Assembly (NCBI RefSeq): GCF_000384315.1
Contig: NZ_ARVW01000001.1
Location: 4,960,157 to 5,024,156 of the forward strand
Length of the DNA: 64,000 nt
Origin: Amycolatopsis nigrescens CSC17Ta-90
Lineage (GTDB): Bacteria; Actinomycetota; Actinomycetes; Mycobacteriales; Pseudonocardiaceae
Reading direction: 5' to 3'
Under the pieces are notes generated by a model, which worked only from the letters and a program-made list of their open reading frames with translations, made no database searches and was not told the origin of the DNA. The position numbers were made by a program, and so were the translations under genes. Below are positions 1 to 64,000 of this stretch, piece after piece; position 1 is the first letter of the stretch; every line of letters starts with the position of its first letter.

Positions 1-465
1 CTCCAGGCCGCCGGCGTAGCAGGCGACCAGGCAGCGGTCGATGAACCCGGTCCGCGGCGGCGGATCGGCCAGCGCGGTGACGATGAGCAGCTGCTCGGCG
101 TTGGCGACCACGATCCGCTCGTACGGATCGGTGTCGTCGGCGGTTCGGCGCAGCACACTGGCGCGCTCGTCCACCCGGACGATCCTGGCCAGCGTGTCCG
201 GGCGGCCGCTGACGTCGCCGACGATGCCGACCGTGTCACCGACCACGATCGGGGTGCGGCCCAGCTCGCGGGCGCGCATCGCGGTGACCACCCGGCTCGG
301 GTCGTGCTCCAGCGCGCAGGTCCAGCGGCCGCGGTCGACCACGGTGACCAGCGCGGTCGAGGCGTCGGCGTGCTCGGGGCGGCGCTTGCTGCGCGGACGG
401 GTGCCACGGCCAGGGCGCACCCGGACGTCGCTCTCGTCCAGCTTGCGCCAGTCCCTGCCGGCCAA
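1..465 (-). CDS. rsgA: Ribosome small-subunit-dependent GTPase A, N-terminal part (cut by window edge)
   Basis: The first 155 codons of a GTPase that helps mature and check the 30S ribosomal subunit. The reading frame gives a basic N-terminus (GRDWRKLDESDVRVRPGRG), then an OB-fold region with PIVVGDTVGIVGD, DERASVLRR and ERIVVANAEQLLIVTALADP, which is the standard RsgA/YjeQ order ahead of the circularly permuted GTPase domain. That domain lies beyond base 1. The start is the TTG at 463-465 with GGAGGGA upstream; an in-frame stop further upstream and no ATG or GTG leave it as the only reasonable start. It is transcribed divergently from the YedK-like gene. Family assignment is firm; the gene is incomplete only because of the window edge. 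Confidence 0.92.
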   Translation of the reverse strand, partial: MAGRDWRKLDESDVRVRPGRGTRPRSKRRPEHADASTALVTVVDRGRWTCALEHDPSRVVTAMRARELGRTPIVVGDTVGIVGDVSGRPDTLARIVRVDERASVLRRTADDTDPYERIVVANAEQLLIVTALADPPPRTGFIDRCLVACYAGGLE

Positions 466-581
466 ACCGCCACTTCCCTCCGTGCGAGCTCCTGTGCCCG
501 ATGATCCCCCATGTCACTCGCCACGCGTGCGTCGACCGTGTCACGATGGCGGCCGAACCGGTTTCGCGAAGGAGGTTGGCG

Positions 582-1361
582 ATGTGCGGCCGCTATGCCG
601 CCACGAAGGATCCCGCCACTTTGATGCAGGAGTTCGACGCCTACTACGGCACTGAGGTCGAAGAGTGCGCGGCGGACTACAACGTGGCGCCGACCAAGAA
701 CGTGCTGACCGTGGTGCAACGCCATCCTCGCGACGAGGAGGGCAAGGTGCTCGAGGACGAGCCCGCCGTCCGCGGTCTGCGCGTGATGCGCTGGGGGCTG
801 GTGCCGTTCTGGGCGAAGGACCAGTCGGTGGGCAACAAGATGATCAACACCCGCGCGGAGACCGCCGCCGAGAAGCCGTCCTTCCGAAAGGCGCTGTCGC
901 GCCGCCGCTGCCTGGTACCGGCGGACGGCTGGTTCGAGTGGCGCCGCAACGGCAAGGAGAAGGAACCCTTCTTCATGACCGGTCCGGACTCGGCTTCGCT
1001 GGCCTTCGGCGGTATCTGGGAGACCTGGCGTGACCCGAAGGCCGCCGACCCGGAACGCTCCTCCCCGCTGATCACCTTCTCCATCCTGACCACCGACGCG
1101 ATCGGCAGGCTGACCGACGTGCACCACCGGATGCCGCTGCTGATGCCGAAGGAGCGCTGGGACGGCTGGCTGAACCCGGACGTCACCGAGGTGGGTGAGC
1201 TGCTCGCGCCGCCGCCGCTGGACCTGGTGGACTCGCTCGAGCTGCGGCCGGTGTCGAGCAAGGTGAACAATGTCCGCAACAACGGAGCGGCACTGCTGGA
1301 GCGGGTGGAGGTGGAGCAGGCGGACCTGGACGAGGGGGCTTTGTTCGAACTGCCACGGTGA
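582..1361 (+). CDS. SOS response-associated peptidase, YedK/HMCES (SRAP) family
   Basis: A 259-residue protein of the family that shields abasic sites in single-stranded DNA by forming a thiazolidine DNA-protein crosslink through Cys2. The start ATG at 582 gives MCGRY, so removing Met exposes the catalytic cysteine; AAGGAGG lies just upstream. Further family motifs are YNVAP near residue 33, MINTRAET, RRCLVPADGWFEW with the active-site Glu, and VHHRMP with the conserved His. A longer in-frame start at 501 would bury Cys2 and is rejected. The stop overlaps the start of the next gene, so the two are probably co-transcribed. Confidence 0.93.
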   Translation: MCGRYAATKDPATLMQEFDAYYGTEVEECAADYNVAPTKNVLTVVQRHPRDEEGKVLEDEPAVRGLRVMRWGLVPFWAKDQSVGNKMINTRAETAAEKPSFRKALSRRRCLVPADGWFEWRRNGKEKEPFFMTGPDSASLAFGGIWETWRDPKAADPERSSPLITFSILTTDAIGRLTDVHHRMPLLMPKERWDGWLNPDVTEVGELLAPPPLDLVDSLELRPVSSKVNNVRNNGAALLERVEVEQADLDEGALFELPR

Positions 1362-1969
1362 TGACCCGGATCGAGATCGATACCCCGCACGGCCCGGCAC
1401 GGGCCGAACTGCACTGCGCGGAAGAGGGCGTCGCCGCCCTGCTGCTCGGACACGGCGCCGGTGGCGGGATCCTGTCGAAGGATCTGGTCGCGGCCACCAG
1501 GGCGGCGCAGGCCGCCGGGGTGCACGTCGCACTGGTCGAGCAGCCGTACCGGGTCGCCGGCCGCCGGGCACCGGCACCGGCAAGGCAGCTCGACGAGGCG
1601 TGGCTGGCCGTGGTCGACGAGCTCGCAGACCGGTTCGACGGCCTGCCGCTGGTCTTCGGCGGCCGCTCCTCCGGTGCCAGGGTGGCCTGCCGGACCGCCG
1701 GCGGCGGGCAGGCCGCGGCCGTGCTCTGCCTGGCGTTCCCCGAGCATCCGCCGGGTAAACCGGAGAAGAGCCGGCAGGCGGAGTTGGACGGGGTCGAGGT
1801 GCCCACGCTGGTCGTGCAGGGGGAGCGGGACCCGTTCGGCCGCCCGCGGGCCGGGCCGCACCACGAGGTGGTGATGCTGGCGGGTACGCACAGCTTGGAC
1901 GCCGACCTCGATGGCCTTTCCCGCACGGTCGGCGAATGGCTCGGCCGCGTCCTCCGCCCGCTCACCTGA
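1358..1969 (+). CDS. Alpha/beta-hydrolase (KANL3/Tex30-like, dienelactone-hydrolase fold)
   Basis: A 203-residue cytoplasmic protein with the small alpha/beta-hydrolase layout: LLLGHGAGGG oxyanion segment near residue 30, nucleophile elbow GGRSSGARVA near residue 100 (Ser in G-x-S-x-G), a core strand VEVPTLVVQGERDPFG carrying the acidic residue, and VVMLAGTHSLDADL with the catalytic His. The substrate cannot be read from the sequence. GTG at 1358 and ATG at 1361 are both possible starts; either overlaps the stop of the YedK-like gene, which indicates translational coupling. Family B palindrome follows seven bases after the stop. Confidence 0.8.
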   Translation: MMTRIEIDTPHGPARAELHCAEEGVAALLLGHGAGGGILSKDLVAATRAAQAAGVHVALVEQPYRVAGRRAPAPARQLDEAWLAVVDELADRFDGLPLVFGGRSSGARVACRTAGGGQAAAVLCLAFPEHPPGKPEKSRQAELDGVEVPTLVVQGERDPFGRPRAGPHHEVVMLAGTHSLDADLDGLSRTVGEWLGRVLRPLT

Positions 1970-1976
1970 CCTGAAC

Positions 1977-2029
1977 GAGCCCAACGTGACGTTTGGCTCG
2001 TTCTATTGGCCAAACGTCACATTGGGCTT
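1977..2029. terminator. Family B palindrome, copy B1 (convergent junction)
   Basis: Left arm GAGCCCAACGTGACGTTTGG and right arm CCAAACGTCACATTGGGCTT around an 11-base loop, with two mismatches that still allow G-T pairing. It lies between the converging hydrolase and ybaK genes. The reverse complement matches copy B3 almost base for base, including the loop. A second, mutually exclusive stem is possible (GAACGAGCC 1973-1981 with GGCTCGTTC 1995-2003). There is no T-run, so termination is inferred from position and stem strength. Confidence 0.8.
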
Positions 2030-2043
2030 GAACGAATCGCGGC

Positions 2044-2520
2044 TCAGGCCCGGATGGGGGCGACGACGGCGCCGGTCAGGCGGATCAGGTCGGCGGGGGC
2101 GAGTTCCACCTCCAGGCCGCGTCGGCCGGCCGAGCAGTACACGCTGTCGAAGGCTTGCGCGGCCGCGTCCACCACCACCGGCAGCCTGCTGCGCTGGCCC
2201 AGCGGCGAGATACCGCCCAGCACGTAGCCGGTGGCGCGCTGGGCCGCGGCGACCTCCGCCATCCTGGCCTTCTTGCCGCCGACCGCGGCGGCCAGCGCCT
2301 TCAGGTCGAGCTGCCCGGTCACCGGTACCACGCCGACGGTCAGTTTTCCGTCCACATCGGCCACCAGCGTCTTGAACACCCTGGCCGGGTCTAGGCCGAG
2401 CACGTCGGCGGCCTCGGTGCCGTAGGACTCCGCGCGCGGATCGTGCTGATACGTGTGCAGTGTGTGGGCGACCTGCTGCTTAGCCAGCAGCGCGGTCGCC
2501 GGCGTTCCCTTCCCGGCCAT
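2044..2520 (-). CDS. ybaK: Cys-tRNA(Pro)/Cys-tRNA(Cys) deacylase, YbaK family
   Basis: A 158-residue trans-editing enzyme that hydrolyses mischarged aminoacyl-tRNA. Visible family features are an N-terminal helix with [36 protein letters not shown], the [16 protein letters not shown] strand-helix unit, [27 protein letters not shown] with the conserved glycine loop, and a C-terminal [19 protein letters not shown]. The chosen start is the ATG at 2518-2520 (MAGKGTP); an upstream in-frame extension to 2613 is arginine- and proline-rich and would run into the SigR promoter, so it is unlikely. It converges on the hydrolase gene and is divergent from sigR. Confidence 0.87.
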
Positions 2521-2582
2521 GCCGGGGAGCCTACGGTGAGCGGACGCACAACCCGGCGAAGCGGTCCGTCCGGGGCAGGGCC

Positions 2583-2609
2583 GGGAATGCGCCCGCGCTG
2601 GTCTGCGTT
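2583..2609 (+). promoter_or_regulatory. SigR/SigH-type promoter before sigR
   Basis: GGGAAT (2583-2588) is followed by exactly 18 bases and GTT (2607-2609). This is the published consensus of the redox sigma factor SigR/SigH. The expected transcription start falls at about 2616-2620, on or next to the GTG at 2619 that opens an in-frame extension of sigR. The element implies autoregulation. The match is seen directly; activity is inferred. Confidence 0.8.
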
Positions 2610-2774
2610 CCACTGAACGTGTCGACCCAGCTTGCGAACCTCACCAGCCGCCCGCAGCGTCGGCCCGCACGTCCGGCTCAGCCCGGCACCGTGGGCCGAG
2701 TGACCCTTCCACGCGTAAACTCGGCCGAGTCGTATGCGCGCCCGCGCATCGACCGGAAGTGGGAAGGGAACGGT

Positions 2775-3440
2775 TTGCCGAGCACGCAAGAGCCCGCGGT
2801 GACACCGGCCGTGTCCGACGAGGTGACGGCGGCCACCGAGCAGGAGCAGGCCGACGCGCGCGCCGAACGCTTCGAGCGGGACGCGATGCCGTTGCTCGAC
2901 CAGCTCTATTCGGCGGCCATGCGGATGACCCGCAACCCGGCCGACGCCGAGGACCTGGTCCAGGAGACCTATCTCAAGGCGTACAACGCGTTCGCGTCCT
3001 TCAAGGAGGGCACGAACCTCAAGGCCTGGATGTACCGGATCCTGACCAACACCTACATCAACGGCTACCGCAAGCGCCAGCGCCAGCCGATCCAGCAGCC
3101 CACCGAGGAGATCTCCGACTGGCAGATCGCCAAGGCGGAGAGCCACACGTCGAGCGGGTTGCGCTCGGCCGAGGTGGAGGCGATGGACAAGCTGCCGGAC
3201 ACCGACGTCAAGGCGGCGTTGCAGCAGCTGCCGGAGGAGTTCCGGCTCGCGGTCTACCTTGCCGATGTCGAAGGATTCGCCTACAAGGAAATCGCTGAGA
3301 TCATGGACACGCCGATCGGTACAGTCATGTCCCGTCTGCACCGTGGCCGCGGCCAGCTGCGCGAGCTGCTGGCCGACGTGGCCAGGGAGCGCGGCTTCAT
3401 CCGCGGCACCAAGGCCAAGCAGGAGGTGGCGGGCCGATGA
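2775..3440 (+). CDS. sigR: ECF RNA polymerase sigma factor SigR/SigH (thiol-oxidative stress)
   Basis: A 221-residue ECF sigma factor directing the disulfide/oxidative stress regulon in actinobacteria. Region 2 is seen as [20 protein letters not shown] followed by the [25 protein letters not shown] block, and region 4 as [48 protein letters not shown]. The short form starts at TTG 2775 behind GGGAAGGGAACGG. The same frame is open upstream to a GTG at 2619, adding 52 residues; that start sits directly at the expected start site of the SigR-type promoter, like the extended isoform known in Streptomyces. The stop overlaps rsrA by four bases. The neighbourhood matches sigH in Mycobacterium tuberculosis. 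Confidence 0.93.
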
Positions 3441-3751
3441 ACGGCTGCGGCGACTCCGACAAGGTCAACTGCGACGACGCGCTGGCCGAGATCTATCTCC
3501 TGCTGGACAAGGAGTGCAGTCCGGAGCACGAGGCGGAGCTGCGCAAGCACATCGAGGACTGCCCGCCCTGCCTCGAGGAGTACGGCATCGACGAGCAGCT
3601 CAAGCAGCTGCTGGCGCGCAAGTGCGGCGGTGAGCACGCCCCCGCCGACCTGAAGAGCAGGCTCCGCGCGTCGATCCGCAAGACGGTGGAGCAGCGCGGC
3701 GGGGTCACGGTGGAGCACACCGAGATCAGCATCGAGCAACGCACCGAATAG
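3437..3751 (+). CDS. rsrA: Redox-sensing zinc anti-sigma factor RsrA (mycothiol system anti-SigR)
   Basis: A 104-residue ZAS-family anti-sigma factor that binds and silences SigR when reduced and releases it after disulfide formation. The zinc ligands expected from Streptomyces RsrA are all present one position later: Cys12, His38, Cys42 and Cys45, in the H-x3-C-x2-C motif HIEDCPPC. Two extra cysteines (Cys4, Cys27) and one near residue 63 are also seen. The ATG overlaps the sigR stop (ATGA), giving coupled, near-stoichiometric synthesis. It is followed six bases later by a 24-bp perfect hairpin. Confidence 0.94.
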
Positions 3752-3756
3752 CACCG

Positions 3757-3809
3757 AAGACACAAAAAAGGGCCCGGCACCATTCGTGCCGGGCCCTTTT
3801 TTGTGTCTT
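3757..3809. terminator. Bidirectional intrinsic terminator between rsrA and the bL37 gene
   Basis: Perfect 24-bp arms, 3757-3780 and 3786-3809, with a five-base loop. The GC-rich core GGGCCCGGCAC is flanked by A6 on one side and T6 on the other, so it forms a textbook intrinsic terminator in both directions for the converging sigR-rsrA and bL37 genes. The sequence is unrelated to palindrome families A-D. Confidence 0.93.
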
Positions 3810-3810
3810 T

Positions 3811-3885
3811 TCAGGCGTTGGGCTTCTTGCCGTGGTTCGCGCCGTTCTTCTTGCGGTCGCGGCGCTTGCGAGCTCGCTTCGACAT
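3811..3885 (-). CDS. 50S ribosomal protein bL37 (24 residues)
   Basis: A 24-codon gene reading MSKRARKRRDRKKNG and then ANHGKKPNA, with 13 basic residues. It matches the size, composition and the ANHGK-x-PN ending of mycobacterial bL37, a ribosomal protein buried in the large subunit (known from mycobacterial ribosome structures; related to the AURKAIP1/COX24 domain). The ATG at 3883-3885 follows CGAAGGAGCAGCC, a strong ribosome-binding site. It sits next to sigR-rsrA and shares their bidirectional terminator. It is below the size normally considered in gene finding and easy to miss. Confidence 0.88.
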   Translation of the reverse strand: MSKRARKRRDRKKNGANHGKKPNA

Positions 3886-4120
3886 GGCTGCTCCTTCGAG
3901 TCGGGGTGGCCCATCCGGTACCCGGAGTTGCGGCGCTGGTGCGCCAGCGGGGCCTGGTCAGCCCATCCAGTGTGTCACGCCCGCCCGGCGCCCCGAGGAC
4001 CCTGGTCGTCCCGGTCCTCCGGACGGGGCGTGCCGGGCGGCGCCGGCTCTGGTTGGATTGACCCGGTGGCCGGACCCGTCGTGACCGGCGCTCGCATCGC
4101 CACCTGGAGAGGAACCACCG

Positions 4121-4336
4121 ATGACCGAGGAGATCCGGGCCGAAATCGTCGCCAACGTGATGAAGGTCGTCGCCGCCGAGGGTACGGCCCTGAGCAGCGG
4201 GGACACCGTGGTGATCCTCGAGTCCATGAAGATGGAGATCCCGGTGCTCGCCGAGTCCGCGGGCAAGCTCTCCCGGCTCGCCGTGCACGAAGGCGACGTC
4301 GTGCAGGAGGGTGACCTGCTCGCGGTGGTCGAGTAG
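4121..4336 (+). CDS. Biotin/lipoyl-attachment carrier protein (TB7.3-like, 71 residues)
   Basis: A stand-alone biotinyl/lipoyl carrier domain: the beta-barrel halves AEIVANVMKVVAAEGTALSSGDTVVILESMKMEIPV and GKLSRLAVHEGDVVQEGDLLAVVE, with Lys37 of ESMKM as the modification site. It has the same length as the mycobacterial biotinylated protein TB7.3 (Rv3221c) and the same neighbours. ATG 4121 has GAGAGGAAC upstream. It is followed seven bases later by pdtaS, so both are probably on one transcript. Its physiological partner is not evident here; no carboxylase subunits are adjacent. Confidence 0.88.
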   Translation: MTEEIRAEIVANVMKVVAAEGTALSSGDTVVILESMKMEIPVLAESAGKLSRLAVHEGDVVQEGDLLAVVE

Positions 4337-4343
4337 GGGTCCC

Positions 4344-5840
4344 GTGTCCACCCTCGCCGATCTGCTGGCCGAGAACACCGGGCTCTCCGGGGAGGCCGCC
4401 GACCACCTGCAGACCGTGGTCGCCGAGTGGCAGCTGCTGGCCGACCTCTCCTTCGCCGACTTCCTGCTGTGGGCACCGGTGGCCGAGGGGCTCCATCCCG
4501 ACGGCGGTGACTTCGTCTGCGTGGCGCAGGCCCGCCCGACCACCGCGCCGACCGCGCATCCCGAGGACGTGGTCGGCACCAGGTTCACCGTGGACGAGCA
4601 TCCGCAGCTCGCCAAGGCGATCCGTGAGGTGAAGATCTGCCGCGAAGAGGACCCGCACTGGTACCGCGACCTGCCGATGCGCCGGGAAGCGATCCCGGTG
4701 ACCTTCGACGGGACGGTGATCGCGGTGCTGAGCCGCGAGACCAACCTGGCCGCGCCGCGGGTGCCGAGCCCGCTGGAGATCGCCTATCTCGGCAGCGCCG
4801 GCGACCTGTGCCAGATGATCGCGGACGGCAGCTTCCCCAGCCCCGGGTCGCTCACCGACGTGCACACCAGCCCGCGGGTGGGTGATGGGCTGATCCGGCT
4901 CGACCCGGCGGGCTCGGTGGTCTTCGCCAGCCCCAACGGCCTGTCCGCCTATCACCGGATGGGGCACGAGTCCGATCTGGTCGGCACCAGGCTGGCCCCG
5001 CTGACCAGATCGCTGATCCGCGACCCGTTCGACGCCACCGAGGTCGCACACCGGATCCTGGACGCGCTGGACGGCAAACCGGGCAGCAGGGCCGAAGCCG
5101 ACTCGCGGCGGGGTGCGGTGGTGCTCTACCGCGCGCTGCCGCTGCGCCCGGCCGGTCAGGCCGCCGGTGCGCTGGTGCTGGTCCGCGATGTCACCGAGGT
5201 CAAGCGGCGTGACCGTGCGCTGCTGTCGAAGGACGCGACCATCCGCGAGATCCACCACCGGGTGAAGAACAACCTGCAGACCGTCGCCGCCCTGTTGCGC
5301 CTGCAGTCCAGGCGGACGGCCAGCGACGAGGCACGGCAGGCGCTGGAGGAGTCGGTGCGCCGGGTCGCGTCGATCGCGATGGTGCACGAAGCGCTGTCGG
5401 TGTCCGTGGACGAACGGGTCGATCTCGACCAGCTCCTCGACAACGTGCTGCCGATGGTCGGCGAGGTGGCCACCGCCGAGTCGCATGTGAGCTTCTCGCG
5501 CACCGGTTCGTTCGGGGTTGTGGTCGCGGAGATCGCCACGCCGCTGGTGATGGTGCTGGCCGAACTGGTGCAGAACGCGGTCGGGCACGCCTTCCCGGAC
5601 GGGAGGCCGGGCAAGGTGGAGATCTCGGTGGAACGTTCCGCGCGCTGGCTGGACGTGCTGATCCGGGACAACGGGCGCGGCCTGCCGTCCGGGTTCTCGC
5701 TGGAACGCGCGGACGGGCTCGGGCTGCAGATCGTCCGCACCCTGGTCGAGTCGGAGCTGCGCGGATCGCTTTCGCTGCGCGGCCCGCGCGCCGGCGGCAC
5801 CGAGGCCGCATTGCGCATTCCGCTCAGCCGGCGGCTTTAG
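4344..5840 (+). CDS. pdtaS: Sensor histidine kinase PdtaS
   Basis: A 498-residue soluble kinase. Residues about 1-150 form a GAF-like domain, 170-290 a PAS-like domain (LIRLDPAGSVVFASPNGLSAYHRMG), then a HisKA_2 dimerisation domain with IREIHHRVKNNLQTVAALLR, and a C-terminal HATPase with LAELVQNAVGHAFPDG (N box) and DNGRGLP. The first His of the HH pair is residue 304, matching phospho-acceptor His303 of M. tuberculosis PdtaS. Its response regulator PdtaR (an RNA-binding ANTAR protein) is not in the window, as in mycobacteria. GTG 4344 is seven bases after the carrier-protein stop. In mycobacteria it is linked to copper/NO sensing. Confidence 0.93.
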   Translation: MSTLADLLAENTGLSGEAADHLQTVVAEWQLLADLSFADFLLWAPVAEGLHPDGGDFVCVAQARPTTAPTAHPEDVVGTRFTVDEHPQLAKAIREVKICREEDPHWYRDLPMRREAIPVTFDGTVIAVLSRETNLAAPRVPSPLEIAYLGSAGDLCQMIADGSFPSPGSLTDVHTSPRVGDGLIRLDPAGSVVFASPNGLSAYHRMGHESDLVGTRLAPLTRSLIRDPFDATEVAHRILDALDGKPGSRAEADSRRGAVVLYRALPLRPAGQAAGALVLVRDVTEVKRRDRALLSKDATIREIHHRVKNNLQTVAALLRLQSRRTASDEARQALEESVRRVASIAMVHEALSVSVDERVDLDQLLDNVLPMVGEVATAESHVSFSRTGSFGVVVAEIATPLVMVLAELVQNAVGHAFPDGRPGKVEISVERSARWLDVLIRDNGRGLPSGFSLERADGLGLQIVRTLVESELRGSLSLRGPRAGGTEAALRIPLSRRL

Positions 5841-5898
5841 CTAAATCTTTCAATTCCTAGAAAGATTCTTTCCGCGCCAAAAAGGGATACGGACGTTC

Positions 5899-5931
5899 GA
5901 AGGCCGGCACCACTGAGGTGGGCCGGCCTTC
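5899..5931. terminator. Hairpin terminator after pdtaS
   Basis: Arms GAAGGCCGGC (5899-5908) and GCCGGCCTTC (5922-5931), extended in the loop by CACC/GGTG. The span 5841-6099 between converging pdtaS and whiB1 also holds a smaller stem GGCGACC/GGTCGCC near 5970-5990. It is not related to families A-D; no other feature is seen in this stretch. Confidence 0.7.
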
Positions 5932-6099
5932 AAACGATATGACGGGGCGATGGCCCCGAACGGCGCTATGGCGACCCGGGAGAGGTCGCCTTCGCCGTGG
6001 TTGTTAAGCTCAAGCAGCATCGGTATTGCCTTGACCTGCGCGGACGTGTCGTCACGGACGCGCGGCCGGAGTGCCGAGCTGCTTGTTGGTGCTGTTCGA

Positions 6100-6354
6100 T
6101 CAGGCGTTGCTACGCGTGCCGATGTGAGCGCGACGGCGCTTGAGGGCGCGACGCTCGTCTTCGCTCATACCGCCCCACACGCCGGCGTCCTGTCCGCTGG
6201 CCAGTGCCCAGGCCAGGCAGTCAGAAGCGACGGTACAGCGGTGGCACACGGCTTTCGCCTGAGCAACCTGCGACAGAGCCGGACCGCTTGTTCCTACGGG
6301 GAAGAACAGCTCGGGGTCCTCGTCTCGGCAGGCCGCGTCATGGCGCCAGTCCAT
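6100..6354 (-). CDS. whiB1: WhiB1, [4Fe-4S] transcription factor
   Basis: An 84-residue WhiB protein that binds a 4Fe-4S cluster, responds to nitric oxide and works with the primary sigma factor. Cluster ligands Cys9, Cys37, Cys40 and Cys46 lie at exactly the positions of mycobacterial WhiB1, which also has 84 residues. The turn GVWGGMSEDERRALKRRRA follows. DPELFFPVG is family-typical. ATG 6352-6354 is preceded by AGAAGGAGC. The upstream region has two CRP-like sites and a separate palindrome near the start. The location next to pdtaS is as in M. tuberculosis (Rv3219/Rv3220c). Confidence 0.95.
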   Translation of the reverse strand: MDWRHDAACRDEDPELFFPVGTSGPALSQVAQAKAVCHRCTVASDCLAWALASGQDAGVWGGMSEDERRALKRRRAHIGTRSNA

Positions 6355-6374
6355 CTCTGTGAGCTCCTTCTAAG

Positions 6375-6392
6375 GGCGCAACACGTTGCGCC
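6375..6392. promoter_or_regulatory. 18-bp palindrome just upstream of whiB1
   Basis: GGCGCAAC and GTTGCGCC arms with a two-base centre, 20 bases upstream of the whiB1 start codon and overlapping the likely 5' untranslated region. It may be an operator or a short RNA hairpin. The symmetry is seen; the function is not known. Confidence 0.5.
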
Positions 6393-6425
6393 ACAGTCGT
6401 CATGGCGGTCGTTTTTTGGGGTGCT

Positions 6426-6441
6426 TGTGAATGCTTTCACG
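6426..6441 (-). promoter_or_regulatory. CRP-like cAMP receptor site, proximal, whiB1 promoter
   Basis: TGTGA-N6-TCACG matches the CRP/Rv3676 consensus TGTGA-N6-TCACA with one difference. It lies inside a longer imperfect palindrome (GTGCTT...GAAGCAC). In M. tuberculosis the whiB1 promoter is controlled by CRP through tandem sites, which supports this reading by orthology. Confidence 0.7.
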
Positions 6442-6475
6442 AAGCACGACTTTCGACAAGGGTTTTCCCAAGATC

Positions 6476-6491
6476 GGTGAGTCAGCTCACC
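6476..6491 (-). promoter_or_regulatory. CRP-like site, distal, whiB1 promoter
   Basis: GGTGA-N6-TCACC, a perfect inverted repeat carrying the CRP core GTGA-N6-TCAC. Its centre is 50 bases upstream (relative to whiB1) of the centre of the proximal site, close to five helical turns. The remaining sequence up to 6611 shows nothing else recognisable. Confidence 0.6.
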
Positions 6492-6611
6492 CGGCCGAGC
6501 GACCCTTCTGACCTGCGGTTTCGCTCCGAAACGACCTTCCGGTGGGAAGGACGATGCGGTGAGCGGATGTTCCTCGTCGACGAGCGGCAAGTTGGACTTT
6601 GCCGCAGGCGA

Positions 6612-7559
6612 TCAGCTGAGTGCCCCATCGGCGACCAATACGGTCAATGCGTCCGGCACGCTGAGGAACTCCACCCTGGTCCGCTGGCCGACCAGGTCTC
6701 CGTCCACCTGAAAGTTTACCGGTTCAGCGGCTTCCACGCGCACGATCCGCAGGTCGTCGTGACGAAGCAGACGCCGCCCGCGCTGTTCACCCTTTTTGCT
6801 TAGTGCCTGGCGCACGTGCCGGAACACCGTCGGCAGGCCGAGCCCGCGCAGCGCGTACAGGCCGAGCCCGGTTTCGAACGAGCAGCCGTTGTTCAGGTGC
6901 ACCGGGCGGTCGCCGAGGTAGCTCCACGGATCGGTGTTGGAGATGAAGGTGGTGCGCACCTCGGCCGGCTCTTCGCCGGGCACCCGCACGGTCATCGTCG
7001 GACGGCCGAGCGGCGGCCGCAGATGGCTGCGCACGGCCGCCCGGAGGTAGAGGCCGGGGCTGGTCTGCTTGCCGCGGCGGCGGCCCACCCAGGCGACCAC
7101 GTCGGCGTCCCAGCCGAGGCCGGCGTTGAAGGTGAACCAGAGCCCGTCCGCGAGGCCGAGCCCGACCTGCCTGGCGGCGCCGTGCTCCATCGCATGCAGC
7201 AGCTGGTGGGTGGCCTCGACCGGATCACCGGCGATGCCGAGGGCGCGGGCGAAGACGTTCGCGGAGCCGCCGGGGACGACGCCCAGCGCGGTGGCCGAGC
7301 CGGTCACCCCGTCCCTGGCGTGGTCCCGGTCCGCGAGCAGGCCGTTGACCACCTCGTTGACGGTGCCGTCGCCGCCGTGCGCGACTACCAGGTCGATCCC
7401 GTCGCGCGCCGCGGACTTGGCCACCGCCATCGCATGGCCGCGGTAGCCGGTCTCGACGACATCGAGCTTCGCCTGGCTGGCCAGCGCGTGCGCGAGCACG
7501 TCCCGGCCACCCGGCGTGGTCGAGGTGGCCTGCGGGTTGACGACGAGTACTGCGCGCAC
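6612..7559 (-). CDS. Diacylglycerol/lipid kinase family protein (DAGK catalytic domain)
   Basis: A 315-residue cytoplasmic lipid-kinase-fold protein. The N-terminal nucleotide domain shows VLVVNPQATST near the start, VVAHGGDGTVNEVVNGLL (the GGDGT signature) and LGVVPGGSANVFARALGI; the C-terminal beta domain contains FNAGLGWDADVVAWV and ends in NFQVDGDLVGQRTRVEFLSVPDALTVLV. The lipid substrate is unknown. The GTG at 7557-7559 (MRAVLVVNP) fits the family; an ATG 30 bases upstream is possible but has no better ribosome-binding site. It corresponds to Rv3218 by position and domain. Confidence 0.85.
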   Translation of the reverse strand: MRAVLVVNPQATSTTPGGRDVLAHALASQAKLDVVETGYRGHAMAVAKSAARDGIDLVVAHGGDGTVNEVVNGLLADRDHARDGVTGSATALGVVPGGSANVFARALGIAGDPVEATHQLLHAMEHGAARQVGLGLADGLWFTFNAGLGWDADVVAWVGRRRGKQTSPGLYLRAAVRSHLRPPLGRPTMTVRVPGEEPAEVRTTFISNTDPWSYLGDRPVHLNNGCSFETGLGLYALRGLGLPTVFRHVRQALSKKGEQRGRRLLRHDDLRIVRVEAAEPVNFQVDGDLVGQRTRVEFLSVPDALTVLVADGALS

Positions 7560-7842
7560 CACCGCAGGGTAGGTGACGCGAATGCCCATCGGCCCCGCTC
7601 TGCGAACCTCGTCACGATGTCTGCGAACCCTGAACCCAGCTGTGCCGGCCGACCTCCAGTCCGTCGCGAAACTTCCGCCTCGTCGTGACAAGTGCACCCG
7701 GGACGACCGCCCGCTCGCCGACGACACCTCAGATCTTGACCCCTTGCCCGGCCGGACGAAAACGGCCGACCGGGTGGCATACCATCGGAACTGTTCACGC
7801 ACCGTCATCCGTGCCCCTGACCTGCTGCCGGAAGGTCCTCCA

Positions 7843-8322
7843 GTGCCGTTCGCAGACAAAATTTCACCCGCCCCGCGCGAGGTCCGGCTGGCCGGCGCGT
7901 TCACCGCGCTGCCCGGTGTCACCGCAGTGGTACTGGCGGTGGTCTTGGTGGTCGAGGAGCTCGGCCGGGACGTTCCGTCGCCGGTCAACGTCTACGCCGA
8001 GGCCGGGGTCTACCTGGTGCTCGCGGCCGGCACCCTGGCCTGCGCGGTCGGCCTGCTGATGGGCAAGCTGTGGGCCCGTTCCCCGGCGGTCGTGGTGTCC
8101 CTGCTGGTGATCGGCGTTGGCTGGTACAGCACCGGGCCGTCGTCGCGGCCCAGTTTCGGCGTCCCGATCATCCTGCTCGGCCTGGTCGTGCTGGTGCTGC
8201 TGTTCCGCCGCCCGTCCAGGGCGTGGGCGCTCGGCATGGAGGACGGCGAGACCGAGGAGGAGGCCGCCGAGCGCGGTGGCGCCGCCGGCCGGCAGGCCCG
8301 CCGCGAGCGAGAGGGCAAATAG
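7843..8322 (+). CDS. Small integral membrane protein (Rv3217c-like)
   Basis: A 159-residue protein with four predicted transmembrane stretches (LPGVTAVVLAVVLVVEEL, VYLVLAAGTLACAVGLLM, SPAVVVSLLVIGVGWYST and GVPIILLGLVVLVLLF) and a charged cytoplasmic tail rich in Glu and Arg. No enzymatic motif is visible and the function is unknown. GTG 7843 has GGAAGG upstream. It is divergent from the lipid-kinase gene, with 283 bases between them in which no confident promoter was identified. The last codons Gly-Lys-stop are contributed by a family A palindrome. Confidence 0.78.
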   Translation: MPFADKISPAPREVRLAGAFTALPGVTAVVLAVVLVVEELGRDVPSPVNVYAEAGVYLVLAAGTLACAVGLLMGKLWARSPAVVVSLLVIGVGWYSTGPSSRPSFGVPIILLGLVVLVLLFRRPSRAWALGMEDGETEEEAAERGGAAGRQARREREGK

Positions 8323-8342
8323 CCGGCTTTTCGCCCTCTCGC
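8307..8342. terminator. Family A palindrome, copy A1 (contains a stop codon)
   Basis: The outer stem is specific to this copy: GCGAGAGGGC (8307-8316) with GCCCTCTCGC (8333-8342). The loop holds the family A core AAATAGCCGGCTTTT. GGC AAA TAG at 8314-8322 is the C-terminal Gly-Lys-stop of the membrane-protein gene. No T-run longer than four follows. Confidence 0.8.
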
Positions 8343-8355
8343 CGGTCAACGAAAG

Positions 8356-8377
8356 GGCAAATAGTCGGCTATTTGCC
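8356..8377. terminator. Family A palindrome, copy A2
   Basis: Perfect nine-base arms GGCAAATAG and CTATTTGCC around TCGG. It lies 13 bases after A1 in the same convergent junction. On the minus strand it supplies the Gly-Lys-stop end of the acetyltransferase gene (stop at 8369-8371). Confidence 0.8.
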
Positions 8378-8866
8378 GGTGTGCTGGGGGTGGTTCGCGA
8401 GTGCGCGCAGTGGCTCGTCGGTGAGGCGGTACATCGTCCACTCGTCCAACGGCACGGCGCCGAGGGCCTTGTAGAACTCGGTCGCCGGGTTCCAGTCCAG
8501 GACGGACCACTCCAGCCGCTGGTAGCCCAGTCGCACGCATTCGCCGGCCAGCTCGGCCAGTAGCGCCTTGCCGAGGCCGGAGCCGCGAAGCCCCGGGCGC
8601 ACGTAGAGGTCTTCCAGGTAGATCCCGTGCACGCCGCGCCAGGTGGAGAAGTTCAGGAACCACAGCGAGCAGCCGACGACCTCACCGTCCACTTCGGCCA
8701 CGTGCCCGTACAGCGCCGGTGCCTCGCCGAACAGCGCGGAGTGCAGCTGCGCGGCTTCGAGATGGCATTCCTGTGGTGCCCGCTCGAATTCGGCGAGCTC
8801 GTGCACTAGGCCGACGACCGCGTCCACATCGGACTCCCGGACGCGGCGGATTCTGCTGTCGGGCAA
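8369..8866 (-). CDS. GNAT N-acetyltransferase, spermidine/thialysine acetyltransferase-like
   Basis: A 165-residue acetyl-CoA-dependent acetyltransferase. The order IRRVRESDVDAVVGLVHELAEFE, VVGCSLWFLNFSTW, YLEDLYVRPGLRGSGLGKAL (motif A, acetyl-CoA pyrophosphate loop) and LEWSVLDWNPATEFYKALGA resembles the SAT/thialysine group; the true substrate is not determined. It starts at TTG 8864-8866 with AGGGAG upstream, ten bases after the phosphatase gene, so the two form an operon. It occupies the position of Rv3216. Its last two residues and stop come from palindrome A2. Confidence 0.87.
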   Translation of the reverse strand: MPDSRIRRVRESDVDAVVGLVHELAEFERAPQECHLEAAQLHSALFGEAPALYGHVAEVDGEVVGCSLWFLNFSTWRGVHGIYLEDLYVRPGLRGSGLGKALLAELAGECVRLGYQRLEWSVLDWNPATEFYKALGAVPLDEWTMYRLTDEPLRALANHPQHTGK

Positions 8867-8876
8867 GGAGAACTCC

Positions 8877-9467
8877 CTAGGAAGGTACGTTGAGGTGCTT
8901 GATCTGCGGGGTGCCGCGCTCGTCCCCGAGTTCGGTCGCCCCGGCCGGATCCAGTCCGAAGTGGACGCCGTAGACGGCGGGCAGGCCGAGCCAGCGGGTC
9001 ACCAGCACCCGGCTGAAGTGCCCGTGCCCGACCAGGATCACGTCGCGGTCGGCGAGCGTTTCGCGGACACCGGCGAGCAGCCGGTCCGCCCTGGCGGCCA
9101 CCTGCTCCGCGCTCTCTCCGCCGGGCGCCGGATGGGACCAGATGGTCCAGCCGGGCACGGTCTCGCGGATCTCCTCGGTGGTGATGCCCTCGTAGTCGCC
9201 GTAGTCCCACTCGGCCAGTTCTTCGGTCACCTCGTCCACCGCGAGTCCGGCCAGCTCGGCGGTGGCCAGCGCCCGCCGCCGGGGGCTGGCCAGCACCCGT
9301 GCCGGCGCGGTTACCGGCCCGTCGCGCAGCTTCTCGAGGGTCTTGCCGGTCGCCCGCGCCTGCTCCTCGCCGGTCGGGGTGAGCGGGATGTCCGTGCGCC
9401 CGGTGTGCCTGCCGTTGACCGACCACTCGGTCTGCCCGTGCCGGATGAGATAGAGCCGATGATCCAC
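8877..9467 (-). CDS. Histidine phosphatase / phosphoglycerate-mutase-like acid phosphatase (Gpm2-like)
   Basis: A 196-residue cofactor-independent-of-metal phosphatase of the branch-1 histidine phosphatase superfamily. The phospho-accepting His is in LYLIRHGQTEWS near residue 9; the other core residues are in LASPRRRALATAEL (Arg), EWDYGDYEGITTEEI (Glu) and ILVGHGHFSRVL (second His). Its length and position fit Rv3214 (Gpm2), which is an acid phosphatase rather than a true mutase. The start is GTG 9465-9467. It is the first gene of a two-gene operon with the acetyltransferase and is divergent from the hotdog-fold gene. Confidence 0.88.
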   Translation of the reverse strand: MDHRLYLIRHGQTEWSVNGRHTGRTDIPLTPTGEEQARATGKTLEKLRDGPVTAPARVLASPRRRALATAELAGLAVDEVTEELAEWDYGDYEGITTEEIRETVPGWTIWSHPAPGGESAEQVAARADRLLAGVRETLADRDVILVGHGHFSRVLVTRWLGLPAVYGVHFGLDPAGATELGDERGTPQIKHLNVPS

Positions 9468-9529
9468 GTTGCGAATATAACCTCCCGTCTGCTTAGCTAC
9501 TCGCGAGTAGGAAGTTGGGAGGGTGTGGG

Positions 9530-10000
9530 ATGGCCGATAGTCCGACGTTCGCGATGTGGCGCAGGCTGGCCGGGCGACCCGGTGGGCGGCGGCTGTTCTC
9601 GGCGGCGATGTGCCTGCGGGTGCCGTACTTCCGCACCGTGCTGCCGTCCGTGCGCGAGCTCCGGCCGGGGTACTGCGAGGTGACCGCGCCGAAGTGGTGG
9701 GGTGTGCACAACCACATCGGCACCTTCCACGCGATCGCCGCCTGCAACCTGGCCGAGATCGCGATGGGCATGCTGGCCGAGGCGACCGTGCCCGCCACGC
9801 ACCGCTGGCTGCCGAAGGGCATGACCGTCGAGTACACGGCCAAGGCGGAAACCGGGCTGCGGGCCGTCGCGGAACTGCCGGAGATTCCCGAGTTCGGTGC
9901 CGACGGCGTCGAACTCCCGGTGCCGTTCATCATTTCCGACACACACGGCAAACCCGTGGTAACCGGCACCATCGCGATCTGGGTGACGCGCAAGAAGTAG
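9530..10000 (+). CDS. DUF4442 hotdog-fold protein
   Basis: A 156-residue protein of the DUF4442 group (hotdog fold, related to acyl-CoA thioesterases). The core helix region WWGVHNHIGTFHAIAACNLAEIAMGMLAEA and the strand HRWLPKGMTVEYTAKAE are visible, and the C-terminus VVTGTIAIWVTRKK is typical of the last strand. No catalytic residue assignment is possible; a thioesterase or acyl-binding role is inference. ATG 9530 follows GGGAGGGTGTGGG. It is monocistronic, with cholesterol oxidase starting 112 bases downstream. Confidence 0.78.
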   Translation: MADSPTFAMWRRLAGRPGGRRLFSAAMCLRVPYFRTVLPSVRELRPGYCEVTAPKWWGVHNHIGTFHAIAACNLAEIAMGMLAEATVPATHRWLPKGMTVEYTAKAETGLRAVAELPEIPEFGADGVELPVPFIISDTHGKPVVTGTIAIWVTRKK

Positions 10001-10109
10001 CGAATGCGTGGTTGCGGGATGCCCCCAGGCGGGTGAAATAAACACCGTTTACCCTGGTGGCGTGAAAGGGGCTCGTGCTCGCCCTTGTCAGCCTGGAGAA
10101 TGGCGGTGA

Positions 10110-12355
<2,246 letters not shown>

Positions 12356-12730
12356 GAAGGCACCTTATCCAGGCTCATGAACGACTTCCCAAGCCGGACG
12401 GCCGTTTTGAGAAGTCCCCGTTGAGCTGGGAAAAGGTCCCAAATTTGTGAGTTCAACCGCACCGATGACTCGCAACAGGCACCGGGCCTGTCACACTGGA
12501 CGGACCGCCGCGTCCGCGGCCATCGCCTTACCAGGGGCGCCGATGGCCGATGGGACGCCTCGCCGACAGGCCGGCGCTACCGCGCTGGGCTGCCGTGCTG
12601 GAGGAGACCTGCCAGGCCGCGCCCCGCGACCTTGGCGCCCCCGCTCGCCGCAGCCCCGGGAGAAATCTTGACGTACGCAAGTATTGAAACCGAACCCTCG
12701 ACACCCTCGACACCGATGACAGGAAGCGGA
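12356..12730. other. Divergent intergenic region between the epimerase and malic enzyme genes
   Basis: 375 bases with no convincing gene. The malic enzyme frame stays open upstream to about 12632, so part of this span may be a longer N-terminus. A short GC stem (CCGCG/CGCGG near 12505-12525) is seen; no operator or riboswitch was recognised. Confidence 0.5.
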
Positions 12731-13924
12731 ATGAACGACCAGGTCAGCACCGACGCCCCCGCCCATACCAGGCCGGTGACCGACGAAGAGATCTTCGCCG
12801 GTCACCAGGGCGGGAAGTTGTCCGTCGCCGCGGCCAGGCCGATCAACGACCTGCGCGACCTGTCCATCGCCTACACCCCGGGGGTGGCCAAGGTCAGCCG
12901 CGCGATCGCCGAGGACGCCGCGCTGGCCAAGCCCTACACCTGGGCCGACCGGCTGGTCGTGGTGGTCAGCGACGGCACCGCGGTGCTCGGCCTCGGCGAC
13001 ATCGGCGCCAGCGCCTCGCTGCCGGTGATGGAGGGCAAGTCGGTGCTGTTCAAGACCTTCGGCGGGCTGGACTCCATCCCGCTGGTGCTGGACACCACCG
13101 ATGTGGACGAGATCGTGGAGACGCTGGTGCGGCTCCGGCCGTCGTTCGGCGCGGTCAACCTCGAGGACATCTCGGCTCCGCGCTGCTTCGAGCTCGAGGA
13201 CAAGCTGAAGGAAGCGCTGGACTGCCCGGTCATGCACGACGACCAGCACGGCACCGCGATCGTCACGCTGGCCGCGCTGCGCGGCGCGAACCTGGTGCTG
13301 GACCGGGATATCGCCGGTGAGCGGGTGGTCATCTCCGGGGCGGGCGCGGCCGGTGTCGCCTGCGCGAAGATCCTGCAGGCGGCCGGGGCCGCGGACGTCA
13401 CGATGCTGGATTCCAAGGGCATCATCCACCAGGGCCGGGACGGGCTGAACCCGATCAAGCAGCAGCTCGCGGCGACCACCAACGCGGCGGGCCTGCGCGG
13501 CGGGCTGGCCGAGGCGCTGCGCGGCGCGGACGTGTTCGTCGGGCTGTCCGGGGCGACCATCGACCCCACCCTGCTCGCGGACATGGCGGACGAGTCGATC
13601 GTGTTCGCACTGTCCAATCCGGACCCCGAGGTGCATCCGGAGGTGGCGGCCAAGTACGCGTCGATCGTGGCCACCGGGCGCAGCGACTTCCCGAACCAGA
13701 TCAACAACGTGCTCGCGTTCCCCGGCGTCTTCCGCGGCGCGCTGGACGCCGGTGCGCGGTCGATCACGGAGAACATGAAGCTGGCCGCCGCCGAGGCGAT
13801 CGTCTCGGTGGCCGCGGATGATCTCGGCCCGGACCGGATCGTGCCGAGCGCACTCGACCCGCGGGTCGGCCCCGAGGTCGCGGCCGCGGTCGCCAAGGCC
13901 GCCACCGCCGACGGCGTCGCCTGA
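12731..13924 (+). CDS. NAD(P)-dependent malic enzyme
   Basis: A 397-residue oxidative decarboxylase converting malate to pyruvate and carbon dioxide. Features in order: LSIAYTPGVAKVSRAIAED near residue 55 (Tyr active-site region), TWADRLVVVVSDGTAVLGLGDIGA, LPVMEGKSVLFKTFGGLDSIP (catalytic Lys), INLED-type metal site FGAVNLEDISAPRCFELE, MHDDQHGTAIVTLAAL, then the Rossmann domain VVISGAGAAGVACAKIL, and SNPDPEVHPE plus FPNQINNVLAFPGVFRGALD. The short, single-domain bacterial form without a phosphotransacetylase extension. The ATG 12731 has AGGAAGCGG upstream; an ATG at 12716 and longer forms are possible. Confidence 0.92.
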   Translation: MNDQVSTDAPAHTRPVTDEEIFAGHQGGKLSVAAARPINDLRDLSIAYTPGVAKVSRAIAEDAALAKPYTWADRLVVVVSDGTAVLGLGDIGASASLPVMEGKSVLFKTFGGLDSIPLVLDTTDVDEIVETLVRLRPSFGAVNLEDISAPRCFELEDKLKEALDCPVMHDDQHGTAIVTLAALRGANLVLDRDIAGERVVISGAGAAGVACAKILQAAGAADVTMLDSKGIIHQGRDGLNPIKQQLAATTNAAGLRGGLAEALRGADVFVGLSGATIDPTLLADMADESIVFALSNPDPEVHPEVAAKYASIVATGRSDFPNQINNVLAFPGVFRGALDAGARSITENMKLAAAEAIVSVAADDLGPDRIVPSALDPRVGPEVAAAVAKAATADGVA

Positions 13925-13936
13925 CCTTCACCGCGT

Positions 13937-13993
13937 ACGAGCCCAACGTGACGTTTGGCCAATAGATCGAGCCGAACGTCACGTTGGGCTCGT
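13937..13993. terminator. Family B palindrome, copy B2
   Basis: Arms of 22-23 bases (ACGAGCCCAACGTGACGTT... and its complement ending CACGTTGGGCTCGT) with one mismatch, around a loop that includes CAATAGATCGA. It starts 13 bases after the malic enzyme stop and is followed ten bases later by family A copy A3. Confidence 0.8.
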
Positions 13994-14002
13994 TTCGGTT
14001 GG

Positions 14003-14024
14003 GGCAAAAAGCCGGCTATTTGCC
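14003..14024. terminator. Family A palindrome, copy A3
   Basis: Arms GGCAAAAAG and CTATTTGCC around CCGG, one mismatch pair. On the minus strand the right arm gives the Gly-Lys-stop of the BpsA-family gene (stop at 14016-14018). Confidence 0.78.
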
Positions 14025-15467
14025 GAGGATGGCTGCGATGCGGTGGCGGGGCAGGTCGATCAGCCGGTGCGCGGACAGGCCGGGGGCGTGCCGCTCGATG
14101 TGGGCGCGGGCGTCGTTCTTGGTCATCGCGCCGTCCGACGAGCTGATCAGCGCCTCGCGCCAGACGTTGCCCAGCTTGCCGTGCGCCTTGGTGAGCAGCG
14201 GGTTCGCTTCGCCGACGGGTACCGCGTCGGCGACGACCACGGCGTGTGTGTTGTCCGGTGTGCTGCGGAGTAGCCGAAGTGCGTATTTCTCGCGAAGCAG
14301 GCCGGTGAGTTCGGCCTGCGCCCGAGCGTCCGCCAGGTCGGGATGCGAGTTCGGCAGCAGCACGGCGACCCTGGGGGCGTTCGCCGCGAGCAGGACCCGC
14401 AGCAGCCAAGGCCCCGGATCGGCGGTCAGGTCGATCGCCACCGGACCCTTCGTCGAAATCGGTGCCGACCAGTCCGCGGCCCTGGTTTCCGCGCCCGTAC
14501 CGGCGATTTCGCGCAGGCTGTCCAGCAGGGTCGCCGGAGTACCGCCGGCTTCCACCGACTGCGGCCCGTGCGTGTAGATCCCGGTCTTGCCCTTTTTGGT
14601 CTTGCGAGCTTGTGCGGTCGGCTGGCAGACGTACAGATCGGCCGCGCTGCCGATCGCCTGCGCGCCGAAGTACCGGTGGAAGTCCGGCAGAATGGCTTCG
14701 AAGGTGAGGCCGAGCAGGGCGAGCTCGCGCTGCGCCTGCGCGCCCAGCGCGGGATGTCGGGGGCTGTACCCGTAGGCGAGCAGCAGCCTGCCCTCGCTCA
14801 CCGGATCGGCCAGCGCCTGCACCCCGCGCGACGCGAACAGCCCGATGCCCTCCGGGGTGTACGGCGGATCGCTGAACACCAACTCGGCGCCGGCGAGCAC
14901 GGCGGGCGGCAGACCGACCCGCAGGTCCGCGTGCAGGGTGGTGACCGCGCCGCCGGAAAGCCGGTCGACGTACTCCAGCACGCGCTCGTCCAGGTCGACC
15001 ACGGTCAGCCGCGCGTCCGGCCGCAGTGCGTGCACCGCCAGTGAAGTGAGGTCGTGGTCGCCGAGGAACAGCGTCCTGGCCCTGGCGAGGTCGTAGTTCC
15101 CGGCCAGCCACAAGGCCCGGCGCAGCACCGTTTCCGGGGTCGCCTGCACGTGGTCGAGCGCGGCCAGCGGGGGCGGCACCCGCTCGATCAGCCCGCTGAT
15201 GGTGGCCAGCAGTTCCGAGTCGGTTTCCGAAGCGTCGGATTCCTGGTACCCGGCATAGTTCGCGACGGCAGTCGGCCTGAGGCGCACCGACCGCTGGTCG
15301 CGTTCCAGATCGTCGCCGAGCGCCTCGAGCAGCTCCTCCACGGTCCGCCGCGGGGCCGCGGTGGCGCGCACCAGCTCGTCGAACGGCTGCCAGCCGCGGC
15401 AGAGCAGGGTGATGGCCGATCGCAGCCGCTGGTGGTGGATGCCGAAGACCTCGTCGACTGGTTTCAT
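14016..15467 (-). CDS. BpsA-family (bis-aminopropyl spermidine synthase-like) protein with extra C-terminal domain
   Basis: A 483-residue protein. Residues about 1-75 look like a winged-helix domain (FDELVRATAAPRRTVEELLEAL). Residues 110-285 are the aminopropyltransferase-like Rossmann domain of the archaeal BpsA family (former DUF43): LFLGDHDLTSLA (135-144), LTVVDLDERVLEYVD (154-168) and the SDPPYTPEG motif (199-207). Archaeal enzymes make branched polyamines and carry GDDD where this protein has GDHD. Residues about 300-483 are an additional region with no family I recognise, containing GPVAIDLTADPGPWLLRVLLA and LLPNSHPDLADARAQ. The substrate is unknown. The ATG at 15465-15467 was chosen over an upstream in-frame start. 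Confidence 0.72.
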   Translation of the reverse strand: MKPVDEVFGIHHQRLRSAITLLCRGWQPFDELVRATAAPRRTVEELLEALGDDLERDQRSVRLRPTAVANYAGYQESDASETDSELLATISGLIERVPPPLAALDHVQATPETVLRRALWLAGNYDLARARTLFLGDHDLTSLAVHALRPDARLTVVDLDERVLEYVDRLSGGAVTTLHADLRVGLPPAVLAGAELVFSDPPYTPEGIGLFASRGVQALADPVSEGRLLLAYGYSPRHPALGAQAQRELALLGLTFEAILPDFHRYFGAQAIGSAADLYVCQPTAQARKTKKGKTGIYTHGPQSVEAGGTPATLLDSLREIAGTGAETRAADWSAPISTKGPVAIDLTADPGPWLLRVLLAANAPRVAVLLPNSHPDLADARAQAELTGLLREKYALRLLRSTPDNTHAVVVADAVPVGEANPLLTKAHGKLGNVWREALISSSDGAMTKNDARAHIERHAPGLSAHRLIDLPRHRIAAILGK

Positions 15468-15550
15468 CGCGGCCAGCCTAAACACTGGAAATCCGTGCCA
15501 ATGTCGGGGATGTGGGCTACGGTTTTTTGATCCGAGATGGGGAGTGACGC

Positions 15551-16651
15551 GTGGCAATCGAGTTCCAGAGCGTGACCAAGCGCTACCCGGACGGCACGGT
15601 CGCGGTCGACGACCTGAGCCTGACCGTGCAGGACGGCACGATCACCGTGTTCGTCGGCCCGTCCGGCTGCGGCAAGACGACCTCGCTCCGGATGATCAAC
15701 CGGATGGTAGAGCCGACCGCGGGCACCGTGCTGCTGGACGGCAAGGACATCCGGGAATCCGATCCGGCCCTGCTGCGCCGCGGGATCGGCTACGTGATCC
15801 AGCACGCCGGCCTGTTTCCACATAGGACCGTGCTGAACAACGTGGCCACCGTGCCGCTGCTTTCCGGCTGGGACAAGACCAAGGCGCGCAAGCGTGCCGC
15901 GGAGCTGCTGGAGACGGTCGGCCTGCCGGCCGGGCTCGGCAAGCGTTACCCGGCACAGCTTTCCGGCGGCCAGCAGCAGCGGGTCGGGGTGGCCAGGGCG
16001 CTCGCCGCGGACTCGCCGGTGCTGCTGATGGACGAGCCGTTCTCCGCGGTGGACCCGATCGTCCGCGAGGAGCTGCAGGACGAGCTGCTTCGGCTGCAGT
16101 CCCAGCTGGGCAAGACGATCGTGTTCGTCACGCACGACATCGACGAGGCGGTGCGGCTCGGGGACAAGATCGCGGTGATGCGGGTGGGTGGGAAGCTCGC
16201 CCAGTACGGCACCCCGTCAGAGGTGCTGCGCAACCCGGTGGACGATTTCGTCGCCTCCTTCGTCGGCAAGGACCGCGGCTACCGCGGCCTGTCCTTCCTT
16301 TCCGCGGAAGGAGTGGAGGTCGGCGAGGTCACCAGGATCGAGGTCGGCGCCACGGTCTCGGGACCGACCCAGGGCTGGCTGCTCGCGGTCGCGCCGACCG
16401 GCGAGCCGCGCGGCTGGCTGCCACCGGGGTCCACTGTGGACGATAAGATCACGGAAACCGACCTGCTCGCCGGCGGCTCGCTCTACCAGGAGGGCGCGCC
16501 GATCCGCGGCGCGCTGGACGCGGCACTGTCCTCACCGGCCAGCCTCGGCGTGGTGGTCGACGGCGAGGGCAAGGTGACCGGCGTGGTCACCGCACGGCAG
16601 GTGCTCGACGTGATCGAGCGGCAGCCGCGGGCATCGGCCGGCCATGAGTGA
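15551..16651 (+). CDS. Osmoprotectant (glycine betaine/choline-type) ABC transporter ATP-binding protein, OpuCA/ProV type
   Basis: A 366-residue ATPase energising compatible-solute uptake. Walker A GPSGCGKTTSLRMI near residue 37, Q-loop IQHAGLFPHRTV, signature LSGGQQQRVGVARAL, Walker B VLLMDEPFSAVDP and switch His in FVTHDIDEAVRLGD. The C-terminal 100 residues contain a partial CBS-like region (GVVVDGEGKVTGVVTARQVLDVI), as in osmosensing family members. GTG 15551 follows GGGGAGTGACGC. It is the first gene of a four-gene operon with overlapping junctions, divergent from the BpsA-family gene. Confidence 0.92.
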   Translation: MAIEFQSVTKRYPDGTVAVDDLSLTVQDGTITVFVGPSGCGKTTSLRMINRMVEPTAGTVLLDGKDIRESDPALLRRGIGYVIQHAGLFPHRTVLNNVATVPLLSGWDKTKARKRAAELLETVGLPAGLGKRYPAQLSGGQQQRVGVARALAADSPVLLMDEPFSAVDPIVREELQDELLRLQSQLGKTIVFVTHDIDEAVRLGDKIAVMRVGGKLAQYGTPSEVLRNPVDDFVASFVGKDRGYRGLSFLSAEGVEVGEVTRIEVGATVSGPTQGWLLAVAPTGEPRGWLPPGSTVDDKITETDLLAGGSLYQEGAPIRGALDAALSSPASLGVVVDGEGKVTGVVTARQVLDVIERQPRASAGHE

Positions 16652-17342
16652 CTTCTTCGGCGAGCTCGGCCGCTACCTCGGCAGCGCCAACAATCGCCAG
16701 GAGATCCTGACCGACCTGCTCGACCACATCTATCTCGCGCTGCTGCCGCTGGTGCTCGGCATCGTGCTGGCGATCGGGGCCGGCTGGCTCGGCCAGCGCT
16801 GGCAACCCGTGCGCAGCGTGCTGCTGGTGGTGTCGAACCTGCTGTACACGATTCCGTCACTGGCCTTGTTCGTGGTCATCCCCGGCATCATCGGGTCGAA
16901 GATCCTGGACAGCGTGAACGTGATCGTGGCGCTCACCATCTACACCACCGCGCTGCTGGTCCGGCCGGTGCTGGACGCGCTGGACGCGGTGCCGCCGCAC
17001 GTCATCGCCGCCGCCACGGCGGTCGGTTACCGCCCGGCCCGCCGGTTCCTCGGGGTGGAGCTGCCGCTTTCGGTACCGGTGCTCGCGGCCGGCGTCCGGG
17101 TGGCGTCGGTGAGCAACATCAGCCTGGTCAGCGTGGGTGCGCTGATCGGCACCGGCGGTCTCGGCGTGCTGTTCACCGACGGCTTCCAGCGGGAGTACTT
17201 CTCGCCGATCGTGGTCGGCATCGTGCTCACCCTGGTGCTGGCGCTGATCGCCGACCTGCTCCTGGTGCTGCTGCGCAACCTGCTGACACCGTGGGAGCGC
17301 GCGGGCCGCAAACCGGCGGAGGTGTCTTCCGATGCTCACTGA
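16644..17342 (+). CDS. Osmoprotectant ABC transporter permease (OpuCB/ProW type)
   Basis: A 232-residue inner-membrane permease with about six transmembrane segments (for example IYLALLPLVLGIVLAIGAGWL and SLALFVVIPGII). The coupling-helix EAA region is seen as IAAATAVGYRPARRFLGVELPLSVPVLAAGVR, followed by ISLVSVGALIGTGGLGVL. It overlaps the upstream ATPase gene by eight bases and the next permease gene by eleven. Confidence 0.9.
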   Translation: MSDFFGELGRYLGSANNRQEILTDLLDHIYLALLPLVLGIVLAIGAGWLGQRWQPVRSVLLVVSNLLYTIPSLALFVVIPGIIGSKILDSVNVIVALTIYTTALLVRPVLDALDAVPPHVIAAATAVGYRPARRFLGVELPLSVPVLAAGVRVASVSNISLVSVGALIGTGGLGVLFTDGFQREYFSPIVVGIVLTLVLALIADLLLVLLRNLLTPWERAGRKPAEVSSDAH

Positions 17343-18039
17343 TCTCTGGAACTGGTTCGCCGACCCGGCGCACTGGCAGGGCGAGGACGGGGTGCCGAAC
17401 CGGCTGGCCGAGCACCTCGGCTACACCATGCTCGCGCTGGCCATTGCGTTGGTGATCGCGGTGCCGCTCGGCCTGTTCGTCGGGCACACCGGCCGTGGCG
17501 GGGTGGCGCTGGTGAGCGTGGGCAACGCGATCCGCGCGCTGCCCACCCTCGGCCTGGTCACCTTCCTGTTCCTGCTGTTCACCGAGAGCGGGACGGCCAC
17601 CGTGATCGGGCTGGTGGTGCTGGCCGTGCCGCCGATCCTGGCCGGCACCTACGCCGGGCTGCAGGCCACCGACCACGGGGTGGTCGACGCGGCCGAAGGG
17701 GTCGGCATGACCGGCTGGCAGCGGCTCTGGCAGGTCGAGGTGCCGATTTCGCTACCGCTCGTGCTCGGCGGCATCCGCAACGCGGTGCTTCAGCTGGTGG
17801 CCACCGCGGCCGTCGCCGCCTACGTCGGCCTCGGCGGGCTCGGCCGGTTCCTGCTGGACGGACTGGCCATTTTGGACTATTCCGAGGTGGTCGCGGGCGC
17901 GATCCTCACCGCGCTGCTGGCCATCGTGCTGGACCTGATCTTCGCCGCCCTGCAACGGGCCGTGGTGCCGAGGGGTGTGCGGCTGGCCGCGGCCGCGGCG
18001 TCCGGCAAGAAGGTCACCGTCGGGGGAGAGACCGCATGA
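17332..18039 (+). CDS. Osmoprotectant ABC transporter permease (OpuCD/ProZ type)
   Basis: A 235-residue permease paired with the preceding one. It has transmembrane stretches such as TMLALAIALVIAVPLGLFVG and LGLVTFLFLLF, and the coupling loop VVDAAEGVGMTGWQRLWQVEVPISLPLVLGGIR followed by VAAYVGLGGLGRFLLDGL. Heterodimeric permeases from two genes, with a separate lipoprotein, are the normal OpuC arrangement. It overlaps the lipoprotein gene by four bases. Confidence 0.9.
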   Translation: MLTDLWNWFADPAHWQGEDGVPNRLAEHLGYTMLALAIALVIAVPLGLFVGHTGRGGVALVSVGNAIRALPTLGLVTFLFLLFTESGTATVIGLVVLAVPPILAGTYAGLQATDHGVVDAAEGVGMTGWQRLWQVEVPISLPLVLGGIRNAVLQLVATAAVAAYVGLGGLGRFLLDGLAILDYSEVVAGAILTALLAIVLDLIFAALQRAVVPRGVRLAAAAASGKKVTVGGETA

Positions 18040-18926
18040 AGCGCAAGCTGACCGCCCTGCTGGCCGCGCTGGCGTTGCTGGGCACCGCCTGCGGCAACCC
18101 GCTGGAGGGTGGAGCCGAGGGCGGGCCGACCGGCGAGATCATCATCGGCTCCTCGGATGTCGGGGAAAGCCTGCTGCTGGCGCAGATCTACGCCGGCGCG
18201 CTGCGCAAGGCCGGCGCGGAGAACGTCACCGTGCGTCCCCCGGTGGGCGGCCGCGAGGTGGTGGTCAAGGCGCTGCAGGACAAGTCGCTGTCCGTGGTGC
18301 CGGACTACAGCGGAAACCTGTTGCGCTACTTCGATAAGAACACCGAGGCGACCACGCCCGCGGACGTCTACGCGCAGCTGACGCGGAACCTTCCGGAGCG
18401 CTTCGAGGTGCTGGACCAGTCACCGGCCGAGGACAAGGACCTACTGGTGGTGCGCAAGGAACTGGCCGACTCCGGGGTGCGCACCTTCTCCGACCTCGGC
18501 GCGCGTTGCAAGGACCTGGTGTTCGGCGGGCCGGGGCAGTGGAGCGACCGGTGGAAGGACAAGATCAAGAACCTGTACGGCTGCGAGTTCAGGCAGATCA
18601 AGACCACCGATACCGGCGGTCCGGTGACCGTGGCCGCGTTGCGGGCCAACGAGATCCAGGTCGCCGATCTGTTCAGCACCTCGTCCTCGATCGCGGCGAA
18701 CGGGTTCGTGCCGCTGGTGGACGACAAGCAGATGTTCCCGGCGCAGAACATCGTGCCGCTGGTGGCCAAGGGCACCCTGTCCGAAGCCGAGGAGCAGGCG
18801 CTGAACCGGGTTTCCTCGTCGCTGACCACCGAGAAGCTGACCGAGCTGAACGTCGAGTTCACCGAGGAGAAGCGCAACCCGATGGACATCGCCGAGGATT
18901 TTCTCCGCTCCACTAACGACCGCTGA
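18036..18926 (+). CDS. Osmoprotectant-binding lipoprotein (OpuCC/ProX type)
   Basis: A 296-residue solute-binding lipoprotein. The signal peptide MKRKLTALLAALALLGTAC has lipobox L-G-T-A-C with Cys19 as the lipidated residue. The mature part contains IIIGSSDVGESLLLAQIYAGALRKAG, VVPDYSGNLLRYF (ligand-site Tyr region) and FGGPGQWSDRWKDKIKNLYG, as in quaternary-ammonium-binding proteins. Whether the ligand is glycine betaine, choline or carnitine cannot be told. It is the last gene of the operon; the 291 bases after it, up to the subtilase, contain a weak CCATTCG/CGAATGG stem near 18956-18988 and nothing else recognised. Confidence 0.9.
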   Translation: MKRKLTALLAALALLGTACGNPLEGGAEGGPTGEIIIGSSDVGESLLLAQIYAGALRKAGAENVTVRPPVGGREVVVKALQDKSLSVVPDYSGNLLRYFDKNTEATTPADVYAQLTRNLPERFEVLDQSPAEDKDLLVVRKELADSGVRTFSDLGARCKDLVFGGPGQWSDRWKDKIKNLYGCEFRQIKTTDTGGPVTVAALRANEIQVADLFSTSSSIAANGFVPLVDDKQMFPAQNIVPLVAKGTLSEAEEQALNRVSSSLTTEKLTELNVEFTEEKRNPMDIAEDFLRSTNDR

Positions 18927-19217
18927 CCTGGGGTTTCCGCTACTTTCGGCGGCGGCCATTCGAGTGGTCTGCGGGCTGTGGCGAATGGAGGCTTCCGCCC
19001 GGACGGTCACCATGAGTTCGGGTAACCGAATTTTCGTCTGACCAACAGGCGCAACGCGCACCGGTATTTCCGCCCGTTCGGCCGCATTCCGGTATGACGA
19101 ACGGGGCCCGCCCGATTTCCCTGTGGTTGAGCGGATCTACCGTTACGGCTGCCCGCGACTTACCCTCAGCGCAGCTTTCCGGTGACTCTTTCGCTGCTGG
19201 CATGGAGGAATGAAATC

Positions 19218-20771
19218 GTGCGGAAACCTCGGAGAAACAAGAACAGATCGATGGCCGGTCTCGGCGTGGCCGCGGCGGTGGCAGCACTGACCACCCTTGG
19301 CGGCGTCGGCACGGCGTCGGCGGAGGGCACCGTGCTCGGTGCCGGGCAGCCCGGCGCCATCAAGGACAGTTACATAGTCGCGCTGAAGGACGGTGCCACC
19401 GCCGACCAGGTCACCGGCCGTTCCGGTGGAGTGGTGCAGCGGGTGTTCTCGGCCGCCCTGCACGGCTACTCGGCGAAGATGACCGAGTCGCAGGCGCGCC
19501 GGGTGGCCGCAGATCCCGCGGTGGCCTACGTGGAGCAGAACGGTGTGCTGCGGGCCAGCACCGACCAGCTGAACCCGCCGTCCTGGGGGCAGGACCGGGT
19601 GGACCAGCGTGACCTTCCGCTGGACAGCAAGTACAGCTACAACAGCACGGCGTCGAATGTGACCGCGTACATCATCGACACCGGCATCCTCACCACGCAC
19701 ACCGATTTCGGCGGCAGGGCGTCCTCCGGCTACGACTTCGTGGACAACGACTCGAACGCGACCGACTGCAACGGCCACGGCACGCATGTGGCCGGCACTG
19801 TCGGCGGCACCGCGCACGGCCTCGCCAAGGAGGCCAAGCTGGTCGCCGTGCGCGTGCTCGACTGCGGTGGCTCCGGCAGCTACGAGGGCGTGATCGCCGG
19901 TATTGACTGGGTCACCCAGAACGCGGCCAAGCCTGCGGTGGCGAACATGAGCCTCGGCGGCGGCGCCTCCACCGCGGTGGACAACGCGGTGCGGCGCTCG
20001 ATCACGGCCGGGATCACCTACGGCCTCGCGGCGGGCAACGACAACGGCGCCAGCGCCTGCAACTCGTCGCCGGCGAGGACCCAGGAGGCGATCACGGTCG
20101 CGTCGACGACGAACACCGACGCACGTTCCAGCTTCTCGAACATCGGGACCTGTGTGGACATTTTCGCGCCGGGCAGCAGCATCAAGTCGGCGTGGATCGG
20201 CGGCAACAGCGCCACCAACACGATCAGCGGCACGTCGATGGCGACTCCGCACGTGGTCGGTGCGGCGGCGCTGTACCTGGCCGCGAACCCGTCCGCGACG
20301 CCGCAGCAGGTCCGCGACGCGCTGGTGAACAACGGCACCAAGAACAAGGTGACCAACCCCGGCAGCGGCTCGCCGAACGTGCTGCTCTACACCGGAACCG
20401 CGGGCAACGAGCCGGAGCCGACGCCGTGCGGCACGGTCAGCAACGCCGGTGTGCTGCCCATCCCGGACGCGGGCGAAGCGGTGACCAGCGGCGTGACCGT
20501 GGCCGGCTGTGCCCGCAGTGCCTCGGCCACCACCAAGGCCGAGGTGCACATCAAGCACACCTACCGCGGCGACCTGGTGATCGACCTGGTCGCGCCGGAC
20601 GGCACCGCATACCGGCTGCAGAACGCCAGCAGCGATTCGGCGGACAATGTGGACACCACCTATGAGGTGAACGCGTCCGGCGAGGCAGCCAACGGCACCT
20701 GGCTGCTGAAGGTGCAGGACGTCTACCGCGTGGACACCGGCAGCCTCACCAGCTGGTCCCTTACCGTCTGA
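19218..20771 (+). CDS. Secreted subtilisin-like serine protease (proteinase K type) with P-domain
   Basis: A 517-residue exported protease. In order: basic N-terminus and signal peptide to about ASAEG, inhibitor I9 propeptide ([16 protein letters not shown]...YVEQNG), S8 catalytic domain with Asp in AYIIDTGI, His in [13 protein letters not shown], oxyanion Asn in GLAAGNDN and Ser in [16 protein letters not shown], then a linker [10 protein letters not shown] and a C-terminal proprotein-convertase P-domain ([24 protein letters not shown]...[11 protein letters not shown]). GTG 19218 (MRKPRRNK) behind GGAGGAATG was preferred over an open extension to 19182. Cysteine pairs suggest disulfides in the mature enzyme. 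Confidence 0.92.
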
Positions 20772-20778
20772 CTTCGTC

Positions 20779-20827
20779 CGTGAAGGGCACCTTGCCTACC
20801 TTCAAGGTAGGGAAGGTGCCCTTCACG
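20779..20827. terminator. Family D palindrome, copy D1 (nested stems)
   Basis: Outer arms CGTGAAGGGCACCTT and AAGGTGCCCTTCACG, inner stem CCTACCTT with AAGGTAGG. Seven bases after the subtilase stop, between converging genes. Confidence 0.8.
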
Positions 20828-20838
20828 ACGTGTGCGGT

Positions 20839-21582
20839 TCAGGCGAGCGAGTGCAGTTTCTCCAGCAGGTTCTGCCGCGAGCCGGGCAGGCAGTGGATGG
20901 TCGCCGGCGCGCCGGGGCGCTCGGTCTGGAAGGTCAGCACCCGGCCGCGGCCGGTGAGGTCCAGCACCGTCAGCGGCGCGCTGCGCCGGTCGCCGGTGGC
21001 GGCGTAGAACTGGTGCGAGCCGGAGCGCTTTGCCGACATCAGGTTGCGGATCTGCTCGGCCGGGTCCGGGCGGCCGTACCCCGTCGGCTGGTTGAAGTCG
21101 AAGGTCTCGGACCGCTTCCGCTGCGGTGAGTAGCTCGACTTCTCGATGGTGACCGGGTTGAACGCGGCGGGCGGGAAGCCGGGCAGTGCGTCCACAAGGG
21201 ACTCGGCGGCGCGGTCCGGCGGGATCGGGTCGATCCGGAGCACCTTGTCGTCGCGCAGCAGCCGGGCCGCCTGCTGTTCGTGCACGGAGACCAGGATGCC
21301 ACCGGTCTCGCCGGTCTCGATGTTGCCGGCCCAGCCGGTGAACCGGCGGCCGCCCTTGGCCAGCACGGCGATGGTGTCGCGGAACTCCCTGGTCAGCATC
21401 CCGCCCGCGGCGAGGCCGAGGTTGGTGAGCACGTCCAGCACCTTGTCCTCGAGCTGCCGCTTGGTCTCCGGCTGCAGGTACAGGTCGTTCATGCCGATGA
21501 CCGCGGGCGGTCGGCCGTGGCCTTCCCATTCCCAGGCGGTCAGGAAGGCGAGCTTCGGTACCAGGATCGTTCGCTGATGCAC
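20839..21582 (-). CDS. ESX secretion-associated protein, EspG family
   Basis: A 247-residue cytoplasmic protein of the EspG family, chaperones that bind PPE-type substrates before export through type VII (ESX) systems. The central GGRRFTGWAGNIETGETGGILVSVHEQQAARLLRDDKVLRIDPI and the C-terminal GSHQFYAATGDRRSAPLTVLDLTGRGRVLTF are typical of the family in Pseudonocardiaceae. It starts at GTG 21580-21582 (MHQRTILVPK). It is the last gene of a minus-strand cluster with the PPE-like, DUF3558 and small WXG-like genes. No ESX core gene (EccB, EccC, EccD, MycP) is in the window, so it must serve a system encoded elsewhere. Confidence 0.83.
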   Translation of the reverse strand: MHQRTILVPKLAFLTAWEWEGHGRPPAVIGMNDLYLQPETKRQLEDKVLDVLTNLGLAAGGMLTREFRDTIAVLAKGGRRFTGWAGNIETGETGGILVSVHEQQAARLLRDDKVLRIDPIPPDRAAESLVDALPGFPPAAFNPVTIEKSSYSPQRKRSETFDFNQPTGYGRPDPAEQIRNLMSAKRSGSHQFYAATGDRRSAPLTVLDLTGRGRVLTFQTERPGAPATIHCLPGSRQNLLEKLHSLA

Positions 21583-21606
21583 TGCGGTGTCCCTTGCGTC
21601 TGGCGG

Positions 21607-23013
21607 CTATTCGCCGATGACCGGCGGCACGGTCTTCTCGTCGGAACCGAAGACGCTGTCCGGGTCGGCTTCGGTGAGGTACGACGCGCGCTGGTGCTCC
21701 TCGTCGTCGCCGCCCTGGCCCTTGCCGGCTCCACCGCCCATACCGCCCATGCCGCTCATGCCACCGGCGCCACGGCCACCGGCCGCACCGGCCGCAGCCG
21801 CTCCACCCGGGCCGGCGCCACCGGGACCGCCGAGCATGCCAGCGCCGGTCGCCCGGCCCGCGCCACTGAGGCCGCTGCCGGAGCCACTGCCCCCGCCGGC
21901 CCCACCGGCCGGGATGCCGCCGCCGCTGCCGCCTGGCCCGAAGCCCCCGGCGCCGAACGCCCCGATCCCACCGGAGCCGCCGGGCCCGAACCCGCCGGTG
22001 CCGACGTTGGTGCCACCCGGCCCGAACGTGCTGGGCTGATACCCCGGGTAGTTCGGGTTGCTCCCCGGCGGCGTCCAGCCCGCCGAGCGGGTCTGGTCGT
22101 TGTGCAGCCCGGTTCCGATCCCGGTGCCGACCGTCTGCGGGTCCTGCGGCCGGTCGAGCCCGACCGGGATCTGCGGCTTCGATGTCTGCTGTCCCGGCTG
22201 GTCGCCCCGCTGGTTCACCGAGATCGGCGTCTGCGGCTTCTTCCCGCCGATCTCCGGCGGCGGCTGGTGCGGCGGCGGCTTCGGTGGCGGCGGCTCGACC
22301 TTGTCGTCGATCTTGAAGTCGCTCACACCGCCCTCGCCGAGCTGCCCGTAGTCGATCGTCATCCGGGGCTGGTTCGTGCTGGTCTGCTGGGCGTAGGTGT
22401 TGTAGCGCTCGAGGTTCTCGTTGACCTTCTGGTTGCGCTCGTTGATCTTGTCCTCGGTGTCGGTGTCCCAGGGCGTCGCCGAGTCCCAGAAGTCCTTCTC
22501 CGGCGCCTCGTTGCTGACGTCGGTGTGCATCGCCCCTTTGAGCGTGTTGAACTGGTCGATCTGCTCCTGCACGATGCCCGAGTTGCTTTTCAGCGTCGCC
22601 GACGCCGAAGCCGCCGTGGTCGCCAGCGGCTCGATCTGCTGCCTCGCCACGTCCGCCGACTTACCCGTCCACGCCGACTCGAGGTCGGTCATCATCTGCC
22701 GACTGTCCGCCTCGATCGTGGCCTGCTCGTCGGTCTGCGCGACGCCCACGTCCTTGGCCCGCTGCAGCGTGCCGGTGCCCGGGCCCTCTTGGATCTGTTT
22801 CACCAGGTCACCAGGACCGACGCCGCCCTTGTGAAGTTCGCCTTCGCCGCCCCCGAAGAGGTTTCCGACCAGACCGCCGACCAGTCCACCGACCGGCCCG
22901 GCGATCATCGTGCCGATCCCTGCCGGGCTGGTGACCACGTCCTCCAAGACGCCAACCGCACCGCTGACAGTCTTTTTGACCCCTTCGCCGAGGTCCTCCA
23001 GCCATCCCCACAT
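21607..23013 (-). CDS. PPE-like ESX substrate with proline- and glycine-rich C-terminus
   Basis: A 468-residue protein. Residues about 75-200 are helical with a W-x-G turn (LESAWTGKSADVARQQIEPL), compatible with a WXG100/PPE-type four-helix bundle. Residues about 235-300 are Pro-, Lys- and Gln-rich, and about 300-445 is a low-complexity Gly-rich stretch with repeated FGPGG/GGFGPGGSGG units, ending in an acidic YLTEADPDSVFG...PPVIGE tail. The N-terminus has a Gly-rich segment (AGPVGGLVGGLVGNLFGGGEGE). This layout suits an exported PPE-like substrate of the adjacent EspG-like protein; the name of the family is inference. Confidence 0.68.
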   Translation of the reverse strand: MWGWLEDLGEGVKKTVSGAVGVLEDVVTSPAGIGTMIAGPVGGLVGGLVGNLFGGGEGELHKGGVGPGDLVKQIQEGPGTGTLQRAKDVGVAQTDEQATIEADSRQMMTDLESAWTGKSADVARQQIEPLATTAASASATLKSNSGIVQEQIDQFNTLKGAMHTDVSNEAPEKDFWDSATPWDTDTEDKINERNQKVNENLERYNTYAQQTSTNQPRMTIDYGQLGEGGVSDFKIDDKVEPPPPKPPPHQPPPEIGGKKPQTPISVNQRGDQPGQQTSKPQIPVGLDRPQDPQTVGTGIGTGLHNDQTRSAGWTPPGSNPNYPGYQPSTFGPGGTNVGTGGFGPGGSGGIGAFGAGGFGPGGSGGGIPAGGAGGGSGSGSGLSGAGRATGAGMLGGPGGAGPGGAAAAGAAGGRGAGGMSGMGGMGGGAGKGQGGDDEEHQRASYLTEADPDSVFGSDEKTVPPVIGE

Positions 23014-23014
23014 G

Positions 23015-23650
23015 TCAGGCCCTGCCCTTGATGTTCGTCAGCACTCGATCAGCTACATCTCGACCAGCGGTACAGGGGTCGACTCCCTTGTTGCGTGCGC
23101 CGTCGCCGAGGGTCATGGCCACTGAGAAGGCAAGGTCGTCACTGATGCCGACTACGACCTGACAGCCGCTTGCGCGACTGCCTTCCGCGCCCGCGGGCAG
23201 GTAGCCAACGGCCGGATAACCTTGGATGGCGGCCAGTTCTTCCCAGCGCGCAGCCCTGGGTTTGACGTTCTGGTAGGCCGGGCCCAAGCCACCCTTGGCC
23301 TTGATTTGGTAAAAGACCGTGAAGCCGGCTCCGCTTCCCTGGGCATCTGACCAATAACACTTGGGGCCTAGCTCGTTTTCTCCCGGTTGGCCCGCCGCTG
23401 ATGTCCCGATGAACTCGTTGACGTCCGCGGCGGTGAGCGCTGTGTCGCAAGGTGCGCCGTTGAGTACCGTTGCCGGCAGTGGTTCTTTGACCTTCGGCGC
23501 GCCGTTTGCCGGTGCGCTGTTGCTGGGAGTGCTCGCGGTGCCCGTAGTTTCAGGAATAGGCGTTCCGCCCACGTTCCCTTCCGAACATCCGGTGAGCACG
23601 GTGCCGACTAATGCGAGGCCCACCACGATCGGCGTGCGGTAGCGGGTCAC
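23015..23650 (-). CDS. DUF3558 lipoprotein
   Basis: A 211-residue predicted lipoprotein: signal peptide with lipobox L-T-G-C (Cys22), a Ser/Pro/Thr-rich linker, then the DUF3558 domain with a paired PCDTALTAADVNEFIG and KCYWSDAQGSGAGFTVFYQIKAKGG, closing with VDPCTAGRDVADRVLTNIKG. The function of DUF3558 is unknown; it is common in actinobacteria and often found with ESX accessory genes. Its start overlaps the stop of the small WXG-like gene by four bases, and the PPE-like gene begins two bases downstream of its stop, so these genes are one operon. Confidence 0.82.
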   Translation of the reverse strand: MTRYRTPIVVGLALVGTVLTGCSEGNVGGTPIPETTGTASTPSNSAPANGAPKVKEPLPATVLNGAPCDTALTAADVNEFIGTSAAGQPGENELGPKCYWSDAQGSGAGFTVFYQIKAKGGLGPAYQNVKPRAARWEELAAIQGYPAVGYLPAGAEGSRASGCQVVVGISDDLAFSVAMTLGDGARNKGVDPCTAGRDVADRVLTNIKGRA

Positions 23651-24117
23651 GAGTACTTCCCTCCGGCCTTTTGGGCGTCGTTGGCTGCCTGATGATCGGA
23701 CTCGGTGACGATGCCGAGTGCCGAGCTGAGTTTTTCGATCAACTGGGTGTAGCGGTTGTATTGCACTTGAAGGTGACCGAGGTAGAACTCGCCAACCTGG
23801 TTTGCTCCGCCTGGGCCCGTGGTGAATTGTGTGCTGGCTTGGTCATTCCCTGGCGGCTGGCTTTGCGCGATTGCCCAAGCGTCCTGCTGTTGGCGCTGTA
23901 TCAGGTCGCGGGTGGTCTTGGCCTTGGTGAGCATGGCGGTCATCTCGTCGCGGCTCATGGCGAAGCCGCCATCGCCGCCGCCGGGTGCGCCACCGCCGCC
24001 GGCGGCGCCGGCTACCGAGCCTGCGGCCTTGCCGATGGACTGCGCGCTGTCGGAGACGAAGAAACCAATGCCATCGAGGAAGCTGGTCCCGTCATCGATC
24101 GGCTTCATGGTCGACAT
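23647..24117 (-). CDS. Small helical protein, ESX-associated (function unknown)
   Basis: A 156-residue protein opening the EspG-PPE-DUF3558 operon. The N-terminal 50 residues contain an amphipathic stretch and a Gly/Ala-rich AGSVAGAAGGGGAPGGGDGG, and the rest is predicted helical (MTAMLTKAKTTRDLIQRQQQ...FYLGHLQVQYNRYTQLIEKLSSALG), like a WXG100-size partner although no clear WXG is visible. ATG 24115-24117 (MSTMKPIDD) with AAGGGCGAG upstream was preferred over an upstream in-frame start. A role as partner of the PPE-like protein is inferred from neighbourhood only. Confidence 0.6.
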   Translation of the reverse strand: MSTMKPIDDGTSFLDGIGFFVSDSAQSIGKAAGSVAGAAGGGGAPGGGDGGFAMSRDEMTAMLTKAKTTRDLIQRQQQDAWAIAQSQPPGNDQASTQFTTGPGGANQVGEFYLGHLQVQYNRYTQLIEKLSSALGIVTESDHQAANDAQKAGGKYS

Positions 24118-24413
24118 CTCGCCCTTACCCCCGTATGTCACGGCCAATGCAACGTACTGAGGATAGTAGGTCGATCATCCGCAGGGGGTGCGATTGGGAG
24201 AACTGCACCCCAGTTGAGGTGCGAGGCCGGCATGACGGTCGGTGATTCGGACATATCCGGCGCTGCTGCTGAGAGTTGAGGGGGCGCGTGGGCATGGCGG
24301 TTGTCATGTGACTTAGGGGCGAGGACTCACGGAAGATAGTGGAATGGTCACATACTGAAGGTGTAAGACGAAAGTCTGTGCCGGGGTGCGGGAAGGGCTG
24401 GCAATCTGGGGGT

Positions 24414-24737
24414 ATGGGTGACGGGTACGGGGACCAGTTGCGGAGGGCAGCGGCGGCTGCGCTGGACCTGGAGGAGCGGCAGGTCAGGCTGGCGGAGACG
24501 CTGGAGCAGCTGGCCGGTCTCGGGGTGGAGGTCGGGTCGATCCGGGACCAGGCCGAGCGGGGAAAGCGTTTCATGCAGCAGCTTGGCGCGATTCATGCGG
24601 CGCAAGCGCTTGCGTATGACGCATTGATGGCGGCCGGCGGGCCGGAGAACTCGCGGGCGTATGTGGAGTACGAGGCGGCGACGAAGCGTAATACCGAACT
24701 GCTGCCGAGAGGGCTGGAGATCGAAGGCGCTTGGTGA
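24414..24737 (+). CDS. Hypothetical helical protein (107 residues)
   Basis: Not recognised. The protein is Ala- and Glu-rich and predicted helical/coiled-coil throughout (LRRAAAAALDLEERQVRLAETLEQLAGLG...IRDQAERGKRFMQQLGAIHAAQALAYDALMAAGG). It has no signal peptide or membrane segment. ATG 24414 has CTGGGGG upstream; the frame is open further upstream to 24339 with less convincing composition. It is divergent from the ESX-associated operon across about 296 bases in which no other gene is seen, and could be an accessory of that module, but there is no direct evidence. Confidence 0.55.
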   Translation: MGDGYGDQLRRAAAAALDLEERQVRLAETLEQLAGLGVEVGSIRDQAERGKRFMQQLGAIHAAQALAYDALMAAGGPENSRAYVEYEAATKRNTELLPRGLEIEGAW

Positions 24738-24757
24738 CGGGGGCTAGGCCGGTCCGG

Positions 24758-24931
24758 TCAGTTGCGGGCCTTGGTGAGGAAGGTGCGTCACTGGGCGGGG
24801 GTGAAGGCGAGGCTGCCGGCGGGGCGGTTCTTGGTGTCGCAGACGTGAACCGTGGTGGGGGTTCGGGCGACTTCGACGCAGTTGCCTGCGGCTGTGGGTT
24901 CGTTTCGGTCATGGGATCCAAATTAGACCGG
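24758..24931 (-). pseudogene. DUF397 gene remnant with TGG-to-TGA nonsense change and no start
   Basis: The minus-strand frame reads GNCVEVARTPTTVHVCDTKN, then RPAGSLAFTPAQ, a TGA (24788-24790), and RTFLTKARN with a second stop at 24758-24760. Functional DUF397 proteins read FTPAxWxxFLxxxR here, so the first TGA replaces the conserved Trp codon. Upstream an in-frame TAA (24932-24934) leaves no start codon, and the usual N-terminal WRKSSYS segment is missing. DUF397 proteins normally pair with XRE-type regulators; none is adjacent. This is a double-broken relic. Confidence 0.75.
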
Positions 24932-25017
24932 GCCGCCCCGGCGGTTCGGCGTTAAACAGCCAGTCTTATAACCAAAAGGGCGTTGCGTTCACCGAGTTCG
25001 CCAGGCTGATCGACGGG

Positions 25018-25061
25018 TCGTGAGTGGAAAGTGTTGCCGGAGCAACACTTTCCACTCACGA
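25018..25061. terminator. Family C palindrome, copy C1, after kgd
   Basis: Perfect 20-bp stem built on CGTGAGTGGAAAGTGTTGC and its complement with a four-base loop, ending three bases before the kgd stop codon. Closely related to C2 at 52528-52573. Confidence 0.82.
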
Positions 25062-25064
25062 GCG

Positions 25065-28000
25065 TCAGCTGAAGGCCTTGGTGATGATCGCCTTCTGCTC
25101 CACCTCGTGCACCTTGGACGAACCGGCCGAGGGAGCGGCCATCGGGCGGCGGGCGACCACCTGGAGGCGGCCGAGTGCGTCCGGGAACTTGCGGGGCAGG
25201 TTCAGCCCGAAGAACGGCCAGGCACCCTGGTTCTCCGGCTCCTCCTGCACCCACATCACCTCCTTGGAGTTCGGGTAGCGCTCCAGTGCGGCCAGCAGCT
25301 TCTTCTTCGGCAGCGGGTAGTACTGCTCGATCCGGACGATCGCGATGTCGTCGATCTCCTGCTTCGCCCGCTCGGCGACCAGCTCCCAGTACATCTTCCC
25401 GGAGGTCAGCAGCACCTTCCTGGCCTTGGCCGGGTCCACGTCCGCGTCGTCGATCACCGAGAGGAACTTCGACTGGTCGGTGAACTCCGCGACCTCCGAC
25501 TTGACCGCCTTGTCGCGCAGCAGCCGCTTGGGGGTGAACACCACCAGCGGGCGGTTCACCCCGTCCAGCGCGTGCCGGCGCAGCAGGTGGAAGTAGTTCG
25601 CCGGGGTGGACGGCACCGACACGGTCATCGAACCCTCGGCGCACAGCTGCAGGAACCGCTCGATCCGGCCCGAAGTGTGGTCCGGGCCCTGGCCCTCGTG
25701 GCCGTGCGGCAGCAGCAGCACGACGTCGGAGAGCTGGCCCCACTTGGCCTCACCGGAGGAGATGTACTCGTCGATCACGGTCTGCGCGCCGTTGACGAAG
25801 TCACCGAACTGCGCTTCCCACATCACCAGCGCGTCCGAGTTCGCCACCGAGTAGCCGTACTCGAAACCGACCGCCGCGTACTCGGACAGCGCCGAGTCGT
25901 AGACCATCACGCGGCCCTGCTCGTCCGCCAGGTTCTGCAGCGGCGAGTACTCCTGGCCGGTCTTGCGGTCGATCAGCACCGAGTGCCGCTGGGTGAACGT
26001 GCCGCGCCGCGAGTCCTGGCCGGACAGCCGCACCAGCTTGCCTTCGATGGCCAGCGAACCGAACGCCAGCAGCTCGCCGAACGCCCAGTCGATGCCGCCT
26101 TCGCGGGACATCTTGTGCCGCCGCTCCATCACCGGCTTGACCCGCGGGTGCGGGCTGAAGCCCTCCGGCACGTTGATGAACGCGTCGCCGATCCGCTCCA
26201 CGACCTCGCGGGAGACCGCCGTCGGCACCTTCGCCGGCACCTGCTGCTCCTCCTCGACCGAGGGGCTGGCCTTCGCCGGGTGCTTCTCCAGCTCGCGAAC
26301 CTCGTTGAAGACGTGCTCGAGCTGGCTGGAGAAGTCGCGCAGCGCGGCTTCCGCCTCGTCCACCGAGATGTCACCGCGGCCGATCAGCGATTCGGTGTAG
26401 GTCTTCCGGACCGAGCGCTTGGTGTCGATGATGTCGTACATCGCGGGCTGGGTCATCGAGGGGTCGTCGCCCTCGTTGTGGCCGCGGCGCCGGTAGCAGA
26501 TCATGTCGATCACGACGTCCTTGTTGAACGCCTGCCGGTAGTCCATGGCCAGCTTGGCAACCCAGTGCGCGGCCTCCGGGTCGTCACCGTTCACGTGGAA
26601 GACCGGCGCCGCGATCATCTTGGCCACGTCGGTGGCGTACTGCGACGAGCGCGAGTTCTCCGGCGCGGTGGTGAAGCCGACCTGGTTGTTGACGATCAGG
26701 TGCACGGTGCCGCCGGTGCGGTACCCGCGCAGCAGGGCGAGGTTCAGCGTCTCGGCCACCACGCCCTGGCCGGCGAACGCGGCGTCGCCGTGCAGCAGCA
26801 CGGGCAGCACGGTGAACCCCTCGCCGCCCTTGTCCAGCAGGTCCTGCTTGGCCCGGACGATGCCTTCCAGGATCGGGTCGACGGTCTCCAGGTGCGACGG
26901 GTTCGCGGTCAGCGACACCTTCGTCTCGCCGTCGCCGAACATCCGGAAGTACTTGCCCTCGGCACCGAGGTGGTACTTCACGTCACCGGAACCGTGCGCC
27001 TGGCCGGGGTCGAGGTTGCCCTCGAACTCCTGGAAGATCTGCGAGATCGGCTTGCCGACGATGTTGGCCAGCACGTTCAGCCTGCCCCGGTGCGGCATGC
27101 CGATGACGACCTCGTCCAGCTCGTACTCGGCGGCCTTGTCCAGCACGGTGTCCAGCAGCGGGATGGTGGTCTCGCCGCCTTCCAGGGAGAACCGCTTCTG
27201 CCCGACGTACTTGGTCTGCAGGAAGGTCTCGAAGGCTTCGGCCGCGTTCAGCTTGGACAGGATGTACTTCTGGACCGACGCTTCCGGCTTCTCGTGCGGC
27301 ACCTCCACCCTGTCCTGGATCCATCGGCGCTCGTCCGGGTCCAGGATGTGGGTGTACTCGATGCCGACCGTGCGGCAGTAGGAGTTGCGCAGCACGCCGA
27401 GGATGTCGCGCAGCTTCATCCGCTCCTGGCCGGCGAACCCGCCGACCGGGAACTCGCGGTCGAGGTCCCACAGGGTCAGCCCGTGCGAGCGGACGTCCAG
27501 GTCCTCGTGCCGGCGCTGCCGGTAGTTCAGCGGGTCGGTGTCGGCCATCAGGTGGCCGCGCATCCGGAACGCGTCGATCAGCTCGATCACCCGCGCGGTC
27601 TTGGCGACCGGGCCTTCGGGGATGTCCTCGACCCAGCGGATCGGCTCGTACGGCAGCCGCAGCGAGGTGAAGACGTCGTCGTAGAAGCGGTCTTCGCCGA
27701 GCAGCAGCTCGTGGATGCGCTTGAGGAACTCGCCCGACTCGGCGCCCTGGATGATCCGGTGGTCGTAGGTCGAGGTGAGCGTCATGATCTTGCTCACGCC
27801 CAGCTCGACCAGGGTGCTTTCGCTGGTGCCCTCGAAGTGCGCCGGGTACTGCATGGCGCCGACGCCGATGATCGCGCCCTGGCCGGCCTGCAGCCGCGGC
27901 ACCGAGTGGTTGGTGCCGATGCCGCCGGGGTTGGTCAGCGAGATGGTGGTGCCGGCGAAGTCGTCCGCGGTCAGCTTGTTGTTGCGGGCCTTCTTGACGA

Positions 28001-28793
28001 TGTCCTCGTACGCCTGCCAGAACTGCAGGAAGGTCATGTTCTCGGTGTTCTTCACCGAAGCCACGACCAGCGTGCGCGAGCCATCCTTGTTCTTCATGTC
28101 GATGGCGAGCCCGAAGTTCACGTGTTCCGGCGTGATCGCGAACGGCTTGCCGTCGATCAACTTGTAGTGCCGGTTCATGTTCGGGTAGTCCCGCAGCGCC
28201 CGGATCATCGCGTAGCCGATGAGGTGGGTGAAGGAGATCTTGCCACCGCGGGTGCGCTTGAGGTGGTTGTTGATCACGATGCGGTTGTCGGCCATCAGCT
28301 TGGCCGGAACCGCGCGCACGCTGGTCGCGGTGGGCACGGACAGCGACGCGTCCATGTTCTTCGCGATCGCGGCCGCCGCGCCGCGCAGCTGCTTGCTCTC
28401 CGGTTGCTCGGCCGGCTTGGCCGCGGGCTTGCTGGTCGTCTCGGTCTTCACTGCGGGCTTGGCCGGCGCCGGGGCGGGGGCCGGCTTGTCCGGGGCGGCT
28501 GCCGGCGTCGGGGCGGACGCCTGCTTCGCCGCGGACTCGGCGTTCTGCTGGGTCTTCGCGGACGGCGCCGTGGCCTGGCCGTTCCGGCTGCCGTTGGACT
28601 CGGCGTCGGTCGACGACACGGCTTGGCGTGCGTTGTCGGCCTTGGCCTGTGCGTCCTGGGTGGGCTTGAAGTCCGCGAAGAAGTCATGCCATGCGGCGTC
28701 TACTGAAGAGGGATCGGCCAGGAACTGGTCGTACATCTCCTCGACCAGCCACTCGTTGGGGCCGAACTGTGACGCAGGGCTGCTGCTGGACAC
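25065..28793 (-). CDS. kgd: Multifunctional 2-oxoglutarate metabolism enzyme Kgd (SucA with fused E2 domain)
   Basis: A 1242-residue actinobacterial fusion acting as 2-oxoglutarate dehydrogenase E1, decarboxylase and 2-hydroxy-3-oxoadipate synthase. Residues 1-45 ([30 protein letters not shown]) are the N-terminal segment, 45-120 an Ala/Pro/Lys linker, about 120-350 a succinyltransferase domain without lipoyl domain ending in [18 protein letters not shown] (catalytic His near 343), and the rest the thiamine-diphosphate E1: [33 protein letters not shown]...[11 protein letters not shown], and [20 protein letters not shown]. In mycobacteria its E1 activity is inhibited by GarA binding. GTG 28791-28793 starts it; the length is normal for the family. 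Confidence 0.96.
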
Positions 28794-29059
28794 GGCTGTG
28801 ACTCGCCTCTATCCATCTCGATCTTGCTGTGGCGTTGATGCGCCTACCAGGCTAACCCCCGCGACCAGCCGCGTGTGATCGAACCGGGCACAGGACACCC
28901 GGCGACGATAGGGCGTCCGTCACTCTTTCGGCGCAACACACCTGCATGGAACGCTGAACCGGGCTCCGACCAGGGGATTCTCCGTGGCGGGCCGGAAGCG
29001 GTACGAAGGGAACCGGCGTGCTGTGATCGCCGTCTGTGCAGGAGAGCGAAAGGGGTGCC

Positions 29060-29629
29060 GTGGTGGCCGAGTTGTCGGACGTCGAGCGCATGGTGGACGA
29101 CTGGGAGCGCAACGCGGTGGAGAAGTCCGAACGCTACGCGCGGATGCAGCACGAGGTGGAGCAGATCGCCATCACCGAGTCGGTGGCAGGCGGCGCGGTG
29201 AGCGTGACGGTGGGTAGCAACGGGATTCCGACCGGTGTCGCGATGACCGAGGCCGTGCGGTCGATGAGCCCGGACGAGATCTCCGCGAACGTGCTGCGCG
29301 CCATGCAGAAGGCGCAGGCCAAGTACCCCGAGCGGCTGCAGGAGATCGTGGCCGGCACGGTCGGCGACGACGAGACCACCCGGCACATCGTGTCCACCGC
29401 GGCGGCCAACTTCCCGCCGGCGCCGGAGGAGGAGGCCGAGCCACCGGCACGGGAGGCACCAGGGCGGCAGCTTCAGGTGGAGACCGAGGCCGACGAAGAG
29501 CCGGAGCCGCCGCGCCGCCCCGCTCCGCCGACACCCCCGCCTGCGCCGAGGCGCCGGCCCGGCGGCGATGACGGTGACGATGACGGAGATGACGACTTCG
29601 GGGACCAGACGTTCCTGCGGCGCGACTGA
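29060..29629 (+). CDS. YbaB/EbfC-family protein of a type VII toxin module
   Basis: A 189-residue protein. Residues about 1-110 have the YbaB/EbfC arrangement: helix (VERMVDDWERNAVEKSERYARMQHEVEQI), strands AVSVTVGSNGIPTGVAMTEAVR, helix ISANVLRAMQKAQAKYPERLQEIV. The remainder is acidic and proline-rich with GDDGDDDGDDDFGDQ, probably disordered. Such stand-alone YbaB-like proteins commonly precede WXG100 and Rhs toxin genes in Pseudonocardiaceae; a chaperone-like role is inference. Start GTG 29060 (or 29063) behind AAGGGG. The WXG-like gene starts 14 bases downstream. It is divergent from kgd. Confidence 0.72.
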   Translation: MVAELSDVERMVDDWERNAVEKSERYARMQHEVEQIAITESVAGGAVSVTVGSNGIPTGVAMTEAVRSMSPDEISANVLRAMQKAQAKYPERLQEIVAGTVGDDETTRHIVSTAAANFPPAPEEEAEPPAREAPGRQLQVETEADEEPEPPRRPAPPTPPPAPRRRPGGDDGDDDGDDDFGDQTFLRRD

Positions 29630-29643
29630 CCGGGGGTGCAGCG

Positions 29644-29967
29644 ATGCCAGATGGTGGTTACGAAGTCCTCCAGGACGAACTGGGGACGCATGCCGGCAAG
29701 GTGGACGCGCTGGCCGAGCGGCTCGGCACGGCGGTCGGCGCCGCGCAGCAGGTGAGCATGGACAACAGCGCGTTCGGGGTGATCTGCCAGCCGTTCGCGC
29801 TGCTGCTGGACCCCTTCGAGCAGATGGGCGTGCAGGCGTTGCAGAAGGCGCAGGAGTCGGTCAAGGACACCGCCGGCAAGGTGCGCGACGCGGTCACCAC
29901 CTACGAGGGCAAAGAGGACGAGACCATCCAGACCCTGAAGACGACCGGCGGTGCGCTCGATGCCTGA
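29644..29967 (+). CDS. WXG100-like type VII secretion partner (107 residues)
   Basis: A 107-residue helical protein of ESX target size: YEVLQDELGTHAGKVDALAERLGTAVGAAQQV, a central NSAFGVICQPFALLLDPFEQMG turn, and ALQKAQESVKDTAGKVRDAVTTYEGKEDETIQTL. The classical W-x-G is absent; the helix-turn-helix pattern and position place it in the group annotated as type VII secretion target. It overlaps the toxin gene by eight bases and probably pairs with the toxin N-terminus for export. Confidence 0.72.
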   Translation: MPDGGYEVLQDELGTHAGKVDALAERLGTAVGAAQQVSMDNSAFGVICQPFALLLDPFEQMGVQALQKAQESVKDTAGKVRDAVTTYEGKEDETIQTLKTTGGALDA

Positions 29968-32900
29968 GGGGAACCCGCTGGTCGCGCAGGCCCAGTCGCA
30001 GACCACCGGGGTCACCGGGATCGGCATCCTGGAGTCGGCGAACGACCTGGCGAGCGGGGTCAAGGACGGTTCGTGGGTGGAGGGCGGCCTCGGTGCGCTC
30101 GGGGTCGGCCTCGAGGTGCTGTCCATGGTGGTCGACCCGATCGGCACGCTGGCGCAGTACGGGGTGTCCTGGCTGATCGAGCACGTCCAGCCGCTGAAGG
30201 AGGCGCTGGACTGGCTGGCCGGCGACCCGCCGGTTATCCAGTCCTTTTCGGACACCTGGGCGAACGTGGCCAAGGAGGTCAACGCGGTCGCGGGCGACCT
30301 CGGCAACGAGGCGAAGACCGGTACCGCGGGCTGGACCGGGGAAGCGGGGGACGCCTACCGGGGCAGTGCGGCGGAGCAGACCGACGCGATCGCGGGCGCG
30401 GCGACGCTGGCGGACGGCATCTCCACCGGCGTGATGGTGATGGGGCAGGTGGTCGCGGCGGTTCGGGAGACCGTGCGCGATCTGGTCGCCGAGCTGGTCG
30501 GCAAGCTGATCACCTGGGCGCTCGAAGCGGCCGCCACGCTGGGCTTCGCGACCCCGGTGATCGCCGCGCAGGCGACGGCCGCGATCTCCAGCGCGATCTC
30601 CAAGATTTCCGACCTGATCCGCAAGCTGGTCAAGACGATCGGCAACGTGACGCCGAAGATCCGCAAGATCGTGGACAAGCTCGGCGAGATCATCGAGAAG
30701 CTGTCGAAGCTGGGCAAGAAGATCGGCGGTGGCGGCGGCACCACGCCGTCCGCGGCCAAGGGCGGGAAGAAGCTCGACGGGCCGGACATCAACGGCGGCA
30801 AGGCGGATTCGCCGGACCTGCCCGGTGACGGTCCCGGTGGTCCGGACGGGCCGAACGCGGGCGGGCCGAATGGTTCCAGGGCGGACGGCGGCAAGGACGG
30901 TTCGCTGCGCAAGGACGCGGAGAACCCGGTGGACCGCTCGCAGGAGCCGGTCGGCCGCTGCGGGCGCCGCGAGCCGATCGACATGGCGACCGGCGAGATG
31001 TATCTGGTGCAGACCGATGTCGAGCTGCCGGGCATGCTGCCGTTGCTGCTGCAACGGGTGCACGTGTCCTCGTACCGGGCGGGCCGGTCGTTCGGGCCGT
31101 CCTGGGCCTCGACATTGGACCAGCGGCTCGAGATCGACGAGCGGGGAGTCTGCTACGCCGGGCCGGACGGTGTGATCCTGGTCTACCCGGCGCCGCCGTC
31201 GGACGGTGGCGAGGTGCTCGCCGAAGAGGGCGCGCGGTGGCCGCTGACCCGCCGCGAGGAAGGCGGCTACACGCTCACCCAGCCGCGAGTCGGGCGGGTG
31301 CTGGAGTTCGCCCCGGAACGGGACGGCCGGGCCGCACTGGCCGCGGTCGCCGACCGCAACGGCAACCGGATCGAGTTCGAGCACGGCGCGGCCGGCGAGG
31401 TGACCGAGGTGCGCCATTCCGGCGGCTACCGGATCGCCGTGGACACCGAGGCCGGGCTGACCCGCGCGCTGCGGCTGCGCAGTGACGGCCGGGACGGCGG
31501 GGACGGCGAGGACAGCACAGACATCACGCTGGTCCGCTACGGCTACGACGAAGGCGGCCGGCTGACCGAGGTGATCAACTCCTCGACCAGGCCGCTCCGG
31601 TTCGAGTACGACCAGGCTGGCCGGATCACGCGCTGGACCGACCGGAACGGCCAGTGGTACGCCTACACCTACGACCACACCGGCCGCTGCGTGCGCACCG
31701 AAGGGTCGGGAAGCGCGCTCGCCGGGACGATGGAGTACGACCTGGCCGAGCGGGTCACCGTGGAGACCAACTCGCTCGGCGACGTCAGCCGCTACCACTT
31801 CAACGAGCTGCACCAGCTGGTACTCGAAGTCGACCCGCTCGGCAACGAGACCCGGTTCGAATGGGACCGCTACCACCGGCTGCTCGCCGGCACCGACCCG
31901 CTCGGCCGGGTCACCCGCTACAGCTACGACGAGCAGGGCAACACCTCGGTCGTCACACATCCCGACGGTACCCAGACATTGGCCGAGCACAACGAGTTCG
32001 CGCTGCCGACCCAGGTGGTGGACCCGGACGGCGGGGTGTGGCGGCGGGCGTACGACGAGCGCGGGAACCTGACCGCGGTCACCGACCCGGCCGGGGCGAC
32101 GACCAGGTTCGGGCACGACGAGCTGGGCCATCCGACCGAGATCGTGGACGCGCTCGGCAACGTCCGGCGGCTGCGCACCGACGCGGCCGGGCTGGCGGTG
32201 GCGGTGTCGGACTCGTTCGGGGCGACCACGCACTACCAGCGCGACCAGTTCGGCCGGGTGGTCGCGATCACCGACCCGCTCGGCGGCACCACCCGGCTCG
32301 CCTGGACGATCGAGGGCAAGCTGCTCTCCCGCACCCAGCCGAGCGGCGCGACCGAAACCTGGCGGTACGACAGCGAGGGCAACGACCTCGAGTACGTCGA
32401 CCCGATGGGACAGGTCACCCGGACCAGGACCACGCACTTCGACCTCCCGGCGGTGAAGACCGGGCCGGACGGCACGAGCCTGCGGTACGAGTACGACAGC
32501 GAGCTCCGGCTGGTGGCGGTCACCAACGCGCAGGGACTGGTCTGGCGCTACGACCACGACGCCGCCGGACGGCTCATCCGGGAGACCGACTTCAACGGCC
32601 GCGTGCTGAGCTACCAGCGGGACGCGTCCGGTCAGCTGGTCGGCAAGCGCAACGGGGCCGGGCAGGCCGTGTCCTACCGCCGCGACCCGCTCGGCCGGGT
32701 ACTCGAGGAAAGCTCCGACGCCGGGATCTCGCGCTTCGAGTACGACCCGATGGGCCGGATGGTCCGCGCCGCGAATCCCCATGCCGAGTTGCTGTTCCAG
32801 CGCGACCGGCTCGGCCGGGTGCTGGCCGAGACGGTGAACGGCCGCACGCTCACCTCGGAGTACGACGCGCTCGGCCGGCGTATCCGGCGGACCACGCCCA

Positions 32901-34438
32901 CCGGCGCGGTGTCGTCGTGGAGCTACGACGGCAACAACCAGCCGACGACCCTGTCCAGCGCCGGCCGGAGCATCAGCTTCGGCTACGACCCGATCGGGCG
33001 GGAGGTGGAGCGGCTGCTGGACAGCGGCACCATCGTCGCGCAGGCGTGGGACGCCGACCACCGGCTGCTCTCCCAGACGGTGTCCACTGTGGCCCAGCAG
33101 ACCACCGTGGCGCGGCAGCTCCAGCGCCGCAGCTACCAGTACCGCGCCGACGGTTACCTGCAGTCGGTGGTGGACCAGCTCGACGGCGCCAGCAGGCTCG
33201 ATCTCGACGCCGCCGGCCGGGTCACCTCGGTGCAGGGCAGCGGCTGGGCCGAGCGGTACAGCTACGACACCGGCGGCAACATCGTCGCGGCCGCGTTCCC
33301 GGCTTCGGATCAGGCGGCGCAGGGCCGGCGCGAGTACTCCGGCACCTTGCTGCGCCAGGCCGGGGGTTCCAGTTACTCCTACGACGCGCAGGGCCGGGTG
33401 GTGCTCCGGCAGAAGAAGCGGCTTTCGCACCGGCCGGACGTCTGGCAGTACGCCTGGGACGCTGACGACCGGATGGTCGGGGCGATCACCCCGGACGGCA
33501 CGCGGTGGCGCTACTCCTACGACGCGCTCGGCCGCCGGATCGCCAAGCAGCGGCTCGGCCCCGACGGCGAGTCCGTCGCCGAGCAGGTCGACTTCGTCTG
33601 GGACGGCACCCTGCTCGCCGAGCAGATCCATTCGGCCGGCCTGGCGACGACCTGGGACCACGAGCCGGGCACCTTCCGGCCCCTCACCCAGACCGAGCGG
33701 GTGCCGGCCCGCGACGCCGCCCAGTCCTGGGTGGACGAGCGGTTCTATTCGATCGTCACCGACCTCGTCGGCACCCCGGCCGAACTGGTCGACCCCGGCG
33801 GCGCGCTCGCCTGGCACGGCCGTTCCACGCTGTGGGGCGAAACCTGGTCCGCGCCGGACGGGCGGGCGAGCACCCCGCTGCGCTTCCCCGGGCAGTACCA
33901 CGACGCCGAAACCGGGTTCAACTACAACTACCAGCGCTACTACGACCCGGAAACCGGGCGGTACAACACCGAGGATCCGCTCGGGCTGGCGCCGTCACCA
34001 AACCCCCGCGCGTACGTGGCCAACCCGACCCGGTGGATCGACCCGCTGGGCCTGACCCCGGCGCCGTCCGGCGGCTGCGGGACGGGTACGCACGAAACTC
34101 CTCCACCGCCGCCGAACAACGGCCCGATCTCGATGGACGAAGCGGTGCGGCTGGGTTCGCGGCACGTCGGCGGCGAAGGCCGGGTCATCGTGTCCGGCAG
34201 CGACGCCTACCAGTTCGTCCGGCACAGCGAGGACGCGGCCGGACGGCGGATCTCCAGCATCGCGCGGTTCGACATCAACCCGACCGCCGGGGACGTGATA
34301 AGAAACGGGCCGCATCTCAACCTCGAGACGCAGATCAACGGCAGGCCGGTGCGCACCGGTCCCTACGCCGACCCGCACATCCCGATCGACCCGACCACCA
34401 TCCGGCCGGGCGACATACCGCCACCGAGGACAACATGA
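29960..34438 (+). CDS. Rhs-repeat polymorphic toxin with WXG-like N-terminus
   Basis: A 1492-residue toxin. Residues about 1-190 are an ESX-type helical N-terminus with W-x-G (AGWTGEAGDAYRGSAAEQ); about 215-330 is helical then Gly/Lys/Pro-rich; DUF6531-like PIDMATGEMYLVQTDVELPG follows near residue 340. About 450-1300 contains many Rhs/YD repeats (for example YDEGGRLTEV, YDQAGRITRWTDRNG, YDALGRRI). The core RFPGQYHDAETGFNYNYQRYYDPETGRYNTEDPLGL and VANPTRWIDPLGL ends near residue 1363. The variable C-terminus carries RHVGGEGRVIVSG, SSIARFDINPTAGDVI and GPHLNLETQINGRPV; it resembles the bacterial toxin 24 group from memory only. ATG 29960. Confidence 0.88.
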   Translation: MPEGNPLVAQAQSQTTGVTGIGILESANDLASGVKDGSWVEGGLGALGVGLEVLSMVVDPIGTLAQYGVSWLIEHVQPLKEALDWLAGDPPVIQSFSDTWANVAKEVNAVAGDLGNEAKTGTAGWTGEAGDAYRGSAAEQTDAIAGAATLADGISTGVMVMGQVVAAVRETVRDLVAELVGKLITWALEAAATLGFATPVIAAQATAAISSAISKISDLIRKLVKTIGNVTPKIRKIVDKLGEIIEKLSKLGKKIGGGGGTTPSAAKGGKKLDGPDINGGKADSPDLPGDGPGGPDGPNAGGPNGSRADGGKDGSLRKDAENPVDRSQEPVGRCGRREPIDMATGEMYLVQTDVELPGMLPLLLQRVHVSSYRAGRSFGPSWASTLDQRLEIDERGVCYAGPDGVILVYPAPPSDGGEVLAEEGARWPLTRREEGGYTLTQPRVGRVLEFAPERDGRAALAAVADRNGNRIEFEHGAAGEVTEVRHSGGYRIAVDTEAGLTRALRLRSDGRDGGDGEDSTDITLVRYGYDEGGRLTEVINSSTRPLRFEYDQAGRITRWTDRNGQWYAYTYDHTGRCVRTEGSGSALAGTMEYDLAERVTVETNSLGDVSRYHFNELHQLVLEVDPLGNETRFEWDRYHRLLAGTDPLGRVTRYSYDEQGNTSVVTHPDGTQTLAEHNEFALPTQVVDPDGGVWRRAYDERGNLTAVTDPAGATTRFGHDELGHPTEIVDALGNVRRLRTDAAGLAVAVSDSFGATTHYQRDQFGRVVAITDPLGGTTRLAWTIEGKLLSRTQPSGATETWRYDSEGNDLEYVDPMGQVTRTRTTHFDLPAVKTGPDGTSLRYEYDSELRLVAVTNAQGLVWRYDHDAAGRLIRETDFNGRVLSYQRDASGQLVGKRNGAGQAVSYRRDPLGRVLEESSDAGISRFEYDPMGRMVRAANPHAELLFQRDRLGRVLAETVNGRTLTSEYDALGRRIRRTTPTGAVSSWSYDGNNQPTTLSSAGRSISFGYDPIGREVERLLDSGTIVAQAWDADHRLLSQTVSTVAQQTTVARQLQRRSYQYRADGYLQSVVDQLDGASRLDLDAAGRVTSVQGSGWAERYSYDTGGNIVAAAFPASDQAAQGRREYSGTLLRQAGGSSYSYDAQGRVVLRQKKRLSHRPDVWQYAWDADDRMVGAITPDGTRWRYSYDALGRRIAKQRLGPDGESVAEQVDFVWDGTLLAEQIHSAGLATTWDHEPGTFRPLTQTERVPARDAAQSWVDERFYSIVTDLVGTPAELVDPGGALAWHGRSTLWGETWSAPDGRASTPLRFPGQYHDAETGFNYNYQRYYDPETGRYNTEDPLGLAPSPNPRAYVANPTRWIDPLGLTPAPSGGCGTGTHETPPPPPNNGPISMDEAVRLGSRHVGGEGRVIVSGSDAYQFVRHSEDAAGRRISSIARFDINPTAGDVIRNGPHLNLETQINGRPVRTGPYADPHIPIDPTTIRPGDIPPPRTT

Positions 34439-34821
34439 TCGTCGAGTTCGCCGACACCGGCCGGGAAACCCTGCTGGCCGGGAAACCGGACGAGTACCGC
34501 CGGGTCGCGGACGCGCTGCAGGCCGGTGCGGGCTCGTTCGAGCTGAACACCGATCCGGCCGCGGTGCGCCAGGGCAGCCCGCTGTCGCGTTTGGACATCG
34601 GCACCGCGGACAGCGACGGGGTGGTCATCTCGGTAGACACCGAGGACCGGCGGCTGGTCATCACCGGGCCGCGCCAGCTGCTCTCGGTGCTGGCGGACAT
34701 CTTCCGCGACTCCGCGGGCACCGGCGACCCGGAGGGACACGTGCACATCGAGTACTTCCCGGAGCACTTCTACCTCGACCCGGCTTCGATGCCGCTGACC
34801 ATCTGGGACGCGGTCGACTGA
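34435..34821 (+). CDS. Immunity protein for the Rhs toxin (Imm32-like)
   Basis: A 128-residue cytoplasmic protein directly after the toxin, its ATG overlapping the toxin stop (ATGA). The sequence IVEFADTGRETLLAGKPDEYRRVADALQ, RLVITGPRQLLSVLADIF and HVHIEYFPEHFYLDPASMPL has the layout of Imm32-type immunity proteins, especially the HIEYFP-H-x-YL-x3-S ending; this family call is from memory. Position immediately downstream and coupled translation are the strongest evidence for immunity. It converges on the ABC exporter gene with only three bases between stops. Confidence 0.75.
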   Translation: MIVEFADTGRETLLAGKPDEYRRVADALQAGAGSFELNTDPAAVRQGSPLSRLDIGTADSDGVVISVDTEDRRLVITGPRQLLSVLADIFRDSAGTGDPEGHVHIEYFPEHFYLDPASMPLTIWDAVD

Positions 34822-34824
34822 CCT

Positions 34825-37800
34825 TCACGAGCCGAGCTGCCAGAGCCGGGCGTAGTGGCCGCCGGCGGCGAGCAGCTCGGTGTGCGTGCCGTGTTCGACG
34901 ATGCGGCCGTGGTCGAGCACCACGATCCGGTCGGCCCTGGCCGCGGTGGCCAGCCGGTGGGCGACCACGAAGGTGGTGCGACGGCGGACGAGCTGCTCGG
35001 TCGCCCGCAGCACCGCGGACTCGGTGGACGGGTCCAGTGCGGCGGTCGCCTCGTCGAGCAGCAGGATGTCCGGGTCGACCAGCTCGGCCCTTGCCAGCGC
35101 GACCAGCTGCCGCTGCCCGGCGGACAGCGACCGGCCGCGTTCGCCGACCGGCTGGCGGAAACCCGATGGCAGCGCGGCCACCCCGGCGAGCGCGCCGACC
35201 GAGCGGACCGCCGCCTCCACCTCCGCGTCGGTGGCCGACGGCCGGCCGTACCGCACGTTGTCCGCGACCGTGCCGGTGAACAGGTGCGCCTCCTGCGGCA
35301 CCACGCCCATCCGCCCGCGCAACGCGGTCAGGTCGTAGTCGCGGATGTCCACGCCGTCCACGCGGACCGTGCCACCGGTAACGTCGTAGAACCGCGCCAC
35401 CAGCTTGACCGCGGTGGACTTACCGGCCCCGGTGGCGCCGACCAGCGCGACGGTCTGCCCGGCCGGGACCTCCAGCGAAACGTCGGCCAGCGCGCGGGAC
35501 TCGGTCTCCGGGTAGCGGAACTCGACGTCGTCGAAGCCGACCTCGCCGCGCAACCGCCGCGGCATCGCGACCGGGTTCTCGGTGGCCGGCACCGAACTGG
35601 GCGTGCGCAGCAGCTCGGCGATCCGGCGCAGCCCCACCCGCGCCTGCTGGTAGCCGTCGAACACCGAGGAGAGCTGCTGGATCGGCGAGAAGAACAGCCC
35701 CAGGTAGAGCAGGAAGGCGAGCAGCACGCCGGGGGACAGCGTGCCGTCCGCCACCCGGCCCGCGCCGGCCAGCAGCACGATCGCCTCCGCGATCCCGGAA
35801 AGCAGGGTGACCAGCGGGAAGTAGGTCGCGACATAGCGTTGTGCGCGCAGCCGGGAGCGGCGGTAGGCGTCGCTGCGGGAGGCGAAGGCCTCGGCTGAGC
35901 GCGCCTCCCTGCTGTAGGCCTGTGCGACCCGCAGCCCGTTGATGTTCTCCTGCATGTCCGCGTTCACCACGCTGACCCGCTCGCGTGCCTCGGTGTACGC
36001 CGCCGACGAGAGCCGCCGGAACACCACCGTGGCCGCGATCAGCACCGGCAGCACGGCCAGCGCGTACAGCGCCAGCCCCGGGTCGGTGATCAGCAGCGCG
36101 CCGGAGATGCCGACCAGGGTGAGCAGGCTGACCACCGCGCTGGCGAGACCGGTCTGCAGGAAGGTGGAAAGCGCGTCCACGTCCGTGGTCATCCTGGTCA
36201 TGATCTTGCCGGACAGCTCGCGCTCGTAGTAGTCCAGGCCGAGCCGTTGCAGATGCGCGTAACTGCGCACCCGGAGCGAGTAGAGCACCGTCTCGCCCGA
36301 GCGCGCGGTGAGCCTGGTCTGCGCCATGACCACCAGCCAGTCCAGCGCGATCACCACCGCGCCGATGCCGGCTGTCAGCCAGATGACCGACTCGACCCCG
36401 GCCCGCACCCCCTTGTCGACACCCTGCTGGTACAGCGCGGGCAGCGCGATGGCGGCCAGTGCGTCCGCGGCGACCAGCGCCACCACCGCGACCAGCAGCC
36501 AGCGGACCGGCCGCAGCAGCCCGGACAGCCGGAACGCGGGATCCGGCGCGGTCACGTCCGGCACGTCCATCGCCGGCCGGTCGGTGGCCGGTGGCAGGTT
36601 GCGCACCCCGTCCAGCAGTTCCTGGGTCGGCGGCACGTCCACCGATTCGCCGGTGCCGTCCGTCAGACCAGAACCGGACGCGTTGGCTGCGGAGTTTTCG
36701 GCCTCCGGCGGCCAGAGTTCCGGCGTGATTCCGGTGTCCGCTTGTTGCACGCAGTCGTGCCGGTGCACCTCCTCGACGCCTTCGCCGGGGCCGGACACCA
36801 GGTCGCGGAACAGCGGGCAGCGGGCCTCCAGCTCGGCCGCCGTACCGACGTCCACCACCTGTCCCTCGTCCAGCACCGCGATCCGGTCGGCCAGCGCCAG
36901 GGTGGACCGCCGGTGCGCGACGAGCAGCGTGGTGCGGCCCGCGGTGACCGAACGCAGCGTGTCGTGGATGGCGGCTTCGGTCACCGTGTCCACGGCCGAG
37001 GTCGCGTCGTCCAGCAGCAGCACCCGCGGATCGGTGATCAGCGCCCTGGCCAGGCCGAGGCGCTGCCGCTGCCCGCCGGACAGGGTCAGTCCCCGCTCGC
37101 CGACCAGCGTGTCGTAGCCGTCCGGCAGCGCGCGGATGAACTCGTCGGCCTCGGCGGCCCTGGCCGCGGCGAAAACCTCCTCATCGCCGGCGTCCGGCCT
37201 GCCGTAGGCGATGTTGTCGCGGACCGAGGAGGAGAACAGGAACGCCTCCTCGAACACCACGCCGATCGCCCGGCGCAGTTCGGCAAGCCGCACCTCCCGC
37301 ACGTCCAGCCCGCCGAGGCGCACCGACCCGGCGTGTGCGTCGTAGAACCTGGGCAGCAGCAAGGAAATCGTCGACTTGCCGGAGCCGGCCGTGCCGACCA
37401 GCGCCAGGGTTTCCCCCGGTTCGGCGCGCAGCGAAAGCCCGTTCAGCACCGGCTCGGAGCGGGTGTAGCCGAACTGCACGTCCCGCAGCTCGACCCCGAG
37501 CGGACCGTCCGGCAGCGGCAGCGCGTCCGGCGCGTCCCGCACCTCGGGCTGTGCGTCGATCAGCTCGTGCACCCGGTCCGCGCCGGCCCTGGTGAGCTGC
37601 GCCTGCACGACCAGGCTGGACAGCATCCTGGCCGGCCCGATCAGGGCGGTGACATAGGTGGCGAAGGCGAGGAAGGTGCCGAGGCTGACGTCACCGCGCA
37701 ACGCGAGCACGCCACCGACGGCCAGCACCGCCACCTGGCCGGCGGCGGGCAGCGCGGCGGTGGTCGCGGTTGGCAGCGCGGCCAGCCTCGCCGCGCGCAG

Positions 37801-38571
37801 CCGCTCGGCGAACAACCTCTTCGCGGTCCGCTCCAGCCTGGCGACCTCGCGGCTCTCCTGCCCGAAGCCCTTCACCACGCGGACCCCGGTGACCGTCTCC
37901 TCCACGTGCTGGGCGAGATCCGCGGCCCGCTGCTGCGCCGACCAGGTGGCCGGGAAGAGCCGTTTGCGGCTGAGCGCCACCACGATCGCCACCCCCGGCG
38001 CCACCACCAGCGCGATCAGGGTGAGCACCGGGGACAGCCACAGCATCGCGCCGAGCGCGAGCAGCGCGAACATGACCGAGCCGGCCGAAAGCGGGACCTG
38101 CATCAGGATGGTGGTGACCAGCTGCAGGTCGCTGATCGCGCGCGAGGCCACCTGGCCGGTGCGCAGCGCGTCCTGCTTGCCGCCGTCCAGCCGGGAGACC
38201 GCGCCGAACACCGCTTGCCGCAGATCGTGCTGGACGTCCAGGGCGAGCCGGCCGCCGAGATAGCGGCGGGCGAAGGCGGAACCGAAGCTCAGTACCTGCA
38301 GGCCGATCAGCGCGGCCACCAGCATGCCGAGGCGCGAGGTGTGCCCGGCCACCGCGTCGTCCACCGCGACCTTCACCAGCAGCGGGCCGGCCGCCTGCAG
38401 GCCGACCCCGACCACCGCCGCGCCGAGCGAGAGCAGCACCAGCGCGCGATGCCGCCAGCACGCCGCGGACAGCCGCCGGATCCAGCCGGCCCGCGGCGGT
38501 GGCGGCGGGGCGGCTGCCGGTGCCGCGGCGTCCGGCTGGACGCGTTCTGGTGCAGTGCGCAGTTCGGTCAC
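34825..38571 (-). CDS. Fused double ABC exporter (two TMD-NBD halves), Rv0194-like
   Basis: A 1248-residue full-length exporter. The first half has a transmembrane domain (about residues 30-320) and NBD1 with GTAGSGKS, LSGGQRQRLGLARAL and VLLLDDATSAVD; the second has a transmembrane domain (about 690-985) and NBD2 with GATGAGKST, LSAGQRQLVALARAEL and ILLLDEATAALD. The catalytic Glu after Walker B is Asp in NBD1, and the signature of NBD2 is LSAGQ, so one of the two ATP sites is degenerate, as in asymmetric heterodimeric exporters. The fusion resembles mycobacterial Rv0194 (drug efflux). Substrate unknown. The two halves are joined by an acidic linker near residues 595-670. Confidence 0.87.
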   Translation of the reverse strand: MTELRTAPERVQPDAAAPAAAPPPPPRAGWIRRLSAACWRHRALVLLSLGAAVVGVGLQAAGPLLVKVAVDDAVAGHTSRLGMLVAALIGLQVLSFGSAFARRYLGGRLALDVQHDLRQAVFGAVSRLDGGKQDALRTGQVASRAISDLQLVTTILMQVPLSAGSVMFALLALGAMLWLSPVLTLIALVVAPGVAIVVALSRKRLFPATWSAQQRAADLAQHVEETVTGVRVVKGFGQESREVARLERTAKRLFAERLRAARLAALPTATTAALPAAGQVAVLAVGGVLALRGDVSLGTFLAFATYVTALIGPARMLSSLVVQAQLTRAGADRVHELIDAQPEVRDAPDALPLPDGPLGVELRDVQFGYTRSEPVLNGLSLRAEPGETLALVGTAGSGKSTISLLLPRFYDAHAGSVRLGGLDVREVRLAELRRAIGVVFEEAFLFSSSVRDNIAYGRPDAGDEEVFAAARAAEADEFIRALPDGYDTLVGERGLTLSGGQRQRLGLARALITDPRVLLLDDATSAVDTVTEAAIHDTLRSVTAGRTTLLVAHRRSTLALADRIAVLDEGQVVDVGTAAELEARCPLFRDLVSGPGEGVEEVHRHDCVQQADTGITPELWPPEAENSAANASGSGLTDGTGESVDVPPTQELLDGVRNLPPATDRPAMDVPDVTAPDPAFRLSGLLRPVRWLLVAVVALVAADALAAIALPALYQQGVDKGVRAGVESVIWLTAGIGAVVIALDWLVVMAQTRLTARSGETVLYSLRVRSYAHLQRLGLDYYERELSGKIMTRMTTDVDALSTFLQTGLASAVVSLLTLVGISGALLITDPGLALYALAVLPVLIAATVVFRRLSSAAYTEARERVSVVNADMQENINGLRVAQAYSREARSAEAFASRSDAYRRSRLRAQRYVATYFPLVTLLSGIAEAIVLLAGAGRVADGTLSPGVLLAFLLYLGLFFSPIQQLSSVFDGYQQARVGLRRIAELLRTPSSVPATENPVAMPRRLRGEVGFDDVEFRYPETESRALADVSLEVPAGQTVALVGATGAGKSTAVKLVARFYDVTGGTVRVDGVDIRDYDLTALRGRMGVVPQEAHLFTGTVADNVRYGRPSATDAEVEAAVRSVGALAGVAALPSGFRQPVGERGRSLSAGQRQLVALARAELVDPDILLLDEATAALDPSTESAVLRATEQLVRRRTTFVVAHRLATAARADRIVVLDHGRIVEHGTHTELLAAGGHYARLWQLGS

Positions 38572-38613
38572 TTCACCAGGCTATTCGCCCACCCCGACAT
38601 CTTTTCTTCCTGA

Positions 38614-38670
38614 ATGCAGCGAAGGCCACCTTCACTGCGTTGGACGCAGGCAAGGTGGCCTTCGCTGCAT
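38614..38670. terminator. Family D palindrome, copy D2 (nested stems)
   Basis: Outer arms ATGCAGCGAAGGCCACCTT and AAGGTGGCCTTCGCTGCAT (19 bp, perfect), inner stem CTGCGT with ACGCAG. Eight bases after the stop of the minus-strand ABC-2 permease gene and 43 bases before the exporter start; one of two family members at a tandem rather than convergent junction. Confidence 0.8.
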
Positions 38671-38678
38671 GGGACAGG

Positions 38679-39563
38679 TCAGGTGATGTCGCGTTTTTGG
38701 TTGGCGGCCCAGCCGCCGACGAAGAACACCATGGTCCAGGCGAAGAAGATCAACGCCGACGCCCACCAGGAGAACGCGCCCGGCGCACCCGCGATGTACT
38801 GCAGGAACCACTGCGTCTCGTCGTCCAGCCCCGGCACCTTCACCCCGGCCGCGCCGAACGCCTCCGCGCCGATCGCGCCGACGATCCCGTTCACCGTGCC
38901 GTTCGGCAGCACCCCGCCGAGCCAGGTGATGTCCATCCAGCCGAAGCTGACGAACACCAGCACGTTCTCCACCACCAGCATGTAGATGGTCAGCGTGATC
39001 ACACTGCCGACCACGCTGTTCCACACCGCGCCGACACCGATCCCGAACAGCGTCGCCAGCACGGTCGCCAGCACACCGGCGCCGAGCACGCCCAGCCACT
39101 GCGAGGCGCTCGGCAGCCGCTCACCGGACACCGTCAGCACCGTGCCGAGGCTGGCCGCGCCCACGATCACCACGCCGTAGATCGCACCCCAGGCGATGTA
39201 GGTGATCATCTTCGCGGTCAGCGCGGAAACCCGGTTCGGCGCGGTGAGGAAGGTCGTGGTGATCGTCTTCTTGCTGTACTCACCGGCCAGCGCGAACACG
39301 CCGAAGATCACCGGGAACATCGTGCCGATGTTCACCCCGTGCCCCAGCGCCAGCAGGCCCACCGGCAGCTCACCGGCCTGGATGCCGAGCGCGCCGGTGA
39401 TCTCCCTGGTGTCCGAACTGCCGAGGAAGTCGCTGAAGTCGTTGGTGACCGCACCCCAGCCCAGCGCGAACAGGAAACCGAAGAGCACGGCCGGGATCAT
39501 CAGACCCCACCAGCTCTTCGTGGTCAGCGTCTTGCGGAACTCCGCCTTGATCAGGTTGCCCAT
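38679..39563 (-). CDS. ABC-2 type transporter permease
   Basis: A 294-residue membrane protein with about six transmembrane segments. The N-terminal cytoplasmic helix NLIKAEFRKTLTTKSWWGLMI is the typical amphipathic connecting helix of ABC-2 permeases, followed by PAVLFGFLFALGW, IGTMFPVIFGVFALAGEYSKKTITTTFL and several hydrophobic spans, ending WTMVFFVGGWAANQKRDIT. ATG 39561-39563 overlaps the stop of the ATPase gene by one base (TGATG), so the two subunits are translationally coupled. The substrate is unknown. Confidence 0.85.
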   Translation of the reverse strand: MGNLIKAEFRKTLTTKSWWGLMIPAVLFGFLFALGWGAVTNDFSDFLGSSDTREITGALGIQAGELPVGLLALGHGVNIGTMFPVIFGVFALAGEYSKKTITTTFLTAPNRVSALTAKMITYIAWGAIYGVVIVGAASLGTVLTVSGERLPSASQWLGVLGAGVLATVLATLFGIGVGAVWNSVVGSVITLTIYMLVVENVLVFVSFGWMDITWLGGVLPNGTVNGIVGAIGAEAFGAAGVKVPGLDDETQWFLQYIAGAPGAFSWWASALIFFAWTMVFFVGGWAANQKRDIT

Positions 39564-40660
39564 CAGCGCTGGCCTCCCCACTGGTCGTGCTGGCCAGGCT
39601 GCTGATAACCCGGCGGTGGGGTCTGCGGCTGGTAACCGGGCGGCGGCTGCTGTTGATACTGCTGCGGCTGCTGATAGCCGGGCGGCGGCCCCTGGGGCGG
39701 CCCGCCCCAGCCGCCCTGCTGCGGCGGCTGACCGTACGGCGGCTGCGGAGCCGCGTACTGACCCTGGGTGAGCTGGAAGAACAGCCGCTCCAGATCGGCC
39801 CGCTCCTCCTGCATCCCGTACAGCGCGACCCCGGCCTTCGACGCCAGGTCACCGATCTGCTGCACGGTCGCGCCGACCACCGAAACCCGGCCGTCCGGCG
39901 CCGGCTCCACCTGGGTGAAACCGGCCTCCTGCAACGCCTTCACCAACGCGCCCGCGTCCGCCGGCTGCACCAGCACCCTGGACTGCTGGCTCCCGCGCAG
40001 CTGGTCCAACGAGCCGTAGTACCTGGTCATCCCCGCACTGATGATGACGACCTGGTCGATGGTCTGCTCCACCTCACTGAGCAGGTGGCTCGACACCAGC
40101 ACGGTGCGACCCTCCCGCGCGTAAGCACGGAGGAAGTTCCGCAGCCAGACGATGCCCTCCGGGTCCAGCCCGTTCGCCGGCTCGTCCAGCACCAGCACCT
40201 GCGGGTTGCCAAGCAGCGCCGTGGCCAGCGCCAGCCGCTGCCGCATACCCAGCGAGAAATCGCCGGCCTTGCGGTTCGCGGCCGAGGACAGTCCCACCAG
40301 CCCCAGCACCTCGTCCGCCCGCTGATCCGGCACCCCGATCGCGGCGGCGTACACCAGCAGATGGTTCCTGGCCGTCCGCTTCGGGTGGAAGCCCTCGTTC
40401 TCCAGCACCGAGCCCACCACCCGCGCCGGATGCCCCAGCTGATCGTGCGGACGCCCGTTGATCGTCGCGGTACCTGCACTCGGCGTGACCAACCCGAGCA
40501 GCATCCGCAACGTAGTGGTCTTACCGGCCCCGTTCGGCCCGAGGAACCCGGTCACCGACCCCGGCTCCACGGTGAAGCTGAGGTTCTGCACCGCCGCGAC
40601 CGGGCCGAACCGCTTGCTGAGGTTCTGCACGGAAATGCGGCCGCTTCCGTCGTGCTGCAC
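39563..40660 (-). CDS. ABC-2 transporter ATP-binding protein with Pro/Gln/Gly-rich tail
   Basis: A 365-residue ATPase. Walker A GPNGAGKTTTLRMLLGL near residue 41, Q-loop LENEGFHPKRTARNHL, signature FSLGMRQRLALATALL, Walker B VLVLDEPANGLDPEG and switch His SSHLLSEVEQ. After about residue 295 there is a low-complexity tail of repeated PPPGYQQP, QQPPPGYQPQ and GQ units, probably disordered; its role is unknown. GTG 40658-40660 with GGAGGCAAC was chosen; the track upstream is open but leaves the family N-terminus. First gene of the two-gene operon. Confidence 0.86.
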   Translation of the reverse strand: MQHDGSGRISVQNLSKRFGPVAAVQNLSFTVEPGSVTGFLGPNGAGKTTTLRMLLGLVTPSAGTATINGRPHDQLGHPARVVGSVLENEGFHPKRTARNHLLVYAAAIGVPDQRADEVLGLVGLSSAANRKAGDFSLGMRQRLALATALLGNPQVLVLDEPANGLDPEGIVWLRNFLRAYAREGRTVLVSSHLLSEVEQTIDQVVIISAGMTRYYGSLDQLRGSQQSRVLVQPADAGALVKALQEAGFTQVEPAPDGRVSVVGATVQQIGDLASKAGVALYGMQEERADLERLFFQLTQGQYAAPQPPYGQPPQQGGWGGPPQGPPPGYQQPQQYQQQPPPGYQPQTPPPGYQQPGQHDQWGGQR

Positions 40661-40967
40661 GTTGCCTCCTCCCGTATCTAGCGCCGACGGTCGCCGACGA
40701 TGTTGCTGAGCGGACATCCTGCCTCACTCCGACGCGGCGGGTGCGCAGGAGGTGCCAAGTCGCCGAGAGCGACCTTCGTCACCATCTGGTGCGAAAAGTT
40801 CCCCGGGCCAGACCCAGCCGCCCACCCCGGGTTTCCGGCAAAACCCCAGGTCCAGGCGTTTGATCTGGCTGGATCACAGAACTCGAGCACGATCTGTGAA
40901 GAAGTATTTCTGACAAGTTGCGCCCCCCGTGCAGCGAACTCGCGAGTTATTACCTAAGCTAGTACTC

Positions 40968-41119
40968 GGCGGCCCGCTCCCAGTGACCCCCAGGCTGGTT
41001 GAGCGGGCCGCCCTAGCCTCTCCCCTGTTCGGGGATAGAGCCCCCTTCCCGAGTAGCTAGGGGCCCATCATGTTGGGGGGCCGAGCCCCCCAAACCCCCC
41101 GCGGTGCGAGCTCCGCACC
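40968..41119. other. Cluster of four hairpins in a 626-base divergent intergenic region
   Basis: Between the ABC-2 ATPase and the MFS gene (40661-41286) no gene is seen, but four stems occur in a row: GGCGGCCCGCTC/GAGCGGGCCGCC (40968-41012, 12 bp), CCCC/GGGG (41022-41034), TTGGGGGGC/GCCCCCCAA with a three-base loop (41073-41093) and GGTGCG/CGCACC (41103-41119). No reading frame here is convincing. Strong terminator-like stems with no gene reading into them could mark the end of an unannotated RNA. Confidence 0.55.
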
Positions 41120-41286
41120 TTGACGGCGTGGGCGCGGAGGGTGGGGACTAGCGCCAGTTCAGGGGACCGTTCCGTGTGTCCGTTCGATGAGTGGGCTTGG
41201 GGTGTTCGCTGGGCGGGAAATGGGGTGCACGGGGGAAGGGGCGGCCGTAGGTTGTGGGGGACTCATACGGTGTACGAGGGGGAAAG

Positions 41287-42843
41287 ATGGCGCAGGAAGT
41301 TGGGGTGGAGGCTGTCCAGGGGGAGAGTCGGGGGCATCCGCGGCGGTGGGTGATTTTGGCGGTGCTGTGCCTGGCATTGCTGGTCGTGCTGCTGGACAAC
41401 ACGGTGCTCAGCGTGGCGATTCCGTCCATCACCGACTCCCTGCACGCCAGCACCTCCGACGTGCAGTGGATGATCAACGCCTACTCGCTGGTGCTGGCCG
41501 GGCTGCTGATGACCACCGGCTCGCTGGCCGACCGGCTCGGCCGCAAACGCGCACTCCTGTTCGGCGTCGCGCTGTTCACCGCCGGCTCCGCGGTGGCTGC
41601 CTTCTCCGAGACCTCAACGCAGTTGATCATCGCCCGCGCCGGCATGGGCGTCGGCGCCGCGTTCCTGATGCCCGGCACGCTGGCCGTGCTGATGCAGATC
41701 TTCGACGAGAAGGAACGGCCGAAGGCGATCGCGGCCTGGACCGCGGTCGCGTCCATGGGCCTCGCGCTCGGCCCGGTGATCGGCGGCGTGCTGCTGGACC
41801 ACTTCTGGTGGGGTTCCGTCTTCTTGATCAACATTCCGGTCGGCGCGGTGGCAATCGTGGCGATGGTGCTGCTGGTGCCGGAATCGCGGGACCCGATGAC
41901 CAGGAAACCGGACATCCCGGGGGTGCTGCTGTCCATCGTGATGGGGGTCGGCCTCGTCTACGCGGTGATCTCCGTGCCGGAACACGGCTGGGGTTCGGCG
42001 AACGTGCTGGTCCCGCTGGTGTTCGGGGTGTTGGCGCTGACCGGTTTCGTGCTCTGGGAACGCCGCGCCGAAGACCCCATGCTGGACATGACCCTGTTCG
42101 CCAACCCCCAGTTCACCGGCGCCGTCGCCGGTGGCGCGCTGACCGCGTTCGCGATGGGCGGCTCACTATTCCTGTTCACCCAGTACCTGCAGTTCGTGCT
42201 CGGTTACAGCCCGCTGCAGGCCGGGTTCGCGGTGATGCCGATGGCGCTGAGCCTGCTGCTGGTCACCCCGTTCAGCCCGCGGGTCAGCGCCCGCCTCGGC
42301 GTGCCGCTGACACTGGCGGTCGGGCTCGGCGTGATGGGCGCCGGGCTACTCGCGCTGAGCTTCGTCGGCACGGACAGCGGTTACTGGCCGACACTGACCG
42401 GGCTGGTGCTCATCGGCGGTGGTGTCGGCATCGCCATGCCCGCGTCGGCGAACGCGCTGATGGGCGCGATCCCGCCGCAGCGCGCCGGAATCGCCTCCGG
42501 GTTGACCTCGACCCTGCAGGAGTTCGGCAACGCGCTCGGCGTCGCCATCCTGGGCAGCCTGATGTCCGCGCAGTTCGCCGCCCATCTGCCGGAGCTGCTG
42601 CCGGACGGGGTGGAGCATTCGGTCGGGCTCGCGCTCGGCGCCGCGGCACAGGCGCCGGATGCGGCGTCGGTGGTGCACTCGGTACGGGACGCCTTCGTGT
42701 CCGGCATCTCGCTGAGCCTGACCTGCGGCGCCGCCGCGGCCGTGGCCGCCGGCCTGGTCGCCTGGGCTCTGCTGCGCCGGGGCCAGGGCGGGCACCCCGA
42801 TAAGCTGGCCGAATCTGTTCAGGACGGTGTGCACAGGGAGTGA
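41287..42843 (+). CDS. MFS drug transporter, DHA2 family (EmrB/QacA type)
   Basis: A 518-residue proton-coupled exporter with 14 predicted transmembrane segments. Motif C-like LLDNTVLSVAIPSI in segment 1, motif A GSLADRLGRKRALLFGVALF, and the TAVASMGLALGPVIGGVLL segment 5 motif are all present, along with NPQFTGAVAGGALTAFAMGGSLFLFTQYLQ in the second half. The exported compound is unknown. ATG 41287 follows GGGGGAAAG. The TetR gene starts four bases after its stop, which suggests the pump is controlled by that repressor. Confidence 0.9.
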   Translation: MAQEVGVEAVQGESRGHPRRWVILAVLCLALLVVLLDNTVLSVAIPSITDSLHASTSDVQWMINAYSLVLAGLLMTTGSLADRLGRKRALLFGVALFTAGSAVAAFSETSTQLIIARAGMGVGAAFLMPGTLAVLMQIFDEKERPKAIAAWTAVASMGLALGPVIGGVLLDHFWWGSVFLINIPVGAVAIVAMVLLVPESRDPMTRKPDIPGVLLSIVMGVGLVYAVISVPEHGWGSANVLVPLVFGVLALTGFVLWERRAEDPMLDMTLFANPQFTGAVAGGALTAFAMGGSLFLFTQYLQFVLGYSPLQAGFAVMPMALSLLLVTPFSPRVSARLGVPLTLAVGLGVMGAGLLALSFVGTDSGYWPTLTGLVLIGGGVGIAMPASANALMGAIPPQRAGIASGLTSTLQEFGNALGVAILGSLMSAQFAAHLPELLPDGVEHSVGLALGAAAQAPDAASVVHSVRDAFVSGISLSLTCGAAAAVAAGLVAWALLRRGQGGHPDKLAESVQDGVHRE

Positions 42844-42847
42844 GTAG

Positions 42848-43588
42848 GTGGCCGACGGCGGCGGGAAACCTCGGCTGGACAGCGTCTGGCTGTCCGGCGA
42901 CGACGAGACCCGGCCGCGGATCGGCAGAAACGCCGGCCTCACCCGTGCCCAGCTGGTCACGGCGGCGATCCGGATGCTGGACACCGACGGGCTTTCCGCG
43001 CTGTCCATGCGGCGGCTCGCGGTCGAGCTCGGGGCCGCGCCGATGTCGCTGTACTGGTACGTGCCCACCAAGAGCGCGCTGTTGGAGTACGCGCTCGACG
43101 AGGCGCTCGGCGGCCTTCAGGTGGAGCGGGCACAGGACGGGGACTGGGGGCGGTGCTGCGAGAAGTTCGCGCACGATCTGCGCCGGGTGCTGCGGTCCCG
43201 GCCCTGGATGACCCAGCTGATCGGCACCTACGCGCTGATCGGGCCGAACGCGCGGCGGCTGTCCGAGGCGCTGCTCACCACGGTCGAGGCCGGCGGCTTC
43301 CGCCCGCCGCACGCCTACCGGGCGCTCAGCACCCTGCTCAACTACGTGGTCGGGTTCGCCGCGGACGAGGTCAAGTGGCTGGAGAAACTGCGCAACGCCG
43401 GGCTCGACGAGGAAGCGTTGTACGCCCAGTGGGTTCCGCCGTTCCTGGACGTCATCGGCGACCGCTACCCGAAGCTGCGGGCGAACCTGGTGGCGAGCCG
43501 CTCCGCCGACTGGGACGACCAGTTCTCCTTCGGCCTCGGCTGCATGGTCGACGGCCTCCGCGCCAGCGCCGCCCACAACGGCAAATAG
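42848..43588 (+). CDS. TetR-family repressor with TetR-type C-terminal domain
   Basis: A 246-residue regulator. The helix-turn-helix LTRAQLVTAAIRMLDTDGLSALSMRRLAVELGAAPMSLYWYVPTKSALL lies at residues 31-77, and the longer C-terminal domain (FAHDLRRVLRSRPWMTQLIGTYALIGPNARRLSEALL) is of the TetR_C class. It is co-transcribed with the MFS pump and probably controls it; no clear palindrome was found immediately before the pump. GTG 42848 is four bases after the MFS stop. Its final Gly-Lys-stop lies in palindrome A4. Confidence 0.85.
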   Translation: MADGGGKPRLDSVWLSGDDETRPRIGRNAGLTRAQLVTAAIRMLDTDGLSALSMRRLAVELGAAPMSLYWYVPTKSALLEYALDEALGGLQVERAQDGDWGRCCEKFAHDLRRVLRSRPWMTQLIGTYALIGPNARRLSEALLTTVEAGGFRPPHAYRALSTLLNYVVGFAADEVKWLEKLRNAGLDEEALYAQWVPPFLDVIGDRYPKLRANLVASRSADWDDQFSFGLGCMVDGLRASAAHNGK

Positions 43589-43601
43589 CCGACTTTTTGC
43601 C
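43580..43601. terminator. Family A palindrome, copy A4
   Basis: Arms GGCAAATAG and CTTTTTGCC around CCGA; one mismatch in the right arm. GGC AAA TAG (43580-43588) encodes the Gly-Lys-stop of the TetR gene. Family B copy B3 follows 13 bases later. Confidence 0.8.
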
Positions 43602-43614
43602 CGGTACGAAACGA

Positions 43615-43663
43615 GCCCAACGTGACGTTTGGCCAATAGAACGAGCCAAACGTCACGTTGGGC
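43615..43663. terminator. Family B palindrome, copy B3
   Basis: Perfect 19-bp arms GCCCAACGTGACGTTTGGC and GCCAAACGTCACGTTGGGC around the loop CAATAGAACGA. Almost identical, loop included, to the reverse complement of B1. It ends nine bases before the ald stop. Confidence 0.83.
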
Positions 43664-43672
43664 CGGTGCGGG

Positions 43673-44788
43673 TCAGGCGAGGACGGTGGATAGGGGGGTG
43701 GCGGGGAGGCCGTGCGCCACGGCGACCGGCTCGTTGGTGAGCGCGCCGTCGTGCGTGTTCAGGCCCTTCGCCAGTGCGCCGTCCGCCCGCAGCGCGGCCT
43801 GCCAGCCGTGCTCGGCGAGCTGCACCGCGTAGGGCAGCGTGACGTTGGTGAGGCCGTAGGTGGACGTCCTCGGCACCGCGCCGGGCATGTTCGCCACGCA
43901 GTAGAACACCGAGTCGTGCACCTGGTAGGTGGGCTCGTCGTGGGTGGTCGGCCGGGAGTCGGCGAAGCAGCCGCCCTGGTCGATCGCGATGTCCACCAGC
44001 ACGCTGCCCGGCTTCATCCGGGACACGAGAGCGTTGGACACCAGCTTCGGCGCCTTCGCGCCGGGCACCAGCACCGCGCCGATCACCAGGTCGGCCTCCA
44101 GCACGGACTGCTCGACGGCGAGCGCGTTGGAGGTGACGGTGCGGATCCGACCGTTGAAGTCGTTGTCGATCTGGCGCAGCCGGTCCACGTTGGTGTCCAG
44201 GATCTCCACGTCGGAGCCGAGGCCGAGGGCGACCCTGGCCGCGTTCAGCCCGGCCACCCCGCCGCCGATCACGGAGACGCGCGCCGGGTGCACGCCGGGA
44301 ATGCCGCCGGGCAGCACGCCGCGGCCGCCGCTCGGCTTCATCAGCGCGTACGCGCCGACCTGCGGGGCGAGCCGGCCGGCCACCTCGGACATCGGGGCCA
44401 GCAGCGGCAGCGCGCCGTTGTCCTTCTGCACGGTCTCGTAGGCGATCGCGGTGGTGCCGGCGGCGAGCAGCGCGTCGGTCAGCGGCCGGTCCGCGGCGAT
44501 GTGCAGGTAGGTGAACAGCACCTGGTCGCGCCGCAGCCGCGGGTACTCCTCGGCGATCGGCTCCTTTACCTTGAGCACGAGTTCGCCCTGCGCCCAGATC
44601 TCCTCGGCGGTGGCCAGCACCTTGGCGCCGGCTTCGACGTACTCGTGGTCGGCGATCGACGAGCCGAGACCGGCGCCGGCCTCCACGAAGACGTCGTGTC
44701 CTCTGCCGGTCAGCTCGTGGACGCCGGCCGGGGTCAGGGCGACCCGGTACTCGTGCTTCTTGATCTCACGGGGGACGGCGATGCGCAC
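43673..44788 (-). CDS. ald: Alanine dehydrogenase
   Basis: A 371-residue NAD-dependent enzyme interconverting alanine and pyruvate plus ammonia. Substrate-site Lys in LVLKVKEP near residue 75 and His in TYLHIAAD near 96 are present, as are [22 protein letters not shown] and the NAD-binding [30 protein letters not shown]. The length is exactly that of the hexameric bacterial enzymes. ATG 44786-44788 ([10 protein letters not shown]). It is divergent from the quinone-reductase-like gene across 182 bases; no AldR-type regulator is adjacent and no clear operator was identified. Confidence 0.95.
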
Positions 44789-44970
44789 TGCTGCCTCCAG
44801 CTGTAATGGACGTGGTGCTGCCCACGGTGAACCACTCGTACGGCGGTGTCATCGTGCTGAGAGAACAGTCTTGTCCGGCATCTCTGGTCGTCGCAGCACA
44901 AACTCTTGACCTCTACCCAACTGGAGATCGCAGGCTGTGTTCGGCAAATGATGCAGACGAGAGGGACTTC

Positions 44971-45927
44971 ATGCGCGCGGTTTGGTTGCACGAGTTCGGC
45001 GGCCCCGAGGTACTGGTGCCCGGTGAGGCGCCGGACCCGGTCGCGGGGCCGGGGCAGGTGGTGATCGAGGTCGCGTTCGTGAACGTCACCTTCGTGGAGA
45101 CGCAGTTCCGCGCCAGCGGGCAGGGGCCGTTCCGGCCCGAGCTGCCGATGATCCCCGGGAACGGGGTCGGTGGGGTGATCAGCGCGATCGGGGACGGGGT
45201 TGATCCCGGCCTGCTCGGCAAGCGGGTGGTCAGCTCGCTGCGTGGTTCCGGCGGGTATGCCGAACGCGTGGCGGTGGACGCCGGCCAGCCGGTGGAGGTG
45301 CCGGGAGGCCTCGATCTCGATCTCGCGGTCGCCCTGCTCGCCGACGGCCGCACGGCGAGCATGCTGGTCGACCGGGCCGGGCTGACCGGTGGGGAACGGG
45401 TGCTCGTCGAGGCCGCGGCGGGCGGGGTCGGCAGCGTGCTGGTCCAGCTGGCCAAGGCGGCGGGGGCCACGGTGGTGGCCGCGGCCGGCGGTGCGCACAA
45501 GCTGGAGCTGGCCGCCGACCTCGGCGCCGAGCATGTCGTCGACTACCGGAAGCCGGACTGGACCGACCGGGTGCGCGAAGCCGTCGGCGGAGTGGACGTG
45601 GTCTTCGACGGCGTTGGCGGCGAGATCGGCGCGGCGGCCTTCGAGCTCGTCGAGCGCGGTGGCCGGATGTTCAGCTACGGACTGGCCAGTGGCAGCTGGG
45701 CGGAGATCCCCGAAGCGGCGGCCGAAGCCCGTGGGGTGACGGTCGGCGCTCCGGCGGCATCGACGCCGGAGGAGCTGCGCGGTTTCGTGCAGAGCGCGCT
45801 GGCCAAGGCGGACGCGGGCGCGCTGCGGCCGGTGATCGGGCAGCGCTTCTCGCTGGACAAGGCCGCGGACGCGCATGCGGCGATCGCGTCGCGGGGCACC
45901 GTGGGCAAGACCCTGCTGGTGCCGTGA
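44971..45927 (+). CDS. Zinc-independent medium-chain dehydrogenase/reductase (NADPH:quinone reductase type)
   Basis: A 318-residue MDR enzyme. GroES-like domain with PGEAPDPVAGPGQVVIEVAFVNV and MIPGNGVGGVISAIG; cofactor domain VLVEAAAGGVGSVLVQLAKAAGATVVAAAGG (AAxGGVG motif of NADPH-dependent quinone reductases), HVVDYRKPDW, and the ending GTVGKTLLV. The zinc ligands of alcohol dehydrogenases are absent. Start ATG 44971 with GAGAGGGAC upstream. It overlaps the next gene by four bases; substrate unknown. Confidence 0.87.
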   Translation: MRAVWLHEFGGPEVLVPGEAPDPVAGPGQVVIEVAFVNVTFVETQFRASGQGPFRPELPMIPGNGVGGVISAIGDGVDPGLLGKRVVSSLRGSGGYAERVAVDAGQPVEVPGGLDLDLAVALLADGRTASMLVDRAGLTGGERVLVEAAAGGVGSVLVQLAKAAGATVVAAAGGAHKLELAADLGAEHVVDYRKPDWTDRVREAVGGVDVVFDGVGGEIGAAAFELVERGGRMFSYGLASGSWAEIPEAAAEARGVTVGAPAASTPEELRGFVQSALAKADAGALRPVIGQRFSLDKAADAHAAIASRGTVGKTLLVP

Positions 45928-46802
45928 TGAAGATCGGGGTGAACCTGCCGGGGTTCGGGGTGGCCGGGGCGGACGGGGTGCGTTCGCACGCTCAGCACGC
46001 CGAGCAGGCCGGGCTGGAGTCGGTGTGGGTCGGCGACCATCTGCTGGCCACCCGCCCGTTGCTGGACAGCACACTGGTGCTGGCCACCGCGGCCGCGGTC
46101 ACCGAGCGGATCAAGGTCGGTTTCGGGGTGTTCCTGCCCGGCCTGCGGCCAGCCGCCTGGTCGGCGAAGCAGATCGCAAGCCTGCAGCACCTCTCCGGCG
46201 ACCGGGTGCTGCTCGGCGTCGGCTCCGGCGGGGATGTGCACGGGCCGTCGGGCTGGCGCGCGGTCGGCCTGGAGTATTCGCGACGCGGTGCGCTCACCGA
46301 TGCCGCGCTCGACCTGCTGCCGGGGCTGATCACCGGGAGAGAGACCATTGTGGACGGTGAGCCGGTGACGCTGGCGCCCGGTGCGGCCATGCCGCCGGTA
46401 CTGGTCGGCGGTGGACAGGCGGCGCTGCGCCGGGCCGCGCGGTTCGGCGACGAGTGGTACCCGGCCTTTTCCAGTCCGGCCGAGATCGCGGCCGGCGCGC
46501 GGCGGCTGGCCGAGCTCGCCGAGGAGTACGGTCGGCCGGTACCAGGTATCACGGTCGGCCTCAGCGTCGGACTCGGCGACCTGCCGTCGTCCATAGTGGA
46601 CGGTCAGGTGCGCGGGCTGACCGAGTACGGGATGAGCGACGAGCAGGCGCGGGACGCGCTGCTGCTCGGTGGCCCTGCCCAGGCCGCCGAGCGGCTCGCC
46701 GCACTGGCGGAACTGGGCGCCGGCCGGGTGATCGCGATGCCCTTCACCGAGGATCGTCTGCGCCAGCACGATCTTCTCGCCGAAACCGCCGCGCTGCTCT
46801 GA
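45924..46802 (+). CDS. LLM-class flavin/F420-dependent oxidoreductase
   Basis: A 292-residue TIM-barrel oxidoreductase of the luciferase-like monooxygenase superfamily. Seen: MKIGVNLPGFG, HAEQAGLESVWVGDHLL, STLVLATAAAVTERIKVGFGVFLPGLR, LSGDRVLLGVGSGG, MPPVLVGGGQAALRRAARFGDEWYP and ITVGLSVGLG. The pattern fits the F420-binding actinobacterial subgroup, but FMN use cannot be excluded. GTG 45924 or ATG 45927 starts it, overlapping the quinone-reductase stop. A family D palindrome begins three bases after the stop. Confidence 0.85.
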   Translation: MMKIGVNLPGFGVAGADGVRSHAQHAEQAGLESVWVGDHLLATRPLLDSTLVLATAAAVTERIKVGFGVFLPGLRPAAWSAKQIASLQHLSGDRVLLGVGSGGDVHGPSGWRAVGLEYSRRGALTDAALDLLPGLITGRETIVDGEPVTLAPGAAMPPVLVGGGQAALRRAARFGDEWYPAFSSPAEIAAGARRLAELAEEYGRPVPGITVGLSVGLGDLPSSIVDGQVRGLTEYGMSDEQARDALLLGGPAQAAERLAALAELGAGRVIAMPFTEDRLRQHDLLAETAALL

Positions 46803-46805
46803 GAA

Positions 46806-46860
46806 GTCCCTCAAGGCCACCTTTGTTACCTTCAAGGTTGCAAAGGTGGCCTTGAGGGAC
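46806..46860. terminator. Family D palindrome, copy D3 (nested stems)
   Basis: Outer arms GTCCCTCAAGGCCACCTTTG and CAAAGGTGGCCTTGAGGGAC (20 bp, perfect), inner stem ACCTT with AAGGT. Convergent junction between the LLM and metalloprotease genes. Confidence 0.82.
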
Positions 46861-46871
46861 AGTGGGGAAGG

Positions 46872-47774
46872 TCAGGCGCGGTAGGCGGACCAGGAAGAGG
46901 TCATCCGGGTGCCCTGGCCGGAGGTGAACTCGTACATGCAGCTGTCGTAGCTGTAGTCCATGAAGTTGTGGATCGGGTCGTTTCCGGCGGCGGGGCAGGT
47001 GTTCTTGTTCGCCGGGCAGCCCGAGGTAGCGGTGCGCTCGGCCGGAGTGTCGGCGACGTAGTCGTTCTGCGTGGAGCAGCCGCCCTGGAAGGTGTGGTAG
47101 AGCCCGAGCCAGTGCCCGACCTCGTGCGTGGCGGTGTCGCCCTCGTCGTAGTTGGTCGCCGACCCGCCCGGCACCGACTCGTCCAGGATCACCACGCCGT
47201 CCATGGTGGGACTGGACGCGTAGCTCCACGGGAAGGTCGCCCAGCCGAGCAGGTCCTGGCCGAGCGAGGCGGTGTAGACGTTGAGCGCGTTGGCTCCGCC
47301 CTTGCGCAGCGCGGTTTTCATCTGCCGCTCGGCCGCGGAGCCCGGCGCGAGGCCGTTGTACCAGGCGGCCCGGTCGGTGCGTTCGGTTCCTGCCAGCTGG
47401 AAGCTGAAGCCCGCCCCGGAGTAGGCGCTGTTCAGCACGGACAGCTGCTGATTGATGGTCGCGGCGGGAATGTCGCCGGTGCTGCCGGCGGTGATCACGT
47501 GGAAGTAGACCGGCACGGTGGTGGCCGCCGCTGCTGGTCCCCGCGCGGCGAGACGGGACCGCAGATCCCTTTCCACAGCTGCGGCTTCGGCCGGGCTGAC
47601 GTCGTTGACGTGACCGTCCTTGCTCCTCGTCGCGGTGTTGTCCGGGGTGACGCACTCCGCCGTCGAGGGGCCGGCGGCCTGCGCGGCCGCTCCCGGCAGC
47701 ACCACGCAGGACAAGGTCAGTATCGAGACGGCGGCGGTTCGCAGGACTCGTCGGATGCGCTCCTGAGTTCTCAT
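46872..47774 (-). CDS. Secreted zinc metalloprotease (pappalysin-like M43 family)
   Basis: A 300-residue exported protease with signal peptide ([19 protein letters not shown]). The zinc motif [13 protein letters not shown] (HExxHxxGxxH) lies near residue 205, and the Met-turn [11 protein letters not shown] near 275. Preceding segments [17 protein letters not shown] and [20 protein letters not shown] match the cytophagalysin/ulilysin-type branch, and several Cys pairs are present (for example CSTQNDY...[11 protein letters not shown]). ATG 47772-47774. It is monocistronic. The 140 bases between it and the PucR gene show no further feature. Confidence 0.9.
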
Positions 47775-47914
47775 GGCAACTCCCTGAATGCGCTCTCTGA
47801 CCCGAAATGGGCGAGCGAAAACTAACCAGCCAGGTGGCGTTATGGACCCGATGTGATGTAACTGTGGCCGCGAAACGGAAAGTCAGGTCTTTAGACGGGA
47901 ACCGAGTGGAGTAG

Positions 47915-49468
47915 TCAGGACCACCGCAGGGTGATCAGCTGGCTGAGCAGGGCCAGCCGGACGTCCGCGTCCTCCAGGTCGATCGGGGTCAGCTCCAGCA
48001 GTCGGCGCATCCGGTACCGCAGGGTGTTCGGGTGGATCCGCAGCTGCTTCGCGGCCGTGCGCGGGTCTCCGGGATGCCGGAGCCATTCGTACAAGGTGTC
48101 CACGTAGCCGGTGTGGTTCGCTTCGTCGTGCGCGCGCAGGGTGCCGAGCGGGCCCAGTTCGGTGACGCCGGTGGCCGCCGCCGCGGTGGCCACCCGGTGC
48201 AGCGCGAGCACGGTCCACACCTCGTCGAAGCTGACCACCCGGCCGGGCACGAGCCCGGCGCGCAGCACGGAAAGCGCCTCCTCGGCCTGCGCCCGCGACC
48301 TGGCCAGCTCGCCGATGCCGGCCGGTCCGCCCGCCGCGATCCGCAGCGCCGCACCGGCCTTCCCGCCGGACGGCACCTCGGCCAGCGCGTCGCGCAGCTC
48401 GGTCCAGCAGCCGGGCCCGTCGCCTTCCGGGACCACCGCGTACAGCAGCCCGCCGAGCTCGGTGGCCACCGGACGGCGGCCGACCCCGGAGGAGATCCGC
48501 TCCAGCAGGGACAGCCGCAGCCCTTCGGCCTCGGTGTCGATCACCACCACCCGCTGCGGCCCGTCGGGCAGCTCCAGCTCGGCGGTCGCCTTCCGCGGCC
48601 CGACCTTGCCCTCCAGCACCGCGCGCAGCAGCTCGGCCGACGCCCGGCGCTGCGCGTCCGCGTGCGCCCGGCGGCGCAGCAGGTGCAGCGCGACCACCGG
48701 GGCCGCGTCGGCGAAGGCGGCCGCGCGTTCGTCGGACACCGGCCCGGCCACCACCGCCCACATCGAGCCGAGCAGCTCACCGCCCATCCGGATCGGCACG
48801 ATCAGCCTCGGCAGGGTGCCGTCGCGCTGCGCGGGGACGAAAATGGTCTGCCGTCCCCTGGACAGCTCGCGGAACACCCCTCGGGACCGGAACCGGACCA
48901 GCACGTCGTCCGGGATCCGCCGGCCCATGATGGTGGACACCCGCGCCGAGTCGGTGAGGTCCTGGCGGGCGGAGTAGGCCAGCACCCTGGAGTTGGTGTC
49001 CTCGATGGTGACCGGCGCGTCCACCACGGACGCGACCGCGTCGGCCAGCCGGAACAGGTCGCTGCTGCCGGGGTCCCCGCCGTTCTCCAGGTTCTCGGAC
49101 TCGTCCGCGATCGCGTCCAGCACGGTGCGCAGCAGCCACACCAGCTGCGCCCACGACGCGGCCGCGTGCACCTCGATCAGCCCGATCCCGGCCGACTTCG
49201 CGGCCCGTCTCGCCGCCGGCTTCCCGGCCAGCGGCGGTTTGAAGAGCACCGCGGCGGCGCCTCGCTCGGCGCTGTCCCGCAACAGTGCGATCGCGTCGGC
49301 CAGTTCGGTGGTGGCCACCGCGAGCACCAGGTCGCCCGCGGCGAAATGGTTCGGCGCGCCCGGCTCGGCGATCACCACGTCCGCGACCGCGGGGCAGTCG
49401 TCCGGCAGCAGCAGTGCCTGCAGCAGGGTCGGGCCCACCCTGTCGACCACGCTGCGCACGGAAACCAT
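47915..49468 (-). CDS. PucR-family transcriptional regulator
   Basis: A 517-residue regulator. Residues 1-130 form a PucR-type sensory domain (DDCPAVADVVIAEPGAPNHFAAGDLVLAV...AVLFKPPLAGK), about 150-260 a GAF-like region (VDAPVTIEDTNSRVLAYS), and the C-terminal helix-turn-helix is EWLRHPGDPRTAAKQLRIHPNTLRYRMRRLLELTPIDLEDADVRLAL, the CdaR/PucR signature. Targets are not known; the divergent VOC gene and the palindrome between them are obvious candidates. ATG 49466-49468. Confidence 0.88.
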   Translation of the reverse strand: MVSVRSVVDRVGPTLLQALLLPDDCPAVADVVIAEPGAPNHFAAGDLVLAVATTELADAIALLRDSAERGAAAVLFKPPLAGKPAARRAAKSAGIGLIEVHAAASWAQLVWLLRTVLDAIADESENLENGGDPGSSDLFRLADAVASVVDAPVTIEDTNSRVLAYSARQDLTDSARVSTIMGRRIPDDVLVRFRSRGVFRELSRGRQTIFVPAQRDGTLPRLIVPIRMGGELLGSMWAVVAGPVSDERAAAFADAAPVVALHLLRRRAHADAQRRASAELLRAVLEGKVGPRKATAELELPDGPQRVVVIDTEAEGLRLSLLERISSGVGRRPVATELGGLLYAVVPEGDGPGCWTELRDALAEVPSGGKAGAALRIAAGGPAGIGELARSRAQAEEALSVLRAGLVPGRVVSFDEVWTVLALHRVATAAAATGVTELGPLGTLRAHDEANHTGYVDTLYEWLRHPGDPRTAAKQLRIHPNTLRYRMRRLLELTPIDLEDADVRLALLSQLITLRWS

Positions 49469-49524
49469 CGTTCAGGCTCCGGGCTTGCCGTCCAGCATGC
49501 GGGAAGCATACACTCCGCACTAGA

Positions 49525-49543
49525 TATATCCATGGTGGATATA
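49525..49543. promoter_or_regulatory. 19-bp palindromic operator candidate between pucR-type and VOC genes
   Basis: TATATCCA and TGGATATA arms with a three-base centre, perfect symmetry, AT-rich in a strongly GC-rich context. It lies 24 bases upstream of the VOC start codon and 57 bases from the PucR start. Binding by the PucR protein or by another regulator is possible. Confidence 0.55.
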
Positions 49544-49566
49544 GTTGAACCTGCAGGGAGCTAGCG

Positions 49567-49971
49567 ATGGCCATCCGTGGCGTCAGCAAGATCGTGGTCG
49601 GGGTGCGGGACCAGGCCAGGGCCAAGAAGTTCTGGTCGGAGACGATCGGTTTCACGATCACCACCGACGTGCCCTACGACGACAAGGGGAACAACTGGGT
49701 CGAGGTGACCTCCGCGGACGGCGAGACCGCCCTCATCCTCAGCGCCGATCCGGCGGACAGCGGCCGATCCGCGGTCAGCGATGAGCTGCCCACTGCCAAT
49801 TTCTTCTTCTACACCGACGATATCCGCCGCACCTACCGCGAACTTTCGGCCAAGGGCGTGGAATTCCCGGCCGAGCCGGTGGAACAGCCGTGGGGCTGGT
49901 GGTCGATGTTCGTGGACTCCGAAGGAAACCGGTTCGCCCTCCAGCAGCGGACGGCTCCCCCGAACGGGTAG
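49567..49971 (+). CDS. VOC-family (glyoxalase/bleomycin-resistance fold) protein
   Basis: A 134-residue single vicinal-oxygen-chelate protein: VSKIVVGVRDQARAKKFWSETIGFTI, NNWVEVTSADGETALIL, PTANFFFYTDDIRRTYRELSAKGVEF and WWSMFVDSEGNRFALQQR, covering both beta-alpha-beta-beta-beta modules. Metal ligands and substrate cannot be assigned with confidence. ATG 49567 has GCAGGGAGC upstream. It could be the target of the adjacent PucR regulator. Confidence 0.85.
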   Translation: MAIRGVSKIVVGVRDQARAKKFWSETIGFTITTDVPYDDKGNNWVEVTSADGETALILSADPADSGRSAVSDELPTANFFFYTDDIRRTYRELSAKGVEFPAEPVEQPWGWWSMFVDSEGNRFALQQRTAPPNG

Positions 49972-50088
49972 GTCTCTCAAGACGTGGGAGACGGTTGGGC
50001 GGCTTTGGATTGCTGGTTAGCGTCGGTGACATCCCGGCGGTGAACCACGGACCGCCATCGAACCCCTTCGCACCCTTGGAGATTCCCG
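49972..50088 (+). promoter_or_regulatory. Structured leader before metY
   Basis: Two stems are seen: GTCTCTC/GGGAGAC just after the VOC stop (about 49972-49992) and GGCGGT/ACCGCC around 50037-50057. The first may be the VOC terminator. No SAM-I or SAM-IV core (GATGAG, CCGGCAACC) is present, so this is not a recognised SAM riboswitch. Confidence 0.4.
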
Positions 50089-51393
50089 ATGAGCGAGAGC
50101 CCTGGCTGGTCGTTCGAGACCAAGCAGATCCATTCCGGGGCCGCACCTGACCCGGCCACCGGCGCCAGGGCGACCCCGATCTACCAGACCACCTCGTACG
50201 TCTTCCGGGACACCCAGCACGGTGCGGATCTGTTCAGCCTGGCCGAACCGGGCAACATCTACACCCGGATCAACAACCCCACCCAGGACGTGCTCGAGCA
50301 GCGGGTCGCCGCGCTCGAAGGCGGGGTGGCCGGGTTGGCCTTCGCTTCGGGCACCGCGGCCACCAACGCCGCGATCCTCAACCTCGCCGGCGCCGGCGAT
50401 CATTTCGTGTCCAGCCCGAAGCTCTACGGCGGCACCTACAACCTGTTCCACTACACGCTGCCCAAGCTCGGCATCGAGGTCACCTTCGTCGAGGACCAGG
50501 ACGATCCGGAGCAGTGGCGGGCCGCGGTCCGGCCGAACACCAAGCTGTTCTTCGGTGAGACGCTGGCCAACCCCGGCGGCAACGTGTTCGACATCCGCGC
50601 GATCGCCGACGTGGCCCACGAAGCCGGTGTGCCGCTGGTGGTGGACAACACCGTGCCGACGCCGTATCTGCTGCGGCCGATCGAGCACGGTGCCGACGTG
50701 GTGATCCACTCCGCGACCAAGTACCTCGGCGGGCACGGCACCACGGTCGCCGGGCTGCTGGTGGACGGCGGCACCTTCGACTTCGGCGCCGACCCGGCCA
50801 AGTTCCCCGGCTTCAACGAGCCCGACCCCAGCTACCACGGCCTGAAGTACTGGGAGGCGCTCGGTCCGGGCGCCTATGCCGCCAAGGCCAGGGTGCAGCT
50901 GCTGCGCGACACCGGTGCGGCGATCGCGCCGCTGAACAGTTTTCTTATCCTGCAAGGCATCGAGACGCTGTCGCTGCGGATCGAACGGCACGTCTCGAAC
51001 GCGACGGCGCTCGCGCAGTGGCTGGAACAGCGCGATGAGGTGGAGCGCGTCTACTACGCCGGCCTACCGTCCAGCCCGGATTACGAAGCCGCGCGGAAGT
51101 ACCTGCCCGGTGGCGCGGGCGCGGTGCTCTCCTTCGACCTCCGCGGCGGGGTGGAGGCGGGCCGTGCCTTCGTGGACGGGACGGAGCTGCACAGCCAGCT
51201 GGTGAACATCGGCGACGTGCGCAGCCTGATCGTGCACCCGGCGAGCACCACGCACAGCCAGCTGGTGCCCGAGGAGCAACTGGCCAGCGGGGTCACCCCC
51301 GGCCTGGTCCGGCTCGCGGTCGGACTGGAAGGGCTGGAGGACCTCAAGGCGGACCTGGAAGCCGGATTCCGGGCGGCCAAGGCGGCTCTGTGA
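50089..51393 (+). CDS. metY: O-acetylhomoserine (O-acetylserine) sulfhydrylase
   Basis: A 434-residue PLP enzyme making homocysteine from O-acetylhomoserine and sulfide. Start region WSFETKQIHSGAAPDPATGARATPIYQTTSYVF, PLP phosphate site GLAFASGTAATNAAIL, VVDNTVPTPYLLRPIEHGADVV and the PLP lysine in HSATKYLGGHGTTVAG are all present, as is the family insertion FDFGADPAKFPGFNEPDPSYHGL. ATG 50089 follows TTGGAGA. It overlaps metX by four bases, so both enzymes of the acetyl-homoserine route are made together. Confidence 0.95.
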   Translation: MSESPGWSFETKQIHSGAAPDPATGARATPIYQTTSYVFRDTQHGADLFSLAEPGNIYTRINNPTQDVLEQRVAALEGGVAGLAFASGTAATNAAILNLAGAGDHFVSSPKLYGGTYNLFHYTLPKLGIEVTFVEDQDDPEQWRAAVRPNTKLFFGETLANPGGNVFDIRAIADVAHEAGVPLVVDNTVPTPYLLRPIEHGADVVIHSATKYLGGHGTTVAGLLVDGGTFDFGADPAKFPGFNEPDPSYHGLKYWEALGPGAYAAKARVQLLRDTGAAIAPLNSFLILQGIETLSLRIERHVSNATALAQWLEQRDEVERVYYAGLPSSPDYEAARKYLPGGAGAVLSFDLRGGVEAGRAFVDGTELHSQLVNIGDVRSLIVHPASTTHSQLVPEEQLASGVTPGLVRLAVGLEGLEDLKADLEAGFRAAKAAL

Positions 51394-52526
51394 GTTCAGG
51401 CTCCGCACCCCCGCCTGCCACCGGTGCGTGGCAGGCGGGGGATCCGCCGGGGCGGCGCGAATGGATCGCCGGTCCCGGCCCGCTTTCGCTGGAGGCGGGC
51501 GGGGTGCTGCCCGGGTTCGAGCTGGCCTACGAGACCTGGGGCGAGCCGAACGCGGACGCGTCCAACGCGGTGCTGGTGGAGCACGCGCTGACCGGGGACA
51601 GCCACGCGGCGGGCCCGGCGGGTCACGGCCATCCCAGCCCCGGCTGGTGGGACGGGTTGATCGGTCCCGGCCGGGCGCTGGACACCGACGAGTACTTCGT
51701 GGTGGCGCCCAATGTGCTCGGCGGCTGCCAGGGCTCGACCGGCCCGTCCTCCCTCGACCCGGACGGAAAGCATTGGGGCAGCAGGTTTCCCGAGATCACC
51801 GTGCGGGACCAGGTGCACGCCGAGACGGCGCTGGCGGACGCACTGGGCGTGCGCCGGTGGGCCGCCGTGCTCGGCGGTTCGATGGGCGGCATGCGGGCGC
51901 TGGAGTGGGCTGCGGGCCTGCCGGACCGGGTGGCCGCGCTGCTGGTGCTCGCCGCGCCGGCCGCCGCCTCCGCGGAGCAGATCGCCTGGGCCGCGCCGCA
52001 GCTGCACGCGATCACCGGCGACCCCGGCTGGCGTGGAGGCGACTACTACGACGCGCCGCCCGGCGAGGGGCCGCATCGCGGGCTCGGCGTCGCCCGCCGC
52101 ATCGCGCACACCACCTACCGCAGCGAGCCGGAGCTGGCCGAGCGCTTCGGCCGCCGCCCGCAGGGCGACGAGGATCCGTTGCGCGGCGGCCGGTTCGCCG
52201 TCGAGTCCTATTTGGACCATCACGCGGACAAGCTGGTGCGCCGGTTCGACGCCGGCAGCTACCTGTGCCTCACCCGGTCGATGAACACCCACGACGTCGG
52301 CCGTGATCGGGGCGGGGTCGGTGCGGCGCTGGCCAGGGTGACGGCCAGGACGGTGGTCGCCGGGGTGGACAGCGACCGGCTCTATCCGGTGTACCAGTCG
52401 CGACGGCTGGCCGCGGGCATCCCGGGTTCGGGGGAGACGGCCGTGCTCTCCTCGCCGTACGGGCACGACTCGTTCCTGATCGAAACCGGCCAGATCTCCG
52501 GACTGGTCAAGGAACTGCTCGGCTGA
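51390..52526 (+). CDS. metX: Homoserine O-acetyltransferase
   Basis: A 378-residue alpha/beta-hydrolase-fold acyltransferase providing O-acetylhomoserine to MetY. Seen: VLVEHALTGDSHAAG, GWWDGLIGPGRALDTDEYFVVAPNVLGGCQGSTGPSS, nucleophile LGGSMGGMRALEWA near residue 165, the Asp in AGVDSDRLYP and the His in SSPYGHDSFLIE. GTG 51390 overlaps the metY stop (GTGA). Acetyl versus succinyl specificity was not resolved from the sequence, but metX is the normal actinobacterial form. Followed at once by palindrome C2. Confidence 0.95.
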   Translation: MSSGSAPPPATGAWQAGDPPGRREWIAGPGPLSLEAGGVLPGFELAYETWGEPNADASNAVLVEHALTGDSHAAGPAGHGHPSPGWWDGLIGPGRALDTDEYFVVAPNVLGGCQGSTGPSSLDPDGKHWGSRFPEITVRDQVHAETALADALGVRRWAAVLGGSMGGMRALEWAAGLPDRVAALLVLAAPAAASAEQIAWAAPQLHAITGDPGWRGGDYYDAPPGEGPHRGLGVARRIAHTTYRSEPELAERFGRRPQGDEDPLRGGRFAVESYLDHHADKLVRRFDAGSYLCLTRSMNTHDVGRDRGGVGAALARVTARTVVAGVDSDRLYPVYQSRRLAAGIPGSGETAVLSSPYGHDSFLIETGQISGLVKELLG

Positions 52527-52527
52527 G

Positions 52528-52573
52528 GTCGTGAGTGAAAAGTGTTGTTCCAGCAACACTTTTCACTCACGAC
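52528..52573. terminator. Family C palindrome, copy C2, after metX
   Basis: Perfect 20-bp arms GTCGTGAGTGAAAAGTGTTG and CAACACTTTTCACTCACGAC, loop TTCCAG, one base after the metX stop. Shares its arm sequence with C1 apart from one position. Confidence 0.83.
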
Positions 52574-52608
52574 GCCAGGACCTCAATGGCCATTCCAGTG
52601 AATCGCCT

Positions 52609-53121
52609 TCAATCCTTCAGCGCTTCGGAAATCCATTCAGTCACCGGCAGATCGCGTTCCAGGCATTCGGTGGACAGCCGGATCGTCCAACGCAGCGCCT
52701 GCAGCACCAGGCTGGCGACCTCCTCCGGGGCGGCGCTGGCCAGCGCGATCTCGACCTGCTCCTCGGCCGCCTCGGTGTTGCCGTGCACCTCGGCCAGCAG
52801 CGTGCGCACGGCGGTCCGCACCGGCGGGTCGGCCTGGTCGATCGAGACCTCTTCGCCGTCCTCGTCGAACACCTGGACCTTCACCGGGGCGCTGCCGCCG
52901 TCGCCGAGTGTCGCCACCATCGCGCTGCACTCGCCGAACAGCATCAGCATCAGCTCGCGGGTCTCCGCCGACCGGTCCTCGTGCTCGGTGGCGGACGGCG
53001 CGACCTGGTCGAGTGCTTCCTCGTCCTCGCCGAGTTGCATCGCGACGAGCGCGCGCTGGGCCTTCTCCACCAGCCGCCGCTCGTCCTTGCTCCTGTCGGG
53101 CTCCACTCGCCTATCAAACAC
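52609..53121 (-). CDS. Hypothetical acidic cytoplasmic protein (170 residues)
   Basis: Not recognised. The protein is rich in Glu and Ala, with no signal peptide or membrane segment. Residues 10-75 look helical (DRSKDERRLVEKAQRALVAMQLGEDEEALDQV); a middle segment GSAPVKVQVFDEDGEEVSIDQADPPVRTAVRTLLAEVHG may be a strand-helix unit; the C-terminus (VEIALASAAPEEVASLVLQALRWTIRLSTECLERDLPVTEWI) is helical. It starts at GTG 53119-53121, or at an in-frame GTG 15 bases downstream that has a better AGGCGA site. It lies between converging metX and the TetR gene. Confidence 0.6.
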   Translation of the reverse strand: MFDRRVEPDRSKDERRLVEKAQRALVAMQLGEDEEALDQVAPSATEHEDRSAETRELMLMLFGECSAMVATLGDGGSAPVKVQVFDEDGEEVSIDQADPPVRTAVRTLLAEVHGNTEAAEEQVEIALASAAPEEVASLVLQALRWTIRLSTECLERDLPVTEWISEALKD

Positions 53122-53166
53122 CAGCCGATGGGGGTTTGGGCTAGAGGCAGTGACAGGTGATTGTGA

Positions 53167-53748
53167 CTACCTCGCCGCGCGCAGCGCGCCGAGCGCGAGA
53201 TGGCCCAGCAGGACGGCCAGCTCGGCGTCACCGAGATAGCGGTTGTGCGGGGTTGAATTGATCAATCCGAACACGGCGTGTGCCGAAGATCGGGCGTGCG
53301 TCTCGTCCACTCCGGGGACCGCGTCCCGGATCGCCTGCACCCACACCTCCACGTACCGGCGCTGCAGCGCGCGCACCTGTTTCCGGTCCGCGTCGGTGAG
53401 ATTGGCCAGGTTGCGCTCCTGCACGGTGATCAGTGCCGGGTGTTCGAGCGCGAAGTCGACGTGGAAGCGCACCAGCTCGGTGAGCGTGTCGTCCGGGTCG
53501 CCGGCTTCGGCCGCGCGGGTGGTGCCGCCGTCGAGCAGGTACTGGCTGATCGTGCTCAGCATCTCGCCGAGCATCGCGTCCTTGCTCTTGAAGTGCCGGT
53601 ACAGCGCGGGACCGGAGATGCCCACCGCGGCGCCGATGTCGTCGATGCCGACGCCGTGGAACCCGTGTCGGGCGAACAGTTCGGCCGCCGCGGCGAGGAT
53701 CTGCTCGCGGCGGCTGGCCTTGTCGCCTTGCACCAGGGGGGTCGGCAC
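53167..53748 (-). CDS. TetR-family repressor of the acyl-CoA carboxylase operon (BkaR-like)
   Basis: A 193-residue regulator with helix-turn-helix SRREQILAAAAELFARHGFHGVGIDDIGAAVGISGPALYRHFKSKDAML and a helical ligand domain (LVRFHVDFALEHPALITVQERNLANLTDADRKQVRALQRRYVEVWVQAIRDAVPG). The start is taken as GTG 53746-53748; an open extension to 53856 would cross the operator and is unlikely. A palindrome, GTTAGCG-N2-CGCTAAC, lies 22 bases upstream of its start and recurs before the accD-type operon at 54743 and 54771, which suggests autoregulation and control of that operon. Rv2506 (BkaR) has the same kind of neighbour in mycobacteria. Confidence 0.82.
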   Translation of the reverse strand: MPTPLVQGDKASRREQILAAAAELFARHGFHGVGIDDIGAAVGISGPALYRHFKSKDAMLGEMLSTISQYLLDGGTTRAAEAGDPDDTLTELVRFHVDFALEHPALITVQERNLANLTDADRKQVRALQRRYVEVWVQAIRDAVPGVDETHARSSAHAVFGLINSTPHNRYLGDAELAVLLGHLALGALRAAR

Positions 53749-53769
53749 CGCGCCATAGTAACCAGCGAC

Positions 53770-53785
53770 GTTAGCGAGCGCTAAC
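53770..53785. promoter_or_regulatory. TetR operator, copy 1 (before the tetR gene)
   Basis: GTTAGCG and CGCTAAC, seven-base arms with centre AG. Copies 2 and 3 lie before the carboxylase operon. Same sequence at two divergent targets of one adjacent regulator is good evidence for an operator. Confidence 0.75.
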
Positions 53786-53900
53786 CTCCGGTGCGACTGA
53801 TGGGCTGAGCCAGACGGGTTACCTGCGAAGACGCCCCTTCTCTGTGAGTAAACCACCTGGTATTGATATTTCTCGTTGGGGGCTCACGAAGGAGTGACCT

Positions 53901-54710
53901 ATGGTCGCGCATGTCCAGAAAACGACCCAGTCCATGATCCGAGCGTGCGTGGTCGTGTTCGCCGCGACGCTCGCCTTGTTCGGCTTCACCATCCCTGCTT
54001 CCGCCGCGGCGACGAACTACGTCGCACTCGGCGACTCCTACTCCTCCGGTACCGGTGCCGGCTCCTACGGCGACTCCGGTGCCTGCAAGCGCAGTGCCAA
54101 CTCCTACGCCCAGCTATGGGCGAACGCGCATTCCGCCAGCCCGTTCCAGTTCCTGGCCTGCTCCGGGGCGCGCACCGGGGACGTGCTGAACCAGCTCAAC
54201 TCGGTCACCGGCGGCGCCACGCTGGTCACCGTTTCGGTCGGCGGCAACGACGCCGGCTTCGCCGATGTGATGACCGACTGCACGCTCGGCTCCGACCAGT
54301 CCTGCGTCGACCGGGTCAACGAAGCCAAGACCTACGCGAACAACACGCTGCCCGGCCTGCTGGACGGCGTGTACGCGAAGATCAAGCAGAAGGCGCCGGG
54401 CGCCAAGATCGTGGTGTTCGGCTACCCGCGCTTCTACCAGATCGGCGGCTCGTGCAACGCGGGCCTCAGCGACACCAAGCGGTCCGCGATCAACTCCGGC
54501 GCGGACACCCTGGCCTCGGTCACCTCGGGGCGCGCGAAGGCAGCCGGTGCCAGCTTCGCGGATGTTCGCGGGCCGTTTACCGGACATGAGATCTGCTCCG
54601 GCGACTGGTGGCTGAAGAGCCTCAGCTGGCCGGTCGACGAGTCCTATCACCCCAACGTGAACGGGCAGAAGCTCGGCTACCTGCCGGTGCTCAACCAACT
54701 GGCCGGGTGA
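53901..54710 (+). CDS. Secreted SGNH/GDSL hydrolase (lipase/esterase)
   Basis: A 269-residue exported hydrolase. Signal peptide IRACVVVFAATLALFGFTIPASAAA. Block I YVALGDSYSSGTGAG with the nucleophile Ser, block III VSVGGNDAGFADV, and block V SYHPNVNGQKLGYLPVL with the catalytic His are all seen; six cysteines near conserved positions of Streptomyces SGNH lipases (CKRSANSYA, LACSGARTG, MTDCTLGSDQSCV, GGSCNAG, HEICSGDWW) suggest three disulfides. ATG 53901. It lies between the TetR gene and the carboxylase operon but probably has its own promoter; the TetR operators flank it on both sides. Confidence 0.9.
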   Translation: MVAHVQKTTQSMIRACVVVFAATLALFGFTIPASAAATNYVALGDSYSSGTGAGSYGDSGACKRSANSYAQLWANAHSASPFQFLACSGARTGDVLNQLNSVTGGATLVTVSVGGNDAGFADVMTDCTLGSDQSCVDRVNEAKTYANNTLPGLLDGVYAKIKQKAPGAKIVVFGYPRFYQIGGSCNAGLSDTKRSAINSGADTLASVTSGRAKAAGASFADVRGPFTGHEICSGDWWLKSLSWPVDESYHPNVNGQKLGYLPVLNQLAG

Positions 54711-54742
54711 CCTGGTTCACCCGATCCCCGCTCGACAGTCAG

Positions 54743-54758
54743 GTTAGCGGCCGCTAAC
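54743..54758. promoter_or_regulatory. TetR operator, copy 2 (before the carboxylase operon)
   Basis: GTTAGCGGCCGCTAAC, a perfect 16-bp palindrome. It has the same arms as copy 1. Confidence 0.75.
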
Positions 54759-54770
54759 ATCCTCATCGGA

Positions 54771-54786
54771 GTTAACGGCCGCTAAC
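54771..54786. promoter_or_regulatory. TetR operator, copy 3
   Basis: GTTAACGGCCGCTAAC, one difference from copy 2, with centres 28 bases apart. It ends 22 bases before the start of the carboxyltransferase gene, so binding would block the promoter or early transcription. Confidence 0.7.
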
Positions 54787-54808
54787 CCTGACTTTTTGCG
54801 CGGGAGCC

Positions 54809-56422
54809 ATGGACACGCCGGTTATACAGAGTTCCGCGGACCCGCGGAGTGAGCAGTATTCGCGTAACACCACGGCGCACGCCGAGCTGACCGAGGACCT
54901 GCGCAAGCGGCTCTCGCTCGCCAGGCTGGGCGGCCCGGAGAAATCCCGCACCCGACATGTGGAACGGGGCAAGCTGCTGCCCCGCGACCGGGTGGACGCG
55001 CTGCTCGACCCCGGCTCGCCGTTCCTGGAGCTGTCCCCGCTGGCCGCGACCGGCCTCTACGACGACGAGGCCCCGTCGGCCGGCATCATCACCGGCATCG
55101 GCCGGGTGTCCGGGCGCGAGTGCGTGATCGTCGCCAACGACGCGACGGTCAAGGGCGGCACCTACTACCCGATGACGGTGAAGAAACACCTGCGCGCGCA
55201 GGAAGTCGCGCTGCACAACAACCTTCCGTGCATCTACCTGGTCGACTCCGGCGGCGCCTTCCTGCCCCGGCAGGACGAGGTCTTCCCGGACCGCGAGCAC
55301 TTCGGCCGGATCTTCTACAACCAGGCGAACATGTCCGCGCGCGGCATCCCGCAGATCGCCGCGGTGCTCGGCTCCTGCACCGCCGGCGGCGCCTACGTCC
55401 CGGCGATGAGCGACGAGGCGGTGATCGTGCGGAACCAGGGCACGATCTTCCTCGGCGGCCCGCCGCTGGTGAAGGCCGCCACCGGCGAGGTGGTCACGGC
55501 CGAGGAGCTCGGCGGCGGCGACGTGCACGCCAGGCAGTCCGGGGTCACCGACCACCTGGCCAACGACGACGCGCACGCGCTGCGCATCGTCCGCTCCATC
55601 GTGTCCACCCTCGGCCCGCGCACGCCACGGCCGTGGGACCTGCTCCCGGTCGAGCAGCCCGCGGTGGACGAGGCCCAGCTCTACGGGGTGGTGCCGGCGG
55701 ATTCGCGCACCCCGTACGACGTGCGCGAGGTGATCGCCAGGATCACCGACGGCAGCCGGTTCGCCGAGTTCAAGAAGGAGTACGGCGCCACCCTGGTCAC
55801 CGGGTTCGCCAGGATCCACGGCCATCCGGTCGGCATCGTCGCGAACAACGGCGTGCTCTTCGCCGAGTCCGCGATGAAGGGCGCGCACTTCATCGAGCTG
55901 TGCGACAAGCGCTCGATCCCGTTGCTGTTCCTGCAGAACATCACCGGGTTCATGGTCGGCAGGGCGTACGAGGCGGGCGGAATCGCCAAGCACGGCGCGA
56001 AGATGGTCACCGCGGTGGCCTGTGCCAGGGTGCCCAAGCTGACCGTGATCATCGGCGGTTCGTTCGGCGCCGGGAACTACTCGATGTGCGGCCGGGCGTA
56101 CTCGCCGCGTTTCCTCTGGATGTGGCCCAACGCCCGGATCTCGGTGATGGGCGGCGAGCAGGCCGCGTCGGTGCTTTCCACGGTGCGCCGCGACGCGATC
56201 GAGGGCCGCGGCGCGGAATGGCCCGCCGATGAGGAAGAGGCTTTCAAACAGCCCATCCGCGACCAGTACGAGCATCAGGGCAGCCCGTACTACTCGACCG
56301 CACGGCTGTGGGACGACGGGGTGATCGACCCGGCGGACACCCGCACGGTGGTCGGGCTCGCGCTGTCGGCGGCGGCCAACGCGCCACTCGAACCTGTCGG
56401 CTACGGCGTCTTCCGGATGTGA
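54809..56422 (+). CDS. Acyl-CoA carboxylase beta subunit (methylcrotonoyl-CoA carboxylase type, AccD1)
   Basis: A 537-residue carboxyltransferase transferring carboxyl from biotin to an acyl-CoA. N-terminal crotonase-like half with [65 protein letters not shown] and [20 protein letters not shown] (acyl-CoA oxyanion hole); C-terminal half with [34 protein letters not shown] and [16 protein letters not shown] (biotin oxyanion hole). The 537-residue length and these motifs fit methylcrotonoyl-CoA or geranyl-CoA carboxylase rather than propionyl-CoA carboxylase. ATG 54809. Next gene is the alpha subunit two bases after its stop. Confidence 0.9.
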
Positions 56423-56424
56423 GC

Positions 56425-58413
56425 ATGTTTCCTACAGTTCTGGTCGCGAACCGCGGGGAGATCGCGGTCCGGGTGATCCGCACGCTGCGCGCAATGGGCA
56501 TCCGGTCGGTCGCGGTGTACAGCGACGCGGACGCCGAGGCCGCGCACGTGCTGGAGGCGCATACCGCCGTCCGGATCGGCCCGGCGGAGGCGGCCCGCAG
56601 CTATCTGTCCATCCCGGCGATCATCCAGGCCGCGAAGGACACCGGCGCCACCGCCGTGCACCCGGGATACGGCTTCCTTTCGGAGAACGTCGAGTTCGCA
56701 CGGGCCTGCGAGGCGGCCGGGATCGCGTTCATCGGGCCGCCGGTGGCCGCGATCGACGCGATGGGCGACAAGATCCGGGCCAAGGCCACGGTTTCCGCCG
56801 CGGGTGTGCCGGTGGTCCCCGGTAAGTCCGATGTGGACATTCCGGAGGGCGGGTTCGCGACAGCGGCCGAAGAAGTGGGCTATCCGTTGCTGCTCAAGCC
56901 CTCCGCGGGCGGTGGCGGCAAGGGCATGCGGCTGGTCACCGAAGCTGGGGAGCTGGCCGCCGCGGTGGAGTCCGCGCGGCGCGAGGCGAAGGGCGCTTTC
57001 GGCGACGACACCCTGCTGATGGAGCGGTTCGTCGGCACGCCGAGGCATATCGAGATCCAGGTGCTGGCGGACGGGCACGGCAACGTGATCCACCTCGGCG
57101 AGCGGGAGTGCAGCCTGCAGCGGCGGCACCAGAAGATCGTCGAAGAGGCGCCGTCGGTGCTGCTGGACGAGCCGACCAGGGTCAGGATGGGCGCGGCGGC
57201 GGTGGAGGCGGCGCGTTCGGTCGGCTACGTCGGTGCCGGGACCGTCGAGTTCATCGTGTCCGCGAAGGCGCCGGACGAGTTCTTCTTCATGGAGATGAAC
57301 ACCCGCCTGCAGGTGGAGCACCCGGTTACCGAGCTGGTCACCGGCCTCGACCTGGTCGAGTGGCAGGTGAAGGTCGCCGCCGGGCAGCGGCTGACCGTGC
57401 GGCAGGAGGACGTCCGGCTGACCGGGCACGCGGTGGAGGCCAGGGTTTACGCCGAGGACCCGGCGCGCGGCTTCATCCCGACCGGCGGCACCGTGCTGGC
57501 CGTGCACGAACCGGACGGGCCCGGCGTGCGGGTGGACTCCTGGCTGCGGGACGGCACCGTGGTCGGCTCGAACTACGACCCGATGCTGGCCAAGGTGATC
57601 GCATGGGGGCCGGACCGGGAAGCCGCACTGCACCGGCTCGACCTGGCACTGGCGGAAACCGCGGTGCTCGGCCTGACCACCAACGTGGCGTTTCTGCGCG
57701 CACTGCTGGCCGACGAGGAGGTCCGGGCCGGGCGGCTGGACACCGAGCTGGTCGAGCGCAGGCTCGCCACGTTGGTTTCCGCTTCGATCCCGGCGGAGTT
57801 CTTCGTCGCGGCCGCGGCGGATCGCCTGCTTTCGCTGTACCCGAAGGGGCCCTTTGTGGATCCCTGGGAGGTGCCGAACGGCTGGCGGCTCGGCGCGACC
57901 GGCGGGGTGACCTTCCGGCTCGGCTCGGGTGACGTGGAGTCCGTGGTCCGGATCGAGGGTGAGCCCGCGTCCGCGATGGCCACTGTGGACGGTCGGGAGC
58001 CGGTGCCGATGTCCGCCAGGCTCGCCGGGCCAGACCTGCTGGAACTGCGGTACGGCAAGGACTTCCGGCGCTACCGCCGGTCGTCCGCGCCGGAGGGCAC
58101 GGTCTGGCTGGCTTCCGGCGGGCAGTGCGTCGCGCTCGGCGAGCGGGCGAACCTGCTGGCCACGCACGGTGATTCGGTGGCCACCGGCCCGGTGACCAGC
58201 CCGATGCCGGGCACCGTGCTGGTGGTCAAGGCGGAGGTCGGGGAGACGGTCGCGGCCGGCGCCCCGCTGCTCGTCGTGGAGGCGATGAAGATGGAGCACA
58301 CCATCACCGCACCGGTGGCCGGTGTGCTCACCGAACTGCACGTCCAGGCGGGCCAACAGGTCGAGCTGGACGAGGCCCTTGCCGTGGTGACCCCGCACGA
58401 GGAGAAGACATGA
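56425..58413 (+). CDS. Acyl-CoA carboxylase alpha subunit (biotin carboxylase and BCCP fused, AccA1)
   Basis: A 662-residue biotin-dependent subunit. Biotin carboxylase domain: [37 protein letters not shown]-grasp [61 protein letters not shown] middle BT region of about 150 residues links to a C-terminal BCCP domain with [20 protein letters not shown]; the biotin Lys is in EAMKM about 38 residues from the end. ATG 56425 ([11 protein letters not shown]) is chosen, two bases past the beta-subunit stop; the longer frame is not needed. Overlaps the dehydrogenase start by four bases. Confidence 0.92.
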
Positions 58414-59564
58414 TCGACTTCCAGCTGGACGAAGAGTACGAAGCCCTGCGCAAGACCGTGCGGGACTTCGCGCAGGCCGAGGTGGCGCCGGTGATCGGCG
58501 GCTTCTACGAGCGCGAGGAGTTCCCGTACGAGCTGGTCGCCAAGATGGGCCGGATGGGCCTGTTCGGCCTGCCGTTCCCGGAGGAGTTCGGCGGCATGGG
58601 CGGGGACTACTTCGCGCTGTGCCTTGCGCTGGAGGAGCTGGCCAGGGTCGACTCGTCGGTGGCGATCACGCTGGAGGCCGGTGTCTCCCTCGGCGCGATG
58701 CCGATCCACCGGTTCGGCACCCAGGAGCAGAAGGAGCGCTGGCTGCCGTCGTTGTGCTCGGGCGAGGCGCTGGGCGCGTTCGGGCTGACCGAGCCGGGCG
58801 GCGGCTCGGACGCCGGCGCAACCCGCACGGTGGGCAGGCTGGACAACGGCGAGTGGGTGCTCAACGGCAGCAAGTCGTTCATCACCAACTCCGGCACCGA
58901 CATCACCACGCTGGTCACCGCGACCGCGGTCACCAGCGTGCAGGAGAACGGGCGCAAGGAGATCTCGGCGATCATGGTGCCGTCGGGCACTCCCGGCTTC
59001 ACGGTGGCGCCCAAGTACTCCAAGGTCGGCTGGAACGCCTCCGACACCCACGAACTGTCCTTCGTGGACTGCCGGGTGCCCGCGGAGAACCTGCTCGGCG
59101 AGCGCGGTCGCGGCTACGCCCAGTTCCTGTCCATTTTGGACGAAGGCAGGGTGGCGATCGCCGCGGTCGGCGTCGGGCTCGCCCAGGGCTGCGTGGACGA
59201 GTGCCTGCGCTACGTCGGCGAGCGGGAGGCGTTCGGCCACCGGATCGGCGAGTACCAGGCGATCCAGTTTAAGATCGCCGACATGGAGGTGCGCGCGCAC
59301 ACCGCGCGTCTGGCCTACTACGCGGCCGCGGCGAAGATGCTGCACGGCGAGCCGTTCAAGAAGGAGGCGTCGATCGCGAAGCTGGTGTCGTCCAACGCGG
59401 CTATGGACAACGCGCGGGACGCGACCCAGGTCTTCGGCGGCTACGGCTTCATGAACGAGTTCCCGGTCGGCCGCTTCTACCGGGACGCCAAGATCCTGGA
59501 GATCGGCGAGGGCACCAGCGAGATCCAGCGCATGCTGATCGCCCGCTCCCTCGGCCTCAAGTAA
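58410..59564 (+). CDS. Acyl-CoA dehydrogenase of the carboxylase operon (FadE19-like)
   Basis: A 384-residue FAD enzyme. Seen: [95 protein letters not shown] [41 protein letters not shown] and [37 protein letters not shown]. The catalytic Glu is at the EGT position of short-chain and branched 2-methyl type enzymes; true isovaleryl-CoA dehydrogenases have a small residue there. Its substrate is therefore probably not isovaleryl-CoA. The ATG overlaps the alpha-subunit stop. The three genes form one operon. Confidence 0.9.
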
Positions 59565-59571
59565 CTTCGGC

Positions 59572-59586
59572 TGCCCTTCACGACGT
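59572..59586. repeat. Solo arm resembling family D (relic)
   Basis: TGCCCTTCACGACGT is identical over 15 bases to the right arm and flank of copy D1 (20817-20831), just after the dehydrogenase stop. No complementary left arm is present. It may be a decayed family D element. Confidence 0.4.
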
Positions 59587-59607
59587 TCAGAGTATTCTCA
59601 CGATCTT

Positions 59608-60129
59608 GTGAGTGAACTGGTGATCCGGCCCGGCGGCCCGGACGACTTCCGCACCCTGATGGCTTTCTTCGATGACGCGATCCTGTGGCTGACAGCGCGC
59701 GGCAGCGCCGGGCAGTGGGGCACCGAGCCGTGGACCGGCAACCCCAAGCGCGAGGAGCGGGTGCGCGGTATGGCCGCCCACGAGGGTCTGCTGATCGCCG
59801 AGGTCGGCGGCGAGCCCGCCGGTGCCACCATCCACACCGAGCAGTGCCCCGCGCACGTTCCCCCGGCAGGCGAACGCGAGCTGTACATCGACCTGCTGAT
59901 CACCTCGCGCGCGTACGCCGGCCATGGGGTGGGCGGCGCACTGATCGAACGCGGACGCCAGGAGGCCCGCGAGCGCGGTATCGCGCTGCTGCGGGTGGAC
60001 TGCTGGGCCGGTGGCGACGGTGACCTGGTGCGTTACTACGAGGGTCAGGGTTTCGTGCCGACGGTCCAGTTCGATGTGCGCGGCTGGATCGGTCAGGTCT
60101 TCGAGCAGCGCGTCCCAAAGGGCAAATAG
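59608..60129 (+). CDS. GNAT-family N-acetyltransferase
   Basis: A 173-residue acetyltransferase: IRPGGPDDFRTLMAFFDDAI, LLIAEVGGEPAGATIH, ELYIDLLITSRAYAGHGVGGALIERG (acetyl-CoA loop) and LLRVDCWAGGDGDLVRYYEGQGFVPT, a pattern seen in aminoglycoside-like and small-molecule acetyltransferases. Substrate unknown. GTG 59608. Its C-terminal Gly-Lys-stop comes from palindrome A5. Confidence 0.85.
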   Translation: MSELVIRPGGPDDFRTLMAFFDDAILWLTARGSAGQWGTEPWTGNPKREERVRGMAAHEGLLIAEVGGEPAGATIHTEQCPAHVPPAGERELYIDLLITSRAYAGHGVGGALIERGRQEARERGIALLRVDCWAGGDGDLVRYYEGQGFVPTVQFDVRGWIGQVFEQRVPKGK

Positions 60130-60142
60130 CCGGCTATTTGCC
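60121..60142. terminator. Family A palindrome, copy A5
   Basis: Perfect nine-base arms GGCAAATAG and CTATTTGCC around CCGG. GGC AAA TAG (60121-60129) is the Gly-Lys-stop of the GNAT gene. Located at a tandem junction. Confidence 0.83.
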
Positions 60143-60235
60143 GGGTGGGTCGCCCGATCGCGGGCTGGCGGATCGGGCCGGTTGGGCGCAGGATGTGTTG
60201 GCGAAGTGTCAACAACTGCTCGAGGAGGAGCCGAC

Positions 60236-61102
60236 ATGGCGCGAGGGCCGCGTTCGTTGCGAAACAAAGTGGTCGTGGTGACCGGCGGGGCGCAGGGAAT
60301 CGGCGCCAGGACGTCGGCCGCACTGGTCCGTCACGGCGCGAAGGTGGCGATCGGCGACCTCGATCAGGTGCTCGCCGAGAAGACCGCCGGTGAGCTGGGT
60401 GGGGACACCGTCGCGCTGAAGCTGGACGTCACCGATACGCGGGGCTTCACTGAGTTCCTGGACGAGGTCGAGCGCCGGCTCGGCCCGATCGACGTACTGA
60501 TCAACAACGCCGGCATCATGCCGCTCGCCCCGCTGGCGGAGGAGGACGACGCGTCCACCCGTCGTCAGCTGGAGATCAACCTGCACGCGGTGATTCACGG
60601 CACCAGGGAGGCGGTGCGCCGGATGCGCCCCCGTCGCACCGGGCACATCGTGAACGTGGCGTCGATGGCCGGCAAGGCGGGTTTTCCCGGCGGGGCCACG
60701 TATTGCGCCACCAAGCACGGTGTGGTCGGGCTGTCCGAGGCGGTGCACCTGGAGCTGTACGGCACCGGCGTCGAGGTGTCCTGCGTGATGCCGGCGATCG
60801 TGCGCACCGAGCTGGCCAGCGGGCTCGGCGAGGCGAAGATGATCAAGTCGGTGCTGCCGGAGGACGTGGCCGAGGCCATTGTGGACGCTCTGCGCAAGCC
60901 CCGGTTCGACGTGTTCGTGCCAAGGTCGCTGGACGCGGTCGGCCGGGTCACCCGGCTGCTGCCGCGCCGGTTCGGCGAGTGGCTGGTGCGCACGCTGGGT
61001 GCGGACCAGGTGCTGGCGTCGGCGGCGCATTCCACCGCCCGCGCGGACTACGAGGACCGTGCCGCGCACAGCGCGCCGGCCGCCGAGGCGGACGGCCGCT
61101 GA
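60236..61102 (+). CDS. Short-chain dehydrogenase/reductase
   Basis: A 288-residue classical SDR. Cofactor motif VVVVTGGAQGIGARTS near residue 13, DVTD near 64, NNAGIMPLAP near 93, active-site HIVNVASMAGK (Ser), and Tyr/Lys in TYCATKHG. The C-terminal 60 residues (VGRVTRLLPRRFGEWLVRTLGADQVLA) are a longer tail seen in actinobacterial relatives. Cofactor preference and substrate are unknown. ATG 60236 follows GAGGAGGAG. The PHA-synthase-like gene starts 108 bases downstream. Confidence 0.88.
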   Translation: MARGPRSLRNKVVVVTGGAQGIGARTSAALVRHGAKVAIGDLDQVLAEKTAGELGGDTVALKLDVTDTRGFTEFLDEVERRLGPIDVLINNAGIMPLAPLAEEDDASTRRQLEINLHAVIHGTREAVRRMRPRRTGHIVNVASMAGKAGFPGGATYCATKHGVVGLSEAVHLELYGTGVEVSCVMPAIVRTELASGLGEAKMIKSVLPEDVAEAIVDALRKPRFDVFVPRSLDAVGRVTRLLPRRFGEWLVRTLGADQVLASAAHSTARADYEDRAAHSAPAAEADGR

Positions 61103-61210
61103 AAACTGTCCGAATTGGACTGTGGGGCACGCCGCTGTGGACGGGCTTGTTTCCGCGGGTCGGCGCAAGGCAAGATGCTTTCCCAACGCTGAAGACAGGG
61201 GAGGCATCCG

Positions 61211-62272
61211 ATGGCGTCACCGCCGGCACGGCTGGCCGCCGCGGCATCGAACGTGGTGGGGAAGGTGCTGCACGGCGGCGTCGCCGACCTCCGCCCGGTG
61301 CCGCGGGTGCTCATCGACCAGGGGCCAAACCGGTCGGTCTACCGGCTCACCGCGTCCGGCGGGGCCGCGCCGTCCGGGCCACCGATCCTGCTGGTGCCGC
61401 CGCTGGCCGCGCCCGCGTTGTGCTTCGACCTGCGCCGCGGCTGCAGCCTGGCCGAGCACCTGGTGGCTGGCGGGCGCCGCAGCTACCTGGTCGACTACGG
61501 CAATGTGGCCTTCTCCGACCGCAGGCTCGGCGTGGAGCACTGGATCGACGAGGTGCTGCCGAAGGCGGTGCGGAAGGTCAGCGAGGACGCCGGCGGCCAG
61601 CAGGTGCACGTGGTGGCCTGGTGCCTCGGCGGCATCTTCTCGCTGCTCACCGCGGCCGACCAGGCCGACCTGCCGATCGAGTCGATCGTCACGGTGGCCG
61701 CGCCGTTCGACTTCACCGCGATCCCGCTGATCGCCCCGTTCCGGCCGCTGGTCGACCTGACCGGCGGGCATCTGCTCACCCCGTTCTACCGCGCGCTCGG
61801 CGGCGCACCCTCCTACCTGGTCAGCCGGGTGTTCCGGGCGACCGGGATGCACAAGGAGATCACCAAGCCGCTGGCGATACTGAAGAACCTGGACGACCGC
61901 GACTACCTGGCGCAGATCGAGGCGGTCGACCACTTCATGGACAACATGATCGCCTACCCCGGCCGGACCTTCGGGCAGCTGTACCACCGGTTCTTCCGCG
62001 CGAACGACCTTGCCGAGGGCAGCGTCGACCTGAACGGGCGGATCATCTCGCTCAGCGGGGTCAAGGTGCCGACCCTGATCATCGCGGGGGAGAACGACAC
62101 CATCGCGCCACGGCCGGCGGTGGAGCGGCTGGTCGGGCTGCTGGAGAACGCGCCTTCGGTGCGGTTCGAGACCGCGCCCGGCGGGCACCTCGGCGTGCTC
62201 ACCGGCCGGAAGGCGCGGGACACCACCTGGCGGTACATCGACGAGTTCCTGGCCGAGCGGCTTGCGAGCTGA
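61211..62272 (+). CDS. PHA-synthase-like alpha/beta hydrolase with cysteine nucleophile
   Basis: A 353-residue protein related to poly(3-hydroxyalkanoate) synthase PhaC. The nucleophile elbow is HVVAWCLGGIFSLL, with Cys in G/A-x-C-x-G-G as in PhaC, instead of Ser; the acidic residue is in VPTLIIAGENDTIAP and the His in APGGHLGVLTG. Early motifs ILLVPPLAAPALCFDLRRGCSLAEHLVAGGRRSYLVDYG also match. At 353 residues it is the size of class III PhaC subunits, but no PhaE or other PHA gene is adjacent, so a polymerase role is uncertain. ATG 61211 follows GACAGGGGAGGC. It is followed by a MarR gene 24 bases downstream. Confidence 0.8.
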   Translation: MASPPARLAAAASNVVGKVLHGGVADLRPVPRVLIDQGPNRSVYRLTASGGAAPSGPPILLVPPLAAPALCFDLRRGCSLAEHLVAGGRRSYLVDYGNVAFSDRRLGVEHWIDEVLPKAVRKVSEDAGGQQVHVVAWCLGGIFSLLTAADQADLPIESIVTVAAPFDFTAIPLIAPFRPLVDLTGGHLLTPFYRALGGAPSYLVSRVFRATGMHKEITKPLAILKNLDDRDYLAQIEAVDHFMDNMIAYPGRTFGQLYHRFFRANDLAEGSVDLNGRIISLSGVKVPTLIIAGENDTIAPRPAVERLVGLLENAPSVRFETAPGGHLGVLTGRKARDTTWRYIDEFLAERLAS

Positions 62273-62296
62273 CCGGCGAACGCGTATGCATGAGGA

Positions 62297-62818
62297 ATGC
62301 ATGATGTGCCTCGCACCGCGAATCTGCTTGGCGCGACCGCGCTCGCGGTGAGCGACCTGCTGCTGGCCGGTGTCACCTCGGCGGCCGGCACCAGCGAGAG
62401 CGGCGCCGCCGCGCTCGTCGTGCTGTCCGCGACGCCAGGGATCAGCGTCACCGAACTGGGCCGCCGGATCGGGCTGAGCCAGCCCGCCGCTGCCCGCATG
62501 GTTGACGCGCTGGAGGCCCGCGGCCTGGTGGAACGCCGCCAGACCATGGGCCGCTCGGTGGCGGTGCACCTCACCGGCCCCGGTACCGCTGCCGCCAAGG
62601 AGCTGCTGAACGCGCGAGGCGGCGCGCTCGCCGGCCTCGTCGAACGGCTCGATCCCGCCGACCGGTCCGCTTTGGCCGGGCTGCTGGAAAAACTGCTCAC
62701 CGCCGCCTATGCCGAGGTGCCCAACTCCGAGCTGCTCTGCCGCCTCTGCGACCGTCCCACCTGCACCACCCCCGACACTTCCTGCCCCGTCGGCGCCGCC
62801 GAACGCGCGATGCAGTGA
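62297..62818 (+). CDS. MarR-family regulator with C-terminal cysteine cluster
   Basis: A 173-residue winged-helix regulator. The HTH/wing is SATPGISVTELGRRIGLSQPAAARMVDALEARGLVERRQTMGRSVAVHLT near residues 55-100, followed by a dimerisation helix. The last 35 residues contain LLCRLCDRPTCTTPDTSCPVG, four Cys that could bind metal or form redox disulfides; such a cluster is unusual for the size class. It lies just downstream of the PHA-synthase-like gene and may be co-transcribed. The stop codon TGA (62816-62818) is inside palindrome D4. Confidence 0.8.
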   Translation: MHDVPRTANLLGATALAVSDLLLAGVTSAAGTSESGAAALVVLSATPGISVTELGRRIGLSQPAAARMVDALEARGLVERRQTMGRSVAVHLTGPGTAAAKELLNARGGALAGLVERLDPADRSALAGLLEKLLTAAYAEVPNSELLCRLCDRPTCTTPDTSCPVGAAERAMQ

Positions 62819-62866
62819 AGGCCACCTTGCCTGCGTTGAACGCAGTGAAGGTGGCCTTCACTGCAT
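62810..62866. terminator. Family D palindrome, copy D4 (nested stems)
   Basis: Outer arms ATGCAGTGAAGGCCACCTT and AAGGTGGCCTTCACTGCAT (19 bp, perfect), inner stem CTGCGTT with AACGCAG. Differs from D2 at one outer position. Convergent junction; the left arm contains the MarR gene's last codons and stop. Confidence 0.82.
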
Positions 62867-62872
62867 GCGGAG

Positions 62873-64000
62873 CTACTTGAGTTCGGCGGAGGATTTGCCG
62901 AGGAGGCGGCGGGCGACGATGAGCTGCTGGATCTGCTGGGTGCCTTCGAAGATGTCCAGGATCTTCGCGTCACGGCTCCACTTTTCGAGCAGTGACTCCT
63001 CGGTGTAGCCGAGGGTGCCGGCCAGCTCGACGCAGCGCAGGGTGATGTCCACGACCGAACGGCCCGCCTTCGCCTTGGCCATCGAGGCCTGCAGCGAGTT
63101 CGGCTGCCGGTTGTCCGCCATCCAGGCCGACTCCATGGTCAGCAGGTACGCGGCCTCGTAGTCCGCCTCCAGCTGCAGGTAGGCCGCGGCCGCCGCGTGC
63201 TGGTTGTTCGCGGGCTTGTCGTAGTCCACCTCGATACCGGCTTCGGACAGCACGCGCGCGGTCTCCTCCAGCGCCGCGCGGGCGACGCCGATCGCCATCG
63301 CGGCCACCAGCGGGCGGGTGTTGTCGAAGGTCTGCATGACCCCGGCGAAACCCTTTTTGGTGTCGATCTCCGGGCTGCCGAGCAGGTTCTCCTTCGGCAC
63401 CCGGCAGTTCTCGAAGCGCAGCACGGCGGTGTCCGACGCGCGGATGCCGAGCTTGTGCTCCACCCGGACCACCTCGAACCCCGGCGTGCCCTTCTCCACC
63501 ACGAAGGACTTGATCGCGGCACGGCCAACGCTCTTGTCCAGCGTCGCCCACACCACCACCGCGTCCGCGCGCTGGCCGGAGGTGACGAAGATCTTCTCGC
63601 CGTTGAGCACGTACTCGTCGCCGTCCAGCTTCGCGGTGGCGGTGATCGCGGCGGAGTCCGAGCCGCAGTCCGGCTCGGTGATCGCCATCGCGGCCCACAG
63701 CTTGCCGAACCGCTCGAGCTGCTCGGTGTTGGCCACCGAGCCGATCGCCGCGTTGCCGAGACCTTGGCGCGGCATGGACAGCAGCAGGCCGACATCGCCC
63801 CAGCACATCTCGATGGTGCCCAGCACGATGTTCAGGTTGGCGCCGTTGCGGTTGCCCTGCGGCCCGTCGTTCTTCTCATCGCGACGGACCCCGGCGGCAC
63901 CCGCGCCGCCCTGGCCGGAGGAGTTCAGCCCGTCCAGCAGCGCGGCGAGCATGTCCAGCTCGGTGGGGTAGGTGTGCTCGGCGCGGTCGTACTTGCGCGA
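62873..64000 (-). CDS. Acyl-CoA dehydrogenase, C-terminal part (cut by window edge)
   Basis: 375 codons with no start inside the window: the frame continues upstream of MLAALLDGL through SRKYDRAEHTYPTELD to base 64000. Seen: WAAMAITEPDCGSDSAAITATA, EYVLNGEKIFVTSGQRADAVV, VFRFENCRVPKENLLG-type VLRFENCRVPKENLLGSPE, FAGVMQTFDNTRPLVAAMAIGVARAALEET and SRDAKILDIFEGTQQIQQLIVARRLLGK, where the Glu in EGT is the catalytic base. A fatty acyl-CoA dehydrogenase of unknown chain length; the missing N-terminus lies outside the window. It converges on the MarR gene. Confidence 0.9.
   Translation of the reverse strand, partial: SRKYDRAEHTYPTELDMLAALLDGLNSSGQGGAGAAGVRRDEKNDGPQGNRNGANLNIVLGTIEMCWGDVGLLLSMPRQGLGNAAIGSVANTEQLERFGKLWAAMAITEPDCGSDSAAITATAKLDGDEYVLNGEKIFVTSGQRADAVVVWATLDKSVGRAAIKSFVVEKGTPGFEVVRVEHKLGIRASDTAVLRFENCRVPKENLLGSPEIDTKKGFAGVMQTFDNTRPLVAAMAIGVARAALEETARVLSEAGIEVDYDKPANNQHAAAAAYLQLEADYEAAYLLTMESAWMADNRQPNSLQASMAKAKAGRSVVDITLRCVELAGTLGYTEESLLEKWSRDAKILDIFEGTQQIQQLIVARRLLGKSSAELK

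Follow-up and report, generated by a model that had tools for sequence, protein, structure and literature searches.

Family A is a group of short repeated palindromes in the genome of Amycolatopsis nigrescens CSC17Ta-90. We judge, at roughly two chances in three, that its members are lineage-private, high-copy, non-coding palindromes of the REP/REPIN type, which stand as hairpins at gene ends and whose overlaps with reading frames survive mainly in stop phase. The window analysed is the whole 64,000-nt stretch of this genome, within which all positions are counted, and its Family A copies and adjoining genes are listed below.

7573..8322, plus strand: membrane-protein ORF, C-terminus REREGK-stop
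8314..8335, plus strand: Family A half-unit GGCAAATAGCCGGCTTTTCGCC, whose TAG (8320-8322) stops ORF 7573-8322
8336..8355, no strand: doublet linker, 20 nt
8356..8377, no strand: second half-unit of the doublet, GGCAAATAGTCGGCTATTTGCC, with TAG on both arms; TAG 8371-8369 (minus strand) stops GNAT ORF 8369-8866
8369..8866, minus strand: GNAT ORF, C-terminus PQHTGK-stop
14003..14024, minus strand: single half-unit, minus-strand reading GGCAAATAGCCGGCTTTTTGCC; TAG 14018-14016 stops ORF 14016-15557
14016-15557, minus strand: ORF with its stop in the 14003-14024 copy
42848-43588, plus strand: TetR ORF (Pfam)
43580..43601, plus strand: single half-unit GGCAAATAGCCGACTTTTTGCC; TAG 43586-43588 stops TetR ORF 42848-43588
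59608-60129, plus strand: second GNAT ORF (Pfam)
60121..60142, no strand: single half-unit, TAG on both arms; TAG 60127-60129 stops GNAT ORF 59608-60129

All five copies described in an earlier note on this window are present, the first lying at 8314-8335 inside the 8307-8342 span given for it, and in each of the five the palindrome supplies an in-frame GGC AAA TAG stop, the TAG of GGCAAATAG being the stop of the ORF. The arms had been said to be shared; both were exact in the copies at 8356 and 60121, and the other three differed, with the arm facing away from the gene reading CTTTTCGCC, CTTTTTGCC or GGCAAAAAG. Because the 8314 and 8356 copies are the halves of one doublet, the window holds four loci with five gene ends, and no facing gene end was found for the second arm of the 60121-60142 copy. 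Among the gene identities proposed, Pfam backed the TetR and the two GNAT proteins, and the membrane protein (7573-8322) had one match below the cut-off. The BpsA-family assignment was not confirmed, since the C-terminal 194 aa of the gene ending at 14016 matched no family in the Pfam test.

A genome-wide count gave 185 copies of the Family A word compared to 8 of the reversed word, far above chance, and all but 4 of the 185 continue into a hairpin sequence; the family is a homologous repeated element, as had been proposed. The half-unit is 22 bp long (GGCAAATAG-CCGR-CTTTT(T/C)GCC), and the three positions before it (-3 to -1) favour A, C/A and C/G. In a census of DNA chosen by the TAG word, 166 half-units fell into 119 clusters, comprising 47 doublets and 72 half-units standing alone, nine of the latter with a degenerate inverted partner. 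An outward TAG on both sides was carried by 41 of the 47 doublets (41/119 clusters). The element had also been called symmetric, which holds for few half-units, as 19/166 have TAG on both arms; symmetry is mostly a property of the doublet. One half-unit of the 166 lacked any TAG arm in this TAG-selected DNA, and AAG on both arms was seen in 5 hairpins genome-wide under the pattern used. The linkers of the 41 outward-TAG doublets measured 12 nt (n = 26), 11 nt (n = 6), 20-22 nt (n = 6) or other lengths (n = 3), and the 12-nt linkers had a mean pairwise identity of 0.47. Among the 39 pairs scored for loop type, 30 had the same type in both halves (p = 0.001). Two half-units, often facing head-outward around a short variable linker, would together fold into one long hairpin.

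Another reading takes Family A for a protein-binding or other DNA-level site, whose role would be that of an uptake, segregation or nucleoid word and whose gathering at gene ends would be incidental. The two linker classes, near 12 and 21 nt with none at 14-19 nt, would suit such a site, as would the uneven spread of copies along the chromosome (23, 22, 30, 29, 21, 17, 22, 6, 11 and 4 in successive Mb). The uptake-signal terminators of Neisseria and Pasteurellaceae (PMC1852404) are likewise built from one conserved word, whose inverted pairs give terminator-like hairpins behind genes. However, the 185 words of Family A are far below the at least 1,000 copies given there for uptake words, few single arms lie distant from gene ends, and the family is private to a single one of the searched genomes. 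We regard a DNA-level site as quite improbable.

The position of the copies was assessed with gene calls from a codon-score script rather than an annotation; scoring ends at the arm, so neither outcome is favoured. A gene end was faced by 134 of 168 outer TAG arms, with none scored for the other 34, compared to 43 of 70 AAG arms (p = 0.005). Clusters lay between two converging gene ends in 66 of 119 cases, which fits, by position, the proposal that the element can serve genes from both sides. Among the 134 gene-facing TAG arms, 50 supply the stop, 82 follow a native stop and 2 are read through. Where an ORF runs into an outer TAG arm, the phase is thus correct in 50/52 cases (p = 8e-22, genome-wide), and the outer arm itself holds TAG in one frame with the other two open. 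The 82 arms behind native stops were spread over the three phases without significant bias (23/23/36; p = 0.13), and in 73 of these at most 30 nt separated the native stop from the end of the word. No stops end 1-8 nt ahead of that point, which carries no weight here, as the word contains no other stop. The AAG arms followed native stops in 40 of 43 gene-facing cases. Out-of-phase read-through was found at 5 of 177 gene-facing arms (AAG: +19, +525 and +763; TAG: +44 and +442, the last weakly scored), and all five were kept in the counts. These figures come from the cluster-arm count; an alternative copy-based count gave 53/185 in phase and 1 read through. A general hairpin scan, which used stems of at least 11 and was blind to the 9-bp half-units, found gene-end overlaps at 4/23 for G021, 2/29 for G045 and 0/19 for the window.

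A coincidence of frame, which the small number of window copies (5) might have allowed, is refuted by the 50/52 genome-wide and has practically no chance of being correct; the non-random supply of in-phase stops noted earlier therefore stands. The five out of five seen in the window was not typical of the genome, where 50 of the 134 gene-facing outer TAG arms supply a stop. The earlier note had further proposed that the element is maintained in a coupled stop-codon and terminator role, which the counts do not support as its one maintained function. In a functional form of such coupling, the hairpin would be kept for its stop overlap, tying ribosome and transcript release, with Gly-Lys-TAG itself under selection. 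The 50 gene ends that use the TAG would fit this, as would the greater frequency of stop overlap here than in the family of genome G045, whose stop serves 0/19 gene ends, and ribosome stalling is reported for E. coli where a REP lies no more than 15 nt from a stop codon (PMC12306157); unlike those REPs as described there, the Family A hairpin arm itself holds the stop at its 50 gene ends. However, as 82/134 gene-facing TAG arms follow a native stop without preferred phase, Family A persists without the coupling, which is thus optional, and the AAG arms behind native stops point the same way. Selection for the coupling itself appears rather improbable.

The reading we prefer, a REP/REPIN-type gene-end repeat, would have the overlap arise when a copy lands on a gene tail or when a native stop is lost upstream. 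Strict phase where an arm overlaps a gene would then follow because copies in the two read-through phases are lost, and the overlapping copies would survive almost solely where the TAG halts translation, giving a Gly-Lys C-terminus. The second route, in which a copy arrives behind a native stop that is later lost with the in-phase TAG as backup, is possible but doubtful as the general explanation. In its favour, the proteins of this genome extend beyond their sisters by -2 to +5 aa at TAG-stopped ends (median +2.5; 12 pairs, 9 genes), and at native-stop ends by 0 in 11 of 20 rows and by -2 to +8 in the rest, except for a mis-paired row of -219. However, some TAG-stopped ends show no extension (-2, -1, 0), and sister species at this distance cannot reveal the ancestral stop. 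Such stop capture is less a contradiction of the preferred explanation than one of its routes.

Among the genomes searched, Family A is lineage-private. Its word occurred 1-7 times in each of 23 same-genus genomes, and the full hairpin pattern gave five single stray matches in unrelated taxa among wider genome contigs, a set from which its own genome was perhaps excluded; a widespread family was rejected on these counts. A Gly-Lys C-terminus was found in 0/57 and 0/12 sister orthologues in two comparisons, which bears out its derivation from the element. Sister orthologues of the membrane protein have other C-termini (e.g. REREDD, EREGHEED), and those of GNAT 8369-8866 end mostly near ...ALAAQA. 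At the 8322/8369 junction, the genes abut with a gap of at most 15 nt and no stem above 8 in 16 of 28 sister species, and different palindromes or hairpins occupy it in 10 of 28. A different word reached 382 and 589 copies in two sister genomes, in one of which (G045) its stop served 0 of 19 gene ends. At least four such words, private or nearly so, were seen in the genus, two of them in the A. nigrescens genome and one common to G045 and G001.

Predicted folding was strong for one doublet (-51.2 kcal/mol, z -9.5) and weaker for half-units (-7.8 to -16.5 kcal/mol, z -1.2 to -3.7), with three of the five in the window barely beating shuffles (z -1.2, -1.7 and -1.8). By position and predicted folding, Family A has the stable hairpin behind a gene that marks intrinsic terminators; its 3' arm is T-rich (CTTTT(T/C)GCCC), without a long T tail or canonical U-tail. 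A terminator consensus scan of 8000-14500 returned 3 sites, near the 2.3 expected by chance; two of the three fell on Family A copies. An Rfam search of the window gave no matches. Standing behind gene ends and mostly between convergent genes, Family A probably provides a two-way transcript-end hairpin, which may act as a terminator, a 3'-end protector or both. A comparable case may be the TRIT terminators of the actinobacterium M. tuberculosis, a repeated family with conserved sequence.

REPs that supply TAG stops to ORFs have already been published (PMC3733652). Like the GTAG/CGTC-tagged REPs described there, Family A consists of short high-copy gene-end palindromes, as singles and dimers, with spacers variable in sequence and similar in length. 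It differs from them in having no GTAG or CGTC at one end, its half-units ending GGC...GCC with the TAG inside the 5' stem arm, and in a genome without the PF01797 transposase. Similar to the RAYT-associated REPINs of PMC3116915, it has two inverted ends that are conserved and between them a spacer that is less so, can form a single hairpin and makes up a sequence population within one genome; unlike them, it is shorter, no RAYT was found, and the half-units stand alone in 72/119 clusters. Family A therefore shares with REPs and REPINs a high-copy palindrome of 20-40 bp mainly outside genes and inverted doublets, and lacks their end tag and RAYT (Y1 transposase). This RAYT-less form is a new variant within a class of repeats already known; nothing on Family A appeared among the open-paper matches listed for the genus or for stop/hairpin coupling.

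No PF01797 transposase was detected in this genome or in 13 same-genus genomes, in a search whose control was positive in 5 of 14 known genomes, and a RAYT-driven REP was rejected. Target-site duplication was also rejected, as direct repeats of at least 3 flanked 1/119 clusters against 1.36 expected; flanking repeats averaged 0.61 compared to 0.52, a level reached by 40 of 500 shuffles. With neither a duplication nor a transposase, the presumed mobility of Family A is left without a mechanism.

We tentatively suggest, at clearly less than even odds, that the transcript-end palindromes of the genus are RAYT-free parasites of gene ends, with one lineage after another amplifying its own palindrome at junctions that in sister species stand empty or hold something else. 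Family A would add a ready-made stop, with which it could land on a coding tail and leave the gene working. If this is true, each lineage's own palindrome reaches a hundred to several hundred copies. The comparisons indicate fast, lineage-by-lineage turnover of gene-end hairpins within one actinomycete-like genus. The genome-wide count describes a repeated palindrome that enters many unrelated proteins, where only the stop-supplying phase remains. It makes testable how such short repeats may spread without a RAYT, and what stop-overlapping hairpins may do to translation and transcript ends.

The word GGCAAATAG, the outer arm of the palindrome family A, was read in frame as Gly-Lys-stop for five ORFs, confirming the earlier note for 5/5 window copies. 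All five copies were present, but the arms that they had been said to share were both exact in only 2/5. It was also noted that the copies at 8314 and 8356 are halves of one doublet, and the loci therefore number four. Among the five window genes, Pfam matches were obtained for a TetR and two GNAT proteins; the membrane protein had one sub-threshold match, and the gene ending at 14016 (194 aa tested) had no Pfam match. Every site of the word was located and its sequence examined in the single-contig genome of 9.11 Mb, in which the window sits at 4,960,157-5,024,156. The genome count was 185 (91+94), compared to 3+5 for the reversed word, and a 3' arm followed in all copies except 4, most frequently CCGGCTTTTTGCC (50), CCGACTTTTTGCC (34), or CCGGCTTTTCGCC (28). 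The family was thin at 7-9.1 Mb, where the Mb bins contained 6, 11, and 4 copies, compared to 17-30 elsewhere.

A codon model derived from the window served to score gene ends, and only codons ahead of the arm entered the score. A gene end lay within 150 nt of 134/168 outer TAG arms, which carry the stop triplet and point outward from the cluster. The element TAG was the stop in 50 of these 134, while a native stop lay upstream in 82 (at most 30 nt from the word's end in 73) and 2 were read through. Outer AAG arms, without the stop triplet, faced a gene end in 43/70 cases, with a native stop before the arm in 40 and read-through in 3. The stopping phase was found in 50/52 ORFs entering a TAG arm (binomial test against 1/3; 8e-22) and in 50/55 once the three AAG read-throughs were added (binomial test; 7e-19). 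Native-stop offsets did not significantly favour any one phase (23/23/36; p = 0.13).

The simplest account of family A is a REP-like family combined with the loss of wrong-phase overlaps. Such a family would gather directly behind genes, its arm would offer one stop in one phase only, and overlaps with genes in the remaining phases would be lost. Gly-Lys tails would follow from these two features, with no need for the coupled function of stop and hairpin that the earlier note had suggested and that family A may nevertheless have. Overlaps may have arisen from a copy landing on a coding tail or from capture after native-stop loss, the sister genomes being too distant to separate these routes. 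No PF01797 transposase was found in the genome, and no target-site duplication was found at family A.

Across 23 same-genus genomes, GGCAAATAG occurred at background level (1-7 copies each), and a full-hairpin scan of genome_contigs returned 5 isolated matches in unrelated taxa. That the Gly-Lys comes from the element was borne out at the membrane-protein/GNAT junction, where 0/57 sister C-termini (29 species) ended in GK compared to both in A. nigrescens. Of the 28 sisters with both genes at this junction, 16 had a gap of at most 15 nt and no stem above 8, 10 had a hairpin of at least 11 with a different sequence, and in the remaining 2 the gap was wider and the stems measured 9 and 10. For nine element-stopped genes, 12 orthologues from the sister genomes G021 and G045 had different ends, and the A. 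nigrescens protein exceeded them in length by -2 to +5 aa. Where the stop was native, protein length was equal in 11/20 rows. At genome position 2389631, a gene's native GGC AAG TAG immediately precedes GGCAAATAG, and the G045 orthologue likewise ends in Gly-Lys; this gene was classed as a native-stop case.

A pattern search for the 22-bp half-unit in A. nigrescens DNA selected by the TAG word recovered 166 half-units, typed in this selection as TAG/AAG (75), AAG/TAG (71), TAG/TAG (19), and AAG/AAG (1); a genome-wide search gave 5 hairpins with AAG on both arms. The half-units formed 119 clusters (singles or doublets), 66 of which had converging gene ends on both sides. Doublets, in which two half-units surround a linker, comprised 47/119 clusters, with TAG outward on both sides in 41/47. 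Linkers of these outward-TAG doublets measured 12 nt (n = 26), 11 nt (n = 6), 20-22 nt (n = 6), and 2, 9, and 13 nt (n = 1 each), with variable sequence tending to C-TTT...AAG-G. It was noted that the lengths group at 11-13 and 20-22 nt, about one DNA turn apart, with none at 14-19. The loop letter (CCGG or CCGA) was the same in both halves of 30/39 scored doublet pairs (Fisher test; p = 0.001). Inner arms were frequently mismatched to each other, which speaks against strict selection for a single perfect long stem. RNA folding gave one doublet a 26-bp stem (-51.2 kcal/mol), and half-units folded far more weakly. A degenerate inverted partner was encountered beside 9/72 singles (null 5/500).

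Other palindromes and hairpins in the window were as follows.

1977-2028, 13936-13993, 43614-43663: second family of private palindromes (CCCAACGTGACGTT...AACGTCACGTTGGG)
20778-20827, 25015-25063, 46805-46860, 52527-52573, 62839-62866: additional palindromes at gene ends
3756-3809: long hairpin flanked on its two sides by runs of A and T

The last is closer to a classical intrinsic terminator. The GTCGTGAGTG and GTGAAGG motifs of the additional palindromes look like those in sister species. The word CCCAACGTGACGTT was counted 79 times in A. nigrescens compared to 0-1 in each of 79 other same-genus genomes. Among 80 genomes, the G045 word GGGCCCTTCACGGAC reached 382 copies in G045, 589 in the sister genome G001, 12 in A. 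nigrescens, and 0-26 elsewhere. In 600 kb of G045, the outer arm GTCCGTGAAGGG of its element had 31 copies, of which 19 faced a scored gene end, and the element stop was used in 0/19. From these counts of a few words, lineage-wise amplification therefore looks general across the genus, and stop supply is so far peculiar to family A.

PMC3733652 describes, most notably, GTAG REPs that give flanking ORFs TAG stops, as well as REP dimers and variable spacers of similar length; PMC3116915 and PMC1852404 describe the REPIN architecture and terminator hairpins containing uptake words, respectively. Unlike REPs, family A is without an end tag and a transposase, and because of this it is not classed as REP, although it appears to act like one. 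The kind of element is itself already known and its function is putative; what is striking in family A is the phase filter together with the species-by-species replacement.
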